From: Pochonia chlamydosporia 170
Taxonomy: Eukaryota; Ascomycota; Sordariomycetes; Hypocreales; Clavicipitaceae
NCBI RefSeq assembly: GCF_001653235.2
Contig: NW_019154046.1
Span: 62,001-126,000 of the forward strand
Length of the DNA: 64,000 nucleotides
Direction of reading: 5' to 3'
This document shows, piece by piece, positions 1-64,000 of the stretch. How positions within the stretch are numbered: position 1 is the stretch's first letter; each line of letters starts with the position of its first letter. Below the pieces are notes generated by a model. That model made no database searches and was not told where the DNA came from. It saw only the letters and a list, made by a program, of their open reading frames with translations. The position numbers were made by a program, and so were the translations under genes.

Positions 1-1560
1 TTTATCTGTATAGTAGCTATAAGATTAAATAAAAACACTAAGTCCCTTTTTCCTATCCCTTATTAAGCTCCCAGGTGTGAGCAATTCCGCCCACATAATA
101 TTACTAAATACGCTTTAATAAACTCTATACTAACTTTTCTAATAAACTCTACCCTCTATTATTTTGTGGGGCTATACAAATGTCTAACAAACTCTAGTAT
201 AGTTTGTTAGCGCATAAGTGTTAGGCATCTTAATCTTACTATTACTTCTTTTTAGCTTAACTAGCTTGCTATTATAAGTTCTTTTACTACTATTACTCTT
301 TCTTAGATAGCTTTAGGCAACTATAGCTATACTTAGGTTACTAGTTCTAGTTATTAGATAGTATAGAACTTATATTATTAACTAGATACTAATACTATTA
401 ATATTAATACTATAGCTAGAAGGGTTACTTATAGAATATTTTTAGCTATTAAGATTAATTAAATAGCTTAGTGTAATATATGCCTTAAGTATACCTAGAT
501 ACTAGATAGGTATAGAAAAGAAAAGAGTATAATTTCACGGGAAAAAAAGGGGTAAAAGGTAGTATTTTCCCTTTACTATAGCGTAATATACCTATTATAA
601 TGCGTAAGTATATAGTATATATATGTCAGGGGCTATCCCAAAGAGAGAGCAACTGCGGGTAGCAGACACCACACTGCTACCCTGCTTCTAGTATAAAAGG
701 ATAAGAGAAGAGCTCCTTAGATTTAAGGAGGGTCAGAGATTAAAATAGTCACTATTCTGACTGCTAGATATCTGCTACTACGCTATGAATACAGGATTGC
801 TCCCCTTGTCCTTCACTCTGCTTAGTTGAACACCCATCCTGACAATATACCTACTTAAGTAGGTATTTAGGCACTACTCTACCTTAATTAGCTATTAGAT
901 TTCTTATACTACTAAAAGAAGTACTACTTCTTTCTATTTCTAACCCTAAGTATTACTAAGCTAGCTACTTTTTAGGCAATAGAATAGCTCTCTATCTATA
1001 CCTTAGTTAAACTAAACTAAATATATATAGGTAGGTAGCCTTTAGACTTTAGTTTAGTTTAACTAAAATATAACTAATAGCTAGCCTCTAGCAGACTAAT
1101 AGTATAATAGTTAGCCTAGAATTCTTCTATATTAATTCTTCTATATACTATCTTCTAGTACCTACTATGCCTTTCTACCCTAGGTGCTATATTTCCCGCA
1201 CCTATATGTATATTATAGTCTTTCTTACCTATAGTAGTTATAAATTATTAATAGTATTTATCTATTAAAGCTAAAAAGAAAAATAAAGAAGATCACTATG
1301 CTGCGCTATAGTAGTAGTATAATAGCTTATATAGCAGACCTATATACTCTATTTTAATTAGCTCTTATTAAATAAAAGACTTTAATATCTTTATACTCTC
1401 TAAATAAAAGACTTTAGCTTTTCTGCTAGCTTACCTAAATAGGTTTTCTGCTGCTTTTGCCTATATAAATGCTCTAGTCCTGCCCTACTTTTCCTTCTCT
1501 AACTGCCCGCCACATTCCTGCTAACCCTAACCCAAATAACCACTCCGATAAGCGCGTTTG
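1..1560. repeat. TA-rich, RIP-like gene-poor island
   Basis: The first 1.5 kb is very rich in A, T and TpA steps (runs of TAGCTA-, TATTA- and TAATA-like words) and contains no open frame of useful length. Such composition is what repeat-induced point mutation leaves in old transposon copies in ascomycetes, and no coding remnant can be recognised. Near its right edge, at 1521-1533, there are two copies of the telomere-like unit CCCTAA in tandem. Whether this is a true interstitial telomeric remnant or chance cannot be decided from 13 bp. Confidence 0.6.
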
Positions 1561-1934
1561 CTATCGCTGAATCGAGGCCCTAATCTCTCGCGGGGGAATG
1601 CCAGACATCGCAAGATTCGAGACAGTCGATGTCGCCGGCCGAGTTTCTTTGATAGGGCTGGGGGGGGGGGGGCGGGGGGTGCGTGCCCGTGTGTTCCGAT
1701 CTAGAGATTTGGGAAGATGCGGATCGAATCATATCGCCGAAGTCGCTGTTGTACTGTGGCACTGTTACACCCAGGTAGTTATGGTGGGATCACACTGATT
1801 CGACGGCACCGTGCTTGGAATTTGCGATCGCGAAGGACGGATGAGGCCATTCGTGGACACAGGACCGGGCTTGCAAGTTTTGCAGTATTACAGGGAAACT
1901 TTGATGAATTATCCGCCTGATCTAAGCCCAAACC
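1561..1934. other. Non-coding stretch with a G-homopolymer
   Basis: Base composition returns to normal here. A G-rich homopolymeric tract lies at about 1660-1680 (G-run interrupted by single C and T). Open frames on both strands are short and resemble nothing I know. It is probably the 3' flank of the minus-strand gene that ends at 1935. Confidence 0.4.
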
Positions 1935-3336
1935 TCACAACAGCCGTGACCGAATCTCGCGCTGGATGATGTGGTCGATACATTTGCCCACTACATACTG
2001 CTCAACTTCACTCCCAAATGGCCGCCGTATGTACTGAATGTACAGTTTGTGTCGCAAGGAAGACTCCTCAACGTATTTCCGTAGAAGTTTGCAGAAAACA
2101 TTTTGCTTCTCATCAAACTCGCCAAAGTCGCCAACAAGACAAATGAAAACGGGGCGGCCCTTTAGTCCTGATACATTCATCGGCGATGTAGCTCGCTCAA
2201 TAGCCTCGTTATATAGCTCGCGGAGCTGCAGATCGTGGGGGCAGCATGGTGCTTCCATGATGTAGACAACGCCGAACGCATTGGACACGTAGTTGTGTAA
2301 CCATTGTTTGTCGCCAGATGCCCAGCGTGTCTGCACGTCTGTAAACCGGAAGTCGAGCTTTTTAGAGCGGATATGAAGACAACGATTAACTGTATCTTTT
2401 ATGGTAGATAGTACATCTCCACTCACAGCGACTGCTGTCTCCATTTGCTCCTCCTTAGGTGTGATCAGATTCTTTGACCTACCCAGAGTTTGCATCAGCT
2501 CTAGCGAGTCCCGACCATTACCATTAACTACGAGCAAGTCCATTGCTTTAGACGAATCAAATGGATCTGACTTCAGACTCGGTCGTCTCTTCTCGACGTT
2601 CGGGCCCGCGGTAGCACTCTCCTCTCTGATACGTCGTCGCAGAAGGTCTATCAACTTCGGGGAGGAGTTTGAGTACACTTTTGTACACATCAAGGATCGA
2701 TCAAAAGTAAATTCTTTGGAAATCCTTGAAAAAGTCTCAGTGCAATACGATATCACGGAACTTCTGTCTCGGTTGGCATAAAGAGACGAAGTGTTATCGA
2801 GCGTCGCTGTAAGTTGGTCCCGTCTCCCGGTATCATCCGAGCGTGCCTTTCGAGGGGTCAATGAGCGGCTATATTAGAATCAGTTAGCATACTTTAATAT
2901 TTAGGGGCAATATTGGGTTGACTAACCAGTTATATGTTGCTAAAAGTAGGTTGATCGCATTTGTTTGACGGTCTAATAGAACTTGGATATCGCCGATAGA
3001 GCCGGTACTAAAACAAGTTCTCAGTCGGGCAAGGGTGTCTGGCTGCAATGGTGATCCATTGCTCAACTCCATGAGATCTTTATTTAGTTTGTCCACCAGG
3101 AGCCGGCAAAATGCTAATGACTCTCCCAGCTCAAGTGCAAGCTGACATCTCTGCTCAGCATTATATTTCATCCACTTATTAATTTCTCCAAGCGCGGCAC
3201 GAAGAGTTGTAAGTTGAACAGCTAAGCCCCTTAAAAGAAGGTCTGCGTCTCGAAACTTATCTCGCAGAGTGAAAAGCGTGTTAATTATCCTCGAAGAACC
3301 ATCGATGAGGCCCACAATGGCCACGACTGGGTCCAT
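1935..3336 (-). CDS. G-protein alpha-like protein with degenerate GTPase motifs and a fungal N-terminal domain
   Basis: Two exons, 3336-2893 and 2846-1935, joined by a 46-bp intron (donor GTATGC, phase 0), give 451 aa. Residues 1-148 (start MDPVVAIVGLIDGSSRI) look like the N-terminal helical domain common in fungal STAND/NLR-like and HET-associated proteins. The remainder can be laid along heterotrimeric G-alpha. A P-loop equivalent reads VNGNGRDSLELM instead of GxGESGKS. The switch-II equivalent reads DVQTRWASGDKQWL instead of DVGGQRSERKKW. The NKxD equivalent reads LVGDFGEFDEKQ, and the C-terminus ends in a helix like that which contacts receptors in true G-alpha. The P-loop Lys/Ser, the switch-II Gln and the NKxD Asn are all lost, so GTP binding is unlikely. 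Seen: motifs and their loss. Inferred: a pseudo-GTPase, possibly a signalling decoy or immune-type sensor. Assignment to the G-alpha fold should be tested by profile search. Confidence 0.65.
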
Positions 3337-6115
3337 ATTGGTCGGAGTTGTGAGGATATAGAATCACAATGCTTCCAGAAAAGAATACATGTGAAGAAAA
3401 CAGACGCAACTTGGCAGAATAACGTAAATGGAAGTTTGCAGACACAAACATGCTGACAAGGGTAACAGTTATGACTTGGTCTAGGCAGGTAGAGACAAAA
3501 CATAGGATCCGCTACTCCCTCATGCCGCGAATGTTAGGCTACATGGCCAACAGCTGCTCATTGCAACGGCATACGTGCTGATAGTTTGACACTGCCCAAA
3601 ATATGTCGCCCAGCCTTGTCTTACTCCTGAAGACTTGCATGGAAGGCTTTCCATGCCGTCACAACACCAACACATTTCCTCTTTTCTCAGTTTCATGCAG
3701 GGGATAGCTTGGGAGAAACCTTCACCCAGCAAACGTGGTCTACGCCTTGTTAGCACCAACAGATCGGGAACAAGGCTGACGCTAACATTTCAGGCCAACT
3801 TTTCGTTTATTATAAGCACAAACGAGGTTTCGAGAGCATCTTCAATTGGATACAAAACAATTCCCCGGAGTTCTCATAGACAACAGGCAGCCGCTGTGGC
3901 TTCTATATCCTGGTAGCTTTACAAGGGCGCCGAGACGGCACGCCAGCTCGCGAACAATCACAGCTTGGTCGTGGAGAGATTGTCAAGTGGGAGCCGGGAT
4001 ACATTGCGATGGCTAGCCTCAGCTTTGCCGGAAATTTGGTAACTTAAACGATGCCCAACCCACGGGATGTGCCGCAGTTAACCAACAGACATCACCCTGG
4101 CAGACATGGACTCAATTTTGGGTTGGGCTCAAAACGAAGTTGCGCGATGCAGCTAGGCAACCAACAGGAAACTAGGGTTGAGTTCAGCTGCACATCGGCC
4201 CGCGTAGCCCGCCACCCTCGTTTGTTTTAAGGAGGCAGTGAGCGCCAGCAATTTTACACAAGATTGATGCAAAATGCTTGACCATCACATCAAGAATATT
4301 TTTGGTTACGTAAATATCTGTGTAAGTCTGACGTAGTTCCAAGGCCTTGCCGTGGAATTGTACACTTGCTGGCACCAACCTGCACTGTATTAGCTTTCTT
4401 GCGTGTTGGGGCGCAGGCAGAATTGAACTGAGAACCAGTGTGTGCAAGCCTTCAGTGACTGTCCAAAAGATTGCAAACATGTACAGAGCGTGTCAATAAA
4501 GCAGGTAAACCCATGGTGGGACAAGTAACACTGATCTTTAGTACCCAGCTTAACAACCCTGACTCGCGACCATCGCTCTCCAGTCATCTCGCGCATTGAC
4601 TTCTCCCTATTCTGGGCTCCTGCAAGAGTAAATCTCGCAATTCCAACCCCAGATGAGACTGAACTTAAGGGCCTTGTCTACACGGCGAGCGAACAAAACT
4701 GGTATACTGATAATGTTCCGGCCGAAATACGCTGATATGGCCAGGATCGCAATTGGCGTTTTGGTGGTCAAGGTGTGTCAAGAAGCCCCAATGGAGGGAT
4801 TTCGAGATCAAGTGTTAAACCTGGAAAGGGACATCTTAGAGAATGAACGTAGCTAAGTTTCGGTCGTCCGCGAGGATATTAGTTTGCAATGTGAATTGCA
4901 GTCACGGTGGCCAGACAAGACGCTAGAAGAAGGCGAAACAGTCATCTGGAATTGAATTTTCCGAGACTGTCACACCTGCACCAATTGTGACATAGAGCTG
5001 GGTTTTAGGATGTCTCGACATCCTAAGAAATGAGTATTCATTAAGTATGTCTTGTTTCGCGTGTAATTTCGAGGTTAGAGAAGAAATTGTGCAGATTACA
5101 TGGGCTAGAGTCAAGGGTATTTCCACATCAACGAAACGACGGGTACAGTGGTGAGACTTCCCACTTCCGTACTGCTCAAATCCACGGCTACTCCGTACGA
5201 TTGGCGAGAAGGGCTGAAGAAGAGACGAAACCTCTTGTCACGGTAACTGGGTTACTTGCTTGTCTTCGTAATTATAAGTAGCTCCAGGCTCTGTATCGGC
5301 TTCCCTAAAAGCACCAAAAGACTACAACTCGGACCCAGTTGGTTAGATTGTAGAGTCACCGCCGCTCAAAGGTCTTACTGCAGGCGGCGAGCAAGACAAT
5401 TTCTTAGGCGGTTCCGTAATATGAGGTGGAGACGGGATGAACCGCCACTTGACCAGACTCGGTCTTGCTGAGCTAAGTTCGTCCGTGAAGCTTTCAAACA
5501 GGGAGTATCCACATGATTGTGGATGCGGCAGGCAACAGTTAATGGTCTGCGAGAGGTCTGCACAAGGCCCTTTGTCTGTGATGAAAGGTTCAACGAGCCC
5601 CAATTGTCATAATCTGTGGAGTCCTCTCGCAAGCATCAATGAATTGCGAGGGAGCGTAGCGATATGAAGTAATTCCTGAACCTCAGATAAAATCTGATGA
5701 GAACCCAGAGTCTGTGATTTGGGTGCCCAGGCATTCCAATACCACCGCCTCTCGCCGCGTAGGAGGCACTGTTGGTGTTGGATAAAACTGCCTTTGTTGA
5801 TAGAACAAGCAAACTTGGTGTAAATGCTAGCTGTTATAACGTCGGCTATGAGAACTGAGAATAGCCGGAAAAAGCAATTATTTGCTTCGGGCGAACGGGA
5901 AGTTTTCTAGTATTAAAAGGAGAGCTGCAGACTCTGTCTGCAGCTCGAACAACAAGAATAATAATTTTGTGAAAGAGCTTAGTTAACAATGAGTCTCATA
6001 ACGTGATAGTTGGAGCCTCGTAAGTTTTAGTGATTTGCTTCTTAACGCCATTCCCAGATTGCTCTTAAGTTATCTTTGTGGGCAACTTTTTGACATGTTT
6101 TTCCTGTGCTAAGTA
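3337..6115. other. 2.8 kb with no recognisable gene
   Basis: All open frames on both strands are below about 100 codons, overlap one another and show no familiar motif. Several short GT/AG pairs exist, but none joins frames into a plausible protein. Composition is ordinary (not RIP-like). It probably contains the upstream region of the G-alpha-like gene on the minus strand and of the 6116 gene on the plus strand. Confidence 0.4.
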
Positions 6116-6556
6116 ATGCCCAGTGTAGCAGTAGCGCCAATCGAGGCATCTGTGACAATGTCATCCGCCAATGAAACTGAGGCCGGAGCCGTGCTAGTTA
6201 CGGAAAGCCCTGTGTGGCGACACCGAATTGAGAGCGATACCAGTGCTCTACAGTGGATGTTAGACAACACTTCCCAGATGCTAAGTCGGCACAGGGATAT
6301 TATCAAAAAGCATGGAATCTGGATTGTCACAAAGACCTACTCTACTCGCCGGTGTGCCATTGCCGTTATAACATCAAAGGCTTCCGCCGTTGAGATTGGC
6401 CTCGGCGTGAACGTCCAGGGCGTCCTAGAATTAACACCGAAAAGCGAATGGAAGAATGGATCTGGAAGCTTCTGTACGGGGCTACACGAGGGTGAGGGAG
6501 AGGTGGTGGTGTTTATAAGTGGGATATACTTTACGCGAAAGCTTTTGCGGTTGTAG
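6116..6556 (+). CDS. Unrecognised conserved-looking fungal protein, 146 aa
   Basis: A single open frame of 146 codons starts at an ATG preceded by A at -3. It has no signal peptide, no membrane segment and one Trp-rich central block (HGIWIVTKTYSTRRCAIAV) followed by an acidic stretch and a hydrophobic patch (EGEVVVFISGIYF). I have the impression of a conserved fungal family here but cannot name it, so no function is given. The stop is followed directly by GTATGT, so the last residues could instead belong to an exon spliced further on. The gene sits among G-alpha-like, CorA-like and HET-like genes, a typical accessory neighbourhood. Confidence 0.45.
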   Translation: MPSVAVAPIEASVTMSSANETEAGAVLVTESPVWRHRIESDTSALQWMLDNTSQMLSRHRDIIKKHGIWIVTKTYSTRRCAIAVITSKASAVEIGLGVNVQGVLELTPKSEWKNGSGSFCTGLHEGEGEVVVFISGIYFTRKLLRL

Positions 6557-6876
6557 GTATGTGTCACACAACACGATTGATTGGATAACTGAGCAACGAG
6601 AGACTCTTGATTTTCTATCTAAAAGAGTGGAATTATATGAAATTATATACTTATTGGAATACTGCTGCTTACGCAGCAGTATTACGATTTCCTATTGCCA
6701 TTTGCCACTTTGCCACACTCGCATGTTTGGTTGACTGAGGCAGCATTTATTTGACAATAGCATATTGTGCTTGCTTTGAATGAGCGACCTGACCTTAACA
6801 GTATGATTACTTGAACCATATACCTTCTGACGTCGCAGCCCTCTTTGAACTGCAATCAATCTCGCAACGCAGTGGC
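6557..6876. other. Intergenic, convergent gene ends
   Basis: This 320-bp gap separates the plus-strand gene ending at 6556 from the minus-strand CorA-like gene ending at 6877. It holds no coding frame and a short imperfect inverted repeat (GCTGCTTACGCAGCAG at about 6662-6677) that could fold in either transcript. Confidence 0.4.
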
Positions 6877-8613
6877 CTAAGGATTCGAATTAATCATTCC
6901 TGCACGATTTCCAATTTCGGCATCCCTACGGTATTTTCCCATTCCGCGTGCATTCCAATGGAAACGCCTAATCCAAAACATCCATCCAGATAGCAGTAGT
7001 ACGGATAGAGGAATGATGACGACCCAAAGCATCCAAAACTGTCCGCTTACATGGGTTGAGATGGTTGACCCATCCGGACTAGGTGTGGTGCCAAAGAATT
7101 GTGTCCCGAAGATGGAGCTTACTGTGGAAATGGGCAAAAATATCATGGCCACGATGGCCAAAGTTTTCATGACGTGGCTGTCTTCTCTCATCACGTTGCT
7201 ATCTTGCAAGCTTCGTACATTGAAAGCCTGCATTTGGTCAGTACATGCCTACAGAGGAACAATACTGACGGACACACCAAGTTGATAACATTTTTGAGTC
7301 TCTGTTCGATACTTGATAATCTCAACCTTGTCGAAAAGAAAGATTCTCGGCGATGGCACAGAGCATCCTCGGTGGCTAACCACACGGCACTGACTTTGCT
7401 CATCCGCGAATGCGCTTGAATCGCACTGTCCAAGGAGCGCAATGCCCCATCTACGGCTTCTCTAAGATGCAGGGCGTCCTTGGCAACGGCATGGATGTGA
7501 CTGTAGCTCGCACCCGGGGGCGCTTCTTGCTTAGTTTCGAGGAGCGATGCTTGCTTGAAGACTGTCTGAGAAGAATCAAGTTAACAATCTAAGCGTGGGT
7601 CAACAGGCTTGGTCGACTTGCCGTTTCGATATCCCGTGCAAGGTCAAGAACTTTCCATGCACTTTCGTCAACGAGCACATGCCAGGCCTCGAAAACCATG
7701 GCGAAAAGTAGATATGGATCTTTCAAGATATCACCCCAGTCGGGAGATCTGTATAGTTGGTTGAGGATGCACCACAATGCTGGCGGGGGCTCAAAGCATA
7801 TCAGTGTTACATTCCTTCGCTGGTCCTTTGCAGTCGTGTTCGAATTTAAAATAAAGCCCGACCTGATCCACTGTGATGCGGAATTCTTCTCTTCGCTCGG
7901 CAAAGGGCTCAAAAGATGCATCCATGAAGCTAATACGCATCAGTATGATTTGGTTTCACAAACTCGGCGGTTTACTCTCAATAGAATTTGTAGAACCCAC
8001 TGATTGTTCCATTTTGTATGGCACGAATTCCAAACGAATGTATTACCGACTGCAAGCTTTCTGCTGTAAACTGACTAGGTATGTCGCACAATTTATGAAA
8101 CTGGTTAAAGTCGTGCAGCTTCTGAGGCGAATCCCTCGGGGCGATACTGGACGACACTGTTAGGCCCCCGCATAGACAAGCAAGCACAAGCAAGAGCGAG
8201 CTGGAAAAATGTAGGGCGAGAGGTTGACTCTACTCCATGAATGCACATACAGGATGGCTAGGTCCCACTCATCCCAGAAGTCTAGGTCCTGGAGAGTCGA
8301 TAGGTTCAAAACTTCGGCACTTTCTCCTATTGTACAAGAACTCGTTGGTCAGAGATCTGCCAAGTTTATGAATCCATGCGCCTTCCTAATAGGCATGGAA
8401 TGCATATTGATAACCGACTCGTGGTAAGATCTTACCCCTACGCCACACGAACAAGTGGATGGGAGCACGGTGATCCAGGGTCCCCAACAGATACTTTTTC
8501 CCTTCGCTGAGCTGTGAATGGTTGGAAAATGAAGAGTCATGCTCCAGTCGGCTAATCAAAGCTTCCCTTCCGAAACTTTGGATGTACTTGGGATTATTCA
8601 ATAAATTTGTCAT
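6877..8613 (-). CDS. CorA-like Mg2+ transporter-family membrane protein
   Basis: Six exons (8613-8436, 8326-8234, 8156-8001, 7929-7622, 7565-7278, 7227-6877) sum to 1,374 nt and encode 457 aa with consistent phases. The C-terminal quarter carries the block typical of fungal CorA-like proteins: MREDSHVMKTLAIVAMIFLPISTVSSIFG, a first transmembrane helix preceded by a long helical stalk, then a second helix (FWMLWVVIIPLSVLLLSGWMF). The GMN signature of true CorA is absent at the end of the first helix (FGTQFF occupies that place), as in many fungal CorA-like proteins linked to incompatibility-type genes. The intron 7621-7566 begins with GC (GCAAGT) instead of GT. Exons 2/3 junctions rest on phase and splice signals alone. 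Ion transport is therefore doubtful; a signalling role is an inference from family context. Confidence 0.75.
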
Positions 8614-9021
8614 ATTTAGACAGCATGTTTGATAAGATGTCTTTGTTGTAGGCTACGTGAGATATTTTAATGTTTCGAAAATCCTGGTTCCTGAAAGGAG
8701 GCACTTTTGACCCAACACCAGGGCTCAGAACAAGGCAACCAATGACAGTCACAACCAGAAAACTGACTCGTAAGCATGGAAGGTAGGAAGCTGGACGCCT
8801 TATTATGGTTGCATTTGCGGTGAGATTTTCTCTCTACACAGAGTTAAGGATCGACAGAAAAGGCGGCACAAGGCGACATGGTTCTCTCCTGCGCCGCCTC
8901 ACTTGTCAGCCCAACTGATAGCCTTGTTCTAACTTTTGAAAGTGCGTTCTATTATGGAATCCTTCCCACCCGTGGCAGCGGCAGTACAAAAAGGGGCAAA
9001 ATAATACGCTTTGCTTTTTAG

Positions 9022-9473
9022 ATGCTTTCTGCACATAAATTCTCATATCTAATCATGGTAAGATAGGTTTCCCTGAAGAGCTGGGCGAAAACGCTGAAGT
9101 AACATCTTCTTCAACTCACTTAGACACCAACTCAGTCTGGACGACACTATTCATCTGGCGCCCACCCCAACGAGGCCGAGATTCGTAAAATTCAGGTAGG
9201 TGTTACTTTCTCCGCCCATTACTTTTTAATTTAGCTGATTCTCTTCAACTAACTAATCCTCCCTGCAGGACAATTGTGATTGGACGCCAGCTCCAGCCCA
9301 ACAGCCAAAATCAACTTCAGGTACTCTATTGCTGGCAATATCTCGTTTTGAGGCTATAAAACTGAGAAAGAACAGGAAATAACACCGAACGCCATTCCAC
9401 CAATTCAAATTCGGCCACGTCGGGCGCCTCGGGGGGCCAGAGCCAAACTGCAACCGGGACGTCTAATCACTAA
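9022..9473 (+). CDS. Small Ser/Gly/Thr-rich protein, 85 aa, four exons
   Basis: Four short exons (9022-9057, 9124-9195, 9269-9320, 9376-9473) join in frame to 258 nt. Donors are GTAAGA, GTAGGT and GTACTC; acceptors are CTTAG, TGCAG and ACAG; phases are 0, 0 and 1. The protein begins MLSAHKFSYLIM, continues with a charged middle (HPNEAEIRKIQDNCDW) and ends in a low-complexity tail of Ser, Gly, Thr, Gln and Asn. No single exon is long enough to appear as an open frame by itself, which makes three perfect junctions the main evidence. There is no clear signal peptide or membrane segment. The stop lies 90 bp before the start of the HET-like gene on the same strand, so it could be a separate gene or a 5' leader peptide of that transcript. 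No family recognised. Confidence 0.5.
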
Positions 9474-9563
9474 TTAGAAAGCAGACTGACGCTGCCACAA
9501 CGTAGACAACATACCAGATTTCAGTACTCTTTTAGCTCCTAGTCTTTAATCCCAAAACTCAAG

Positions 9564-12545
9564 ATGAACGGACAGCCGCAGTACAGAACGCAACAAAACA
9601 ACGTGGAGCTCTTTATCGCAAACTTCGACGATGCTAAAGGGTGGTTCAATGCTTGGTCTGGCTCGAATGGGCAATGGCAGTGGAGGCCGTGGGGGGAAGA
9701 ACCATCTAGGCCAAAACTGTATTATGCGTCAGCATTACAGTATAAGGCCGGGTTCGATTATTTTGCGGTGGATGGCATGGGACGAATAACAACCGGCAAT
9801 CGGCCATTTGAGTGCACCATTCATCCCTACACAGGCAAATTTGAGAAACTATGCGTCCAGACTCGGGATTCGTTTTGCAATCTAGCCAACAGCACCTGGG
9901 ACCGCACCGTGCTGAGACAATCCGGACCTGGATTGCTGCGTCTTGCATTGTTCACTCGCCAAGGCATTCACAAATCAAAACGAGCAGACCCTGATAAGTG
10001 GGATGCAGGGGATTGGCTTTCAGTCATGATCAGGTGGATTCCCGCAAGCGTGGGCATGAGTCTGCTGGCAAGTAAATAATCTTTACCAGCCGTTTAATTT
10101 TGTCCGTTCTAACATGCCTCCTCTATAGATCTTTCTGCCACAAAATGGTCTGCCAGCAGACAAAAACCCACACTCGTATTTGCCCTTTCGATACAACGGG
10201 TATAGATATCCACGTATGGCTCGCAACTTCTGGGAGAACAGGAAAGAAATATATGAGCTGCACCCCAGCGATGCTGGGGCCGCCACAGACGACAGCTTGC
10301 AGATGTATCGAGCCTTCAAGCCTCGTTTTCTCTGCTACCTTGAAGAAAAGACTGATGAAGATGGGAGAGTAAGATGGCATTTTGTAACAAAGCCTGTGAG
10401 ACCGGTAAGATGAACTACCCGTTCAGTGACATCGACCAAGGTAGATACTAACGTTAGAACCAGAACGATCACACTCCATATGTTTTCATATCTTATACAA
10501 AAGAGCAATTTGACATACCAAATGATTCTCAGGCAACGCATCAAAACTATCAAAACTTGTTTGCTTGGGCAATCAACGCCACAGCTTATTATGCAGAGAA
10601 TCTCGTAGAAGGTGCGAGAACGCCGAAGGCATTTTGGATCGACTGCAAATGCCAACCAGCCAAACGAGTTGACGCAAGTGGTCAAGTGAATGATAATTTA
10701 TCAGAGCGTGAGAAAAAGGAGCTCATAGATCGTGATGTGAGTTGTAACTCTCCGTCTTCTCTGCCAATATGTGCCAACTCGAACCGAACTCTGGCTAAGC
10801 CGAAAATAATTAATACTAGATCTATACTATGAGCGATATCATCCGAGGCGCCGAAAGTACCATTGTTATCACGCACAGTGTAACGGATTCTGTAAGCAAC
10901 GACTTGCTGCGTGGTTGGGGAGATCGCGTGTGGACTTTACCAGAAGTGATTCTCAGTAAAGGTAGCAATGTAACGCTGGTCGTGCATGGTGGAAAGCCAG
11001 AGCTTGTCCCCAAAGTCCGGCTGGCCGAACTAGCATGGAAGGATGCTGGTGAGGCGCGGCAACTTGTGGAACATTATACAAATCTCCATCTAAGCCGTCT
11101 TGAGCTGGTCAGCATTGCGATAAAAGCTCTGGCGAGACGAAGCCTCAAGGGGCACCATGAAGGGGACCGGAGTTACGCCCTGATGGGTCTCCTACGAGTC
11201 AGACCACTCATCGACAGCCAAGACACGTCATTTCAAGCGTTTGCAAGGTCAGAGATGAGAACATCCAAATATTACCGTGCTGAATTGCTCCAACTATAAA
11301 CTAACGCTAAAGCAGGTTGTCACTACCGCAGGATAACGACCGGCTAATGGAACGTTTGATCTGTTTGTTACCAAGAAGCCCAGACGAACCTTGGGATAGC
11401 ATGTCAGATATATTCAACTCAAGCCTCTGGGATATATATCCCGACACTCAAGTTTGTGGCATCGGGGAAAACGATACCATTGTTGTGGATGGATTCAGAG
11501 GTGCCTTGATCCAATGGTCCATGTTCTCACCGGTGCAAACAATGCACCGTCAGACCCTTCTGAGAAAAATCATCCTCATGGCGACTGCATGTATACCAAT
11601 TTTGATGATTGTCGGGCCACCGATGCTCTCCACAGGAGTTAGCTCACAAAACACCGGCCCAACCGGCCAGACCGATTCTGGCAGGGACCTCAGAATCGCC
11701 GGTGGGGTTTTGACGGCAATTGCACTCCTCATACTATTCTCGGCGCCGCTTTACGTCCCCCACATGTACAATGGGAAGTTGTACGAGGTGGAACCATGCC
11801 TGTTTGGCGTCGAAGGCTACGTTCCTCTTCCAGAGGTGGAAGAACTATTATTTGGCTTTCGCCTGAATAGACTCAAGTGGAGTACATACGGGTCTCCACT
11901 CTCACGACATCGACACAGTTCTGCTTATCGCGAGAGAACAAGCAGAGAACAGGAATACACAGAGTATGACGATTGTAACTCGCCACCAACTCCCATGGGT
12001 CCGCCTACGGGTACCCGAAATTTCACATGGACATATCCAGTCGATGCTGTTGACCCTTGCGCGTTCTGTGAGAACTGCGAAGGAAGTGATGGTCTGTTTT
12101 GCACGAACAGCCATGAGACAATAAGCTCCATAGAATGCAAGAGTCGAAGCGAGTATGGGGAGATGAAGGTAAATATTGATCCTGACAGAGAACCCCCCAC
12201 CCCCCCCTTTAGCTTCGTGTTTCTGGAGACACTGACAGATACCCGGAATACTAGGTATTCATGTTGGTAGACACTGCTGCAATGACGGCAACACTTTTCG
12301 AAGCTAGGCGCCCTCCAGTAGCCTTGATTATGGGGGGGTCCGAGGGTGGCATGAAACGGGCTCTTGCTTGCTCCTATGATATCAGCACGGGAATCTTGTA
12401 TAGAGAGACGGTACTTAGGATGCCCTCCCAAACAAGCGATAAGATGCTGCTACTTCCTCGGGTTAGGCTGGGGTTAAAGAGCCCATATAAGATTAGTGAC
12501 ATTGAAAGAGCCACCCCTGGTTATCCTTCGTTGGCTAGGCCATAG
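9564..12545 (+). CDS. HET-like (heterokaryon incompatibility-related) large membrane protein
   Basis: Six exons (9564-10067, 10129-10404, 10458-10736, 10820-11247, 11316-12168, 12255-12545) give 876 aa. The centre has the HET-like signature of this fungal family: FWIDCKCQ, then IYTMSDIIRGAESTIVI, and WGDRVWTLPEVIL. A later Ala/Ile-rich part contains two to three membrane helices (IILMATACIPILMIVGPP; VLTAIALLILFSAPLYV). The C-terminus has FMLVDTAAMTATLFEARRPP followed by CGSEGGM-like MGGSEGGMKRALACSYD, a block I know from large fungal hypothetical proteins of this type. The first intron (10068-10128) is best explained with a GC donor (GCAAGT), which keeps phase 0; the GT alternative at 10050 also keeps frame but drops six residues. 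HET proteins mediate non-self recognition between strains; that role here is by family only. Confidence 0.75.
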
Positions 12546-13484
12546 GGTCTTAGTTACAGTCCCAATGTATATACATGTCTTTAGTGGGCATATGTGGCCT
12601 ACCTTTTAGTCCGGAATGGTAATTTGTTTTTGAGCTCCCACCTTTAATTGTGCAGTCCCCTCGACACATCGATTGAAACCATGCTGGAGGTGAAAGGTGG
12701 TGTTAGAAACCCTATAGAAACGCAACGGCCAGGTTAAACAAACCGCCTTCGCAGATCGTCTTCTCCTTACCAGGATATAAATTCCCAGCTCTTTAAGTCC
12801 AACACACCCTCCTTAGTCCGCGCTGGCTTGACTTAGAAACGGAACGGGTGGTCGCGCTGCTACTGCTTTCTACGGTTCTCAGTTAGCTGCAAAACTGTCG
12901 CTACGTAAAACTGCGCATACCTACCTTTCTTCTTTTAATTAGTTCTAACATAGAGCTATAGCTAGAGTTTAAAAGAACTTAGGTATACTAAGATTCTTTG
13001 CTAGAGAAGGTATTATTATATTAGCTAGTAAAAAGATAATTATAAGGAGTATCTCTGTGTGGTTTTAATATACTGCCTCTATAGGTGGGAGTGCTAGTAG
13101 TTTGTAGGCTTACTTTTGCTAATCTCGCTTATTGCTAGGAGTTACTAGTTATAAGGCTAGAGATAAAGACGAGTGTGTAAGCCAAGCTACTATCAGGCCT
13201 ACCATGTTACAGAGAGTTTAACATAGAAGTGTCGTCAAGTCGACCACGAAACTGGCTCTGCAGTTAGTCGCCTACCAGCAGGACGGAAGACGACAACGGT
13301 TTATTATGTTTACCAGCCCTTTAAACCAGGCAAGTACCTTGCGCTAAATAACAGTTGATCAAAGTTGAGACTGTTCTACAGCTTATATTTTCCTTCTAAT
13401 GCCTATCATAAAATGCGATAGACGCTATTGCTTGACTGTATTACCTTGCTAATGCACACTAAATATAGGTTAACACGCGGCCGT
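12546..13484. other. Intergenic with a TA-rich, RIP-like patch
   Basis: No coding frame. Around 12925-13165 the sequence becomes strongly TA-rich (TTAGCTAG, CTATAGCTAGAG), like the island at the left end, which suggests a short RIP-mutated repeat remnant. The remainder is ordinary sequence between the end of the HET-like gene and the end of the dioxygenase gene (convergent). Confidence 0.45.
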
Positions 13485-14853
13485 CTATTGTATCCTACCA
13501 GCCTCAGTTGTCTCATCTCTTGCCTCTTTCAAGAACGGCACCAGTGATGTTCCACCTGTTCCCGTTAACTCTTGCTTACTGTTCTTATCTGCTGAGGCGC
13601 TTGCAAGATTCTTCCTTGCTTTCTCTGCTGGCGCTTGCTTTGAGGGTAGGATTATGTAACGAGTCACAATCTGAATGTGTTTGTCACGAAAGCTCCCTAG
13701 AACATCAACAGCAGCAACATAGGCGGCACGCAGGTCCTCCTCAGTGGCTGGAGAGTTGAGGACAGCTTCCCGGATGCTGCCTAGATTTCCAATATACTCT
13801 AGAAACCGCCTATGAGGCCCCGGCATGTACTCTCGAACCTCATCATGAAAACTCTTCTGGCCTTTGCTTCCGTGAGAGAAGTGCTCGACGCCCAGGATAA
13901 TGTCAAAGAACTGAATGAGTGAGCTTTGCCCATTGCTTCCACCTCTCAATTGCCTCCATTCCCCCTTGCCGTCTCCTTCGTCGTAGAATATGCCTCGTGG
14001 GAGGCCAGCATGTTGCATGTTTTTGCTCCCAGCCAAAAATGGTCGAATTTGATGATAAAAGACCGACGGGTCGCACCCTTCGTACATTCTTCCTAGTAGC
14101 GTGCTGACCATTTGTATGCAGGCTTTCAACTCCCGCAAAGCGCTGGTTATCACTGGATAGTTTTTGTCCGAGATGGCTGCTATTGCGCCAATCATGGTTT
14201 GGATAATACCTGCAGCTTGGGATTCCATGGCGACGCTGAGCATCATGAACCATACCTCGTCTTTGGTTCCTGTAAACGAGGCGATTACGTCGAGATCGTT
14301 GACTTCAGAAAAACTATTCTCGTTCTTGGATGTGAAGTTCCAGAGATTAGTAGCTGCGTAGGAAACTCCTGGTGGCATTTCCACATGGGCTGCTATTTCA
14401 AGAAATGGAATGCTAATCTGTGGTGGGAGTATCTACAGTTGATTAGATACCGCAGAGTAAGAATACAGTTCTCTGCCGGCTATTACTTACCTCTTCAGGC
14501 TCATCACCACCCCAGGTATGTGCGCTGGTTATATAGGCGAGCATTACATATGCTCGTCGCCACTCTGCCTCAGACCTCAGTCGCCCGGTAGACAGGATAG
14601 GCAGTTGCGAAACTGCCTCTCTAATTGTGCCATTTTGTATATGGGCCGGCAGGTGCTGCAGAATGAACTCCCATGGTGTGTAATAACCATCGGCCAGCAC
14701 TTTGGGCATGCTTTTTTCCGGAAGAAACGCATTGCATGTGATGGCAAACTTGGACAAGCCAACCGAAGCACTATTATGCACTGATCGTGATGTGTGTCTC
14801 GCAATGATTGGGGCCATAATGCGAGTTGTTTTGTAAACTATGCCTGTATACAA
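13485..14853 (-). CDS. Indoleamine 2,3-dioxygenase
   Basis: Two exons (14853-14491 and 14417-13485; 73-bp intron, GTAAGT...CACAG, phase 0) encode 431 aa, the usual size of fungal IDO. The enzyme opens the indole ring of L-tryptophan with O2 to give N-formylkynurenine, using heme. Recognisable blocks in order: YYTPWEFI, LPILSTGRL, ISIPFLEIAAH, MPPGVSYAATNLWNF, FTGTKDEVWF, the invariant MYEGCDPSVFYHQIRPFLAGSKN, WRQLRGGSNGQSS, and DKHIQIVTRYI, whose His (about residue 368) corresponds to the proximal heme ligand. The first 12-35 residues are not conserved; Met13 is an alternative start. It is the first enzyme of the kynurenine route encoded by the neighbouring cluster, and its promoter contains four TTCCG words within 22 bp at 15156-15177. 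Confidence 0.9.
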
Positions 14854-15155
14854 TAGGGTACCGTGGGCGACTGTGCGTGCTTACAGATCGATGAGAGATA
14901 TTGGAGCTCTTATGTTGTAGTGCCAAATTTTGTCTAATTTGGTACTGAACAAAATATACCTTCTCGGCACAAGAGATGTTGGTCGATACGTTAACACTTT
15001 AATGGTTGTTTCGTCTTGCACCTTTGAACGATGTCGAAACAACTTGACATAGTTTAATAAACGTAGTCACGGAACTACATAGGCTGTGTGGAACGTGTCA
15101 TTTCATCTGTGTATTGGCAGGTGATGTCAAGGCCGAAATTGATCATGGGATTTCA

Positions 15156-15177
15156 TTCCGTTCCGATTCCGGTTCCG
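15156..15177 (-). promoter_or_regulatory. TTCCG cluster in the IDO promoter
   Basis: Four TTCCG pentamers lie at 15156, 15161, 15167 and 15173, spaced 5-6 bp, roughly 300 bp upstream of the dioxygenase start. The CCG triplet is the half-site bound by Zn2Cys6 regulators. The same arrangement occurs upstream of most other genes in the 13-39 kb cluster. Confidence 0.55.
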
Positions 15178-15466
15178 GGGCCCGGTTGGTGTCGGGGCCA
15201 CAACAATGATTTTTGGCTAGGAGGACACATCTCGGGGAGCCCAGCCAATCAGTTGTCGAGGTTTGTTATGGAAATGCACGGAAGTGGAAGTCGAGAAGTC
15301 ACAGTGCTGCCGTGTGTGCTGGAGATGCCGTCTGGAAAGGCAGCGTCACGGTACATACCTCTGAACATTTTATACAACACAGAGTAACTACCTGAACGGC
15401 TCACGCAGACCTTTCCAAAGAGGTTTTACAATCTCAATACAACTCTTAAATCATTCAACTAGAATG

Positions 15467-17190
15467 CTACTTGCTTGAGCGATGCAAACCCGTAACTTTA
15501 TCTTGCTTAGCTTTCTTCTCAGAAATCTGCTGCATTTTCAACAGTTTCTTCTTCTGATTTTTGCTCAATGCTGCCCCTGGATTGCTTTGTGTACATTGCC
15601 CTTGTACTTGCAACCCAGCCCTTCCATTGCTCACTGCCTTTTTCACCGTACCTTGCCACTGTAACGGACGTAGTGCCATGAACTCCTTTACCGTCTCATC
15701 TGTCACCTCAACCCGTCGTTGTTGGAAGGCTTGAACATATCTTTGGACGTAATCAATACAAATGGCTTTAAGCTATGCAAGGTTTGGTCAATGTCGTCGT
15801 GCACAGCGCAAGGGTGTTTGTCCACTTACCTCTCCAGTAAGCAGCTTGCCACTATTGTAGTCTTCTTTGACACAACCTAGTTCTTCATCACTTTCCATGA
15901 AAAACTCAAGGTATTGATAAGAAACATCAACTGAGGCATCGCCCCCCTTTTCTCGGTGCTCCTCTACACTTTCTCTGCCCCCGGAAAACGCATACCTTGA
16001 GCAGGATTGTCAGTTTGAGGGTGTACACGCAACCCGGGAACACTCACTTGTTAATCTTGGTTTTAATATTTTTGGGTGTATCGTTCAAGAAAATGGCAGA
16101 TTTATCGTCGCTGGCAGACATTTTGGACCCGGGGCCTTGAAGTGCATCTAGGAATCGCATGTAGATGGAGCAAGGTTTGGCGATGTGCAATCCGGCGGCG
16201 CAATCCCTGGTCAGGCGAAAGTAAGGGTCTTGGTCGATTGCACACGGAATCAAGCATGGAATTTTGGAGCTGATGGATATATCCGAACCAAAAATGTGCG
16301 GGTACGAAGATGCAAAGGCAGCTGCACCTTGGATGCTCGGAAAGAAAATCTTTCCAATCGCAGAGTCGCCGTTAAAACCAAAGACGGCCCTGGCGGTATT
16401 GTACGTAACCTTTTTCGAGAATCGAATTATGTTCTCGTAGAATGCACCTCCGACGTACTCGAAGTCAGAGAAGATAAAGGTCTTGTTCTTGTTAAAGCCA
16501 CAAGCAATGATATCTTTTGCATTAGCCTTGCCATAGGCTATAGTTTCGTCGACAGTCTTTTTGGGAGAGAAGAGAAACTTTTCGTCTTTATCGCGACATG
16601 TTAGAATCCAGTATATAACGGCCATTGAGGTGAGCTAGACTAACCATCTGTCAACATAATAACCAGAGCCACATCAAAGACCTCTTGTAACCACCTATTT
16701 TAAGCATCAGTTGCCAAGGCATTAAAATGGATGTGACAACAGCATCATACTTGACAAAGTCAAAAACCAGACTGTGGCCAACATGCATGCTGTCGCTGCT
16801 TGGGCCTCTCCCAGTGTAGAGAAAAAAGGGTTCTTTCTGCACTATGATTAAGATACGTTCGAGTCAGGCTCCATTGAAACTCACACGTTCATAAAGATCC
16901 AGAATATGAGATAAATCCCTATGACTGAAGGCGATCCGTCTCCTCAGAAACCTGTGAGGTTTGCATCCCGTCACCCTCTCAAACCGTTCTAGCAGTGCAT
17001 CATCAATTAACTTGGTGCCAAATTCTTCTACCAGCCTACGATAATCGATGGCTTTAGCTTTTCCGTCCGAGTCCAAGTCCCCTGCAACGGACCATGGGTT
17101 GACATCTTGTTTAGTGCTCTCGGTGGGCGGTAAATTGTCCTCAACCGGGGCCGAGCCAAGAGGTCTTTCCGGGAGTGTAAATTGAGCCAT
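15467..17190 (-). CDS. Tryptophanyl-tRNA synthetase, cytosolic type, divergent copy
   Basis: Six exons (17190-16885, 16836-16751, 16694-16645, 16585-16048, 15995-15830, 15772-15467; introns 48-59 bp) total 1,452 nt and encode 483 aa. It is a class I synthetase of the eukaryotic cytosolic kind: [30 protein letters not shown] (HIGH equivalent, HVGH at 120-123), [20 protein letters not shown], and GSKMSASDD (KMSKS equivalent, about 302-306), then [13 protein letters not shown]. Both catalytic signatures are intact, so adenylation should work. Several otherwise near-invariant active-site neighbours differ from the human and yeast enzymes as I remember them: HLIPF is HSLVF, VPLVIQ is VALVIM (human Gln194, which contacts the indole NH, is Met144 here), PALLHS is PCSIYM, and FFPALQG is FLDALQG. 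A housekeeping enzyme would not be expected to carry these. The position between IDO and an arylamine acetyltransferase, and the shared TTCCG promoter motif, point to a pathway-specific copy. Confidence 0.9.
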
Positions 17191-17342
17191 CGCTAATGGG
17201 AAATCAAGCAGGATTGAAGAGACCCTATGCAGGGCGATCCTGAAGCTCTAGTCATAGGACACTGATTGCACAGCACGGGGGTTAATATGAGCCTCCTTTT
17301 CTAAGTATCAACTAGACCCGCCGTCCCCTACTAGGTAATGGT

Positions 17343-17436
17343 TTCCGGCGTATTCGAAGAAGGCTGCACGTAATTATAACCAAAGGCATTACGTAGTGTA
17401 TGAGTTTCTTCCGTTCCGTGTCAAGCCATGCTTCCG
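17343..17436 (-). promoter_or_regulatory. TTCCG group upstream of the tryptophanyl-tRNA synthetase
   Basis: TTCCG occurs at 17343, as an exact tandem TTCCGTTCCG at 17409-17418, and again at 17432, i.e. about 155-245 bp upstream of the synthetase start. This is the same word that clusters in front of the catabolic genes and suggests that the synthetase is expressed with them. Confidence 0.5.
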
Positions 17437-17466
17437 CACTGCTCCACAGCCCTCTGTGGCTGGCAG

Positions 17467-17561
17467 AAAATAACCGCTAGGTCATTTGGTCTACAAAAGG
17501 GAACGCTCCGGGGACCACTCCGCTAATGCAGAGAGATAGTACAGGTTATATTCCGTTGACA
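17467..17561 (+). repeat. Direct repeat, copy A (about 95 bp)
   Basis: This segment (from AATAACCGCTAGGTCATTTG to TATATTCCGTTGACAC) recurs at 17780-17875 with roughly ten changes. The two copies are about 313 bp apart in the space between the synthetase and the acetyltransferase genes. No terminal inverted repeats are seen, so the origin (solo repeat of a retroelement, or local duplication) is open. Confidence 0.6.
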
Positions 17562-17779
17562 CAACCCCCCAGCTTAGATGGCTATCAGATATGCTGCATA
17601 CTAGGCCTTTTAGGTAGTGACCTTCCCGGTGGAAGGCTGGCGCTGGGAGGTGTATGTGGTTTCATGTGTGGGTGCCCTAGTGGCCGGAACAACTCTAAGA
17701 TAGATGCTCCTCGCAGGGCTTAAACTTGCAACTTTGAGAGATGCGTAGTGACTCGCAAACCGGGCTCATAACTATTAAA

Positions 17780-17875
17780 GAAATAATCGCTAGGTTATTT
17801 AGTCTAGCCAAAGGGAACGCTCTGGGGAATGCTCCGCTAATGCAGAGAGATGGTACAGATTATATTCCGTTAACA
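17780..17875 (+). repeat. Direct repeat, copy B, apparently RIP-mutated
   Basis: Compared with copy A, most changes in this copy are C to T or G to A (CCGC to TCGC, GTCATT to GTTATT, TTGG to TTAG, CTCCGG to CTCTGG, CAGGT to CAGAT, GTTGAC to GTTAAC). That direction is the mark of RIP acting on duplicated DNA. Confidence 0.55.
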
Positions 17876-18043
17876 TCAATCAATATGTAGCTGTCGTGTC
17901 TAAAAGAGCCGAGTGGTTTCACACATTGTCGGTTGACTCTACCAAGCAGAAGACGACATCTTAGTTCATCATGTATGAGTCGCGGCATCTGAAAGGCTAT
18001 GAGATACATCATTATTGCCTGCCGTCTTTCCTATACTAACAAC

Positions 18044-19033
18044 TTACACCGCTACCGCGGCTACAGTGTCCCTTATAGCCCGTTGGTTCTCTTCAGTCAG
18101 ACTAATGCCAAAATATCTCCGTATTGTGTCTATCCTCTCGTCTTCACTCTCAAATACTTTCTGCCATTGCTGAGTGCCATTCTTGCACCACTTGAAGGTG
18201 TTGCCATGAATAATGAGTACACCGTTGACCGAGCTGCCAACCTCTGAAGAATCAGCACTGCTCTGTAGGCAGGCATCACCAGACTTCAGATTGGGATCAG
18301 TCATGTCTTTGGTAGTAAACATGGCACAGACGACCTTGTATGTGAAAAAACTCCTGGGACTTCTGGAGGGGGACAGGTTCATGACAACAATGTCTTCGGG
18401 GAAAAGCTCGGTGTCCAGAAAGCAGTACTGCGGCACCCAGCTCTTCCGGTGGCCAGCTCGGTGCTCGTATATCCAGTACTTTTGCTCTCGCCGTGTGGCT
18501 TGTGGAATATGGCTGTGGTTCAGCCGCAGATCGCCTATTCCTGAGTGAGTTTGAATTTGTTCATGACGCAGCTCCAAGGGGCGCACAGGGCACCTTGAAC
18601 CAAAGCAAACGTCCACTGCGTAGCGGGCACCTCCTACAGTGACAATGTTTAGACAGTGAGTGAGACCGCCGTACTTGGCCAGGATCGTGTCGTATACTCT
18701 GGCTGCAACCATGTAAGCGTCAAACCCCAACGAGAAAAGGACGCTATGAAAGAACGAATTGTTTTCCATGCAGTAGCCCCCTCGCCTTTTGACTACGATT
18801 TTTTCATAAAGGCGGTCTGCATTCACATCGATGACACGGTGCCATGAGTAATGCAGCGTGAGGTTCTCGAAAGGTATTGTGGCCAGCTGATGATGTTGCA
18901 ACCGGAACAAGAATTGGAGTTGTTCATCTGTAGTGAGGTCGGTAGCACTAAGCTTTTGATATGCTGGTGGGAAGCCTATACGCTCAAAGTATTTTTGTAG
19001 TTGGGGTTTGCTGTATATTTGTTTGGCTTCCAT
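18044..19033 (-). CDS. Arylamine N-acetyltransferase
   Basis: An intronless frame of 329 aa. The cysteine-protease-like catalytic triad is present: Cys88 in RRGGYCMENN, His126 in GLTHCLNIV and Asp141 in YAVDVCFG. The N-terminal FERIGF, the PFENLTLHY block and the RGGYC motif are standard for the family. The enzyme transfers an acyl group from acyl-CoA to aromatic amines; fungal members can use malonyl-CoA and detoxify 2-aminophenol-type amines (known for Fusarium). Here the likely substrates are anthranilate or its hydroxylated products made by the neighbouring kynurenine enzymes, which is inference. It is divergent from the FAD hydroxylase at 19686, sharing a 650-bp promoter with a five-fold CGGAA repeat. 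Confidence 0.9.
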   Translation of the reverse strand: MEAKQIYSKPQLQKYFERIGFPPAYQKLSATDLTTDEQLQFLFRLQHHQLATIPFENLTLHYSWHRVIDVNADRLYEKIVVKRRGGYCMENNSFFHSVLFSLGFDAYMVAARVYDTILAKYGGLTHCLNIVTVGGARYAVDVCFGSRCPVRPLELRHEQIQTHSGIGDLRLNHSHIPQATRREQKYWIYEHRAGHRKSWVPQYCFLDTELFPEDIVVMNLSPSRSPRSFFTYKVVCAMFTTKDMTDPNLKSGDACLQSSADSSEVGSSVNGVLIIHGNTFKWCKNGTQQWQKVFESEDERIDTIRRYFGISLTEENQRAIRDTVAAVAV

Positions 19034-19399
19034 GGCTTGATGATCTCGTCAGCGTTGCTTGTAGACACACATAAATGACGCAGAAGTGAATGAAAAAGGA
19101 GGGATCCGGTACGCTATCCTCGAGTAAATTTTCTACCGCTACGATTAAAGTGCGAAGCACATGTTGAGAGATTTCAGCTGCAAGATTTTAGTCACCGTAT
19201 CAGTATCTCCAACTGAGCCGTTCCATTTGTAAGGCTGAGCTTTTCCAAGCTTGAGAAACCCATTCTGGCTTGCTGCCTTTCTGAGTGCATTTCAGTACAG
19301 TAATAGCATGTAAAGCTAAAGTTAACATACGTAATAATTTCCGAGATGAGCCGGTTTCCTACCACCCCCCGGGTTGTTGAGATGCAGGTCTCGGGAGGC

Positions 19400-19428
19400 C
19401 GGAAGCGGAAGCGGAAGCGGAAGCGGAA
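19400..19428. promoter_or_regulatory. Five-fold CGGAA repeat in the shared NAT/hydroxylase promoter
   Basis: CGGAA (TTCCG on the other strand) is repeated five times with a 6-bp period (19400, 19406, 19412, 19418, 19424). It lies 367 bp upstream of the acetyltransferase and 258 bp upstream of the divergent hydroxylase. It may be a simple hexamer microsatellite (GGAAGC) that also supplies arrays of CGG half-sites for a Zn2Cys6 factor. Confidence 0.55.
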
Positions 19429-19685
19429 AAGTATGCTCAAAGTCACCACCCAACGCTCGGAGCACACTGGGAATGGGACACGGGGATGTGACCAGTAGCT
19501 ATACCCGATAAGAAACCGTTCAACATTCCAATAGGAATGAGGCGAAATAAGCAGCTATAATGAGTGTATCACATCATGTTGCAAAGTTGAAAAAGAGAAC
19601 AACGGCCGAGTCTCACGGTGCTACCTGACTGAAACACATTTACCATTAGTCTTTGAGACCGATCACATAAAACATTGCGATCAAA

Positions 19686-21270
19686 ATGACAGTCGGAGGC
19701 TGGAAGCAGTTGGATATTGCTGTCATTGGAGGCGGTATTGGGGGACAGGCTGCGGCGACATCTTTGCGGCGACAAGGCCACAAAGTCACCATTTATGAGC
19801 GAGCAGATTTTGTCGGCGAAGTTGGCGCGTCCATCTCGTGTGCTGCGAATGGGACTAGATGGCTTGAAGATTGGAATGTCAACATCGAACTCGGCGATCC
19901 AGTTGTCCTCAAGAATCTAATCAGCCGCGACTGGAAGACGGGTGAACCCATCAACGTCTATGATCTCTCAAATTACAAGGAGAAATGGGGATATGTAAGT
20001 TCAGGCCCTTTATTCTAAACCGTTAATAAGACACTTAGTAACGTAACAATTTAGACGTACTACATGTTTCATCGGCAATACATGCACAAGATGCTCAAGG
20101 ATAGTGCTACCAATGAGCACGGAGAAGGCATTCCGGCCAAACTAGTCCTCAACCACAAGGTTAGCATAGCAGACAATCTACCGATCTCACATCTATTCTA
20201 ACTGGCTCCACAGGCGCAAAATGTCGACTTTGAAACCGGCGAGATCACATTCGCCAACGGAAATAAGGTGACGCACGACGCCATAATTGGTGCAGACGGC
20301 ATCGGTTCCCAGATTCGCAAAGTCATGGGAATTGAAACGGTCCGCAAACCTGCCACGTGCACATGTCTACATGCAAACGTGGATACAGAGAAGGCCGTAA
20401 AGCTTGGACTGGTAGACTATTCCGTGAATAGTGCCATTGAGTACTGGGGAGGCTATCACACGCACTTCAAGATTGTCCTCTCACCTTGTAACAGGGGCCG
20501 ACTGCTGTCATACTATTGCTTCTTCCCTCGTGAGGCTGGCGATCTGACAGCCCAGACGTGGGATCAGGAAGCCACAGTTGAGGAACTGCTGGCACCGTAC
20601 CCCGACCTCGACCGCAATGTGTTCAAGCATCTAGAGCAAGGATACGAAGTGCGGCCATGGCGATTGTGGCTGCACGAGCCCTATCCTTTTTGGCAGAAAG
20701 GCGTAGCTTGTCTGATGGGAGATGCAGCTCACCCAGTATGTAACGGCATTTCAATCGGATGTCTTTATCCTTCGATGTTTTACGTCGGAATTCTATACCA
20801 GATCTTCGAAACGCTAACTAGCTTATAGATGATGCCAGATCAGAGCCAAGGTGCCTGCCAAGCCATTGAGGATGCCGCTGCACTGGGTCTGGTGTTCAGC
20901 AAGGAGCACTTTAATGGCAATGTGAGGGATGCGTTGGAGATCTATGAGACAATCAGAAAGCCAAGAGGCACCAAGGTGCAAGCTGCGTCCGCCCGAGCTC
21001 GCTTGAATATTAATGAGCGCATCGGTAAATTTGTCACTTCCAAACTGAAATGCGAAGCAAAACACTGATATCGAGTTTACAGGCTTTTCCAGCAATACAG
21101 ACAACGAAGTGTTTGCAGTCCAAGATGAGGAGGACACATTAACTATTGACGAAATGAACAGGTAATTGCAAATCACGCTGGAAACAAGAACCTAGTCTAA
21201 CTGTCCTTGTAGGTATGACATGAAGGCACACGTGAGGGAGGTGGTGAAGAGCCGCCGTCAAGGATCTTAG
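19686..21270 (+). CDS. FAD-dependent aromatic monooxygenase (salicylate hydroxylase-like)
   Basis: Six exons (19686-19994, 20055-20159, 20214-20735, 20829-21024, 21083-21161, 21213-21270) sum to 1,269 nt, 422 aa. Class A flavoprotein monooxygenase motifs are complete: GxGxxG in IAVIGGGIGGQAAATSL near residue 12, the DG motif in IIGADGIGSQIRK, and the GD motif in CLMGDAAHPVMMPDQSQGACQAIEDAAAL. Such enzymes use NAD(P)H and O2 to hydroxylate benzoates and related acids, sometimes with decarboxylation. Within this cluster, anthranilate or an N-acyl anthranilate is the natural candidate substrate, and a gentisate-type ring cleavage enzyme lies nearby; the exact reaction cannot be read from sequence. 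It shares its promoter with the acetyltransferase. Confidence 0.85.
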
Positions 21271-21716
21271 TTGAGATTGGGATGAGGGAAATGTTTTAAA
21301 ACTGTCAGGAAATTGGAATTTGGCTTGGGATAGTTAGAAGATCAACTTTCTGTTCCTGCCAAATTCACTTAAATGCAACTACATGTTTCGTATGTCCACA
21401 TTCTTGACCATGTTGCTTTCAAACACCAACTTTCCACATTACTGCAAACATTGAAGACATGTTACAATGGCACTCGTATCACTATATAGCCCGTGGTTGA
21501 GCTGAGAACAGGAGCTATCATCGTCTCCAACATGTCACGACATCCTCCCGAGAAGCAGTACCTCAACACGGATTTTGACTCCGGTTTGGGACGACAGGAA
21601 TAAAATTGGTAATCCTTTTTTCACGCCTTTGGAAGACCCAGCATTCTATCTGTCTAAGACAACCCTGAAACACCCAGTACGGCTCACTCGTTTTGCCAAG
21701 GTGTGTTCGAACACCA
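21271..21716. other. Intergenic, convergent ends
   Basis: No gene seen. The gap lies between the end of the hydroxylase and the end of the minus-strand regulator and presumably holds both 3' untranslated regions. Confidence 0.4.
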
Positions 21717-24322
21717 TCACTGAAATCCCTTATTAGGCCATGAACTAGCATCAAACTCTCCGTCAAACAGCAAGTCACCTCCAAATAAAGGCAAACCTGT
21801 TCTTAGATAGGTATCGTCAACTGCAGGTGCTGTCATTGTTTGGCTGAGATGAGGTGCAATGCAAGCCGTGGGATTGGAGGTCGTCGGGAACGAACCTAGG
21901 CACAAAAGATTAGCTCAATTTGTACGTGAAAATACTCACTCATATCACAAAGGCATCTTCTTACTCCATTCTTCCACCAGCTGCAGCAGTCGTTGCAGAC
22001 ATGTGATGCATCGATCAATCAAGGTTATGCCATCTCCGATATGGCTGAGGGCTTCAATTGCTTTGCCCAAGACCTGCTTGCCATGTTCCAACTTGCGTTT
22101 GCTGCCGGGATCCTTCTCTGACTCATACTGAGGGCAAAGAAGGCTACCGAAAATGATGAGACCTGCATTAAAGACTGAAACGTCGTTAGGAACAGGCCCA
22201 TTGTGAAAGGAATGCGGTACGAGTCTCACTGTAGTAAATCGTAAACCACCATGACCCCAAGCACGACTTGCCAAGTCGCCGATTTCTGAGTACGCGATGA
22301 GTGAGTAAAATAATCTCTTCAGCCGATTGAATGTAGCAATTCCTTATGCTCTCCTCTGTTTGCTCCGAGGCACGTCGCGGTTGCAAGGGGTCTGTTGACT
22401 CTGGCAGTAGGGCCCTGGTTAGGAGTGGTCGGTGCAGGAGTAACTGCGTGTTGAGGTATCGCAATGTGAGAATGATGCGGTACCGTTCAACATCCGAAGA
22501 CTCAAGGGTTGCCTCTGAGCTTTCGGCTATGCTGCTAGAGGGAGTAAGAGACAAGCAGGTAGGCAAGGTGTAACGCCACTCATTCAACTCTTGTTGAAGT
22601 TGGAGGATTCGAGTAACCATACACACGGTTGAACGCTCTTCGCACCCGAGGTTGTGTCCGTAGAGGCCGCCCATGATTTTCCAGAGAATTTTGTACAGTT
22701 TTCTGGTGATATAGTTAGACAATTAGAAGATTAACACGGCTCGTGAGTCACTTGCATTGTCGCCGTGAAAAAGGCGACACTCTTAGATTCACCTAGCTCT
22801 CCTTGTATGGCAACGGGGAGTTCCAGCTGCACGTAGTCTTCATGGATTGTACTTGGACGGCCGTATGTCATGCTCAGGGATCTACTGCCACGTCAGAATC
22901 TTCACGAGGCAGGCTTTATGTGGAAGACGTACCGATCCAGCACAACGCAACCATACCAAGTGCGTTTTCTCATCTCTACTTCGATTGGTGGATGCGAACC
23001 TAAGTTCTGTTGCAAGTGAATTCCGATGGAAAGTGCTGCTTTGACAGCCAAGCCATGCGTAGCCCAGGTTTGAGCTGCTTTCTGAATGCCTTGTAGGTAC
23101 TGGCTAGTTAAGAGGAGATATTGGACTATGCATACTTTAGTGAATTATCATCCCGCCGTGGCCACTCAGTATTTGGTCTCACCGGTTTCGAGAGTAGCCC
23201 CAGCAAGCATCTGACTACCGCACAACTCCTGTGCTCGTCGATAGAATATCTCCGATTCCACAGTTTTGGCATTCTCCGCATCCTGACAACCTCCACACGA
23301 GGCCATTGCCAACATGATATTCAGCAGGGCCAGCCATGTCCGGCGCGCTCTGACCCGAAAATTATTCTTCTTCAGATTCTCGTAGGTTTCGAGAAATGAA
23401 GGCTCATGTATGTAAGGGAAAAGCATGCCAGTAGTAGAAAAGTAATGCCGAATCAATGTCCTCGTCCTATGATCAGGAGGAAGCTGGTTACAGCTACCTA
23501 TTTCTGTCCTTGACGGGCTACCAGGTATTAATCGTGATGGGTTGACCATGGCCCCAGTGTATTTCGTCCCTGTCGATGGGAACTTTAGTGAATCACGGAC
23601 GTAGCCTCTGCGAGCAACAACCTGAAAGATGATTCTCATGAGGGAGATGTTCGATGTAGGTCCTGCAGCAATACAGTTGCTTTCAGTCAGTAATCTGTTC
23701 AACACATGTGGATTGGTCAACTGCTTACCAAAACATCCGGGGTCGTTGTCATCAACCAGTGACACTGCCATACCATCGGTGTCGTTGACGTCTACTTGCT
23801 CCTCCGATGCTTGCGGCTGAACACTTACAATGAGTGCTCCATGGTTACTTGAACCGTCATCCTGAATATCAATGTCACCATCCTCAATTGATGGTGTCGG
23901 GCTGCTGCCTTCTCTAATGGCGCTCCTTCTCTCATTGATCTGACTCATGGCTAGGTGCTCAAGTACCCGAAGCCGCGACTCTAAATTCGTTATGACGCTA
24001 CAGGAGTCAGACAATTTCACACTTAAAATCTAGAAAATGGAACTGTTATGAGCCATACTCCTTGCTAATGATGAGATTGGAAGATGATAAGGGCATCTCG
24101 TATATGCATTCAAAGCCCATATTCTGGCACGATGAACATTTTGGACGGGCGCCATTGCACTGTATTGAGACTATTGATTAGAAGCACTTTCTCTCATGGT
24201 AAATGATTCGCTCCTACTCTAGATTTGCGAGTTCGGCATGCGTTGCATGCAAGCGCAGTCCGACGGCGTGTCGCTCTCAGGAAGATTTGATTATCTACGT
24301 CTCGTTGGGCGTCTTCAACCAT
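21717..24322 (-). CDS. Zn2Cys6 transcription factor with fungal-specific domain (cluster regulator candidate 1)
   Basis: Eight exons (24322-24218, 24159-24059, 23997-23183, 23125-22933, 22884-22756, 22702-22230, 22174-21965, 21895-21717) add to 2,205 nt, 734 aa, with all phases matching. The Zn2Cys6 binuclear cluster spans the first intron: ACNACRTRKSR, then CNGARPKCSSCQNMGFEC, followed by a coiled-coil-like linker (VITNLESRLRVLEHL). The middle-homology region is recognisable (PYIHEPSFLETY, QYLQGIQKAAQTWATHGLAVKAALSIG, RKRTWYGCVVLDRSLSMTYGRP). The intron 22755-22703 uses a GC donor (GCAAGT). Three TTCCG words sit 124-152 bp upstream of the start, so the regulator may control itself together with the cluster. 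It lies in the middle of the catabolic genes. The ATG at 24322 was chosen because it is the nearest in-frame Met before the zinc cluster. Confidence 0.85.
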
Positions 24323-24445
24323 GATGCCATTAAAGATGCTACAAGTGCTGGCATTCGACACGATCAATTGTCAAACCAGACTAGGTCATTTTAATACATT
24401 TTGTGATTGTCGTAAGAACGTTGTCAAGGAGGCGTTTTCTCCACC

Positions 24446-24474
24446 TTCCGACGTTCCTTAGTTTCCGAATTCCG
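24446..24474 (-). promoter_or_regulatory. Three TTCCG words upstream of regulator 1
   Basis: TTCCG at 24446, 24463 and 24470 (the last two overlap in TTTCCGAATTCCGAG). They lie 124-152 bp upstream of the regulator start and downstream of the converging stop of the hydrolase gene, in the only intergenic space (324 bp) between the two. Confidence 0.5.
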
Positions 24475-24646
24475 AGCCGCCATGGAGTACATGTGCACCA
24501 ACATGTCATTATATTGGAAGTTACGGAACAGGTCAATGTATGCAATGTCTATTGCATAATGGTAACGCTAGTCCATAAGCAGGCACACGCTGCGAGCCCC
24601 CAGCTCGGCGCAACATACACCAGTCCCGCCGTGTGAACAGGGCTTC

Positions 24647-25749
24647 TCAAGCAAAATCTACCCCATTCCGTAGTGTGCCAATGTCGCTAATGTTAACCTC
24701 CATAACCGTTCCAGGCACAAGGAATTTGGGAGGCTTCAAACCACCCCCGACACCTACATTCCGTCAGTTATTATCTCATCACGCGTCGTCCTCTACATGG
24801 TGCAAACGCCATACCTCCGGGGGTACCTGTCATAATAACGCTCCCCTTTTCCAAAGTAGTTCCAGTAGACAAGTATGAGACGAGATACGGGATGTTGAAT
24901 AAAAGATCATCGACTCTGGATGATTGTCTCAGCTCGCCATCCACCACCGTCCGTAGCTGGAGTGATGCTGGGTCGGGAATAAGACTGCTACCGACTAGTA
25001 CGGGACCCATTGGTGCAAATGTGTCGAACCCTTTTGAAAATCCCCATTGTGGAACGGGACCTGCTAAAGTGGGATCCCGCTGAAGCTTGCGAGACGAGAT
25101 GTCGTTGCCGACAGTGTAGGCCGCAACGTAGTCGAGCGCATCCTCCTCGCTTACGTCCTTTGCATCCTTTCCAATGATGACGCACTGTGTATTAAGAGTT
25201 CTTAGCAAGCGTCAATCTTTTTGGGTAAAAGGGGATTTTGGCGTCCGTACTAGCTCTCCTTCATAGTCGGCCTGGTTATCTTGGGCGACCTTGGGGACAA
25301 CAATATTGGCATCGTGGTCATGGACGGTATACGAGCTTTTACAAAACATGAAGGGGAACGGGGGAGGTTTTCGTCCCGTTTCCGCAACTAGGAATCACGT
25401 TAGCTTTTTCTTAATCCGAATCCAACAGAACTGCCCGGAGGGTATCGCCCGAGGGTTTGTGGTGATAGTTACTGTGAGTTGCATAGTTTAGCCCAATGCA
25501 GCGTACAATGGGCACATTTGATCGGGTGAGTGGTCCAAGCAATTTTTTTACGGTGACAATTTCGTCCGTCACAGTAGTCGCCCCCGTAACATCGTAGAGG
25601 TCATTGCCCTTGATTATTTTTGCTTGTAATTTTGTATCCTCTGTAGTAGCTCCGAGGTCGAAACCAGGGGACGGTAGAATAGGCTCGCCGTGGAGGACGC
25701 GGCCATCGGTAGCCACGAAACGAATGAGTCGTTGCCAGGCGACCTTCAT
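24647..25749 (-). CDS. Fumarylacetoacetate hydrolase-family enzyme (fumaryl-/maleylpyruvate hydrolase-like)
   Basis: Four exons (25749-25473, 25387-25251, 25184-24815, 24753-24647) sum to 891 nt, 296 aa, a normal length for the single-domain FAH family. Motifs: IVRCIGLNYATH near the end of the N-terminal part, the metal-binding DYEGEL, VIIGKDAKDVSEEDALDYVAAYTVGND, FSKGFDTFAPMGP, and KGSVIMTGTPGGV near the end. The family hydrolyses C-C bonds in beta-diketo acids such as fumarylpyruvate, the product after gentisate cleavage. It is divergently transcribed from the cupin dioxygenase at 26134 with only 384 bp between the starts, which supports a joint role in ring-fission product breakdown. Confidence 0.88.
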
Positions 25750-25883
25750 GTTCGCGACGAAAATAGAAATTATAGATTACTTTTTTTGTCGAACCCGAAG
25801 AAACGTCGCCGAGTTATTAATCATATGCTGCAATGTGTCGCCATTTGGTGGCTTGAGTCGTTCCCGCAACGCTGCCGACGGTG

Positions 25884-25960
25884 CCCCGGACATCTGCTTC
25901 GATCTAGGCAGAGGTGGAGATGGACTGCGGCTGTCCGGGGATGTGTCGGACTGGGTTCCG
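25884..25960. promoter_or_regulatory. Inverted repeat and CGG-N8-CCG site in the bidirectional hydrolase/dioxygenase promoter
   Basis: A perfect 9-bp inverted repeat, CCCCGGACA at 25884-25892 and TGTCCGGGG at 25932-25940, is separated by 39 bp. Just to its right lies CGGACTGGGTTCCG (25947-25960), an inverted pair of CGG triplets 8 bp apart that also includes one TTCCG. Inverted CGG pairs are classical Zn2Cys6 dimer sites. The element is about 135-210 bp upstream of the hydrolase start and 175-250 bp upstream of the dioxygenase start. Confidence 0.45.
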
Positions 25961-26133
25961 GTATTCAGGAATTAAGTGCTAGTATCTGTAACGTCATTTA
26001 CAGTGATGGCGAGCGAGGCATACCTCATCGAAGAAGGGGTTAAGCAGTATAATAGCAAGAAATATTTCTCAACTAATTACAGTGAAACTAGCACATCTTT
26101 GCACTATAGTTCGACAGTCTACAGACGAAAGAA

Positions 26134-27208
26134 ATGAGTTCACAAGCTTTTACAGATGGCGATGCCTTGGTGCAAGCACTGGGCGATGTAAACGTTTCGC
26201 CCTTGTGGGCACAGATGGCGCGTCTGAATCCCGCTGCTCCTAATCCAACTACAAGACCATTTATTTGGAGATATGAACAAATTCGACCGTACCTCTTGAG
26301 TGCAGGGCAGCTCATCAAGGAAGAACAAGCAGAGAGACGAGTTCTTATGCTCGTGAACCCTGAAAGAAGTAAGCTAAAGAGGTGCAGAATTTCAACAGGG
26401 TCTGGCTAATCACTAGAGATAGCTGCTCCGTATACAACCGATACGTTATACGCTGGGCTACAGCTGGTCATGCCCTACGAAACAGCCCCGGCACATCGAC
26501 ACTCAGCCTTTGCTGTACGTTTCATTATTGAGGGTCGGGGTGGCTTCACTGCAGTTCAAGGACAGCGTGTGGCGATGAATCCTCGCGATGTCATCATCAC
26601 GCCGACCTGGAATTGGCATGATCATGGTAAGAAGGGGGCTAATGAAGAAGGAGGTGACGATGAGCCTATTATTTGGCTCGATGGTCTCGATTTGCCTGAG
26701 TTTGTACACTTCCCAGTGCATTTCAACGAGCACTATTCGGAATCGAGATATCCCGCCAAGGATGTCCAAGATTCTCCCATTGTCTTTCCATGGGCTGAAA
26801 TGCAGCGGCGCCTGGATGAACAAAAGGGTGCATGGGTTACAGCTCCGTATCTCAAGAAGGACGGCAGCGAATGTAAGTTGGAACGCTAGCCTCCCACGTA
26901 GGGTTCTATTGCTAAGCTTGTGCCATCTTGCAGTGAGTCTAACTATTGGGGTATTGGCTGAGCGCCTAGAGGCAACCTCCCAGTCTCAGGAAGTTCGGGA
27001 GACGGCGTCTTCTGTCTATCATGTAATTGAGGGTAGTGGGAGTACGATCATTAACGGAAAGAAGACTGAATGGAAGCAAGGCGACACGTTTTGCATTCCA
27101 GCTTGGAGCCAATATCAACACTCTGCCGAGTCTGACAGAGTCTATCTGTATCGCTTCGACGATAAACCAATGCTCAAGGCCCTAGGCATGTACCGGGTAG
27201 AGGCTTAG
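26134..27208 (+). CDS. Gentisate 1,2-dioxygenase-like bicupin
   Basis: Three exons (26134-26368, 26417-26872, 26934-27208) sum to 966 nt, 321 aa, near the usual 340. The first cupin carries the metal ligands in [16 protein letters not shown] and a later His in [10 protein letters not shown]; the [13 protein letters not shown] block between the domains is typical of gentisate dioxygenases. The second cupin ([11 protein letters not shown]) lacks a clear metal triad, as in the family. The Fe(II) enzyme opens gentisate (2,5-dihydroxybenzoate) to maleylpyruvate; related enzymes accept substituted gentisates or 5-amino/5-hydroxy analogues, so the true substrate here could be a hydroxyanthranilate-derived compound (inference). 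Divergent to the FAH-family hydrolase. Confidence 0.85.
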
Positions 27209-28030
27209 GTTCTCTCCATGTACTCAGTTTGGGAGCAGCACGGGTACCCAGTGAACATGGCACAGTAATGTTCGCAATTATTCCAAGGACCAACATCTCA
27301 GAGTGATTAAATTTATAAAAGTCATCAGACTATAGAACATGAAATGATACATTATGGCATTAAATGGCTGGAAATACTGCTATCGATGATGAACAATTCC
27401 AAGATAAATCTCGACTTACACTCTTAATCGTGTGCGCAGTGCAACTCGAGCATCCATTAGCTGCTACCGGCTTTGCAAGTTTTTAATCCCTATTCCGTGA
27501 ATTCCCTGACCTAGTTGAGCTCTAATGGTAAATCTGATTTGTCATTCTCTTGTTTTCGAAAGGGTATGGAACACTTGGCATACGGCTAGTGCAATCTGCC
27601 GTTCCGAAACAGCAACTAGAAAGTATTCCACACAAATACAATAGCTGAAAAAACCGAGGAAATTCCGATATTTCTTTTTTCGGGTTTCGATCTTTGATGA
27701 ACTCAATATAGATTCGGGAAGGTTTTATTGCACACCCCTAGCATTTGTGGCTTCGGAACTGCCAGCCGTTCGGAATGAGCAGCAGGAATACAGTTCCAAA
27801 GCACGAGTTCCGAACTCAAGTGGCAAATCCAATGAGTCGAAACGGAGTTGGATCACAACAGGTAGTTACTGGTCAGTGATATCTTTAATGACCACACGCA
27901 AGGTGCTCCTGATGCTGTTGTTTGACAAGTACAGCCCGCAGTGTCACACCGTTTGGTAAACATCCCTGAATCTCATAGAACAATCTTACACACCGTTGAC
28001 TTAATAACAGCACGCGAATCTACACCTACC
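27209..28030 (+). promoter_or_regulatory. Upstream region of kynurenine formamidase with five TTCCG/CGGAA words
   Basis: No coding frame of substance. Between 27599 and 27812 there are five TTCCG/CGGAA words: CCGTTCCG at 27599-27606, TTCCG at 27663, CGGAA at 27754, TTCGGAA at 27769-27775 and TTCCGAA at 27808. They fall about 220-430 bp before the formamidase start, the same distance range as in the other cluster promoters. Confidence 0.5.
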
Positions 28031-28953
28031 ATGGCCTTGTCTCAAAATACCATGGAAGGCCTCAAATATGAGTGTTACAAGTATGGAAACCATGACCGCC
28101 AACGTGTGGGTGTCTGGCATCGCCCAACGACTCAGACAGAGGGGTGTTGGATCATGTACGCCACCATTAGCAATTGCTCCCAGCTAGCCGTTACTGACGA
28201 TTTCAAAGATACATACACGGAGGCGCTTGGCGTGACCCGCGAAATGGGCTAGAGGACTTTCTGCCATCCATTGTGCAGCTGATCACATCTACCGAGATAG
28301 ATCATTCCAAAATACGCGGCTTTGCAAGTATCGACTATAATCTATCTCCGCACCCGGAACTGTATCAAGATCCAGCTGAGGTTCCTACACATAAGTACAG
28401 AGGTGCCAAACACCCAGATCACATTTTGGACATTCGTACCGCCTTGAAGTTCCTCCAACCGAAGATACAACTGATCGATGGGTACGTGCTAATAGGGCAT
28501 TCTGCTGGCGCAACCTTGGCTTATCAGGCGGTGATGGATCAAGCGGCCCTCAGCAATGAGAGAGAGACATTTGAGATCCCATTACCAGGAGCCGTACTCG
28601 GTATTTCTGGTATATATGACCTTGTTGGACTGAACAGTCGACTCAGCAATGGTGCAGCTGGTCTTGATTTTATCAGAGGTGCATTTGGGAGTGATGAGGA
28701 CGAGTGGATACGAGCTTCTCCTGCCAGAAGTAATGAAAATCTCGGCAACAGCTGGTCGGGCTACTCCCTTTTGGCATACTCCCCAGATGATGGCCTCGTT
28801 GATAGTCCTGAGCTGGAGGCAATGGCAAAGAAGCTTGAGGCAGACGGCCTGCCGTTTGACGTTGTTACAGATTTGACTGGGGAGCACGATTTCGTATGGC
28901 AACAGGGGAGCCAGATGGTTCGTCTTGTTTCAAAAGTTCTCGACCATATATGA
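28031..28953 (+). CDS. Kynurenine formamidase (alpha/beta hydrolase)
   Basis: Two exons (28031-28155 and 28209-28953; 53-bp intron GTACGC...AAAG, phase 2) give 289 aa. The splice rebuilds the family's oxyanion-hole motif IIYIHGGAWRDP, which is otherwise split. Other landmarks: GFASIDYNLSPHPE, HPDHILDIRTALKFL, the nucleophile Ser in LIGHSAGATLA, GISGIYDLVGLNSR, GAFGSDEDEW and the C-terminal catalytic His in LTGEHDFVW. The enzyme hydrolyses N-formylkynurenine to kynurenine and formate, directly after IDO. The size and motif order match the yeast BNA7-type protein. It is followed on the same strand by the amino acid permease. Confidence 0.88.
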
Positions 28954-29752
28954 GTAACGTGGTGGCTGCTACAGTATAAAAACAACTGGTTCTAAGTTCG
29001 TATCTGAATGAGTGTATGTGACAATGGCTCAGGAGAGATAAGGTGTCCCTTAACTCTCAGGATTATAAAACGGCCCGAGTATTACGTTTCTAGCTCATTA
29101 TGTAGATTGTTTGTGAACACAAAGTATGGTTTGACCATCGTCATCCAACTTGGGACTCTTCACCGCAGCAACTGCAACTTGGCCTTGATTTTCACTGCAT
29201 ACACCTACCAACCCGTTATCCCAAAGTACGCATACATTGTCACTCTACCAACTGGCTGCATACTAATTTGAACAACCGGCAGGCCATTTATTGGCCAACG
29301 CAAAGCTCTGACAGTAGCCCCCACCTGTTTGACAGCCTAGTATATGAATTGCCGAAAGACCGGAACAGAGCTCACCTTGGTTCCGTTCCCGGGTTAGTAC
29401 GGCGTAGTGAGCTCGTTAGCAAAAGAAGCTGGACCTCCCAGGGCGAAAGTCTGCGTCAAGGCTTGAAAATTTCTCCAATATTCCCCAGCTTCTCCGCAAT
29501 ACCCGCAACAAACCAATATCCACACCCCGGACTATGTAGCATGGGGCAAGGTTATGGGTATGGGACATATCGTGCCTCTTGTGAGTTGATAATTGCTATA
29601 AATACATGATGCATATGCCCATGGGGATAAATCACTGATGTGATTCCATTGTCAAACCGGGCTCGCCTTCCTTTTTCGTTTTCTTGAATCTTCATGATCA
29701 TCGCTGTGCTGATCTCTGTTTCTAATCTCTGAATATACTCAAATTCAACAGA
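28954..29752 (+). promoter_or_regulatory. Permease upstream region with CGGAA and TTCCGTTCC
   Basis: No gene is seen in this 800-bp gap. At 29361 there is CGGAA and at 29381-29389 TTCCGTTCC, about 370-390 bp before the permease start, another instance of the cluster-wide word. The leader just before the start is rich in CT and AT as is usual for fungal promoters. Confidence 0.4.
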
Positions 29753-31243
29753 ATGGACACCGTCAAAGAGAAAGTCAGTCACGCATTGGATTCAAAAGAC
29801 GTCCACCAGTCCATCATTCAGGGCTACGCCGCAGACATCATCCACGTGGACCAGATATCTGATCGAGACGACCAGCAAGTGCGTCTCGAGAAACAAAAGA
29901 CCACTGATGGAGAAGCTCACTTCCACCGCCTTGGATGGAAACGTCTTACCATTGTGTTGATTGTCGAATCCATCGCTCTTGGTAGTCTAAGCCTGCCTGC
30001 TGCATTTGCATCCCTCGGCATGGTGGCCGGTGTGATATGTTGTGTTGGCGTGGGACTATTGGCTATCTACACTAGTCATATTATCGGCCTCGTGAAGCTC
30101 AAGTTTCCCAAAGTGACTCACTATGGCGATGCTATAGGGTTACTGCTCGGAAAGCCTGGATATGAGGTGGCATGCGCCATGTTCACCGTGCAACTCGTCC
30201 TGCTCATTGGATCGCATTGCCTCACAGGCACCATTGCTTTTACGCACATCACCGAAACGAGCATCTGCTCCATTGTTTTTGGAGTCATCTCTGCTGTTCT
30301 GCTCTTGATACTCGCCATACCACCCACTTTCTCGGAAATGGCCATTCTTGGATACATCGACTTTGCATCCATCCTCGCCGCCATCGCTGTTACCATTATT
30401 GGCACGGGAGTCAGGTCCAACCAGTTGGAACAGGCTAACTGGTCCGCCTGGCCAAAGCCTGGAATGGGTCTTGTGGACGGTTTTCTCGCCATCAGCAACA
30501 TCGTGTTTGCGTACAGCTTTGCAATGTGCGAGTTCTCTTTTCTGGACGAGATGCACACGCCCAAGGACTATATTAAGGCAGTTTGGGCCCTCGGAATCAC
30601 GCAAATTGTCATTTATACTCTGACGGGCTCTCTGATATATGCCTTTGTTGGCGTTGGTGTCAAATCTCCAGCACTTCTCTCAGCAGGCGGCACTCTGTCG
30701 AAAGTGGCTTTTGGTGTTGCCCTGCCCGTGATCTTCATCTCAGGTTCCATCAACACAACAGTGCTTGGTCGATACTTGCATGGGCGTCTGTTCCAGAACT
30801 CGATTGCCCGTTATGTGAATACGCCAAAAGGTTGGGCTACTTGGCTAGGTGTGGTTGCCATTGTGACTGTCTTGGCATTCATCGCAGCGGAGTCTATCCC
30901 CATCTTTTACGATCTTTTGGCCATCTGTGGATCGCTCTTCGTCTCGGGGTTTTCTTTCTATATCCCTGCTATCATGTGGTATAAGTTAATCAGGGAGGGT
31001 AGCTGGCACTCCCGAAGAAACTTGACTGATGCCGCCCTGTGTGCTGTGTGCTTTGTAATTGGGCTCGTCATCCTAGGTTTTGGGACATATGCAAGCATCG
31101 TCGACATTGTAAGTCGCTCCCCTCCCCCCCTTTTCCCCCGGTCCACCATGAGATTGATGGAATCTTTCCTAACCGTATTTTAGAAAAAACACTTTAGTAC
31201 TGGAGCCATTGGAAGACCGTTTACATGCCAAAAAGCTGGTTAA
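29753..31243 (+). CDS. Amino acid permease, AAAP family
   Basis: Exon 29753-31108 and a short last exon 31184-31243 (intron 75 bp, GTAAGT...TTTAG, phase 0) give 471 aa. The last exon supplies the family-typical C-terminus GAIGRPFTC. After a hydrophilic N-terminus of about 60 residues there are roughly eleven hydrophobic hel­ices; the first carries ALGSLSLPAAFASLGMVAG, characteristic of the amino acid/auxin permease family, and WSAWPKPGMGLVDGFLAISNIVFAYSF is the fungal neutral amino acid permease block. It should sit in the plasma membrane or vacuole and move amino acids with protons. In this cluster tryptophan or kynurenine is the plausible cargo (inference). Confidence 0.88.
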
Positions 31244-31741
31244 TTGTTGGTACTGCAGGTTTTTGAGGGATTAGGTTGTTGGTCGGGATCAATATTGAGC
31301 ACCAGACATGCAAGACGTTGCTTCAGCAGGTTTCTGTTGCTGCTGGCAAGTTTTCTAGTCGAGCGCACTTGACAGTGATTAGCTTCTCATCCCAAAACCA
31401 ATTCGATCTTTCATGTAGCTAGTTATTAGATCCCGTTGATACATGAATCCAGACTCGTCCATGCACTACTGCTTCCCTTTGGCCCTTTACAAAATGGTGA
31501 CACGTTCTTTAACACCCATCCTAAGCCTGGCTTCTATAGTTCTGCTCTGATCAACAACCGGACAACTGGTGATGTATCACCAAGTCCTGACTATATGGCC
31601 CTCGGAGGAACATACCGCTGAAAAGGGACCTTGGTAAGATGCTGCAAGTCCGCTGGAATATGACCATTTCAACCATGGGAGGACTAACTATAGCTCTGCA
31701 AGCACTGGATTTTATTGACTACTCTAGCTTACTGCCTAGAC
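31244..31741. other. Intergenic, convergent ends
   Basis: Nothing recognisable in this 500-bp gap between the permease end and the kynureninase end, apart from short frames in all phases. It probably holds the two 3' untranslated regions. Confidence 0.4.
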
Positions 31742-33131
31742 TCATGCTGCCATCTCAAGACCTAGCGCCTTCCTGAATATCCGCATAAATCTCCATACAT
31801 CCTCAAACCTCGTATACAGCGGCACAGGAGCAACGCGAATCACCCCCGGCTTACGCTTATCACACAACACACCGCTTTCTTCCAATACCTGGGAAGCCGA
31901 CTCCAACAGCCCCTCACGCAGCAATACACTAAGTTGCGTCCCCCTCTGCAGCGGATCTCTCGGTGATATTATACTGAAAAGCGGTCCCCTTCCATCATCC
32001 TGAGCCTGATTTATTATCTCGTCAAGCAGGTATTCTGCATACGCAGTAAGCACCAGCGCCTTGTCTCGCAGCTCCTTCATGCAAGTCTTCCCAAAAACAG
32101 ACAACGCACCAGACAGACTAGCCAGGTCGATGGCTGATGGATTCGACGTCTGGTACCCTGCCGCACCTGGCGTTGGGATAAATTTGTTGTCCATGTTGAA
32201 GCGGACCGATTTGTCACCACCATACCAGCCTGTCAGACGAGGGCGGTACGACGCCTTATCACCCGTCAGGTCAACCGTGCCGTATCTCTCGTGAATAAAG
32301 GCGCCGGCGATGGCACCCGGGCCAGCATTGATGTACTTGTAGGTGCACCAACAGGCAAAGTCAACGTTCCAGTCATGCAGTTTTAACTCTACATTTCCGG
32401 CTGCATGGGCTAGATCCCAGCCAACGATGATACCGTTTGCCTTAGCATGGGCTGTAATTTTGGGAATGTCGAAAAGTTGGCCTGAGTAATACTGTATACC
32501 GGGCAGCAACAGAAGGGCTGTATCATGTGCATTTTCATCAATCGTCTTCAGTATAAGCTCAGTCGATATCAGGCTGCCTTTAGGATTGTCAGGCTCAATC
32601 TTAATCATACATGTCGCTGGGTCCAGACCATGCCACGCAATCTGGCTTTCAATGGCGTAGTAATCGCTCGGAAACGGCCTCCATTCCAGTATAATCTTGA
32701 AGCGCTTTGCATCTGGCTTGTAGAAGCTCGCCATTAGAAGGTGCAGGTTGATTGTCAGGGTATTCATAATAACAATCTCGTGGGGCGAGGAACCAACGAG
32801 ATCTGCCGACTTTTTGGCGCAATCTTCAGCCAGATCCTGCCATGGAGTAAGTGGCGAGTTAGAGATTTTCGTATCGTGGCCCTTTACACCGATACTGGCC
32901 CAGGTTTCAAACTGGGCATTGACATACTCTCGAACTGCCCTCGGTTGCGCCCCAAGAGAGTTTCCCACAAAATAGAGGCACTGTTGGTCATCTTCTGAAG
33001 TCTGGTTCTCACCAGTGCCATTGACGAGGGTAGTCTGGACTGTAGCAATATTAGCCCTGTGAGACGCAGACGAAAGTACTAGGGCTCGAGTCAGGTTTCG
33101 AGCGTCTCACCAGGAATAGATCCATCCAGGG

Positions 33132-33152
33132 CAAGGCTCGAACCCACTACAC
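33132..33152 (+). repeat. hAT left terminal inverted repeat
   Basis: 21 bp, beginning CAAGGCTCGAACCC; pairs with 36113-36133 with one mismatch at position 12. Confidence 0.9.
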
Positions 33153-33423
33153 TGGATAGCCACGTGGACCATCCATAAATGGTCCATCTCTATTAAATCC
33201 ATCTTGTCGGCGCTCAGATTACATAATATCCATTACATTCGTGCTTGAAATGGATGTAATTGATGTATTTAGGTGGATTTAGGGTAGGTTTTGAGGATAT
33301 TTTCTGACCCAGTATTTCAGCGGTCGGCAGGCGTATTTTTGCACGAAATTGATCTTAAATCGAGACACTTAAAACCCTGGTCAGCAATGCCGATCACTCC
33401 ACAATTCATCTTCCACTGTCGGC

Positions 33424-35909
33424 ATGAACGAATTTCTTCGAATCTCCTGCTGCTGCTTGGCGTACAATTTTTTTTTACCATGTATGTCATTCGACATGCC
33501 AGTCCAGTCAGAGCAACAGAAGCTGCTGGAGGACCGTCTGTTTCGCGATTTTAAAGGCTGGACTTGGTCCGAACGCGCTCGTGACACTAGCTCGTGGCTT
33601 TGGGACTTTGGCTGCGATATTCAACGGCATGGGAACCGGAAATGGGCTTGCAAGCACTGCATCCTCATAAATCGGCCCAGTATCGCCAGTTTTGCGTCGT
33701 CAGGCCTTCAGAACGCGGCAAATCACCTGTGGCGTGAGCACAAAATACCAGCACCAGCACGCGAGAAAAGGAGCACGGCACAGCTGAAATCAGAAGGCGC
33801 ACCGGAATCGAAGCAGCCGACTATTGCCTCTGCTTTGAAACTGAACGTTGACAAGCCTAGGGAACAGACTATCGCGAATTGCATCATCTCACGGTTGGAT
33901 AAACAGCACTTCCAGCGAATGCTAGTGGAATTAATCGTGAGTAGCAATCAATCCTTCTCCTTCGTGGAGAACCCCGTCCTCCGAGAAATCTTCGACTATT
34001 TGAGTCCATCCGTTTCGATCCAATGCGCCAACCTGAGCGGCAGTGCTATTCGATATAAGATTATTCAAGAATATAACCGCCACAAGCAGAGGGTTATAGA
34101 AGTGCTGAGGAGCTCCACTGGACTGCTCCATATATCATTTGATGGCTGGACGTCTCGAAATAAGCTTGCCCTGTATGGGATTGCCTGCTTTTTTAGAGAT
34201 GAGAAGGACCGGCCCTGCAAAATCATAATTGGGGTTCCAGAGGCTCATCGCCACTTCGGCTCAACGATCGGCGGGGAGGTTCTCGATGTCCTGCATGCTC
34301 TTGGTGTGAGTCGAGAGAAGATTGGCTATTTCACCCTTGACAACGCTGAAAATAACGATACGGCGATGGAGGTTATCGGGGCTGAGCTTGGGTTCAACGG
34401 CCGGCTGCGTCGTGGACGTTGCATGGGCCACACCATCAACTTGTCAGCCAAGGCACTGTTATTTGGGAGAAATACGGACGCGTTCGAGCAGCAATTATCA
34501 GGCGCAGAAGCGTTATCTGATGCTGAATACGCTCGATGGCGCCGAAAAGGGCCTGTTGGGAAGTTACATAATATCGTTGTGGATGTGCGCGTTACCCATC
34601 GGCTGATATACTTATTCAGAGAGGTTCAGAGGGTAGGAGGCTTGACCAAACGCCATTCGCCTTGTGCTAACTTTGGCTCTTTAAATAGGAAGAAATTGAT
34701 CGCGCCACCACCCTGAAACTTCGGTCGAAGAAACCGCTCAAGCTAATCATCGATAACGACACGCGCTGGCTGTCACAGCTCTACATGATCCGCAGGGCTC
34801 TGCGGTTAAAAACGTCCATCAAACTACTGCTGGCCAGGTACAAGGCACAGTGGGAAGACGAAAATCGGTCTAGGAAGACTGGGCAGGTGACGCAAGCCAA
34901 GTTGGCCAAAAAGCCACGCATCCTCCGAGACGAGAACCAACTGACAGACAGAGACTGGGAGGTCCTCTACCATTTGGAGGCTATTCTGACCGTCTTCGAA
35001 ACCGTGGTGAAGACGCTGGAGGGCGATGGGCACATCCGTAAGCGCAGACAGGGCTGGACCGGTTCCTACGGCAATGTCTGGGACGTGGTGCTGGGGTACG
35101 AGCTGCTTCTTAACACACTGGAAGAGTATAAAGAGCTTGCTGCTGGTTTTCCTGATGCAGAGTACTTGCGCATCGGAATCAACCTTGCTTGGGATAAGCT
35201 GGATGAGTATTACCAACGGCTGGATGAGACGCCGATATACTATACAGCCATGGCGCTCCATCCAGCCTATCGCTGGGACTGGTTTGATGAGACGTGGTCA
35301 CATAAGCCTAGTTGGGTAAAAAAGGCAAAAGAGATGGTTGCCGATGTCTGGTTATCCGATTACGCCCACCTTGAAGTTGGAACTACCAGCAGCAGGAGTG
35401 ACGAGGAGCCACCAGCTAAACGGTCTCGGTTTTTCAACGCGTTCGAGAAGAACAGTCGTCTGCCAAGCTCAACACCAGCCTACGTAACAACTATAATGGG
35501 CGACGAGTACCAGGCGTGGCAGACGGATCGTGAGGTAGGTGACAGCAATGTTCGCGATCCAATCCGTTACTGGATCACGAAAAAAGGCAGATATCCCAGG
35601 TTATCCAGGATGGCCTTGGACTTCCTGACGATTCAGCCAATGTCAGCCGAATGTGAAAGGTTATTTTCAGCAGCTGGCAAGATGGTCTCGGCATTGCGTA
35701 CAGACCTCGATGCTGAGATTATTGGAATCTGTCAGGTTTTACGTTCTTGGTATCGTGCAGGCCTCATCAAGGACCTAGATCCATTGCTTCACTCGCATGT
35801 TGAGACTCAACTGGATGGAGTCTACGCGACTCTGAGCGACAATGAACTGGCACTTGCCGAGTCAAAGTGGCTATTGGACGGCGAGGACAGCGTCAGCGAG
35901 GGGGGGTGA
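33424..35909 (+). CDS. hAT-family transposase
   Basis: Two exons (33424-34632 and 34689-35909; intron 56 bp, GTAGGA...AATAG, phase 0) form 2,430 nt, up to 809 aa; Met codons at 33484 and 33496 are equally likely starts. Order of domains: a BED-type zinc finger (WACKHC ... HLWREH, about residues 75-110), the RNase H-like core with the first Asp in FDGWTS and the second in LDNAENND, the CxxH-like RCMGHTINLSAKAL, the DTRWLSQLY block that follows the intron, and at the C-terminus the hAT dimerisation region (DPIRYWITKKGRYP ... LSRMALDFLTIQPMSAECERLFSAAG). No stop or frameshift is seen. The gene lies inside the kynureninase gene on the opposite strand. Confidence 0.92.
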
Positions 35910-36112
35910 TTTAGTACTGCAGCAGACGGGGGAAGAGTTAATAACGAAATATGAAAGTGAGGCCGAATAGGCCTGATCCGGTGAACAGTCTCCAAAGTGC
36001 ACTTGTACATACATGTGTACATCCACTCCACTCAACTTGGAAGTGTATCACATCCACCAAGTAGAGGTCTGATATGTAGCACATCCACTCGACTTGGCCC
36101 AAATGTGGATGG

Positions 36113-36133
36113 GTGTAGTGGTTTCGAGCCTTG
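36113..36133 (-). repeat. hAT right terminal inverted repeat
   Basis: 21 bp, ending GGTTTCGAGCCTTG; inverted copy of the left end. It is followed directly by the target-site duplication ATCCAGGG. Confidence 0.9.
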
Positions 36134-36307
36134 ATCCAGGGCCCTTTTTTTCAGCGATGAGACTGATGGAAGGACAAATTCACTCCGAAGATGTCGTAGT
36201 TTATCCTGCGCGTCCAAGTGTCGTGCAAAAGTAACAGAGTTAGCATCATTTGGGAACCCGGCTGGAGAACCATTTCGCACGCTTTCGACGTATTTCAAAA
36301 GTTCCAT

Positions 36308-36922
36308 GTCGTCAGTAGTTTGTCTCATGGAGTTGTTCACGTTGATTGACGAAAAACAACAGCAGATGATGCACGATTTGTAGGGTTCCACCGTTGGCTT
36401 GCAGGCTTAAAATAACCAACTTGAACCATCGCTTCCAGAATACCACGTACTTTTCTTCATTGCAAGCCTTTTATCTCAAATATGCTAATATTCAACTGAG
36501 ACTCGTCAGATTTCCAGAGACGTCCCACTTTGGCGTGTTGCGGCCCCAACGGCTTCATTCTGCTTGGAGTTGATTGGCTGCGATGTTGCTTTCGGAATAC
36601 AAATTGGGCTTTCTGTTCCGCTCCGTTCCGTAATCTTTCCGCCGATGATCAGTCACCAGAATTGGCTTAGGAAAGCCTTAAAGCCGGGGGACGGCACTTG
36701 CTCCGGACTCTTGATCCAACCTCTCGGTCAACTCATCCTCGCCGTCTAAACCAGTCTAAATCCCTACCTACCCTCGTTGTACTTTGTACATGTCCAAGTA
36801 TTGCCGGAAGCACGAGGCATAAAGGAAAGAGTGCTCCGTACATACCGTACGGTATGGATGGACTGCGCATTACGGGCTGCGCATTACGGGCTTCGGTTCC
36901 TCAGGCTAAGAATGTCAGCGTC
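36308..36922. promoter_or_regulatory. Divergent promoter of kynureninase and regulator 2 with TTCCG cluster
   Basis: CGGAA at 36593 is followed by TTCCG at 36616, CTCCG at 36621, TTCCG at 36626 and TTCCG at 36637, all within 50 bp and near the middle of the 615-bp space between the two divergent starts (about 290-335 bp from kynureninase and 280-330 bp from the regulator). Nearer the regulator, 36841-36856 is a perfect 16-bp palindrome (CATACCGTACGGTATG) and 36863-36890 holds a 14-bp unit CTGCGCATTACGGG repeated twice in tandem. Confidence 0.55.
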
Positions 36923-39482
36923 ATGGCCGATCCGCCTGCCAGCGTTGCACGGGCTTCCGGCGACAAGCGACCGATGCCATCCGTCGCCAATGAACCAGCT
37001 AAGCGTCGTGCTCCGTATGCACAAAGGGCATGTGATGCTTGTCGCAGGCGCAAAGGCCGTTGCAACGGGGCTAAGCCTTGTGATTACTGCATCGGCCGCT
37101 CGTTTAACTGCTGCTACTCCATCAGTTCTCATGACAGTCGGCCAGTCAAAACGCGGCAGAGTTCGTCCAAAACTTCTACCATTGCTAGCAAGTGGACGCC
37201 GGAGTAAGTTGGATACTTGGGGATGCCTTACTGGGTCGATTTTTCATGCATGGTGTGACTAACTCAACTTTGCAGTAGCAGCTCTATTAATGGCCTCGTT
37301 GCCACAATCCAGGGACACTTGGATACTCTTGCCTCTCATGTCAGAACCGATGCTACGGTCCAAGACCAAACTGGGGACGACGCCTTTGCTCGGGGTAGCA
37401 TGACAAGACCGACTCAAGAGCCGGCAGTGAGATATGGACTTTCCGCATTCACATCCGCAGCTACGCCCATATCGCCCTCATCATCAACCACTGACAAGTC
37501 ATCAAAGCGACCCAAAGGCGTCAAGTATCACGGGCCGACCAGTCCAGCATACAGCCTGGTGGCTGCACAGATCCAGTTCGAGGACCGAAGGATCAATGTA
37601 GGCGTCAGTCCAAGCAGCAAACTAAGGAGCGCTACATGTGACAAGAGCGACAACGAAAGCGACAGCGATCAAGAAGACGATGGTCATTCAAAAGACGAAA
37701 ATTCCATTGCCAGTCGCCCATTGGCGAGACCAAGTACGCACCAAGCGCTCTTCCAATCACTTCACCTATTCCACACTCGCGAAACCATTCGACTCGTGCG
37801 TGTGTACCACGAAGTTATTGGCGAGCTGCATCCCATTTGCAATATTGACGCCCTCGTGGAGCTGATACGACAGATACATTCGACCAGTAGTGGTGGCCTT
37901 TCTGGAAAAGGGGAGCGCGAGGTGGCCGTGGATGTGAATGACTTGTTGGAATTGAACCTCGGTCTGGCTATTGCGCTAACCGCTGAGGCCGCCACCTCAT
38001 CTACTATTGCCAACACCATATACAAGCAATGTCGAGGCTACATCGATACCAAGATAACGAGCCGCTCAAAGTCTATCAAGGATGTTGTTGTAACGCTGAT
38101 GCTGGTTCGTACTTTTCTATTCTTCCAATCCACATTTTTGGAGTTTGGACGTTAATATTTCTCAACTCGTAGGGACTGTACTATTTCTTCAAGTGTGAGT
38201 CTCAACTCGCTTGGCGCATGTGTGGTCTAGCTGGCCGCATGGCAATGGAACTTGGATTGCACAGCCTAGAAGCGTCACAGTTCGACCAACAGAGCAGCGA
38301 ATGGCAGCAAGAGTTGGTAACATTGTCCTGTACGCTGTTGGTCCTCGATCGTCAATGGAGCGCCGCAACAGGATATCCATCTAATTTCAAAGAAACGGAT
38401 TTTGAAATGGCCAAAGTTTCATTGGTAATAACAACTGACTTCTGTCCTACGACTCCCCAAACCGACAATATTAACAACGGGAGCAGGCACATACGCCCTA
38501 CTTGAAAGAGATGATGAAGTTTACCCTCATCAGCCACAAATTCAACGAACCAATCTCCCAAGTTGCTCGGGGCGAATGCATCGAGGAAGATGACATTGAC
38601 TTGATCAACTTCCAAGTCGAAAATTGGCGGAAACGAGCCCTTGAGAACCAAAGCTTTGTTCACCCCGAACAGTGGGAGTCAAGTCTGTCTGCACAACCGC
38701 CCCCGTGGACCACCCTCTTGTACCTACGCGCAAACGCCGTTCGAGGGATCCTCATGCGTCCTTTTTATCTCTCCAGCCAAGGCAGCCACGTTGCCGCTAA
38801 GAAGGTATGGCCGGGGTTGGAACTCGTCTCGGACTCGCTCAACATTTTATCCATTCTTGACAACACTACCGACATCTACAAGAAGCAACACCCCAACTTC
38901 CAACACTACGTAGCTTCATCATGCGCTCTACTTTTCCTCATAATTATATACACCAAGAAGCACGGCATCACACCGCCAGAATCCAAACACGAGTTCCTGC
39001 AAACGGTGAAGCAGAATTTCGACATTGCTCTCAAGCTCTCGGCTGCATACAGCCAATCATCGCGCGCATCACGGGAGCTATGGAAGCGTTTGCAGTCTGT
39101 AGGAGATCCTTTATTCCGCTGGGGCGTTCTACATGAGGAGACGCTGCGAGATGCTTCTGGGGCAGGTACATCATCGAATACTCGGCCCGCCGATTCCGAT
39201 TCGAGAATGCCCAAAGCGAAGAGACAAGACGTTGTAACAGAAGACACGGGGTGGGCCAATCAAATAACTTCAAAGAATAGGTCATCTGCCGTGCCTGGGG
39301 ATGGCCTTTTGTTTCAGGACATGTCCATCTCGAACACGATGGCGACGTCAACTGGTCCGGAAGGGCCTGCTTCGATGAACGAGCTCATCGAGAATGATTT
39401 TGGGTTTGATTCATTGGATCCTCTAATTTTAGGGTGGCCGATGAAATCGACTGGAGCGTGGTTCTCGGATGGCTTATTTTAG
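36923..39482 (+). CDS. Zn2Cys6 transcription factor with fungal-specific domain (cluster regulator candidate 2)
   Basis: Four exons (36923-37203, 37276-38104, 38173-38424, 38487-39482) sum to 2,358 nt, 785 aa. The zinc cluster RACDACRRRKGRCNGAKPCDYCIGRSFNC lies near residues 35-63 (CxxC-x6-C-x5-CxxC-x6-C). A Ser/Asp-rich linker follows, and the middle-homology region shows FFKCESQLAWRMCGLAGRMAMELGLH and CTLLVLDRQWSAATGYP. ATG 36923 is the first in-frame Met after a frame without conserved residues. It is divergent from kynureninase and shares the TTCCG-rich promoter, so it is a good candidate for a pathway activator or for self-control; the partner regulator is at 24322-21717. Confidence 0.87.
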
Positions 39483-40911
39483 TCAAGATACGAGCTGTAA
39501 CTTTTGACCTGCATTTGTGACGCTAGCAATGTGGCAAAGCGAGGTGTTTGAAATGCACGTCGCGAGCAAAGGCTTTGGCAGTGCCATGATGGAGCAAGTA
39601 CTCACTTACGCATCCAGGCAGAATCGGCTTGCAGTCTGGCGTCAGGTTGTCGTTTTCCCCCTGGATGTCAGGTCTGCTAGGGCACGACTTACCACGCTTA
39701 ATCAATGTTAAAGTTAGCCTTATTTTTGCTCTGCAGGCGGAACAAGTGTGAGGGGACTCGCACTCACGTAATAACGAAGGAATCTGGCTGCTGACCGGTA
39801 GGGAACAGTTCCTCATCTGCGCGGATTGAGGCGAAGCTCGAAAATGTTGCTAAAACAAACGCTATATTAATTTGTTGAAGTTAAAACTCTGTCCAGCAGA
39901 CGCAGAAACAGGAGCAGACCCAGCCGTAGACTTGGGTCACGGACTTGGAACTTCTATGTCTCTTGTCGAAACAGTGCCAAGCTCTTAGCGACCTAATCAT
40001 ATCGGCTTCGACTTCCGCAACGTCGACTTTCTGCAGAAGTGTTTCGGCTTCGAACAGAATATCAACGGCGCGATATCTTCTGAACGATGCAAATGAGACT
40101 GTCATCTTAACAGCAATTGGGAACCCCCCACCTATCTCGTTAGCATTTTTGGCAGGATTTATGTCGTATGCAGGCCATCAGCTCCTTGCTATCAGTCGAC
40201 TTGTCGCAAGTCGTGTGCGACAACATCGGTCACCACATCGTTGTTCTGGACCACACCCGCATGGTGGCCAGCGAAGCGCATGATCTCTTGCATATCAATT
40301 CTCATTACATCACCTCCACTGTGCCTGCAGGTACCTTGACAAGCTTTCACCACAAGACAATACTTGACCGCGGCCTGGTCTTGACTCCCATGGCCCCCAA
40401 CCCGCATGGCTTGTACTGATGGGAAAACATGCAGGCGCTCGGAATTAGCGGCACAGTTAATATTGATGATGGACTCTTTGCAAGCCAAGTAGAGCAGAGA
40501 CTTCGGCCAAGGATGATTGTGTTGGTCATGGGCAGTATCATCGCGAATGGTGAAGAGAGTAACGGACATGAAGCAGGGAGGACGAGGTTTCCGCCGCATG
40601 TAGGCCGGCTACAAAGAGACAATCACAACCCCAGTTACACACATGCCATCTGCATCACTACATGCAAATACGCGATGACACGGGAGAAACCTCTCATTGC
40701 TAACTTTCTTTTCTTGGAACCTACAGGAGTAAACTGGAACGCCGAGGAGTAGCCTGAAGAACACATGCAGGCATAAAAGGAACAATTCCTCCCAAGTTTG
40801 GCAGCACAAGAATAAACTTCATCCCATCACCCTCCAGTTAATCATCACTTGCATACATACAAGCTATCCTTTCCCATCCTCTTCATTCTTCATCTACATA
40901 TACTTGTCGTC
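39483..40911. other. 1.4 kb without a recognised gene
   Basis: Several frames of 60-135 codons overlap here on both strands. A plus-strand frame at 40168-40419 and a minus-strand frame at 40105-39881 (RRYRAVDILFEAETLLQKVDV...) have fairly protein-like composition, but neither has a known motif and no splice set joins them convincingly. They could be exons of an unknown gene or relics. The last 70 bp before 40912 are CT-rich, as expected in front of the secreted-protein gene. Confidence 0.35.
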
Positions 40912-41432
40912 ATGCATTTCACCAACATCATTGCCAGTGGTCTCGTCATCGCCAGCGGCCTCGCCGCACCCCGCCCAATGGACAGCCGCGAGGTAATGAT
41001 CCCGCCGTCAACCTGGTTACAGCACAATCTAATTAATTCTCTCGCCAGGTCACTCAATTGAGCCCTCGGGAGTACTGGGCGTTTGCATTCAAGCAACGTG
41101 ACAGCAACTTGGCTCACGACAAACGGGACAAGTCGCAGGCCGTTGCTGCCCGCGCAGATCTGAAGTTCGCCCTTAAGGTTCGAGAGGGCTCGCATGCGAA
41201 GCGAGCTCCCCTGGATTCGCAGTGCGAACAAACCGAGGAGGGCATCTACTGCACCTACACCAGCGCGGATGTCGAGGCATACGGTACTGCTGGCCGCCTT
41301 CAGGACGGCTGCTTGACGGTTAGCACGGTTGTCACATGCTTCTACCCCGGAGCCAAACCCGAAGACATTGTAAGTCGGTGTTTGGTCTTTGGAGAACAGT
41401 TCCCAACAAATTGCTGACTTTCCCCAGAACTA
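40912..41432 (+). CDS. Small secreted cysteine-containing protein, effector-like
   Basis: Three exons (40912-40992, 41049-41369, 41427-41432) encode 135 aa. The first exon gives a secretion signal (MHFTNIIASGLVIASGLAAP, cleavage expected after the Ala-rich end). A Kex2-type dibasic site (HAKR, then APLDSQC) may release a C-terminal peptide of about 50 residues with four cysteines (C in DSQCEQ, IYCTY, DGCLT and VTCFYPG), enough for two disulfides. The last exon contributes only one Asn and the stop, which follows from the CCCAG acceptor and should be confirmed. No homologue recognised. The ATG is preceded by a long CT-rich leader with an upstream ATG at 40849 in another exon frame. Confidence 0.65.
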
Positions 41433-42305
41433 GGTACGAACGTTATGCGCCCAGTTTTGTGTAGGAGAGCACATGTCGGTCAGGCATGGGTGATGGACGG
41501 GATGGAATGCGTTCCTCGTAAAGGAAAGCTTCGTGAGAGTGCAAAGGATCATGTAGATATAGGTTGGACTGACACCCATTGATAATTGTTAGACCTGTCT
41601 TTTGTGTTGTAACTTTCTTTGTATCATCTCGTTGAGAACTAACTGACTTGACATTTGATTGTATTGTGATCTCCTTGAATTGTGATTGGCGCCCAAGTGT
41701 CAGCACATGTGACTGTTCAAGGTTGGTCCTCAGAAAGAGAGAAGTGAAAGAAAAGAAAAAGGCTCTACATCAATCAATAACTTGACATGGAGTTTTTGGT
41801 TTTCTGCCCTCCGCCTGAAAATAACCGATAACGGGCTACTGTCTAATGTGGAAGTTGGTGGTTGTCCCGCACACGCGGCTTGGTGAGTCGTGTTGGTGGA
41901 TGCAACAGCTGCACGATGGCTGTGGCGGGGTTTTGAGCACTTGACTTGACCAATCTGATCGCGAATTGATATTGACCAGACCAGACTTGACTCCAAACCC
42001 CTGTTTTCCCGCACCCCGCCTAAAGGTTAGCGCTCACAATGCCCTGAGGCCGAGACATGCAGCCCGGCACGGGCCTATTTAATGAGGCACAGGCATCCGC
42101 TGCGAGTTGCACCTGGTCTCAAGAACTTTTGGACGTTGGGATTCATCGAATTGCAGATCGAACAAGTTAACCCAACTCGGACAAAATCACTTACAAGCTC
42201 TCATCTCAACAGCAGGCGAACCATAACCTCAAGCCAGCTCCGCACGCACCAAGAAGATAGCATTTTGGATTATTTGTGGCGTATTGCTATTTTGCAGGAA
42301 GCAAG
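41433..42305. other. Intergenic
   Basis: No gene recognised in this 870-bp region. Frames on both strands are short. Two stretches are pyrimidine-rich, the second leading into the kinase-like gene at 42306. Confidence 0.4.
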
Positions 42306-43266
42306 ATGGAATCGCCACAGGTGCTCGTTCTTGGATGCTTTGACGACCTCCCAAACGCGTTCGTGTGTGTATGTTTCCCCTCGGCATTAACAAGCTAACG
42401 GGCGCAGGGGATTAAAAACGGACGAAAAAGTATTGGCGAGTCTTCAGATCCCATGCAAAGTCATTTCCACGGGCATAAATTCTAAGCGCTGCGAGGAGCA
42501 CGCAGAGCATGTGCAGACAGAACCAAAGGCCCTCCTTGCTGAGCTTCGGTCCGCTCTCCAAAGTAGCGACTGCAATGTTATCAAGATTGGTCGGTCTACT
42601 TCAACTCTCGCCAACTCAAATCAAAGTCAAAGACGCGAATACTAACTCACGAATGTGTGCAAAGGCGCCATACCGTCTATTGACTCTGTTCAGGTCCTGT
42701 CTGAGATCTGGAGGCAATGGCCAAAGGTGGCATCCGTTCTCGATATAGAGCCGTTCTTTAAAACGGGACAGGAAATACCAAACGGAATGCTTGTGGCGCT
42801 TATAGAGCATGTTCTGCCATCTGTTACCATTCTTTCCGCCACTGTTCGCGAAGTTATGGCCTTGTTAGAAGGAGCATCTATTAAAGCCAGTTATCCGACC
42901 GGCATACAAAGCATTGTGGCACTGGGAAAAAAGCTGCAGAGGCTCGGGCCCAGGTATGTCGTTGTGAAAAGAGAGATCTTTGACGAGTCTGAGCAGACGA
43001 CTACACTCCATTTCGTGCTCTGCGGCGCTGGGGAACCCGTTATAGAGCGACTGCGTTGTGAGAACCCGAAAGGCGTGTTTGGCGTAAGCTACTCTATCAT
43101 CTGTAAGTTCTCATTAAATTTTTAAAAGTGTGGTCTCGACATTAACAAGCTCTATCTAGCGGCTATTACAGCGAGTTTAGCACAAGAACGCACTGCGCTA
43201 GATGCGGTGGTGGCGGGCTTCCAATTTGCACAGGAAATGCTTCAGAAAGGAGATTATTTTGATTGA
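42306..43266 (+). CDS. Degenerate ThiD/HMP-P kinase-like protein (ribokinase fold)
   Basis: Four exons (42306-42364, 42408-42589, 42665-43102, 43160-43266) sum to 786 nt, 261 aa. The order of blocks follows hydroxymethylpyrimidine (phosphate) kinase: an N-terminal strand VLVLGCFDD, LLAELRSALQSSDCNVIKIGG (the KxG strand), KVASVLDIEPFFKTGQEIPN (equivalent of VLDPVMVATSG), LLPSVTILSATVREVMALL-like segment (equivalent of TPNxPEA), a GPRYVVVKR strand and a final ITASLAQERTALDAVVAGFQFAQ helix. The catalytic anion hole GTGCxLSxA has become GVSYSISAAI, so the active-site Cys/Gly pattern is lost. A kinase role is therefore unlikely. Seen: layout and motif loss. Inferred: a pseudo-kinase or an enzyme of changed function. 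Confidence 0.6.
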
Positions 43267-44421
43267 TCGACTTCTGCACATATTAACATGGGAGGTAGAG
43301 GCACGAAGGTTTTTTTTTTTTTTTTCGTGCTACTCCGTATTGCTCTTATTTTTTCCACGTATTCTTTAGTCTACAGTCGCACAACTCAGACCGTAAAGAC
43401 TCACTTAGATCACGCCTTCCTTTAAAAAATAAATTGATTCATGCGAACCAGCTCTCAAACTTTATTAATCGCTGTCAATTGTTCCCCGTCTCTTTGCTTA
43501 TCGTTTTCCGGCGACGAAACTCGGCATTTACTCGTACCACATCTGCGGAGAAAGACTGGCGACCAGAGATGGGGTTTAAATCGTTGGGGAATACGGCATC
43601 TGTGATCACAGCGTTAATCGAGTCAGCCGGCGTCGATACCACAGTTAATAGTTAGCAGTTCAAGTTATTATTGGTTTCGCGCTTACGGGTCTGGGTGTCT
43701 ATTTGCGCCCTTTGACAAGACAAATGTCCGAGGGGCAGTCTCCAGTACATGTACGGAGGAATTATTTCAGTTTGAAGGTGGCCGTCTCTTCGGCTTATTA
43801 GCACTATTACGGAGGAGATCAAGGTCATGCACAGCCACATTTTTAGGTCACTTTGCTGCCGGGCAGTGCAAGAAGGCTCTTCTTCCAAGGCACATTTCGC
43901 TGTGCTGGGAAACCAGGGCATATGGGGGGATGGCCGGTAAACCAAATCGACTGACTGGTCAGCTCAAGAATATCTCGGCTGAACCACTGCGGAACATAGC
44001 CCAATCAATTGTGCCGTCAATCATACCAGCTTTGCAGGGACCCCACAAGGGCTGATGGGTTGATTAGGCTTCGTGTCTCAAAAGACATCAGGCGAGGCAC
44101 AAAAACGGCTGACTCACCAGGCGGATTAAGGTGGCTGTTGATGACCTAGCTAATACTCCGTGTGCCGAGTTGTAGTGTCTGAAAGGTCATCTCAAGCTCT
44201 ACCATGAGTTCTCCCGCTGTCAATGTGCCCCGAACTCTTTAATTTTCTTGGTCGGCTAACAAGCTTTTGCGCCAGTGCTTACTTTGACTGATCAGAACTA
44301 AATATCTCCCACACAGCCATTTCCCGCTGACCGCATAAGTTAACGCCTACATACGAAGCAAGGCAAGTGTGGTATTCGTTTGCTGGTCATTTATTCCGGA
44401 CCGCTCTAGCGGCAACAACCG
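43267..44421. other. Intergenic with a poly-T tract inside a short inverted repeat
   Basis: No gene recognised in 1.15 kb. At about 43301-43330 a T-run of some 16 bases is framed by GCACGAA and TTCGTGC, able to form a hairpin. Words like TACTCCGTA and TACGGAG appear several times (43330s, 43750s, 43810s, 44150s), as in many fungal intergenic repeats. No complete element could be delimited. Confidence 0.4.
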
Positions 44422-46278
44422 ATGCCAGACAACAGACAATGTTGGGAGTGCCGTAAAAGGCGACTCATTTGCGACTTTGGACGGCCAGTCTGTAAAAAAT
44501 GCCAAAATAGAGGGGTATCATGCCCAGGATATGACCACAAGCCTTTGCGATGGATTGAGCCCGGAGAGACGAGGTCAAAGAAGCGAAAGACACAACAACA
44601 CGTCGAGGGAAAATCGGTCACACATGAACATGAAATATCGCGGATTGTATTGGATGATGGGGGTACTACAGCTCTGGTTCAATCGATATCGTATTGTAGG
44701 TATCATTTCACCCAGAATTGGAGGCCTCGTGCCTTTGTCTCCACGTTGGAGTGCGCTTGAAAGCCCTTCCCAAACTAGAGAGAAGGAGAAAGAGAAATGA
44801 AATGAAAGACAGAGAACTAACATCAGCCGGATATCATCACAGACAACGATGTCATCTGTCCAGACTTGCTTGCCACAACCAGGCTTGGCCGTCTAAACCC
44901 GTTCTTCGTAGCACCAACTGCCGTGGCATATATTCGCCCTGCAGTTGCGGAAATGGTTATATCTACTGCATTGGGACATCGAATTTTGCAAAGTGTTCAG
45001 TTGCCAGGCGCGGAGCGAGGCACTCTAGCCATCAAGTTGCAACATCATCGAGGATCTGCTATTAGGATGATAGCGGAGGACTTAGCTCGTGACGACATGC
45101 GCACAAGCGACGAAATACTGGTTTGCGTCTTGGTATTTCTACTAGCCGAAGTTAGTGAATACTTTCCTCTAGCAAAACCCACGTTGTCACGTTTGTTAGC
45201 TAAACTTACGTCGTTATCAGATTCAGCAATCCATTTCCTCGTCATGGCGACAGCATGTCGATGCGGCGACCGCAATTATTGACTCGCGCGGTGGTCTCGC
45301 CGAGCTCATGCCTAGCTGTGAACAACTTTCCCACTTGTTCCGCTATTTTATTATGTGAGTTTCTTCTTCGTTTTTTGTGCAGCTCCAGCTTCGGAACCGG
45401 CAACAGCACCAGGTCCTCCATCTCACCAGCGACCATCATTGACAACTTGATACAGCATTGATATACTAGGGGCAACTACTGCTCCCCCTCTGGATATTAA
45501 GCGATCAAGTCGGCAGCTTGAAACTCTACCGGTTCTGACTACACTGTTTGGTGATGGTCTTCAGACATGTGTCCCATGTCCACCGGAGCTCTTGGCACAT
45601 ATAATCTTGGTCAATAATTTACGTGCTCGGATACATGCTGCAGCTGACGAAGACGAGAAAAACAACCTGTTTTCTGAGACGAGAACAGTGCTGCAAAGCG
45701 TATGCGACTTTCCCGTGCAGCAATGGGTAGATGAGGTTGTGCTACCGGGTTTGTCCGTTGAGGACACGGCACATTTTCCACGCCACGACTCTATCATTAC
45801 AAGCCGACTCAAGTCTCGTCGATGGACTTGGCTTGCGTTCATATCGGCGTATAAATCGGCCATTGCTTTGTATTGCCTTTCGACGATCTTTGGCGTTGGT
45901 TACCTGTCAGCTTCCGAGCGAAGTGCCTTGCAATCCGGCGACAACATCGCTCACGAGACTGATTATGCATTCCATTGGAAAACATTGCGTGGCAACTTGC
46001 AACTAGTCGTCTCTGACCAAGAAGACCACCTTCGGAAGTTTACCATCTGGCCAATGGTCATTCTGGGGTTAACAGCAAGCCCCATGGATGAGGCCTCTAA
46101 GGTTTTCGTAACAAATGAGTTGAGATGGATTAGTAAAAATGTAGGCACTGCCTCTCCATTGATCGCGATAGAAGTCTTGTTAGCGCTGTGGCGAAGTGTA
46201 AGCCAGCGTACTCTACCAGGCACAACTGTTGTGACGTGGGACAGTGTTTTTAAGCAGCCCTATATTTTCGCCTTGTGA
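44422..46278 (+). CDS. Zn2Cys6 transcription factor, third in window
   Basis: Four exons (44422-44695, 44843-45150, 45221-45354, 45456-46278) sum to 1,539 nt, 512 aa. The zinc cluster is at the very N-terminus (QCWECRKRRLICDFGRPVCKKCQNRGVSCPGY), followed by KPLRWIEPGE. The second exon begins in the block YYNDVICPDLL that starts the fungal-specific domain of this regulator type, and exon 3 holds WRQHVDAATAIIDSRGGL. Intron 1 (147 bp) rests on donor GTAGGT and acceptor CACAG in phase 1; other donors nearby break the frame. No tie to the tryptophan cluster is evident apart from proximity; the ThiD-like gene and the deiminase are its nearest neighbours. Confidence 0.8.
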
Positions 46279-46870
46279 TAACGTTGACCGAGTTTATGGA
46301 GGACTTGATATACTTGAGCGGAAGGCGAGGGTAATAAACGTCAGGCATTACCCCGACGGGCGCCATGTTCTTTTTTGACCATGTTTTCGCAGAAAGTGAT
46401 ATTCGATCCAATTTCTGTTTTATTTGTGCTTCCCGAGTGATGCATGCACCTTTCAGCTTCCCCTCTTGTCATTGCCAACAGAGTTCAGAACAGCACAGCC
46501 ACGCTGCGACGTGGATCTGCGTTGGTATACGCCAAGTCTTGGCCAAACTTCTTTCCTGTTTAGGAGTTTTATCTTTGTGCCATGATATTGGCAGTGCAGG
46601 CAGAGCCACCATGATGTCAAGTATTAGGATCTCTCTTTTATTTCCATTACTGGCAAAATAATTGCGTCGCAGTTGCGAGTAAAGTTGATGCTGTGGTGCC
46701 TGATATGGAAGAGCTGTGGAAGATAGTAGGCAACACTCGGAACGCAACAGTTTCTATATAAGGTGCCTGCAAGGTCTTGTGTTGTGATGTAATGTACGAT
46801 GGCATCATTATTTAACCCATTGAATCCTAAGTTTGGTATTAAAGAGCTAGAAGAACAAGATCAAATCAAA
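46279..46870. other. Intergenic / deiminase promoter
   Basis: No gene recognised in about 590 bp. An in-frame ATG at 46799 precedes the deiminase start but adds a hydrophilic leader that would hide the secretion signal, so it is not used. A TATA-like ATATAAG stands at about 46755. Confidence 0.4.
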
Positions 46871-48718
46871 ATGCGCCACCTCACGTTTGTTTTGCTGAAC
46901 ATTTTCGGTATTCAACAGGCTGTTTTGGCTGCTCGAAACGAATCAAGCATTCAATGCGGCATACTTGCCGACACGAACCGGGATGGCATTGTCGACGACT
47001 TGGATAGAGACCATAAGCATATGTGGACGTCCAACTACGGCGCAATTTTTCTTCCCAACATTGGCGATGAGCATCGACGGTGCGCAATTCGTGATGGGAC
47101 CGGCATATCCTTCAGTAACGAGGAACTCGCCGCGTGTAATGATGCGACGGGAGATAGACTTATCACAACCCGTTATGCGGCAAAGCTACGAACAGATCCG
47201 GTCCAGGGTCTGTCTGGAGATGCGGTCGGAAAAATATACACGGATCCTCCCTCGTCACTTTCCCGCGTTCGAGTATTCTGGCTGCACGGCAATAGCCCCA
47301 ATGTGTCCTCAGACTGGACTTTGGTGCAACCGGAACTGTCCTTTAACTCTACAGCCCTTTCAAAAGGACTGATTCTCGCAATCGATGGAAGGGAGTTAAC
47401 TACGGGTACCAACGACTGGAATGGAAGAGTTGATATTGTTTTCAAGGTTACCGATTCTGGACGAACAGCAACCGACTTCGTGGCAATGAGACAGGCACCA
47501 ATTCTGGTCCACCACCACCTGCACAAGACAGAGACTGTTGTTACACTCCAAACGAGACAAGGCGTATCCAAATGGCAAGCACCCTTTGTAGAGAAACTGC
47601 GTGGTGTTCTTGGGAATTTAGATTCTCAGCCATCGCTGCTTGTGCTCAACAATAGCTACGATGTTTGGGGTCAAGACTTTATGGAACCTGCATTCGCAAG
47701 CATGCCAGGTCCAAATGGCCCTGTTTCTCTTCGAGTGCTTCTCCGCTCTCCGCAGTCAACTAGACGGAATGGACGAAAGGTGTTCGAGCAGCTTCGAGGT
47801 CCCGGAGTGGGAGGTTGGCAGCCCGGTCTTGGAACTGGTTTTGGATGGGAAGAGATTAACTCTGGCGGTAACATGGAGACTATTCCGCCTTACGTTTCCC
47901 GATCGGGAGTCCGCTATCGCAACGGTCGGGTTCTGCTCGGAAAGCACTTTGATACCTACCCTGCCCAGTCTTGGATCGATTTTCTGGAGTCCCAAGGGGA
48001 GCAGCCACCCCTGTTTCTTGAGGCTGGCTGGCTTGTTGCCGGCCACATTGATGAGATGGTCCAGTTCTTGCCCTACAACAATACTCTCGGTTTCAAGATG
48101 GCAGTGCCAGACATGAGGTCAGCTATCGCAACTCTAAAAAACCTAAACAGCACCGGCCATGGTGCGGTGCCAGCACTGAGCTATGATGGAGATATGACCC
48201 CTGACACAGACGCTATTTTTCTCGACCCTAGTGTTCGAAACAAGACCGTCAGTTCTCTGTTGTCAGATGAACGATTCATCTGGGTCAATGAGTATGCCCA
48301 AAAATATGTGGACAGCAATCTGTCTATATTGCTAAGAGAACTGCCAATCGAAGACAGCGATGTCATTCGTGTGCCAACGTTATGGAAGGATAATACGTAT
48401 CCCTGGCCCCGGAGCCCTGATGGTATTCCCACACGACTTCGCCGAGCATATCCTGGCCAGAGACAGCTGCAAACGTTTCATCCATCGGCTGTGAATGGAA
48501 TTGTACTTGGTTCAGACTATGTTGCCCCGAAGCCATGGGGCCCATTGGTGGATGGGAAAGATGTCTTGGAGGATGCCATCCGTGCTGCGTACGCCAGTGC
48601 AGACATGAAAACCGTGTTTATTGATAATTACATGTCACATCACGTTCGAGGTGGCGAAGTTCATTGCGCAACAAATACCCTCAGAGACACAAACATTGCT
48701 TGGTGGACAATGAATTGA
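46871..48718 (+). CDS. Secreted protein-arginine deiminase (PAD)
   Basis: An intronless frame of 615 aa from the ATG at 46871, which begins a clear secretion signal (MRHLTFVLLNIFGIQQAVLAA). The C-terminal PAD catalytic fold is well marked: DVWGQDFMEPAF (catalytic Asp near residue 269), GGNMETIPPY, GWLVAGHIDEMVQF (His and Asp near 391-393) and the nucleophile Cys in GGEVHCATN near residue 599. PADs convert peptidyl-arginine to citrulline with Ca2+; they are best known from vertebrates and also occur in some bacteria and fungi. The N-terminal third (ADTNRDGIVDDLDRDHK) has a Ca2+-binding-loop-like repeat of Asp residues. Several NxS/T sequons suggest glycosylation. Extracellular citrullination of host or fungal proteins is inference. 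Confidence 0.88.
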   Translation: MRHLTFVLLNIFGIQQAVLAARNESSIQCGILADTNRDGIVDDLDRDHKHMWTSNYGAIFLPNIGDEHRRCAIRDGTGISFSNEELAACNDATGDRLITTRYAAKLRTDPVQGLSGDAVGKIYTDPPSSLSRVRVFWLHGNSPNVSSDWTLVQPELSFNSTALSKGLILAIDGRELTTGTNDWNGRVDIVFKVTDSGRTATDFVAMRQAPILVHHHLHKTETVVTLQTRQGVSKWQAPFVEKLRGVLGNLDSQPSLLVLNNSYDVWGQDFMEPAFASMPGPNGPVSLRVLLRSPQSTRRNGRKVFEQLRGPGVGGWQPGLGTGFGWEEINSGGNMETIPPYVSRSGVRYRNGRVLLGKHFDTYPAQSWIDFLESQGEQPPLFLEAGWLVAGHIDEMVQFLPYNNTLGFKMAVPDMRSAIATLKNLNSTGHGAVPALSYDGDMTPDTDAIFLDPSVRNKTVSSLLSDERFIWVNEYAQKYVDSNLSILLRELPIEDSDVIRVPTLWKDNTYPWPRSPDGIPTRLRRAYPGQRQLQTFHPSAVNGIVLGSDYVAPKPWGPLVDGKDVLEDAIRAAYASADMKTVFIDNYMSHHVRGGEVHCATNTLRDTNIAWWTMN

Positions 48719-49709
48719 TGGGCACCTAAGAAATTTTTTGGAAGAGTGTGGGAGGTGTATTATTTTGTTACGTGCCTTGCCCTAGACTCTAGATCGGAAT
48801 ACAGCATGTCCGTTTTCTTTCTACGCTCGGTTCTCACTGGTGCCGTTGCCGATTCGAGCTGGTGTTTTTCTTGATCGACATTGTTCATGATGCCTGCAAT
48901 AAGCTGAGGTGAGCCACTGCGAGGTCGATCCTTCAAACAACAGCCAATTGACGTAAGCCAGTCTACAACCCATGGAAACCGATGCCGGGCCGTCGATACG
49001 ATGTCCCCGGTGCAATGCCGTGACGCGTACACATATCCATTATCGAATGTTCAACAACCATGCCAGCTAGGACTAAGGGCTTGACGCAAAAATGTAGAAC
49101 ATCACTATTCAGTTTGCCTAGCGGCCTGGCCTTTGTGATAGGGGACCAACGAATCCTCATTGAATGTTTCACTTAAGTTCGGAGTCTCGTGATGGCAGCC
49201 AATGTCGCTTCTGACCTGTATCGAAATTTTGTCATATACCCGTCCCGTCGGATGACGACATTTTCTCACGAAATAAGGTTGGTTAGTTCGTAAGCATGCT
49301 GACTTTTTCCAGTTTGTGCCTTTTTCCCCGAAACCAAGAGCTTCTATTTCCTAGTTATCAGCGCCTAAAATTCCTATTCTTAGATTTTAGCCCCGACTAT
49401 TTTCCCTTGTAGATAAGTACGTAGCCCTATAATGCCCCCGTAAGAAAGTTGTATCGAAGTTAGGGTAGATATCTAAATAAAGTGGATAAAAATTGCGGTC
49501 AGACTCACAAGAGATGCGGCAGTGCTAAAAGCAGAAGTCCGCAATAAGCTTTTAGACGCATGAAATTTAGGCAATCCCCCGTGGATTAGGACCTAAAGAA
49601 TAACTATATATACCTGCATTAATACCGTCGATTTAGCTTTCCCCAGAGTGACATATCGCTATAAATCAAATGACACCACATCTTCTAAAGCAAAGCCACT
49701 ATTTTTACA
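48719..49709. other. Possible gene remnant and RIP-like patch
   Basis: On the minus strand, frames at 49172-48963 and 49032-48760 overlap in different phases and read as one protein-like stretch (RWSPITKARPLGKLNSDVLHF..., then RHRFPWVVDWLTSIGC...) broken by a shift near 49030; I cannot name the family. From about 49320 to 49620 the sequence is TA-rich with many TpA steps, like the RIP-affected island at the left end. The last 90 bp are the sulfatase promoter. Confidence 0.35.
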
Positions 49710-51960
49710 ATGTTTCAAGTCGTTGGCGGTCTAGTCTGTGCAGCGTTGCTGTTGAATCTGTCACTTGCAGTGAATGCAGATAGTTGCGCAGCCAAGAGAC
49801 CTAACATTATTTTTATATTCACCGATGATCAGGATTTGCATCTTGGGTCTTTGGACTATATGAGTTCGGTGAAAAGGGAGCTTGCCGCAAAAGGAACTTC
49901 CTTTTCTAATCATTTCGCAACTGTGTCGCAATGTTGCCCTAGCCGAGCATCACTGTTTCGAGGGCAGCACGCACATAATACGAATATCACATTCGTAACG
50001 GCCCCAGGGTATGCCAACCATGCTCGACTGCCTAAATTTGACAAAGTTAGTGTGAAAGGGACAATGCTAATAGCAGAGGCAGTGGAAACTACGCAAAGTG
50101 GCTCGCATCCAGTGAAAATAATGATTACCTACCAATGTGGCTCAAGAGGGCTGGATACCGTACTGAGTGTGAGTTTCTCTGAATATATAGTTGAGTGTGT
50201 CACCCTAATGGGATGGAGACAGATATCGGCAAGTTTTTGAATGGTTACAACACCGCGCTTTACGCAGATTGGCCGAAAGGCTGGGATGTGGCAGATGTCT
50301 TGGTTAGTCATTATTCTGAACCTGATAACATGGACTGAAAAACATGTACTAACTTTCTCCCTCCCGCAAAGGTCGAGCCTTGGACATATCAATACAATAC
50401 CCCTGTTTTTTCACACAATGGACAAACTCCCGTGCTCTATCGTGGCTATCATCAAACAGACGTCATTCGGGCAAAAACGTTGGTTTATTTCTTTTCCACA
50501 CGTTTTATTGCATTACCAAATTAATTCATGTCGTATTAGTATGTCTCGGTTGGAGTATCTCACTAAGAAGCAACATAATCCTTTCTATCTCACCATTGCC
50601 CCTGTTTCTCCGCACGTGGAGATACCTGGCCTTCCTGTGCCGTTGGCTCGACACGCCAAAGACTTCCCAAATGCTACTGCACCCCAAGGCAAGAACTTTA
50701 ATCCTTCCGATGCGCTGACGGCTCAGAAACCATCTTGGTTGAAGAAGCTCCCCCTGATGGAAGAGTCCGACATTACTCGTGCTAACGAGCACTACCGACA
50801 TCGGATTCGAGCACTTCAAGGTGTGGACGAAATTGTTCAGGATATTGTAGATTTCCTGGATAAAACAAATATTCTTAATAATACATATAGTAAGTTACTA
50901 ATAGACCTCATCTTGTAGTCGTGTTTGGATAAAGACATTAACGGTTTTACCAAGTTATCTACTCAACTGATAATGGCTATCATCTCGGTCAGCATCGGGT
51001 TAACGCTGGGAAGACACTTCCGTATATTGAAGACACAAATGTTCCGTTTATCGTCCGCGGGCCGAAGATTCCAGCGAACAAAACATCTCGTTTACCTGGA
51101 GCGCACCCTGATCTGGCGCCGACATTTCTCGAAATTGCTGGCCTAGATAAAGAGCAATATCCCGCCTATCTCGATGGACGCAGTCTTTTGAGTGATTGGC
51201 ACAACCCTACTCAGCCGGCAAATGACTCTAATAGTCATGACATTATCAATGTTGAGTTCTGGGGCAGCGCGGGAATCGAGGCGCCCGGCAAAAATAGAAG
51301 CGCCAACAACACTTACAAAACTTTGCGAGTTGTCAACGAAAATAATTCTTGGCTCTACTCCAAGTGGTGCACCGGTGACCGCGAGCTGTATAACACAAAG
51401 GTGAGTTAGCACACAACAAGCGTGAAAGGAGCGACTAGTGATTAATGCTTCCACAGACTGACCCATTCGAACTTCACAACTTGGCCTTTAATTTTGCGAA
51501 AGACGGCGAGCATAATCGGCTGATTCAGCGTTTAGACGCCATACTGCTAGTAACCAAGTCCTGCAATCAGGATACCTGCCGCAATCCATGGACTGTTCTA
51601 CAAAGTACCTGTCACAAGGACGACAGCTGCCCACATTCTGGTGTAATTCTTAACAGTTTGGATGTTGCCATGGACTCGAAATATGACGAGTTTTTTGCTT
51701 CATTGCCAAAAGTCCAGTTTAAAGAGTGTCTTAATATACAACTTGTCTCTAACGAGCAACCCTTCCTTCCTGCATCATCAGCAGCACTACAAAAGGACTA
51801 TCGAACAAATACTGATCATTTCAAAAGTCCGGTTCACCGTGGTACAAAAGTTCCGCCCAACGAAGTAAACCAAGGCACGGTTAATCAACGACACACAACG
51901 ATTGAGGAAATGGAGAAAAAGTCACGTAAGCTCACACCAGCAGAGCTAGGGCAATCATAA
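49710..51960 (+). CDS. Secreted sulfatase (arylsulfatase family)
   Basis: Seven exons (49710-50008, 50077-50168, 50223-50302, 50372-50478, 50540-50889, 50955-51400, 51457-51960) sum to 1,878 nt, 625 aa. The first 23 residues form a secretion signal (MFQVVGGLVCAALLLNLSLAVNA). The metal site NIIFIFTDDQD and the formylglycine motif CCPSRASLFRG (Cys near residue 76, to be oxidised to formylglycine) are intact; DNGYHLGQHR provides the second metal/sulfate site. At first sight the gene looks shattered, but each break falls at a good intron boundary and restores the expected family order (NDYLPMWLKRAGYRTEYIGKFLNG, NPFYLTIAPVSPHVE, NVPFIVRGPKIP). It should release sulfate from an aryl or carbohydrate ester outside the cell; the substrate is not readable. 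Confidence 0.87.
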
Positions 51961-54131
51961 GGGAAGGACGGTAACAATGAGTCATGCCTGGAATGCCATG
52001 GTTTCGCTGCATAGACTGGTGTAAAGTGAAAAAAAAAACCCCTTTTCAAGGACACTTTGGTGCTTGATAGTCACTGAGCATTATGCCTGGGGCAGGACCA
52101 GCTGCCTCGCATTGAAGATGTACTGCTTGGAGTAATTTCTTATCTCCTTAGAGATGAAACTTCGGTCAATTATTGGGATTGTTGGGGTTAAGTGGACAAT
52201 GACCCGCACATCGTGGTTGGTGTCACGTTCTTTTAGAACTTGTTAACGGAAGACTAATGCGCCATGCCAAGTCTCACTTAGGTGCTATCTAAATTTTGTC
52301 TCCAAATCATATGACTTACTGTTAATTCCATTTCTTATTAAGGTGCTCATTTATTATGTGGTAAAAGTTACGTCTTCCCGCAGTAACGATGGTGTAGGAA
52401 TCTCGACATTGTGGCTACTCTCTCGAAGGCGTCTTTGACAATGGTCTGAGGAAGATCTAGAGGATGAAGGCCTGGGAAAGGAACCTGGCTTGAAGGTGAT
52501 CGTGTTGCTTGGTTCTGCTAGTGCAAGCTTCGGCCTTTAGGTGGCCTTACTCTACGGTATTGAGGATACGAAGTGCAGAGAGAAACTATTGCAGATAGAC
52601 ACCGTGCTCCCAAATGGCCTAGCTTGATACCGAAAGTCATTGGCCGGACATTCTGCGCTACTACATGGAGGATCGTCTCGAGCCCGCTGCACAGATCACC
52701 AGGTCGAACCGCCTTGTGGAACAATGAGGAGTTGCTCGTTTGAAGGTACTATTCTCCAGTGGCATCCCAATTGGACAAATCAATCCATATCCTTACACAC
52801 ATCTACTTGCGGACATGCTGGTTAGCTGGACATTGTATTGCGAATGTCATCGGTGATTCAAGAAATGCCAGCTATCTGAATCAAACTGCCCATGGATAAA
52901 GACGGATACAATGTTGGTATCGAGGATCGTGAGACTCAAACGGGACCTCACGGTTCAACAGTAACGGATGTGCCTCACCGATAAAGAACGAGTGTCATAA
53001 ACCCGCGTCCAATGGACGTTTATATAAATGTGATGTCTTGTCACACTAGTCACATTGACATATTCTCCTGCATCATTCTTAAAACCAGAACCTGTTGGAC
53101 AAGCAAACCAAATTGGGTTAAGGTACCAACTTGCATACAGAGTTTCGTAAAGGTGTGGGAAGCAGCTAATCAAATGCATTTTGCTAGGGTGAGCTTTCCA
53201 TCAGGTGCGCATGGCCGGCATCTGTCCAGGTCAAGGCCTACCATACTACCGGCCATGCTGGTCAACTGCAGGTGACCGTCATCGGCTGGTAAGCTTTTAG
53301 GGGGTATCCAACGATAAAACATGGTGATGTAACCTACTCCCTTGCAAGCTGTCATAAAGTCACCTGTCCTCAGCGACTCCACCATCGGCGAATGCTGACT
53401 GTTGCTGCCAACAAACAATCCACGTGGTTGAGAAGATCAAACCTTATCCTAGAAGATCTGCTATAATTTTACTTTCTCTTACTTATAGGAAAGCGGTTGG
53501 GGCTATTGGACGCATCTGATTATTGAGTCTCCAATATATGCTGGGGAAGATATCCCAAGAACGAAGTTTTTTAACAGCCGATCAGGTTCACGGACATATC
53601 TGGCCTCAAACCGGAATCAGAGGCCCTAACTTTATATTCCTGCACAGAAGACAACAAGCCGAACGACGCCTTCCCTACTGATGAGCGCCATCTGTCTATT
53701 AGAGCACCACGTAGCGACTGCGTAACATGGAGCATAGTTGCCGTCAACCTTCCTGGAAGTGGGATCACGATCAGATGGTAGCCGAAGCCTTGGTCGTTTA
53801 AAGCTCAGACTTTTGGCATACCTTTGTATACTAATCGAACTCCTTTTAGCACGACGATGCCCAGCCTTCTCCGCACAATGCTGGCAACCGCCCCTCGTCT
53901 CTTGTCCAGTGTATGAAGTGGGATTATATAGCTACTTCACATCTCTTACAAAGAATTCAGTATAAGCATGGTAAGATAGTTTGTGTAATGCTACGGCATT
54001 CTGGGGCTCTTTTCTAGCATGTTCTTGTTGGGGAAGTTGTCTAATGGTAATGCACAGAACTGCTACCACCGGACCGCTGTGGGAATAATATTCCGGATGA
54101 TGCGATTTGGACGAAAATCGACCGCCAATTA
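51961..54131. other. 2.2 kb of decayed or unknown sequence
   Basis: No frame longer than about 90 codons and no joined set with recognisable content. Some fragments (plus strand 52640-52825, minus strand 53418-53170) look protein-like but are interrupted by stops without good splice sites. The stretch may be a relic of a gene upstream of the 54132 frame. Confidence 0.35.
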
Positions 54132-54680
54132 GTGAGTGTTGAAGCTCTTCATCAATCTGGCGTACGATATGAGGCACGTCCCGACTTCGTTGCTATACTG
54201 GGCATTCTCACTGAGACTCAAGTCATGGATCTGGTGAGGACCAGTACCAAAATACGTCGGTTACGTGACTCAGCATACAGCACAAAACCCTGCCAGCTTA
54301 GTAGAGGGAAACAAATCAACGTCAGGCCAATACAAAAAGATTCTGACGCAAAGCCATCTGGGACTTACGCGAGAAAGTCGACAGTGAGCTCTGATTTGAT
54401 GCAACTTGCACCAGAAGATTTACGCCAGGAGCCAGGTACGCAGGGTTGCAGCCACATCAACAGATTGAACAATATCGCCGTGGGTAGCTTGTGGCCACAA
54501 AGTTTAAAGCATAGGAGCACGAACAGGTCTCATAAGAAAAAGACCCAACCAAGTGGGAAAGGAGAACTAGCGTTTAAAATGTTAAGCATTGTTGGTTCTG
54601 TGGCAAGTGTGGTAAGCCTGGCAAGAGAGCTTTGGAGAAGTAAATCTCCGAATGCTGCTATTACAGAAGGATTTAGCTAA
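54132..54680 (+). pseudogene. C-terminal fragment of an unnamed fungal protein family
   Basis: A 182-codon frame, open further upstream to about 54061 (PPDRCGNNIPDDAIWTKIDRQLVSVEALHQSG). The segment DDAIWTKIDRQLV...RYEARPDFVAILGILTETQV...TSTKIRRLRD resembles a C-terminal block that I have seen in fungal proteins of unknown function (Trp-Thr-Lys-Ile-Asp-Arg, then a conserved 'ARPDFV.IL..L' pattern). It is followed by a basic, low-complexity tail. No N-terminal part can be found in the decayed region before it, so it is called a fragment; a gene with distant exons is possible. Confidence 0.35.
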
Positions 54681-55473
54681 AATGTAATCGCATGGAAGCA
54701 TAAGAGGATTGTAACAAACTTGAGTTCCACAAATGAACAATAAAGTCTTGTTCATCTTGGGCACGTGTAGGCAACCGTAACGACTTTAAGGTTATTGCCA
54801 GAAGACCACACCCGGGGTGAGGTTTTGCAAAAATTGGGATGCAGAGAACAAATAGACTCTTTGGCCCGTGAGGCAAAGGGCTAACTGGGTACTCAAACTG
54901 GGGGCTGGAAAGTACATGCTAATGAATACCGGTGGCAGATGGTAATGTGACATATCCTTTCTGTGAACATAGCACTGGCCGAGGAGGAGGGTAACTACAG
55001 GGGCGAGCATGGTCTATGACAAAGGCTTGCATGAGAGAAAGCTATTACATATGACTATTGCCTCTTTGTGATCTTGAGGGACGACTTTCTTTTCTATTGT
55101 TGCCACCCTTTCGTTTAAGAGTACCTGACATATCGAATCGTGTTAAGCGATAGACAAATGCTAGTTGCCTATGAAAACCTACACGGCAAGTGGCACAGCT
55201 GAGAACCGGCGCTCACCCTGACTGGGCGTAGATGTCAAAGTCATTGTGTTGACAGTACGAGCTGTGTGAGCGCCTTCAATTAATCCGAAACTACCATGCA
55301 TAGGAGTTACAGTGTGCAAGGGATCAACTTTTACAAACTTCTAGATCTCATTGCGCAGATCAACGAAAGTGGTGGCTTAATGGCTACAGTTACAACAACT
55401 AGAATGTAGGTGTAGCTTTGACATATGTCTTTTTCTTTGGTCCAAACTACACCGTTTTAATCCAAGGATTTTC
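54681..55473. other. Intergenic
   Basis: No gene recognised in about 790 bp between the fragment above and the end of the minus-strand hydrolase. Confidence 0.4.
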
Positions 55474-57267
55474 CTATACCTGTCTACGCTGCGCAACGAG
55501 TAATGTTAATCTGGAGCTTTGTCCCTCCGCATGACGAATGGTATGAGTCGCCGGCCGAGTCGTCGAATCAGCAGGATCTGTAGCCCCAGTGCCCAAGTTG
55601 ACGGCGTAATGAGGAAAATTGCCGCCTGCAATAATGAGTCGAATCGCATGACCCTCCTTGAAACGGTGGGCGCAGTCGGGCAAGAACAGTTGTACCTGCC
55701 CCATGTCGCTTCCACGTTGAGGATTTAATCTCTGATAGGTTTCTGTAATGTATCGAGACACTCCTCTCTCGTCGACGTCGCTTAGGCGTATGAAGAGGTC
55801 AGCATTTGGATTGTCACTTGTGTGACTGAGCTCAACAGAACATGAGCCAATAACTTCCACACTTTCTTTTAGAGCATCTGTTGTGAATATAAGTGCATCT
55901 GGCCGTTCTTCAAACACAGTGTCAATATACACTCCAGTATCGGCCAGGCGTGGCCCGCCGATTGCGGGAGTTGGCTCATCGGGGTTGAATGTGAAGGTAG
56001 ACTCGCCACCAAGAGCGTTAGGTTTCTCACCGAAGGCGAGTCTATTATGCGGATGAAGGTATACTTCCTTTGCATGTGTTTCCGGGGGCCAACTAGAGAG
56101 CTCTCGCCATTCTTCTACACCATTCACGTAGAAGCGCACTGGCGATTGGCGCAAAACATTGGACCGCTTGGCGAGATGCTGTTCGAGATATTGGAAACTC
56201 TCAGCCATCAACGAGCCGTTGTTCACAGTCCCATGATTCCAGGGGCCGATTGTCATGGACACGTCGACGTTTCGTGACCGAAGTTCGTGGTATTGTTCCA
56301 GTGTCTGCTCAAGGAAAACGTCCTGCCAGCCTGTAATCAGGAGGATTGGTAGGTTTGCCCGTTTAACGGCCCGGCCATGCTGCATTGTAGCCCAAAATAT
56401 ATCATGGACATCGGAGCGTGTGATTCTATTCCGCAGCCAAGGAGTCTTCCCTGCAAAATGCCTATCAGCCGCGTCGGCGAGAGGGATAGTCATGGAGAGC
56501 TTTTTCAAGCGCTCGCGAGCAGACTTTAATCTCCATTGTGCGTACAGCATACTACTGTCTTCCTGGTTGGCAATGAGCTCTGCCCACACCAGGAGGTCCA
56601 GATTGAGGGAGCCTCTTCCCCAGACATATTGGCTCAAATCATGAGGGCCAACACTAATAATTGCTGCGGCCATATCGTCAGGTTGGTCTTCTAGCATGGC
56701 CCATTGCGTCAACCCCAGATACGAGCCGCCCACCATAGCAAAGGAGCCTGTGTACCATGACTGTTGTCGCATCCAAGCAACTATGGCCTGGTTATCCACT
56801 GCATTGGTTTCGCCGGCGTCAAATACACCTTCAGACCCGAAGGTGCCTCGGACGCTGACGAGAAGGCCACAGTAACCACGACATGCAAACAAGCGAACGG
56901 TGCCCAGCGCCATCAGACCGCTGCGCCCATATGGTCCGATTGAGAGGACGGTGCCAGACGGTTCGACATCAGCAGGGCAGTAAAGGTCAGCAAGGAGATG
57001 AAGTCCATTGCCGAGTGGGATTCGAACGGCTTCAATGGTGTAGCTGTTAGTTTCCGGCGGCAGGCTCAGTGACCAGCCTGCTAGACGGTCCAGAGCCCAA
57101 CCGAAGATACCACGGGAAACTTTTGTTGCTGACATAGTTATCGCGGCCCAGCGAGTCGTGGAAGTCGGGAGATAGAGCTGAGGTTTGCTGGTACATAGGG
57201 GTATTGACGCGCCAGAGAATAGGATCAACGCGTAGGTAGGACAGCGCAATAACCGAGGTGGCGCCAC
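55474..57267 (-). CDS. CocE/NonD-family hydrolase (X-Pro dipeptidyl-peptidase-like)
   Basis: An intronless frame of 597 aa; a second Met at residue 45 (57135, MSATKVSRGIFGWALD) is the better start, since the first 44 residues are unlike the family. The alpha/beta-hydrolase domain shows the cap of the family, the oxyanion residues in SIGPYGRSG, the nucleophile Ser in MVGGSYLGLTQW, the Asp in LLITGWQDVFLEQ and the His in IGPWNHGT. The C-terminal jelly-roll domain ends in the usual HAIRLIIAGGNFPHYAVNLGTG block (substrate-side beta barrel). Relatives include cocaine esterase and glutaryl-7-ACA acylase, which cleave ester or amide bonds. Substrate unknown. It lies next to the beta-mannosidase/sugar transporter pair without obvious link. 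Confidence 0.85.
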   Translation of the reverse strand: MAPPRLLRCPTYALILFSGASIPLCTSKPQLYLPTSTTRWAAITMSATKVSRGIFGWALDRLAGWSLSLPPETNSYTIEAVRIPLGNGLHLLADLYCPADVEPSGTVLSIGPYGRSGLMALGTVRLFACRGYCGLLVSVRGTFGSEGVFDAGETNAVDNQAIVAWMRQQSWYTGSFAMVGGSYLGLTQWAMLEDQPDDMAAAIISVGPHDLSQYVWGRGSLNLDLLVWAELIANQEDSSMLYAQWRLKSARERLKKLSMTIPLADAADRHFAGKTPWLRNRITRSDVHDIFWATMQHGRAVKRANLPILLITGWQDVFLEQTLEQYHELRSRNVDVSMTIGPWNHGTVNNGSLMAESFQYLEQHLAKRSNVLRQSPVRFYVNGVEEWRELSSWPPETHAKEVYLHPHNRLAFGEKPNALGGESTFTFNPDEPTPAIGGPRLADTGVYIDTVFEERPDALIFTTDALKESVEVIGSCSVELSHTSDNPNADLFIRLSDVDERGVSRYITETYQRLNPQRGSDMGQVQLFLPDCAHRFKEGHAIRLIIAGGNFPHYAVNLGTGATDPADSTTRPATHTIRHAEGQSSRLTLLVAQRRQV

Positions 57268-57429
57268 GAGTGAATCAGAACATCAACGTGGTCTGCTTCA
57301 ATCAACCGAGCGGCTGGACATTTATTCGATTACGGCGTAGCGTTGGCTAATTTGGTGCCGTGGTGTCGTCTCCGCTTCCAATGTCAGCGAAGAAATCCAA
57401 GCTTCTGATGTCAGCAAATCGACAGTAAG

Positions 57430-57934
57430 GGTCTAGTCTGGTCTTTACCGGCCCCCAGGGCCAGGAAGACTTTAGCGCTGTCGGAGAAGCATTTGCTAAA
57501 TGGGTCGCCGATTTGAACGAGGACTTAGCTAAATCAAAGAACAATACACGCTATGACTACTGCCTTATTATCGACAAAAAAACGTTCGAAACCCTTGAGT
57601 TGCTCCCCGAAGTCTTGCCACCACTTGAACACGTGAGGATGGGCCATCCAAATTCTCTTGACGTGATGCGCAGTTTTGCCCAGTCCTGGGTATGGGTGCT
57701 AGACCGAAGGACGCGCCAGGCAGTCCTACGACGAGAGAAGGTACCCGCCTTGGATACAAATGCGGCTCCATTTTATACTCAAGGCTTGGTTCGGAAGGAT
57801 AGCAGGCACGATCCCTCTTGACTGGCAGCAGGTTGTTGAGGAGGATAAAAGGAAATGGGACACTGCTCGATGGAGGAGTCCTCCCGCGGCTTATATGAAT
57901 ATGATTACGAGGGAGATGCGAGGCTTCCCGTGAT
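57430..57934 (+). pseudogene. Frameshifted fragment of a fungal hypothetical protein
   Basis: An open stretch from about 57463 to 57821 reads EDFSAVGEAFAKWVADLNEDLAKSKNN, then YDYCLIIDKKTFETLELLPEVLPPLEHV and SWVWVLDRRTRQAVLRRE. The natural continuation (KAWFGRIAGTIPLDWQQVVEED ... MRGFP and stop at 57934) lies in another phase, so a one-base shift falls near 57765-57780 with no intron signal. The 5' end is missing. The phrases 'LIIDKxxFExLELLPExLPP' and 'WVWxLDRxTR' occur, as far as I remember, in fungal proteins of unknown function. It is treated as a broken gene. Confidence 0.5.
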
Positions 57935-58394
57935 CCGACTGCTGGAGAGCTGTTGCAGCTTGGCCATCAATCAAATTACACCAGCAACATTTGAACATTG
58001 AAAGCATTAGACCTCTGGTATCTAACACCCTGGCCAGCAAGTTGGAGGCACAGCTTGACTTCATTGCACCTGTCCATTATGACAGATTGACTCCGAAACA
58101 TGGCAGTTACAAAGAGATTTGACGAGTTAACAGTCGGCCGGCTAGTTTCAACTATTTTTGATGCCCGACTTTTACATTCGTGTGGTATATAAATATCTGA
58201 AGCTGCCACCGCACGATTCACAGAGCAACGCGCGAGGCTGATTAGGATCTAAATCGCCTGTATGTTACGCTCTACCTAGAAACCGTAACTGCGGGCGAAG
58301 CGATACATTTACCCCATTAACCTAATCGTGTCTATTCTACCTTGCTCACACCAGCACTCGGGAGATCCGACCAACTGTCCACCTAGCTGACTGT
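57935..58394. other. Intergenic
   Basis: Nothing recognised in about 460 bp between the broken fragment and the end of the beta-mannosidase gene. Confidence 0.4.
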
Positions 58395-61185
58395 CTAGCA
58401 ATAGTGTCGTTCCTTGATCACAATACCGCCTTTTGGAATCTTGACTGAATCACGAACCTTTAATTTGACCACCTGTTCATCGCCGGGAACAAGATTGAGG
58501 CAATTGTCACTGAAAACACACGCGTCTGCGATGCCGTCGTCTTCAGTGTCAACATAAAGCTCAATTGCCTTGGCAACACCGTTGCTCACGCTCACGGACC
58601 AGGACAATTCATCCACTTGCCGGACCAAAACCGTCGCATCACGAAATTCGTGGTGACGCAGCGGTTGAGGAAACTCTATATATCTGGCCAGGACTTGCTT
58701 CGTATCACGCTCCAGCAGCCGGACGCTGACAACCAAGCTCCTAGGGGAGGCCTGATATAATTTGGGGAATTTGACAAGTTCCAGTTCCGTCGATCGATTA
58801 GGAGCAAGGGTAACAGCTGTGATGGTTCTCTGCACACAGTCTCCATTCGCGATGGTCACAAATGCAACTTCAATGTCCGCTTCGACCGTTTCAACAGAGA
58901 GGTTAGATGCCCACAGCTCAGCGTGCGTTTCCCGTACAATATCAACGTGGGTGAATTCGTTCGCCTTCTTCTCAGATACGCGACGAGTCGCTCCCACAAG
59001 TAGACTCTGGTAATTACGCTTGGCGACAAAGTATGCCATCTTGGGTCGCATATTGCTATCCAAGAGGGACCAACTCACCGCCGGAAAGCAGTCATTTAAT
59101 TGCCAAATCAGACAGCCAGCGCACTCTTCTTTCCCTGGTCCCCGCCAAAGACGACGAAAAGCGCGAGAACTGTAGTCCGTCGACTCGGCTTGGATAAGCT
59201 GAGTGGCCCAAGCGTACGAATCGAGGTCGTTGTCATGGCGAACGTTGTCAATCAAATACATGGACAGTGTTCGTTGATCTTCAGGTGCCATATGCCAAGC
59301 ATCCATGACATTGGACTGATGATGCTGCTGTTTTGGGTCTGTAATGAGTGCATTGATGGTGCGAGTGCAGGGGAATGACTTCATCCCAAACTCACTGACA
59401 AACCGGCCCGTCAACTTCTCATAGTCCTGGTATGGATAACGAGGTTGATCTGCCATCCACACCTGCCAGGAGTGTATATCCCCTTCTAGTGGCGAATTGG
59501 AGTGCGAACCACCGTAAGGGCTTGAGAGATGATATGGCACACGAGGTGAGAGCTTCTCGGACACTTCTTTCAATGTAACCTCGTAGTAGTACCTCCCCGG
59601 AAAGTTCGTCTTGATCCAGTTTTGAGGGTTATCATCAAATTTGTCATAATCCAGCTTGTATATCTCTGCAAACATGTAATCTTCGTTGTTTCCGCACCAT
59701 AGAACGATGCATGGGTGGTGTCTCATTCGTGTGACGTTGTACTCGGCCTCAGCCTTAATCGAGTCTAGGAGATACTGATGAAAGGGATATGCGCCGCATC
59801 CAAGCATATAATCTTGCCAGATCAGAATACCGAGCTCGTCGCAGGTATCATAAAAGACGTCATCTTCGTAAATACCTCCTCCCCACACACGGATCATGTT
59901 TTGGTTGCCTTCGGCCGCCCATGTCAGCCAACTGCGGTAGCGCTCCGGCGTCATGCGTGGTAGGAATACATCAGGCGGGATCCAATCAGTTCCTTGCGAA
60001 TATATAGGGATGTTGTTGATGCGAAAGAAAAACGTCAAGCCCTTTTGGCCGGGAATTGGGCGCTGGATGAGCTCACACAGTCGAAGTCCAATGCGCTTAG
60101 ACACGATATCTGCACCTCCTTCAATGGTGGCTCTGACAGTGTAGAGAGCTTGATCACCATAGCCAAGCGGGTACCACAAACAAGGTTTGTTCACAACAAA
60201 AGTGTGTGGTCTCCTGCTCGCAACTTTGTCCTCTAGAATTTTACGGCCTGACGGTTCAAACAGTTCAATTTTCGAAACTGCGGTTTCGGCAAGGGACCCC
60301 TCAAGTTTGAGGTTGACTGTGACCCTGGCCAAGTCGAGGGAATCTGCCACCTCAACATCTATATGCAAGTCGGAGATTCGGGTCAAATATGACTCCACGT
60401 AAATCGGCCGCCATGGTCCTGCTGTTAGAAGAGTCGGGCCCCTGCAAATAGTCAGAACTTAGCATATTGAGCGAATGCAGTAGACCGGATAGGTTAGTAA
60501 CCTACCAGTCCCAGCCATAATGACATGGCACTTTCCGCGTGTTCATCCTGGACGAGTCACCGTTCCAAAATCTATTCTTGAAGCCTTGATCCTTTTCGAG
60601 TTTCTGGTCCCAGGTTAGGAGACGGATTTGACCCTTTTAATCCCAACAATTGTCCGGGTAGCTTACCTTGCCAACCAAGAATGTAGACTCAAAGTACAGT
60701 TCCAAATTATTGGTGCCATGGAGAATCTTATCAGTCACGTCGATGCGATACTCCAAGAACATGTTGTCGGTTCGCAAAAGGTGTTCTCCGTTCAAACGGA
60801 TTCGACAATGGGTATCTAGTCCTTCAAAAACGAGCACATGGTGCGCATCTTGGCTGCTGCTTGTTGCGCCAAAGAAATCAAACGTGGTCTTGTAAATCCA
60901 CTCCTTCTCCCCTACCCACTGAACCTTTTGGTAGTTGAGGTCCTTCCTTGGATCTGGTATAAGGCCATGGTGCATTAAATCCAGATGATTGACGGTCGGG
61001 AACTGTGAGACATGTCGAAATAGCGCATCAGAGTTGGCTTGGGCGAACTCCCACCCGGCGTCAATATGCTGACGGGTGCGGATTTTGCTAACCATGTCTT
61101 CCACGATGAGTGTACTTGCAAGTGCAGTTCTGCCCATCTTAGATCTTGGTGAACTTGGCAACTGTGCAACATGAATTTTTGACAT
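58395..61185 (-). CDS. Beta-mannosidase, glycoside hydrolase family 2, cytosolic type
   Basis: Three exons (61185-60667, 60603-60506, 60441-58395; introns 63 and 64 bp) sum to 2,664 nt, 887 aa. The GH2 layout is complete: sugar-binding jelly roll (residues 1-200, with HVLVFEGLDTHCRIRLNGEHL), the splice-rebuilt KVPCHYGWDWGPTLLTAGPWRPI, then the TIM barrel with NMIRVWGGGIYEDDVFYDTCDELGILIWQD, the acid/base Glu in VLWCGNNED and the nucleophile Glu in RFVSEFGMKSFP. No secretion signal is present, so it likely acts inside the cell, releasing mannose from beta-1,4-manno-oligosaccharides or N-glycan cores. It is divergent from an MFS sugar transporter, which suggests uptake and breakdown of mannosides. 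Confidence 0.9.
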
Positions 61186-61925
61186 TCTAGCACCATGCTT
61201 TATATATGCTTTACATGATCATCGCAATGGTTCTTACTAATCTCATGACTAGGAAACGTTCTCTCGGATAAAATAACCGCAGCCTGTCAGATGTCAACTT
61301 CAACATAGTGGCTCAACCTGACAAGATACCCTTTTTGGGCGAAAACAGATATCGCAATTAATACCTGTTTCGTGAAATTAGCAATGAACCCTCTCCATCT
61401 GCATCGCTAAACCTTCCAAGTTAGAAGTCCTTCCGCTATTGAGTTGCCCACCGAAATCGGATTGGTGCCGAGCCCGTTCAGAACGGGACAGTCTCGGCAA
61501 ACCTTCCCGGCCTGGCCTTTATTGGTGTCCGTAGAAGCAAACCCCCGTCTCAACTCCCCAGGCGGAAAAAGTCAACCAATAGTCTCATTCATAGTACGGA
61601 TTCTGGTCGTGAACCATGTGGCTTGCGGGCTTCTCATCCCCGTGGGGCGGCACCGGCTAAAGTGGTGGACGATGCAGCCTCTCCGGGAATGTAAATCCGG
61701 GGGGTTTCTTGTGAGCCATTGGAAGGTAAAGGTTCTCGATCCGTCATCTAAACCATTCACTGCATCAACCAACAATTCACCTGACAATATCGCATATGTA
61801 TATAATATGCTGCCGGGTCCGACATCTTAGTTAACAGTCGAAGGGTCTGTATCGCCAACAGCCGTCATCCTGTGGACACGCTTCTCAACTAAACCTAAAA
61901 ATTCAATATCACTTGCTCAATCACC
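61186..61925. promoter_or_regulatory. Divergent promoter of beta-mannosidase and sugar transporter
   Basis: The 740 bp between the two divergent starts hold no convincing gene; a frame at 61444-61830 is not protein-like. A CT-rich leader precedes the transporter start. Confidence 0.4.
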
Positions 61926-64000
61926 ATGGGATTTTCAACGCGCCTCAGCCGGCCAAAGCCGGACACCTTTAAGCTCGGCGGCCAAGAATTCCCTAATGTT
62001 GTCTTGCCTTTCTCTGTTAACCAGACATTGAAGACTATTGCTAACGTTATGGCTAAAGGTTACGTGGTATAAACGCAAGAATCTACGCATGCTCTATCTC
62101 TTGCTTACAATTCCTCTGATTGGATCGTGGGCAGAGGGCTACGACGGTAGTATGATGAATGCGTTGCAAACAAGCACAGAGTGGCAGAATTTCTTCAACC
62201 ACCCTCGTGGCTCGCTTCTCGCATTTTACAACTTGTCTTTTGCAATCGGAGCCCTGCTTGCTGTTTTCCCTTTTCCATGGGGGGCATATTTTGCCGACAA
62301 GATTGGCCGCCGTTGGGGGACAGTTTGTGGTAATATCGTGACTATCATTGGCACCGTTTTGCAAACTTCGGCGCAGAATTGTAAGCAAGGCTCTCAAAAG
62401 ATTATAATGCGTTATTTATCATGGATAAAAGTTGTTAACGGCGTCCACTTCAGTTCCTATGTTTGTTATTGCTCGAATTCTGCTTGGCATGGGAGGTATA
62501 CAGCAATGCCGCACGACGTCGGCAAGAATTTTAACTAACCTTCATTCGCAGTCACCATTTCTCAAGGCAATTGTCCTCTTCTAATCACAGAATTGGCACA
62601 TACACAACACCGTGCCCACATAACCGCCATGTATAACTCCAATTGGTATTTCGGCAGTATTATTGCTGCTTGGGTCACCTTTGGCACAATGTATGCACCA
62701 CCAACTTGTATTCTCAACTCGTGTCTTCTAACGCATTCTTTTCTTTATACAGAAACATCAATTCGTCTTGGGCATGGAGAATTCCTTCCCTCTTACAAGG
62801 TGTGGCTGCAGGCCTCCAGATTTCCCTCATTTGGTTTGTGCCGGAGGTATGTGTCCTGCACACGCGCAAAATAGTGGCGTTGCCATTTAATAATTTATGC
62901 TTGTTATAGTCACCGCGATGGTTAATCGACAAGGACCGATTTGACGAAGCTCTTGAGATTCTCAAGTACTACCATGGCGAAGGAGTAATGACCGATTTTG
63001 TTGCAGCGGAATACTTAGAGATTAAAGAAACTCTTGCCCTCGAGAAAGAGTATAGCAACCGTGGCTGGTCTGAGCTCTTTCGCACGCCGGGTAACCGAAA
63101 GAGGGCTCTTATCTGCTATCTTCAGGGATTCTTCTCTCAATGGTGCGGCAATGGGCTCATCAGCTACTACCTCGTTCCGGTACTCGAGACGATTGGTATT
63201 CAAGGCAGCAGCGAGCAAGCTGGTTTGAATGGTGGCCTTCAAATTTGGAACTACATTGTCGCTCTTTGGGCCGCTTTCAACATCGACCGCATCGGGCGTC
63301 GGCCAATGGCGCTCGTGAGCACCGGGTCAATGATTATTATCTTCACCTTATGGACTGTGTTTTCAGCCATTTATGCCCAGAATCAAAATGAAGGCATGGC
63401 CAAGGGGGTTATAGTTATGATATTTCTTTTCTACACTGCATTCAACTGTGGGTGGCAAGGTCTTGTCATTGCGTATCCCGTTGAAATTTTGCCGTATGAG
63501 CTACGCGCCAAAGGGCTTCAGCTAACATTTTTCGGCATCTCCACAAACGGTACGTTCTAATTGGAAACTCGGCCAGTATCGTGGACTGATAACGATAGTT
63601 GTGAATCAATACGTGAATCCGGTCGGCATACAAAACGAGGGTTGGAAGTTTTACATTGTGCGTACTAGTACCTCTGATCCGTGACTGAGTTATTGCGTCT
63701 ACTAATCCGGGACCAAGTTTTACATTCTTTGGCTTTGCGTTACCTTCACGGTGGTTTACTTCCTCTGGGTAGAAACAAAGGTAAGAAATCGTCCAAACCT
63801 CGCCGCAACTTCTTGTCGCTAACCCAGGCCAAGGGCGTCCCGTTGGAGGAAATTGCCAAATTGTTTGACGGTGAAGACGCCAATGTTGGTGGTAATGCGA
63901 AAACAAGCCGTGCTATGGACCACCTTCGCGATATGAAGGAGAGGGGTTTGACTGCAGAGACAGAACTCACTGTTGAAGGCAAGGACACAGAAGGGGGGGG
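61926..64000 (+). CDS. MFS sugar (hexose/oligosaccharide) transporter, 3' end cut by window
   Basis: Exons 62059-62380, 62454-62495, 62552-62690, 62753-62846, 62910-63549, 63599-63657, 63718-63780 and 63828-64000 (continuing) join in frame. Sugar-porter signatures: GYDGSMMNALQ in helix 1, PWGAYFADKIGRRWG between helices 2 and 3, FVPESPRWLIDKDRFDEA, QGFFSQWCGNGLISYYL, IDRIGRRP, and the C-terminal FLWVETKAKGVPLEEIAKLFDG. The N-terminal exon from 61926 (RPKPDTFKLGGQEFPNVVLPF) fits the family, but its join to 62059 needs either a very short 43-bp intron (GTTAAC...AAAG) or a one-base shift near 62060. The stop codon lies beyond the window. It is presumably co-regulated with the divergent beta-mannosidase. 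Confidence 0.82.

Follow-up and report, generated by a model that had tools for sequence, protein, structure and literature searches.

A cluster of 26 kb (positions 13485..39482) in the genome of Pochonia chlamydosporia 170 carries genes for tryptophan and aromatic-ring degradation together with an extra tryptophanyl-tRNA synthetase (TrpRS) which, judged from its phylogeny, is separate in descent from the ordinary copy of the same genome. All positions refer to the window, that is, the whole stretch of 64,000 nucleotides analyzed. The promoters of the cluster are crowded with CGGAA half-sites, an observation that is new beyond the original prediction made on this DNA. The explanation put forward here, which we hold to be evenly balanced between right and wrong, is that of a putative inducible cluster leading from tryptophan to anthranilate and on to central metabolism, run by a Zn2Cys6 factor via TTCCG/CGGAA repeats, with a dedicated extra TrpRS in the same regulon.

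The cluster genes were called from gene models and Pfam profile scans of 30 window sequences, which represent a part of the ORFs. On the minus strand were found indoleamine 2,3-dioxygenase (IDO; 13485..14817, two exons, 424 aa; PF01231, 494 bits), the extra cytosolic-type TrpRS (15467..17190, six exons, 483 aa), an arylamine N-acyltransferase (NAT; 18044..19033, one exon, 329 aa; PF00797), the Zn2Cys6 transcription factor REG1 (~21945..24322; PF04082; a partial model, with the zinc cluster recognized by eye), an acylpyruvase-like member of the FAA-hydrolase family (FAH; 24647..25749, four exons, 296 aa; PF01557) and the kynureninase (KYNU; PF22580, TIGR01814), whose gene body downstream of an insertion spans 31742..33131. 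The plus strand encodes an FAD-dependent hydroxylase (FMO; 19686..21270, six exons, 422 aa; PF01494), a gentisate 1,2-dioxygenase-like double cupin (GDO; 26134..27208, three exons, 321 aa), a kynurenine-formamidase-like alpha/beta hydrolase (KFA; 28031..28953, two exons, 289 aa; HGGAW and GHSAG seen by eye), an AAAP amino-acid permease (29753..31243, two exons, 471 aa; PF01490) and a second Zn2Cys6 factor, REG2 (36923..39482), whose zinc-cluster cysteines were seen by eye in the translation and which gave no Pfam match in the three fragments scanned, one of them out of frame. All 11 genes named in the original prediction were recovered, the formamidase being the least certain. Its statement that no unrelated host gene intervenes holds in that none was recognized, although the span does contain a mobile element.

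Regarding the individual enzymes, the FAD hydroxylase is identical to the database protein P0121, whose public-record name is salicylate hydroxylase; its closest solved structure is a decarboxylative vanillate 1-hydroxylase, with salicylate monooxygenases ranking lower. The double cupin resembles gentisate 1,2-dioxygenase. NAT is 48-56% identical to the named homologues compared (NAT2/NAT3 of Fusarium and Thelonectria, with NAT1 outside the comparison), and the cluster IDO is 61% identical to its C6a paralogue in the same genome. The sole solved relative of the formamidase-like hydrolase is 1VKH, a weak match (E 3.7e-6). Within the set leading from tryptophan to anthranilate, IDO is firm, the formamidase weak by profile, and the kynureninase firm but interrupted. 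No lactamase was detected among the 30 window sequences scanned, and the idea of a biosynthetic cluster was rejected since none of them encoded a core enzyme. A described fungal cluster of like gene content was not found in the literature searched, from which subscription papers were mostly out of reach; the original prediction, which knew of none, was not contradicted there.

The interruption of the kynureninase had been overlooked in the original prediction; the gene is broken in this strain. A hAT transposon of 3,002 bp (33132-36133, plus strand) lies in exon 1 and splits about 65 N-terminal codons (36328-36134, minus strand) off the remaining gene. The 8-bp target duplication ATCCAGGG flanks both ends, the terminal repeats are identical at 20 of 21 positions, and the hAT dimerisation domain PF05699 is encoded. 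The first 601 bases of the element occur in four identical copies genome-wide, the cluster copy included, which points to a recent insertion. A kynureninase paralogue on C6a, 76% identical, has motif pairs in its own promoter.

The class I signatures of the cluster TrpRS, MHVGH and KMSAS, are intact by eye and all six exons are open. Its best solved relatives are the yeast and human TrpRS (yeast, E 1.8e-149 over residues 20-422). By signatures and full-length similarity it is of the cytosolic eukaryotic type, with predicted charging activity. The original prediction had proposed a dedicated synthetase; a second full cytosolic TrpRS was looked for elsewhere in the genome and found at C2:2776315-2778131 (492 aa), 67% identical to the cluster copy. 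This rules out the cluster TrpRS as the sole cytosolic one, and the contrary case, in which this would be the genome's sole cytosolic TrpRS and would occupy the same place in every relative while the catabolic genes are absent, does not apply. The C2 protein is 88-91% identical to five Metarhizium proteins. As for the remaining tryptophanyl- and tyrosyl-tRNA synthetase loci, TyrRS is encoded on C3 and on C4, and a TrpRS of bacterial type, scanned in one part, at C3:2136455-2137597.

A first TrpRS tree was built with 119 rows, after the proteins P0002, P0064 and P0081 (>600 aa) had been dropped from the 120 matches listed, and a more careful one with a manual selection of 33 of the 119. The cluster TrpRS and P0001 of Dactylonectria macrodidyma formed one clade (support 100/100), and the topology grouping the cluster copy with the C2 copy was rejected (p-AU 0.00012); these two results rule out a recent local duplication of the C2 gene. 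The cluster TrpRS carries ten substitutions at columns where at least 95% of the 117 other rows share one residue. At such conserved columns P0001 has 12 substitutions, and the other rows a median of 1 and a maximum of 10. Five of the ten (S221D, H228F, F242Y, L287S and H289Y) are common to P0001, and 17 residues, T236A and S286C included, are shared by the two proteins and present in no more than 2% of the others. Some of the substitutions flank the presumed tryptophan-pocket Gln, as placed by alignment, and the strand before KMSAS. The branch of the cluster TrpRS measures 0.52-0.60. Both TrpRS branches are long, a circumstance that can mislead trees.

In D. macrodidyma, P0001 (TrpRS), P0123 (GDO), P0244 (IDO) and P0348 (AAAP), with identities to the cluster proteins of 78, 82, 80 and 70%, are all listed on a contig of 947,865 bp, their membership being deduced from the equal listed size and not from gene order or distance. 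These data support the recurrence, on one contig in a second fungal family, of the association of TrpRS with IDO, cupin and permease. The conserved association for which the original prediction suggested a search is supported, for these four proteins, by one other family. Neither NAT nor FMO was seen on that contig among the matches listed (120 rows for FMO, where a more divergent FMO, or one hidden inside a different 90% cluster, might go unnoticed). The ordinary TrpRS of D. macrodidyma was not seen among the matches listed, and P0001 is perhaps not supernumerary in that species. Coverage of the protein database is low: the matches listed lacked Pochonia's own TrpRS, NAT and formamidase, and there were none at all for formamidase in whatever species, which makes such absences of little weight.

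Four of the cluster promoter regions contain exact motif pairs. The IDO promoter has a tandem TTCCG array of three overlapping pairs (15156..15177; half-sites 339-356 bp upstream of the ATG), the TrpRS promoter the pair TTCCGTTCCG (17409..17418; 219 bp upstream, with seven half-sites within 700 bp), the shared NAT/FMO promoter a CGGAA tandem of five half-sites in four overlapping pairs (19400..19428), and the REG1 promoter the pair TTCCGAATTCCG (24463..24474; 141 bp upstream). Exact pairs therefore precede five of the 11 genes: IDO, TrpRS, NAT, FMO and REG1. Half-sites without an exact pair were counted before KFA (6), KYNU (6) and REG2 (5), and no pair and few half-sites before FAH (1), GDO (1) and AAAP (2). 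The KYNU/REG2 promoter carries four TTCCG half-sites at 36593..36641. The motif was spotted by eye and the statistics came afterwards: of 511 five-mers tested in the promoters of the cluster, CGGAA ranked first, with 37 occurrences against an expected 8.9 (p 1.9e-12 uncorrected), and none of 20,000 random placements reached either the 37 half-sites (null mean 8.7) or the four pair places (0.058 expected). No tandem pair was present in the promoters of the flanking genes, where the intergenic half-site density was 2.0 per kb. This enrichment of a shared cis element over background supports co-regulation of the cluster; neither it nor the recurrence in a second family was available to the original prediction.

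Genome-wide, 276 pairs were counted in 44.2 Mb, and the control pattern read backwards was commoner (712), so the case for the motif rests on the location of its copies and not on rarity. The longer form TTCCGCCTTCCG has five copies, its backwards-read control three. Two of the five lie between the IDO and kynureninase genes on C6, unlinked to the cluster, and another 654 bp upstream of a second formamidase-like gene; their presence in these promoters would tie the TrpRS to ordinary tryptophan catabolism. Of the remaining two, one is situated roughly 3 kb away from a bZIP gene and the other in a DNA-ligase region; the 10 ORFs scanned around them included no gene of the kynurenine pathway. Pairs are absent from the IDO promoters on C5, C10 and C6b. 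Upstream of the C2 TrpRS, the first 1 kb is devoid of half-sites but includes, at 134 bp, a TGAGTCA sequence, presumably a CPC1/GCN4 box.

In the proposed explanation, a Zn2Cys6 factor, probably REG1, would act through the TTCCG/CGGAA repeats; the AAAP permease would import tryptophan, and IDO, formamidase and kynureninase would convert it to anthranilate. The FAD hydroxylase, the gentisate-type dioxygenase and the FAA hydrolase would then hydroxylate, open and split the ring, and surplus arylamine would be acylated by NAT. The TrpRS would be made when the pathway is on and would keep tRNA-Trp charged while IDO lowers tryptophan. The shared promoter signals and the spare TrpRS suggest that the fungus protects its own translation during a tryptophan drain. 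The original prediction, which offered continued translation or tolerance of a tryptophan-like compound as the putative role of the synthetase, is supported in part. To our knowledge, housekeeping tRNA synthetases are rarely controlled by the catabolic pathway of their own amino acid. TrpRS induction as protection from self-inflicted tryptophan loss has been argued from a mammalian correlation, and fungi would offer a genetically simple test of such protection in tryptophan-destroying cells if the TrpRS were induced with IDO.

A different role for the TrpRS would be that of a resistant target: the cluster would degrade a poison resembling tryptophan or anthranilate, made by plants, bacteria or the fungus itself, and the additional enzyme would be insensitive to it, as in indolmycin producers. 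We consider this rather unlikely. It is consistent with the ten substitutions at conserved columns, five of them common to P0001, with the xenobiotic-type character of NAT and FAD hydroxylase, and with the precedent set by Streptomyces griseus, whose second TrpRS resists indolmycin (PMC6804068); but no gene for tryptophan-analogue biosynthesis was found among the 30 window sequences scanned, a part of the ORFs, and the shared motif links the TrpRS to ordinary tryptophan catabolism genes elsewhere. If true, it would suggest that root- and nematode-associated fungi encounter an as yet unknown compound resembling tryptophan.

The name of the FMO in public records and the gentisate dioxygenase-like cupin would also fit a salicylate/anthranilate cluster of a root-associated fungus, in which FMO, cupin and FAH break down salicylate via gentisate and the tryptophan genes are co-regulated, with the TrpRS as a minor passenger. 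FMO and cupin homologues occur on equal-sized contigs in four species (Cephalotrichum gorgonifer, Microdochium bolleyi, Clonostachys rosea and, on a second contig, D. macrodidyma), and Rss1 of Ustilago maydis unites salicylate and tryptophan degradation (PMC5082525). We nevertheless judge this improbable, given the motif pairs in the IDO and TrpRS promoters and a D. macrodidyma TrpRS contig that yielded IDO, cupin and AAAP, with FMO absent among the 120 matches listed. Finally, the long branch of the TrpRS and the interrupted kynureninase beside it could indicate a neutral duplicate, or a copy in decay, that has been caught up in the cluster; with six open exons, intact signatures, 78% identity to its other-family counterpart P0001 and promoter motifs of its own, this seems very improbable.

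In mammals, interferon-gamma induces IDO1 and WARS1 together. The cluster would share with this response the joint induction of IDO and TrpRS, and differs in that no common regulator or gene linkage unites the two systems; any likeness would be convergent. As a tentative and somewhat doubtful extension of the proposed explanation, the cluster might be an independent fungal counterpart of the mammalian pair, in which tryptophan would be drained deliberately, against nematode, plant or microbe, or for food, and a fast-evolving TrpRS under the same element would serve the fungus's own translation only.

Several microbial systems share parts of this content. The auxiliary TrpRS of S. griseus likewise exists besides an ordinary one, but it is bacterial and tied to an antibiotic, whereas the Pochonia enzyme is of eukaryotic type and lies beside catabolic genes, with no antibiotic known (PMC6804068). 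The Fusarium FDB1/FDB2 benzoxazolinone clusters are also of inducible xenobiotic type and include an arylamine N-acyltransferase; a term search of that paper gave no hit for kynureninase, IDO, gentisate or tRNA synthetase, and on these grounds an identity with the FDB2 cluster, guessed from NAT, seems unlikely (PMC4726666). The diagnostic members would be the N-malonyltransferase NAT1 for FDB2 and the lactamase MBL1 for FDB1; the named homologues listed for the Pochonia NAT are NAT2/NAT3. The U. maydis zinc-cluster activator Rss1 governs the degradation of both salicylate and tryptophan and responds to anthranilate, and normal growth on tryptophan requires the salicylate-hydroxylase-like Srg1 (PMC5082525). 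Both fungi have a binuclear zinc-cluster factor with tryptophan/salicylate genes, REG1 being a Zn2Cys6/PF04082 protein, but the U. maydis route is proposed to run via catechol, whereas the Pochonia cluster has a gentisate-type cupin; a term search found no mention of tRNA in that paper (PMC5082525). In Aspergillus fumigatus, the IDO gene idoB (Afu4g09830) and the kynureninase gene bna5 (Afu4g09840) are consecutively numbered, and the accessible part of the source mentions no TrpRS (PMC5786828). A similar content, as far as that part describes it, is found in Pochonia at C6a and C6b, where IDO and kynureninase are divergent and about 1-2 kb apart, whereas the cluster described here is larger and holds its IDO and kynureninase 17 kb apart.

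The window (C11:62001-126000) belongs to a genome of 44.2 Mb in 49 contigs from P. chlamydosporia, which is placed in the Clavicipitaceae, Hypocreales. Spliced models of the cluster genes (13485-39482) were intact for IDO, TrpRS, NAT, the FAD hydroxylase (FMO), the FAA hydrolase (FAH), the double cupin (GDO), the formamidase-like hydrolase (KFA) and the AAAP permease. Families were assigned by Pfam and solved relatives, and by NCBIfam for TrpRS and kynureninase. FMO was identical to P0121, a P. chlamydosporia 170 database entry, at 422/422 residues, and GDO matched P0122, a second such entry, at 99%. Two Zn2Cys6 regulators were present, one internal (REG1) and one at the right end (REG2). Judged by these families, the cluster can carry Trp to anthranilate and then open the ring. 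Outside it, a full-length protein-arginine deiminase domain, uncommon in fungi, was detected at 46793-48715 (PF03068, 407 bits), adjoined by a Zn2Cys6 regulator and a sulfatase.

Repeats of TTCCG ahead of several cluster genes were first spotted by eye and then tested. On both strands, TTCCG-N0-2-TTCCG occurred nine times (overlaps counted) at four places in the window: upstream of IDO, upstream of TrpRS, between NAT and FMO, and upstream of REG1. No pair was found in the flanks (13.4 kb left, 24.5 kb right), nor any exact pair upstream of FAH, GDO, KFA, AAAP, KYNU or REG2. Two similar repeated segments were also seen by eye upstream of the cluster TrpRS (17470-17560 and 17780-17870). Genome-wide, 276 pairs were counted versus 712 for the reversed pattern, the control of the tool; therefore, the pattern itself is not enriched in the genome and only its placement is notable. 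In eight cluster promoter segments, CGGAA ranked first of 511 five-mers (37 vs 8.9, p 1.9e-12, uncorrected and with non-independent tandem copies). When eight such segments were placed at random elsewhere in the genome, over 188 kb of its DNA, the mean was 8.7 half-sites and 0.058 pair places, and at least 37 half-sites or at least four places were each reached in 0/20,000 placements; this null excluded the pair-bearing C6a and C1 formamidase regions and included two other regions holding one. The genome-wide rate predicts about 0.03 pairs per 5.1 kb, and 19 half-sites were counted in 9,429 bp of hand-picked intergenic DNA of the flanks, a density of 2.0 per kb.

Beyond the window, 160 kb of fetched DNA contained just two pairs, both between the IDO and kynureninase genes of C6a, a locus outside the cluster. 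Their exact form, TTCCGCCTTCCG, has five genome copies (three for the reversed sequence): these two, one at 654 bp upstream of a second formamidase-like gene on C1, and two elsewhere. On C5, C10 and C6b, no exact pair preceded an IDO gene.

The original prediction called for a search for a second cytosolic TrpRS, and one was found at C2:2776315-2778131 (eukaryotic type, model of 492 aa, seven introns), so the cluster gene (17190-15467, minus strand) is an extra copy. The nearest relatives of the C2 protein among the rows listed were five from Metarhizium (88–91%). All five introns of the cluster gene lie, by eye, at positions common to the C2 gene; it therefore derives from an ordinary spliced fungal gene. 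No half-site was found within 1 kb in the C2 promoter; a TGAGTCA box, of CPC1/GCN4 type, lies at C2:2778281, 134 bp upstream. The two genes may thus answer to different signals.

The homologue search with the cluster TrpRS scored 7,993 candidates, 7,977 above threshold, and the best 120 of these 7,977 were listed. Among them the closest was P0001 from D. macrodidyma (Nectriaceae) at 78%, the others reaching at most 72%; the 120 rows contained neither another TrpRS of D. macrodidyma nor any from Fusarium. The cluster TrpRS and P0001 formed one fully supported clade on a long stem within Hypocreales, both in a 119-row tree and in a careful 33-row tree. Grouping the cluster protein with the C2 copy was rejected (p-AU 0.00012), as was a wider group that took in seven further copies from Clavicipitaceae as well (p-AU 9e-6), long branches being a caution for both that the tool itself gives.

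The database lists the longest contig for each protein, and a shared contig was read from equal size. P0001, the cupin P0123, the IDO P0244 and the permease P0348 of D. macrodidyma are each listed on a 947,865-bp contig, the last three with 82% (overall), 80% and 70% identity to the window proteins. Accidental presence of four such genes on one contig, as read from its size, is unlikely. Another D. macrodidyma FMO and cupin are both on a 2,130,175-bp contig. By equal size, IDO and permease relatives also occur together in a source labelled 'lgn', on contigs of 35,118 bp (99 and 93%) and 26,280 bp (87 and 82%). TrpRS thus recurs with IDO, cupin and permease in a second family. The 120-row listing that covered NAT contained none from D. 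macrodidyma. Neither this listing nor the one with the FMO and cupin rows gave a formamidase from any species.

The kynureninase body is well recognized (TIGR01814, 382 bits vs cut-off 246), and its first ~65 codons are cut off from it by a 3,002-bp hAT element (33132-36133) with 8-bp target duplications. The first 601 bases of the element gave 16 genome matches, full-length at 100% in four and at 99% in two, the cluster copy counted; the four copies identical over these bases suggest a young family in P. chlamydosporia. Given these matches, the insertion is probably young, and the kynureninase step of the cluster was probably functional until recently. A paralogue (76%) at C6:2491604-2492896 may replace it. 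A third IDO-kynureninase pair was observed at C6:2971043-2975681 and 2986132-2988427 (45%, 56%). A second NAT-like gene lies ~10–13 kb away, as does a haem-containing dehydratase (PF13816).

Near-invariant TrpRS columns were changed at 10 positions in the cluster protein and at 12 in P0001 (median 1 and largest 10 in the other rows), and five of the ten changes are common to P0001. This suggests an altered constraint. The changes may provide a tighter hold on Trp, in line with translation insurance, or may allow escape from an inhibitor, in line with resistance. We give insurance about an even chance and regard resistance as less likely. A pairing of IDO with TrpRS is familiar from the interferon-gamma response. 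In fungi, the zinc-cluster factor Rss1 of U. maydis is reported to govern a Trp degradation route and to sense anthranilate (PMC5082525). What is new here is a TrpRS that shares a promoter element with Trp-degrading genes.
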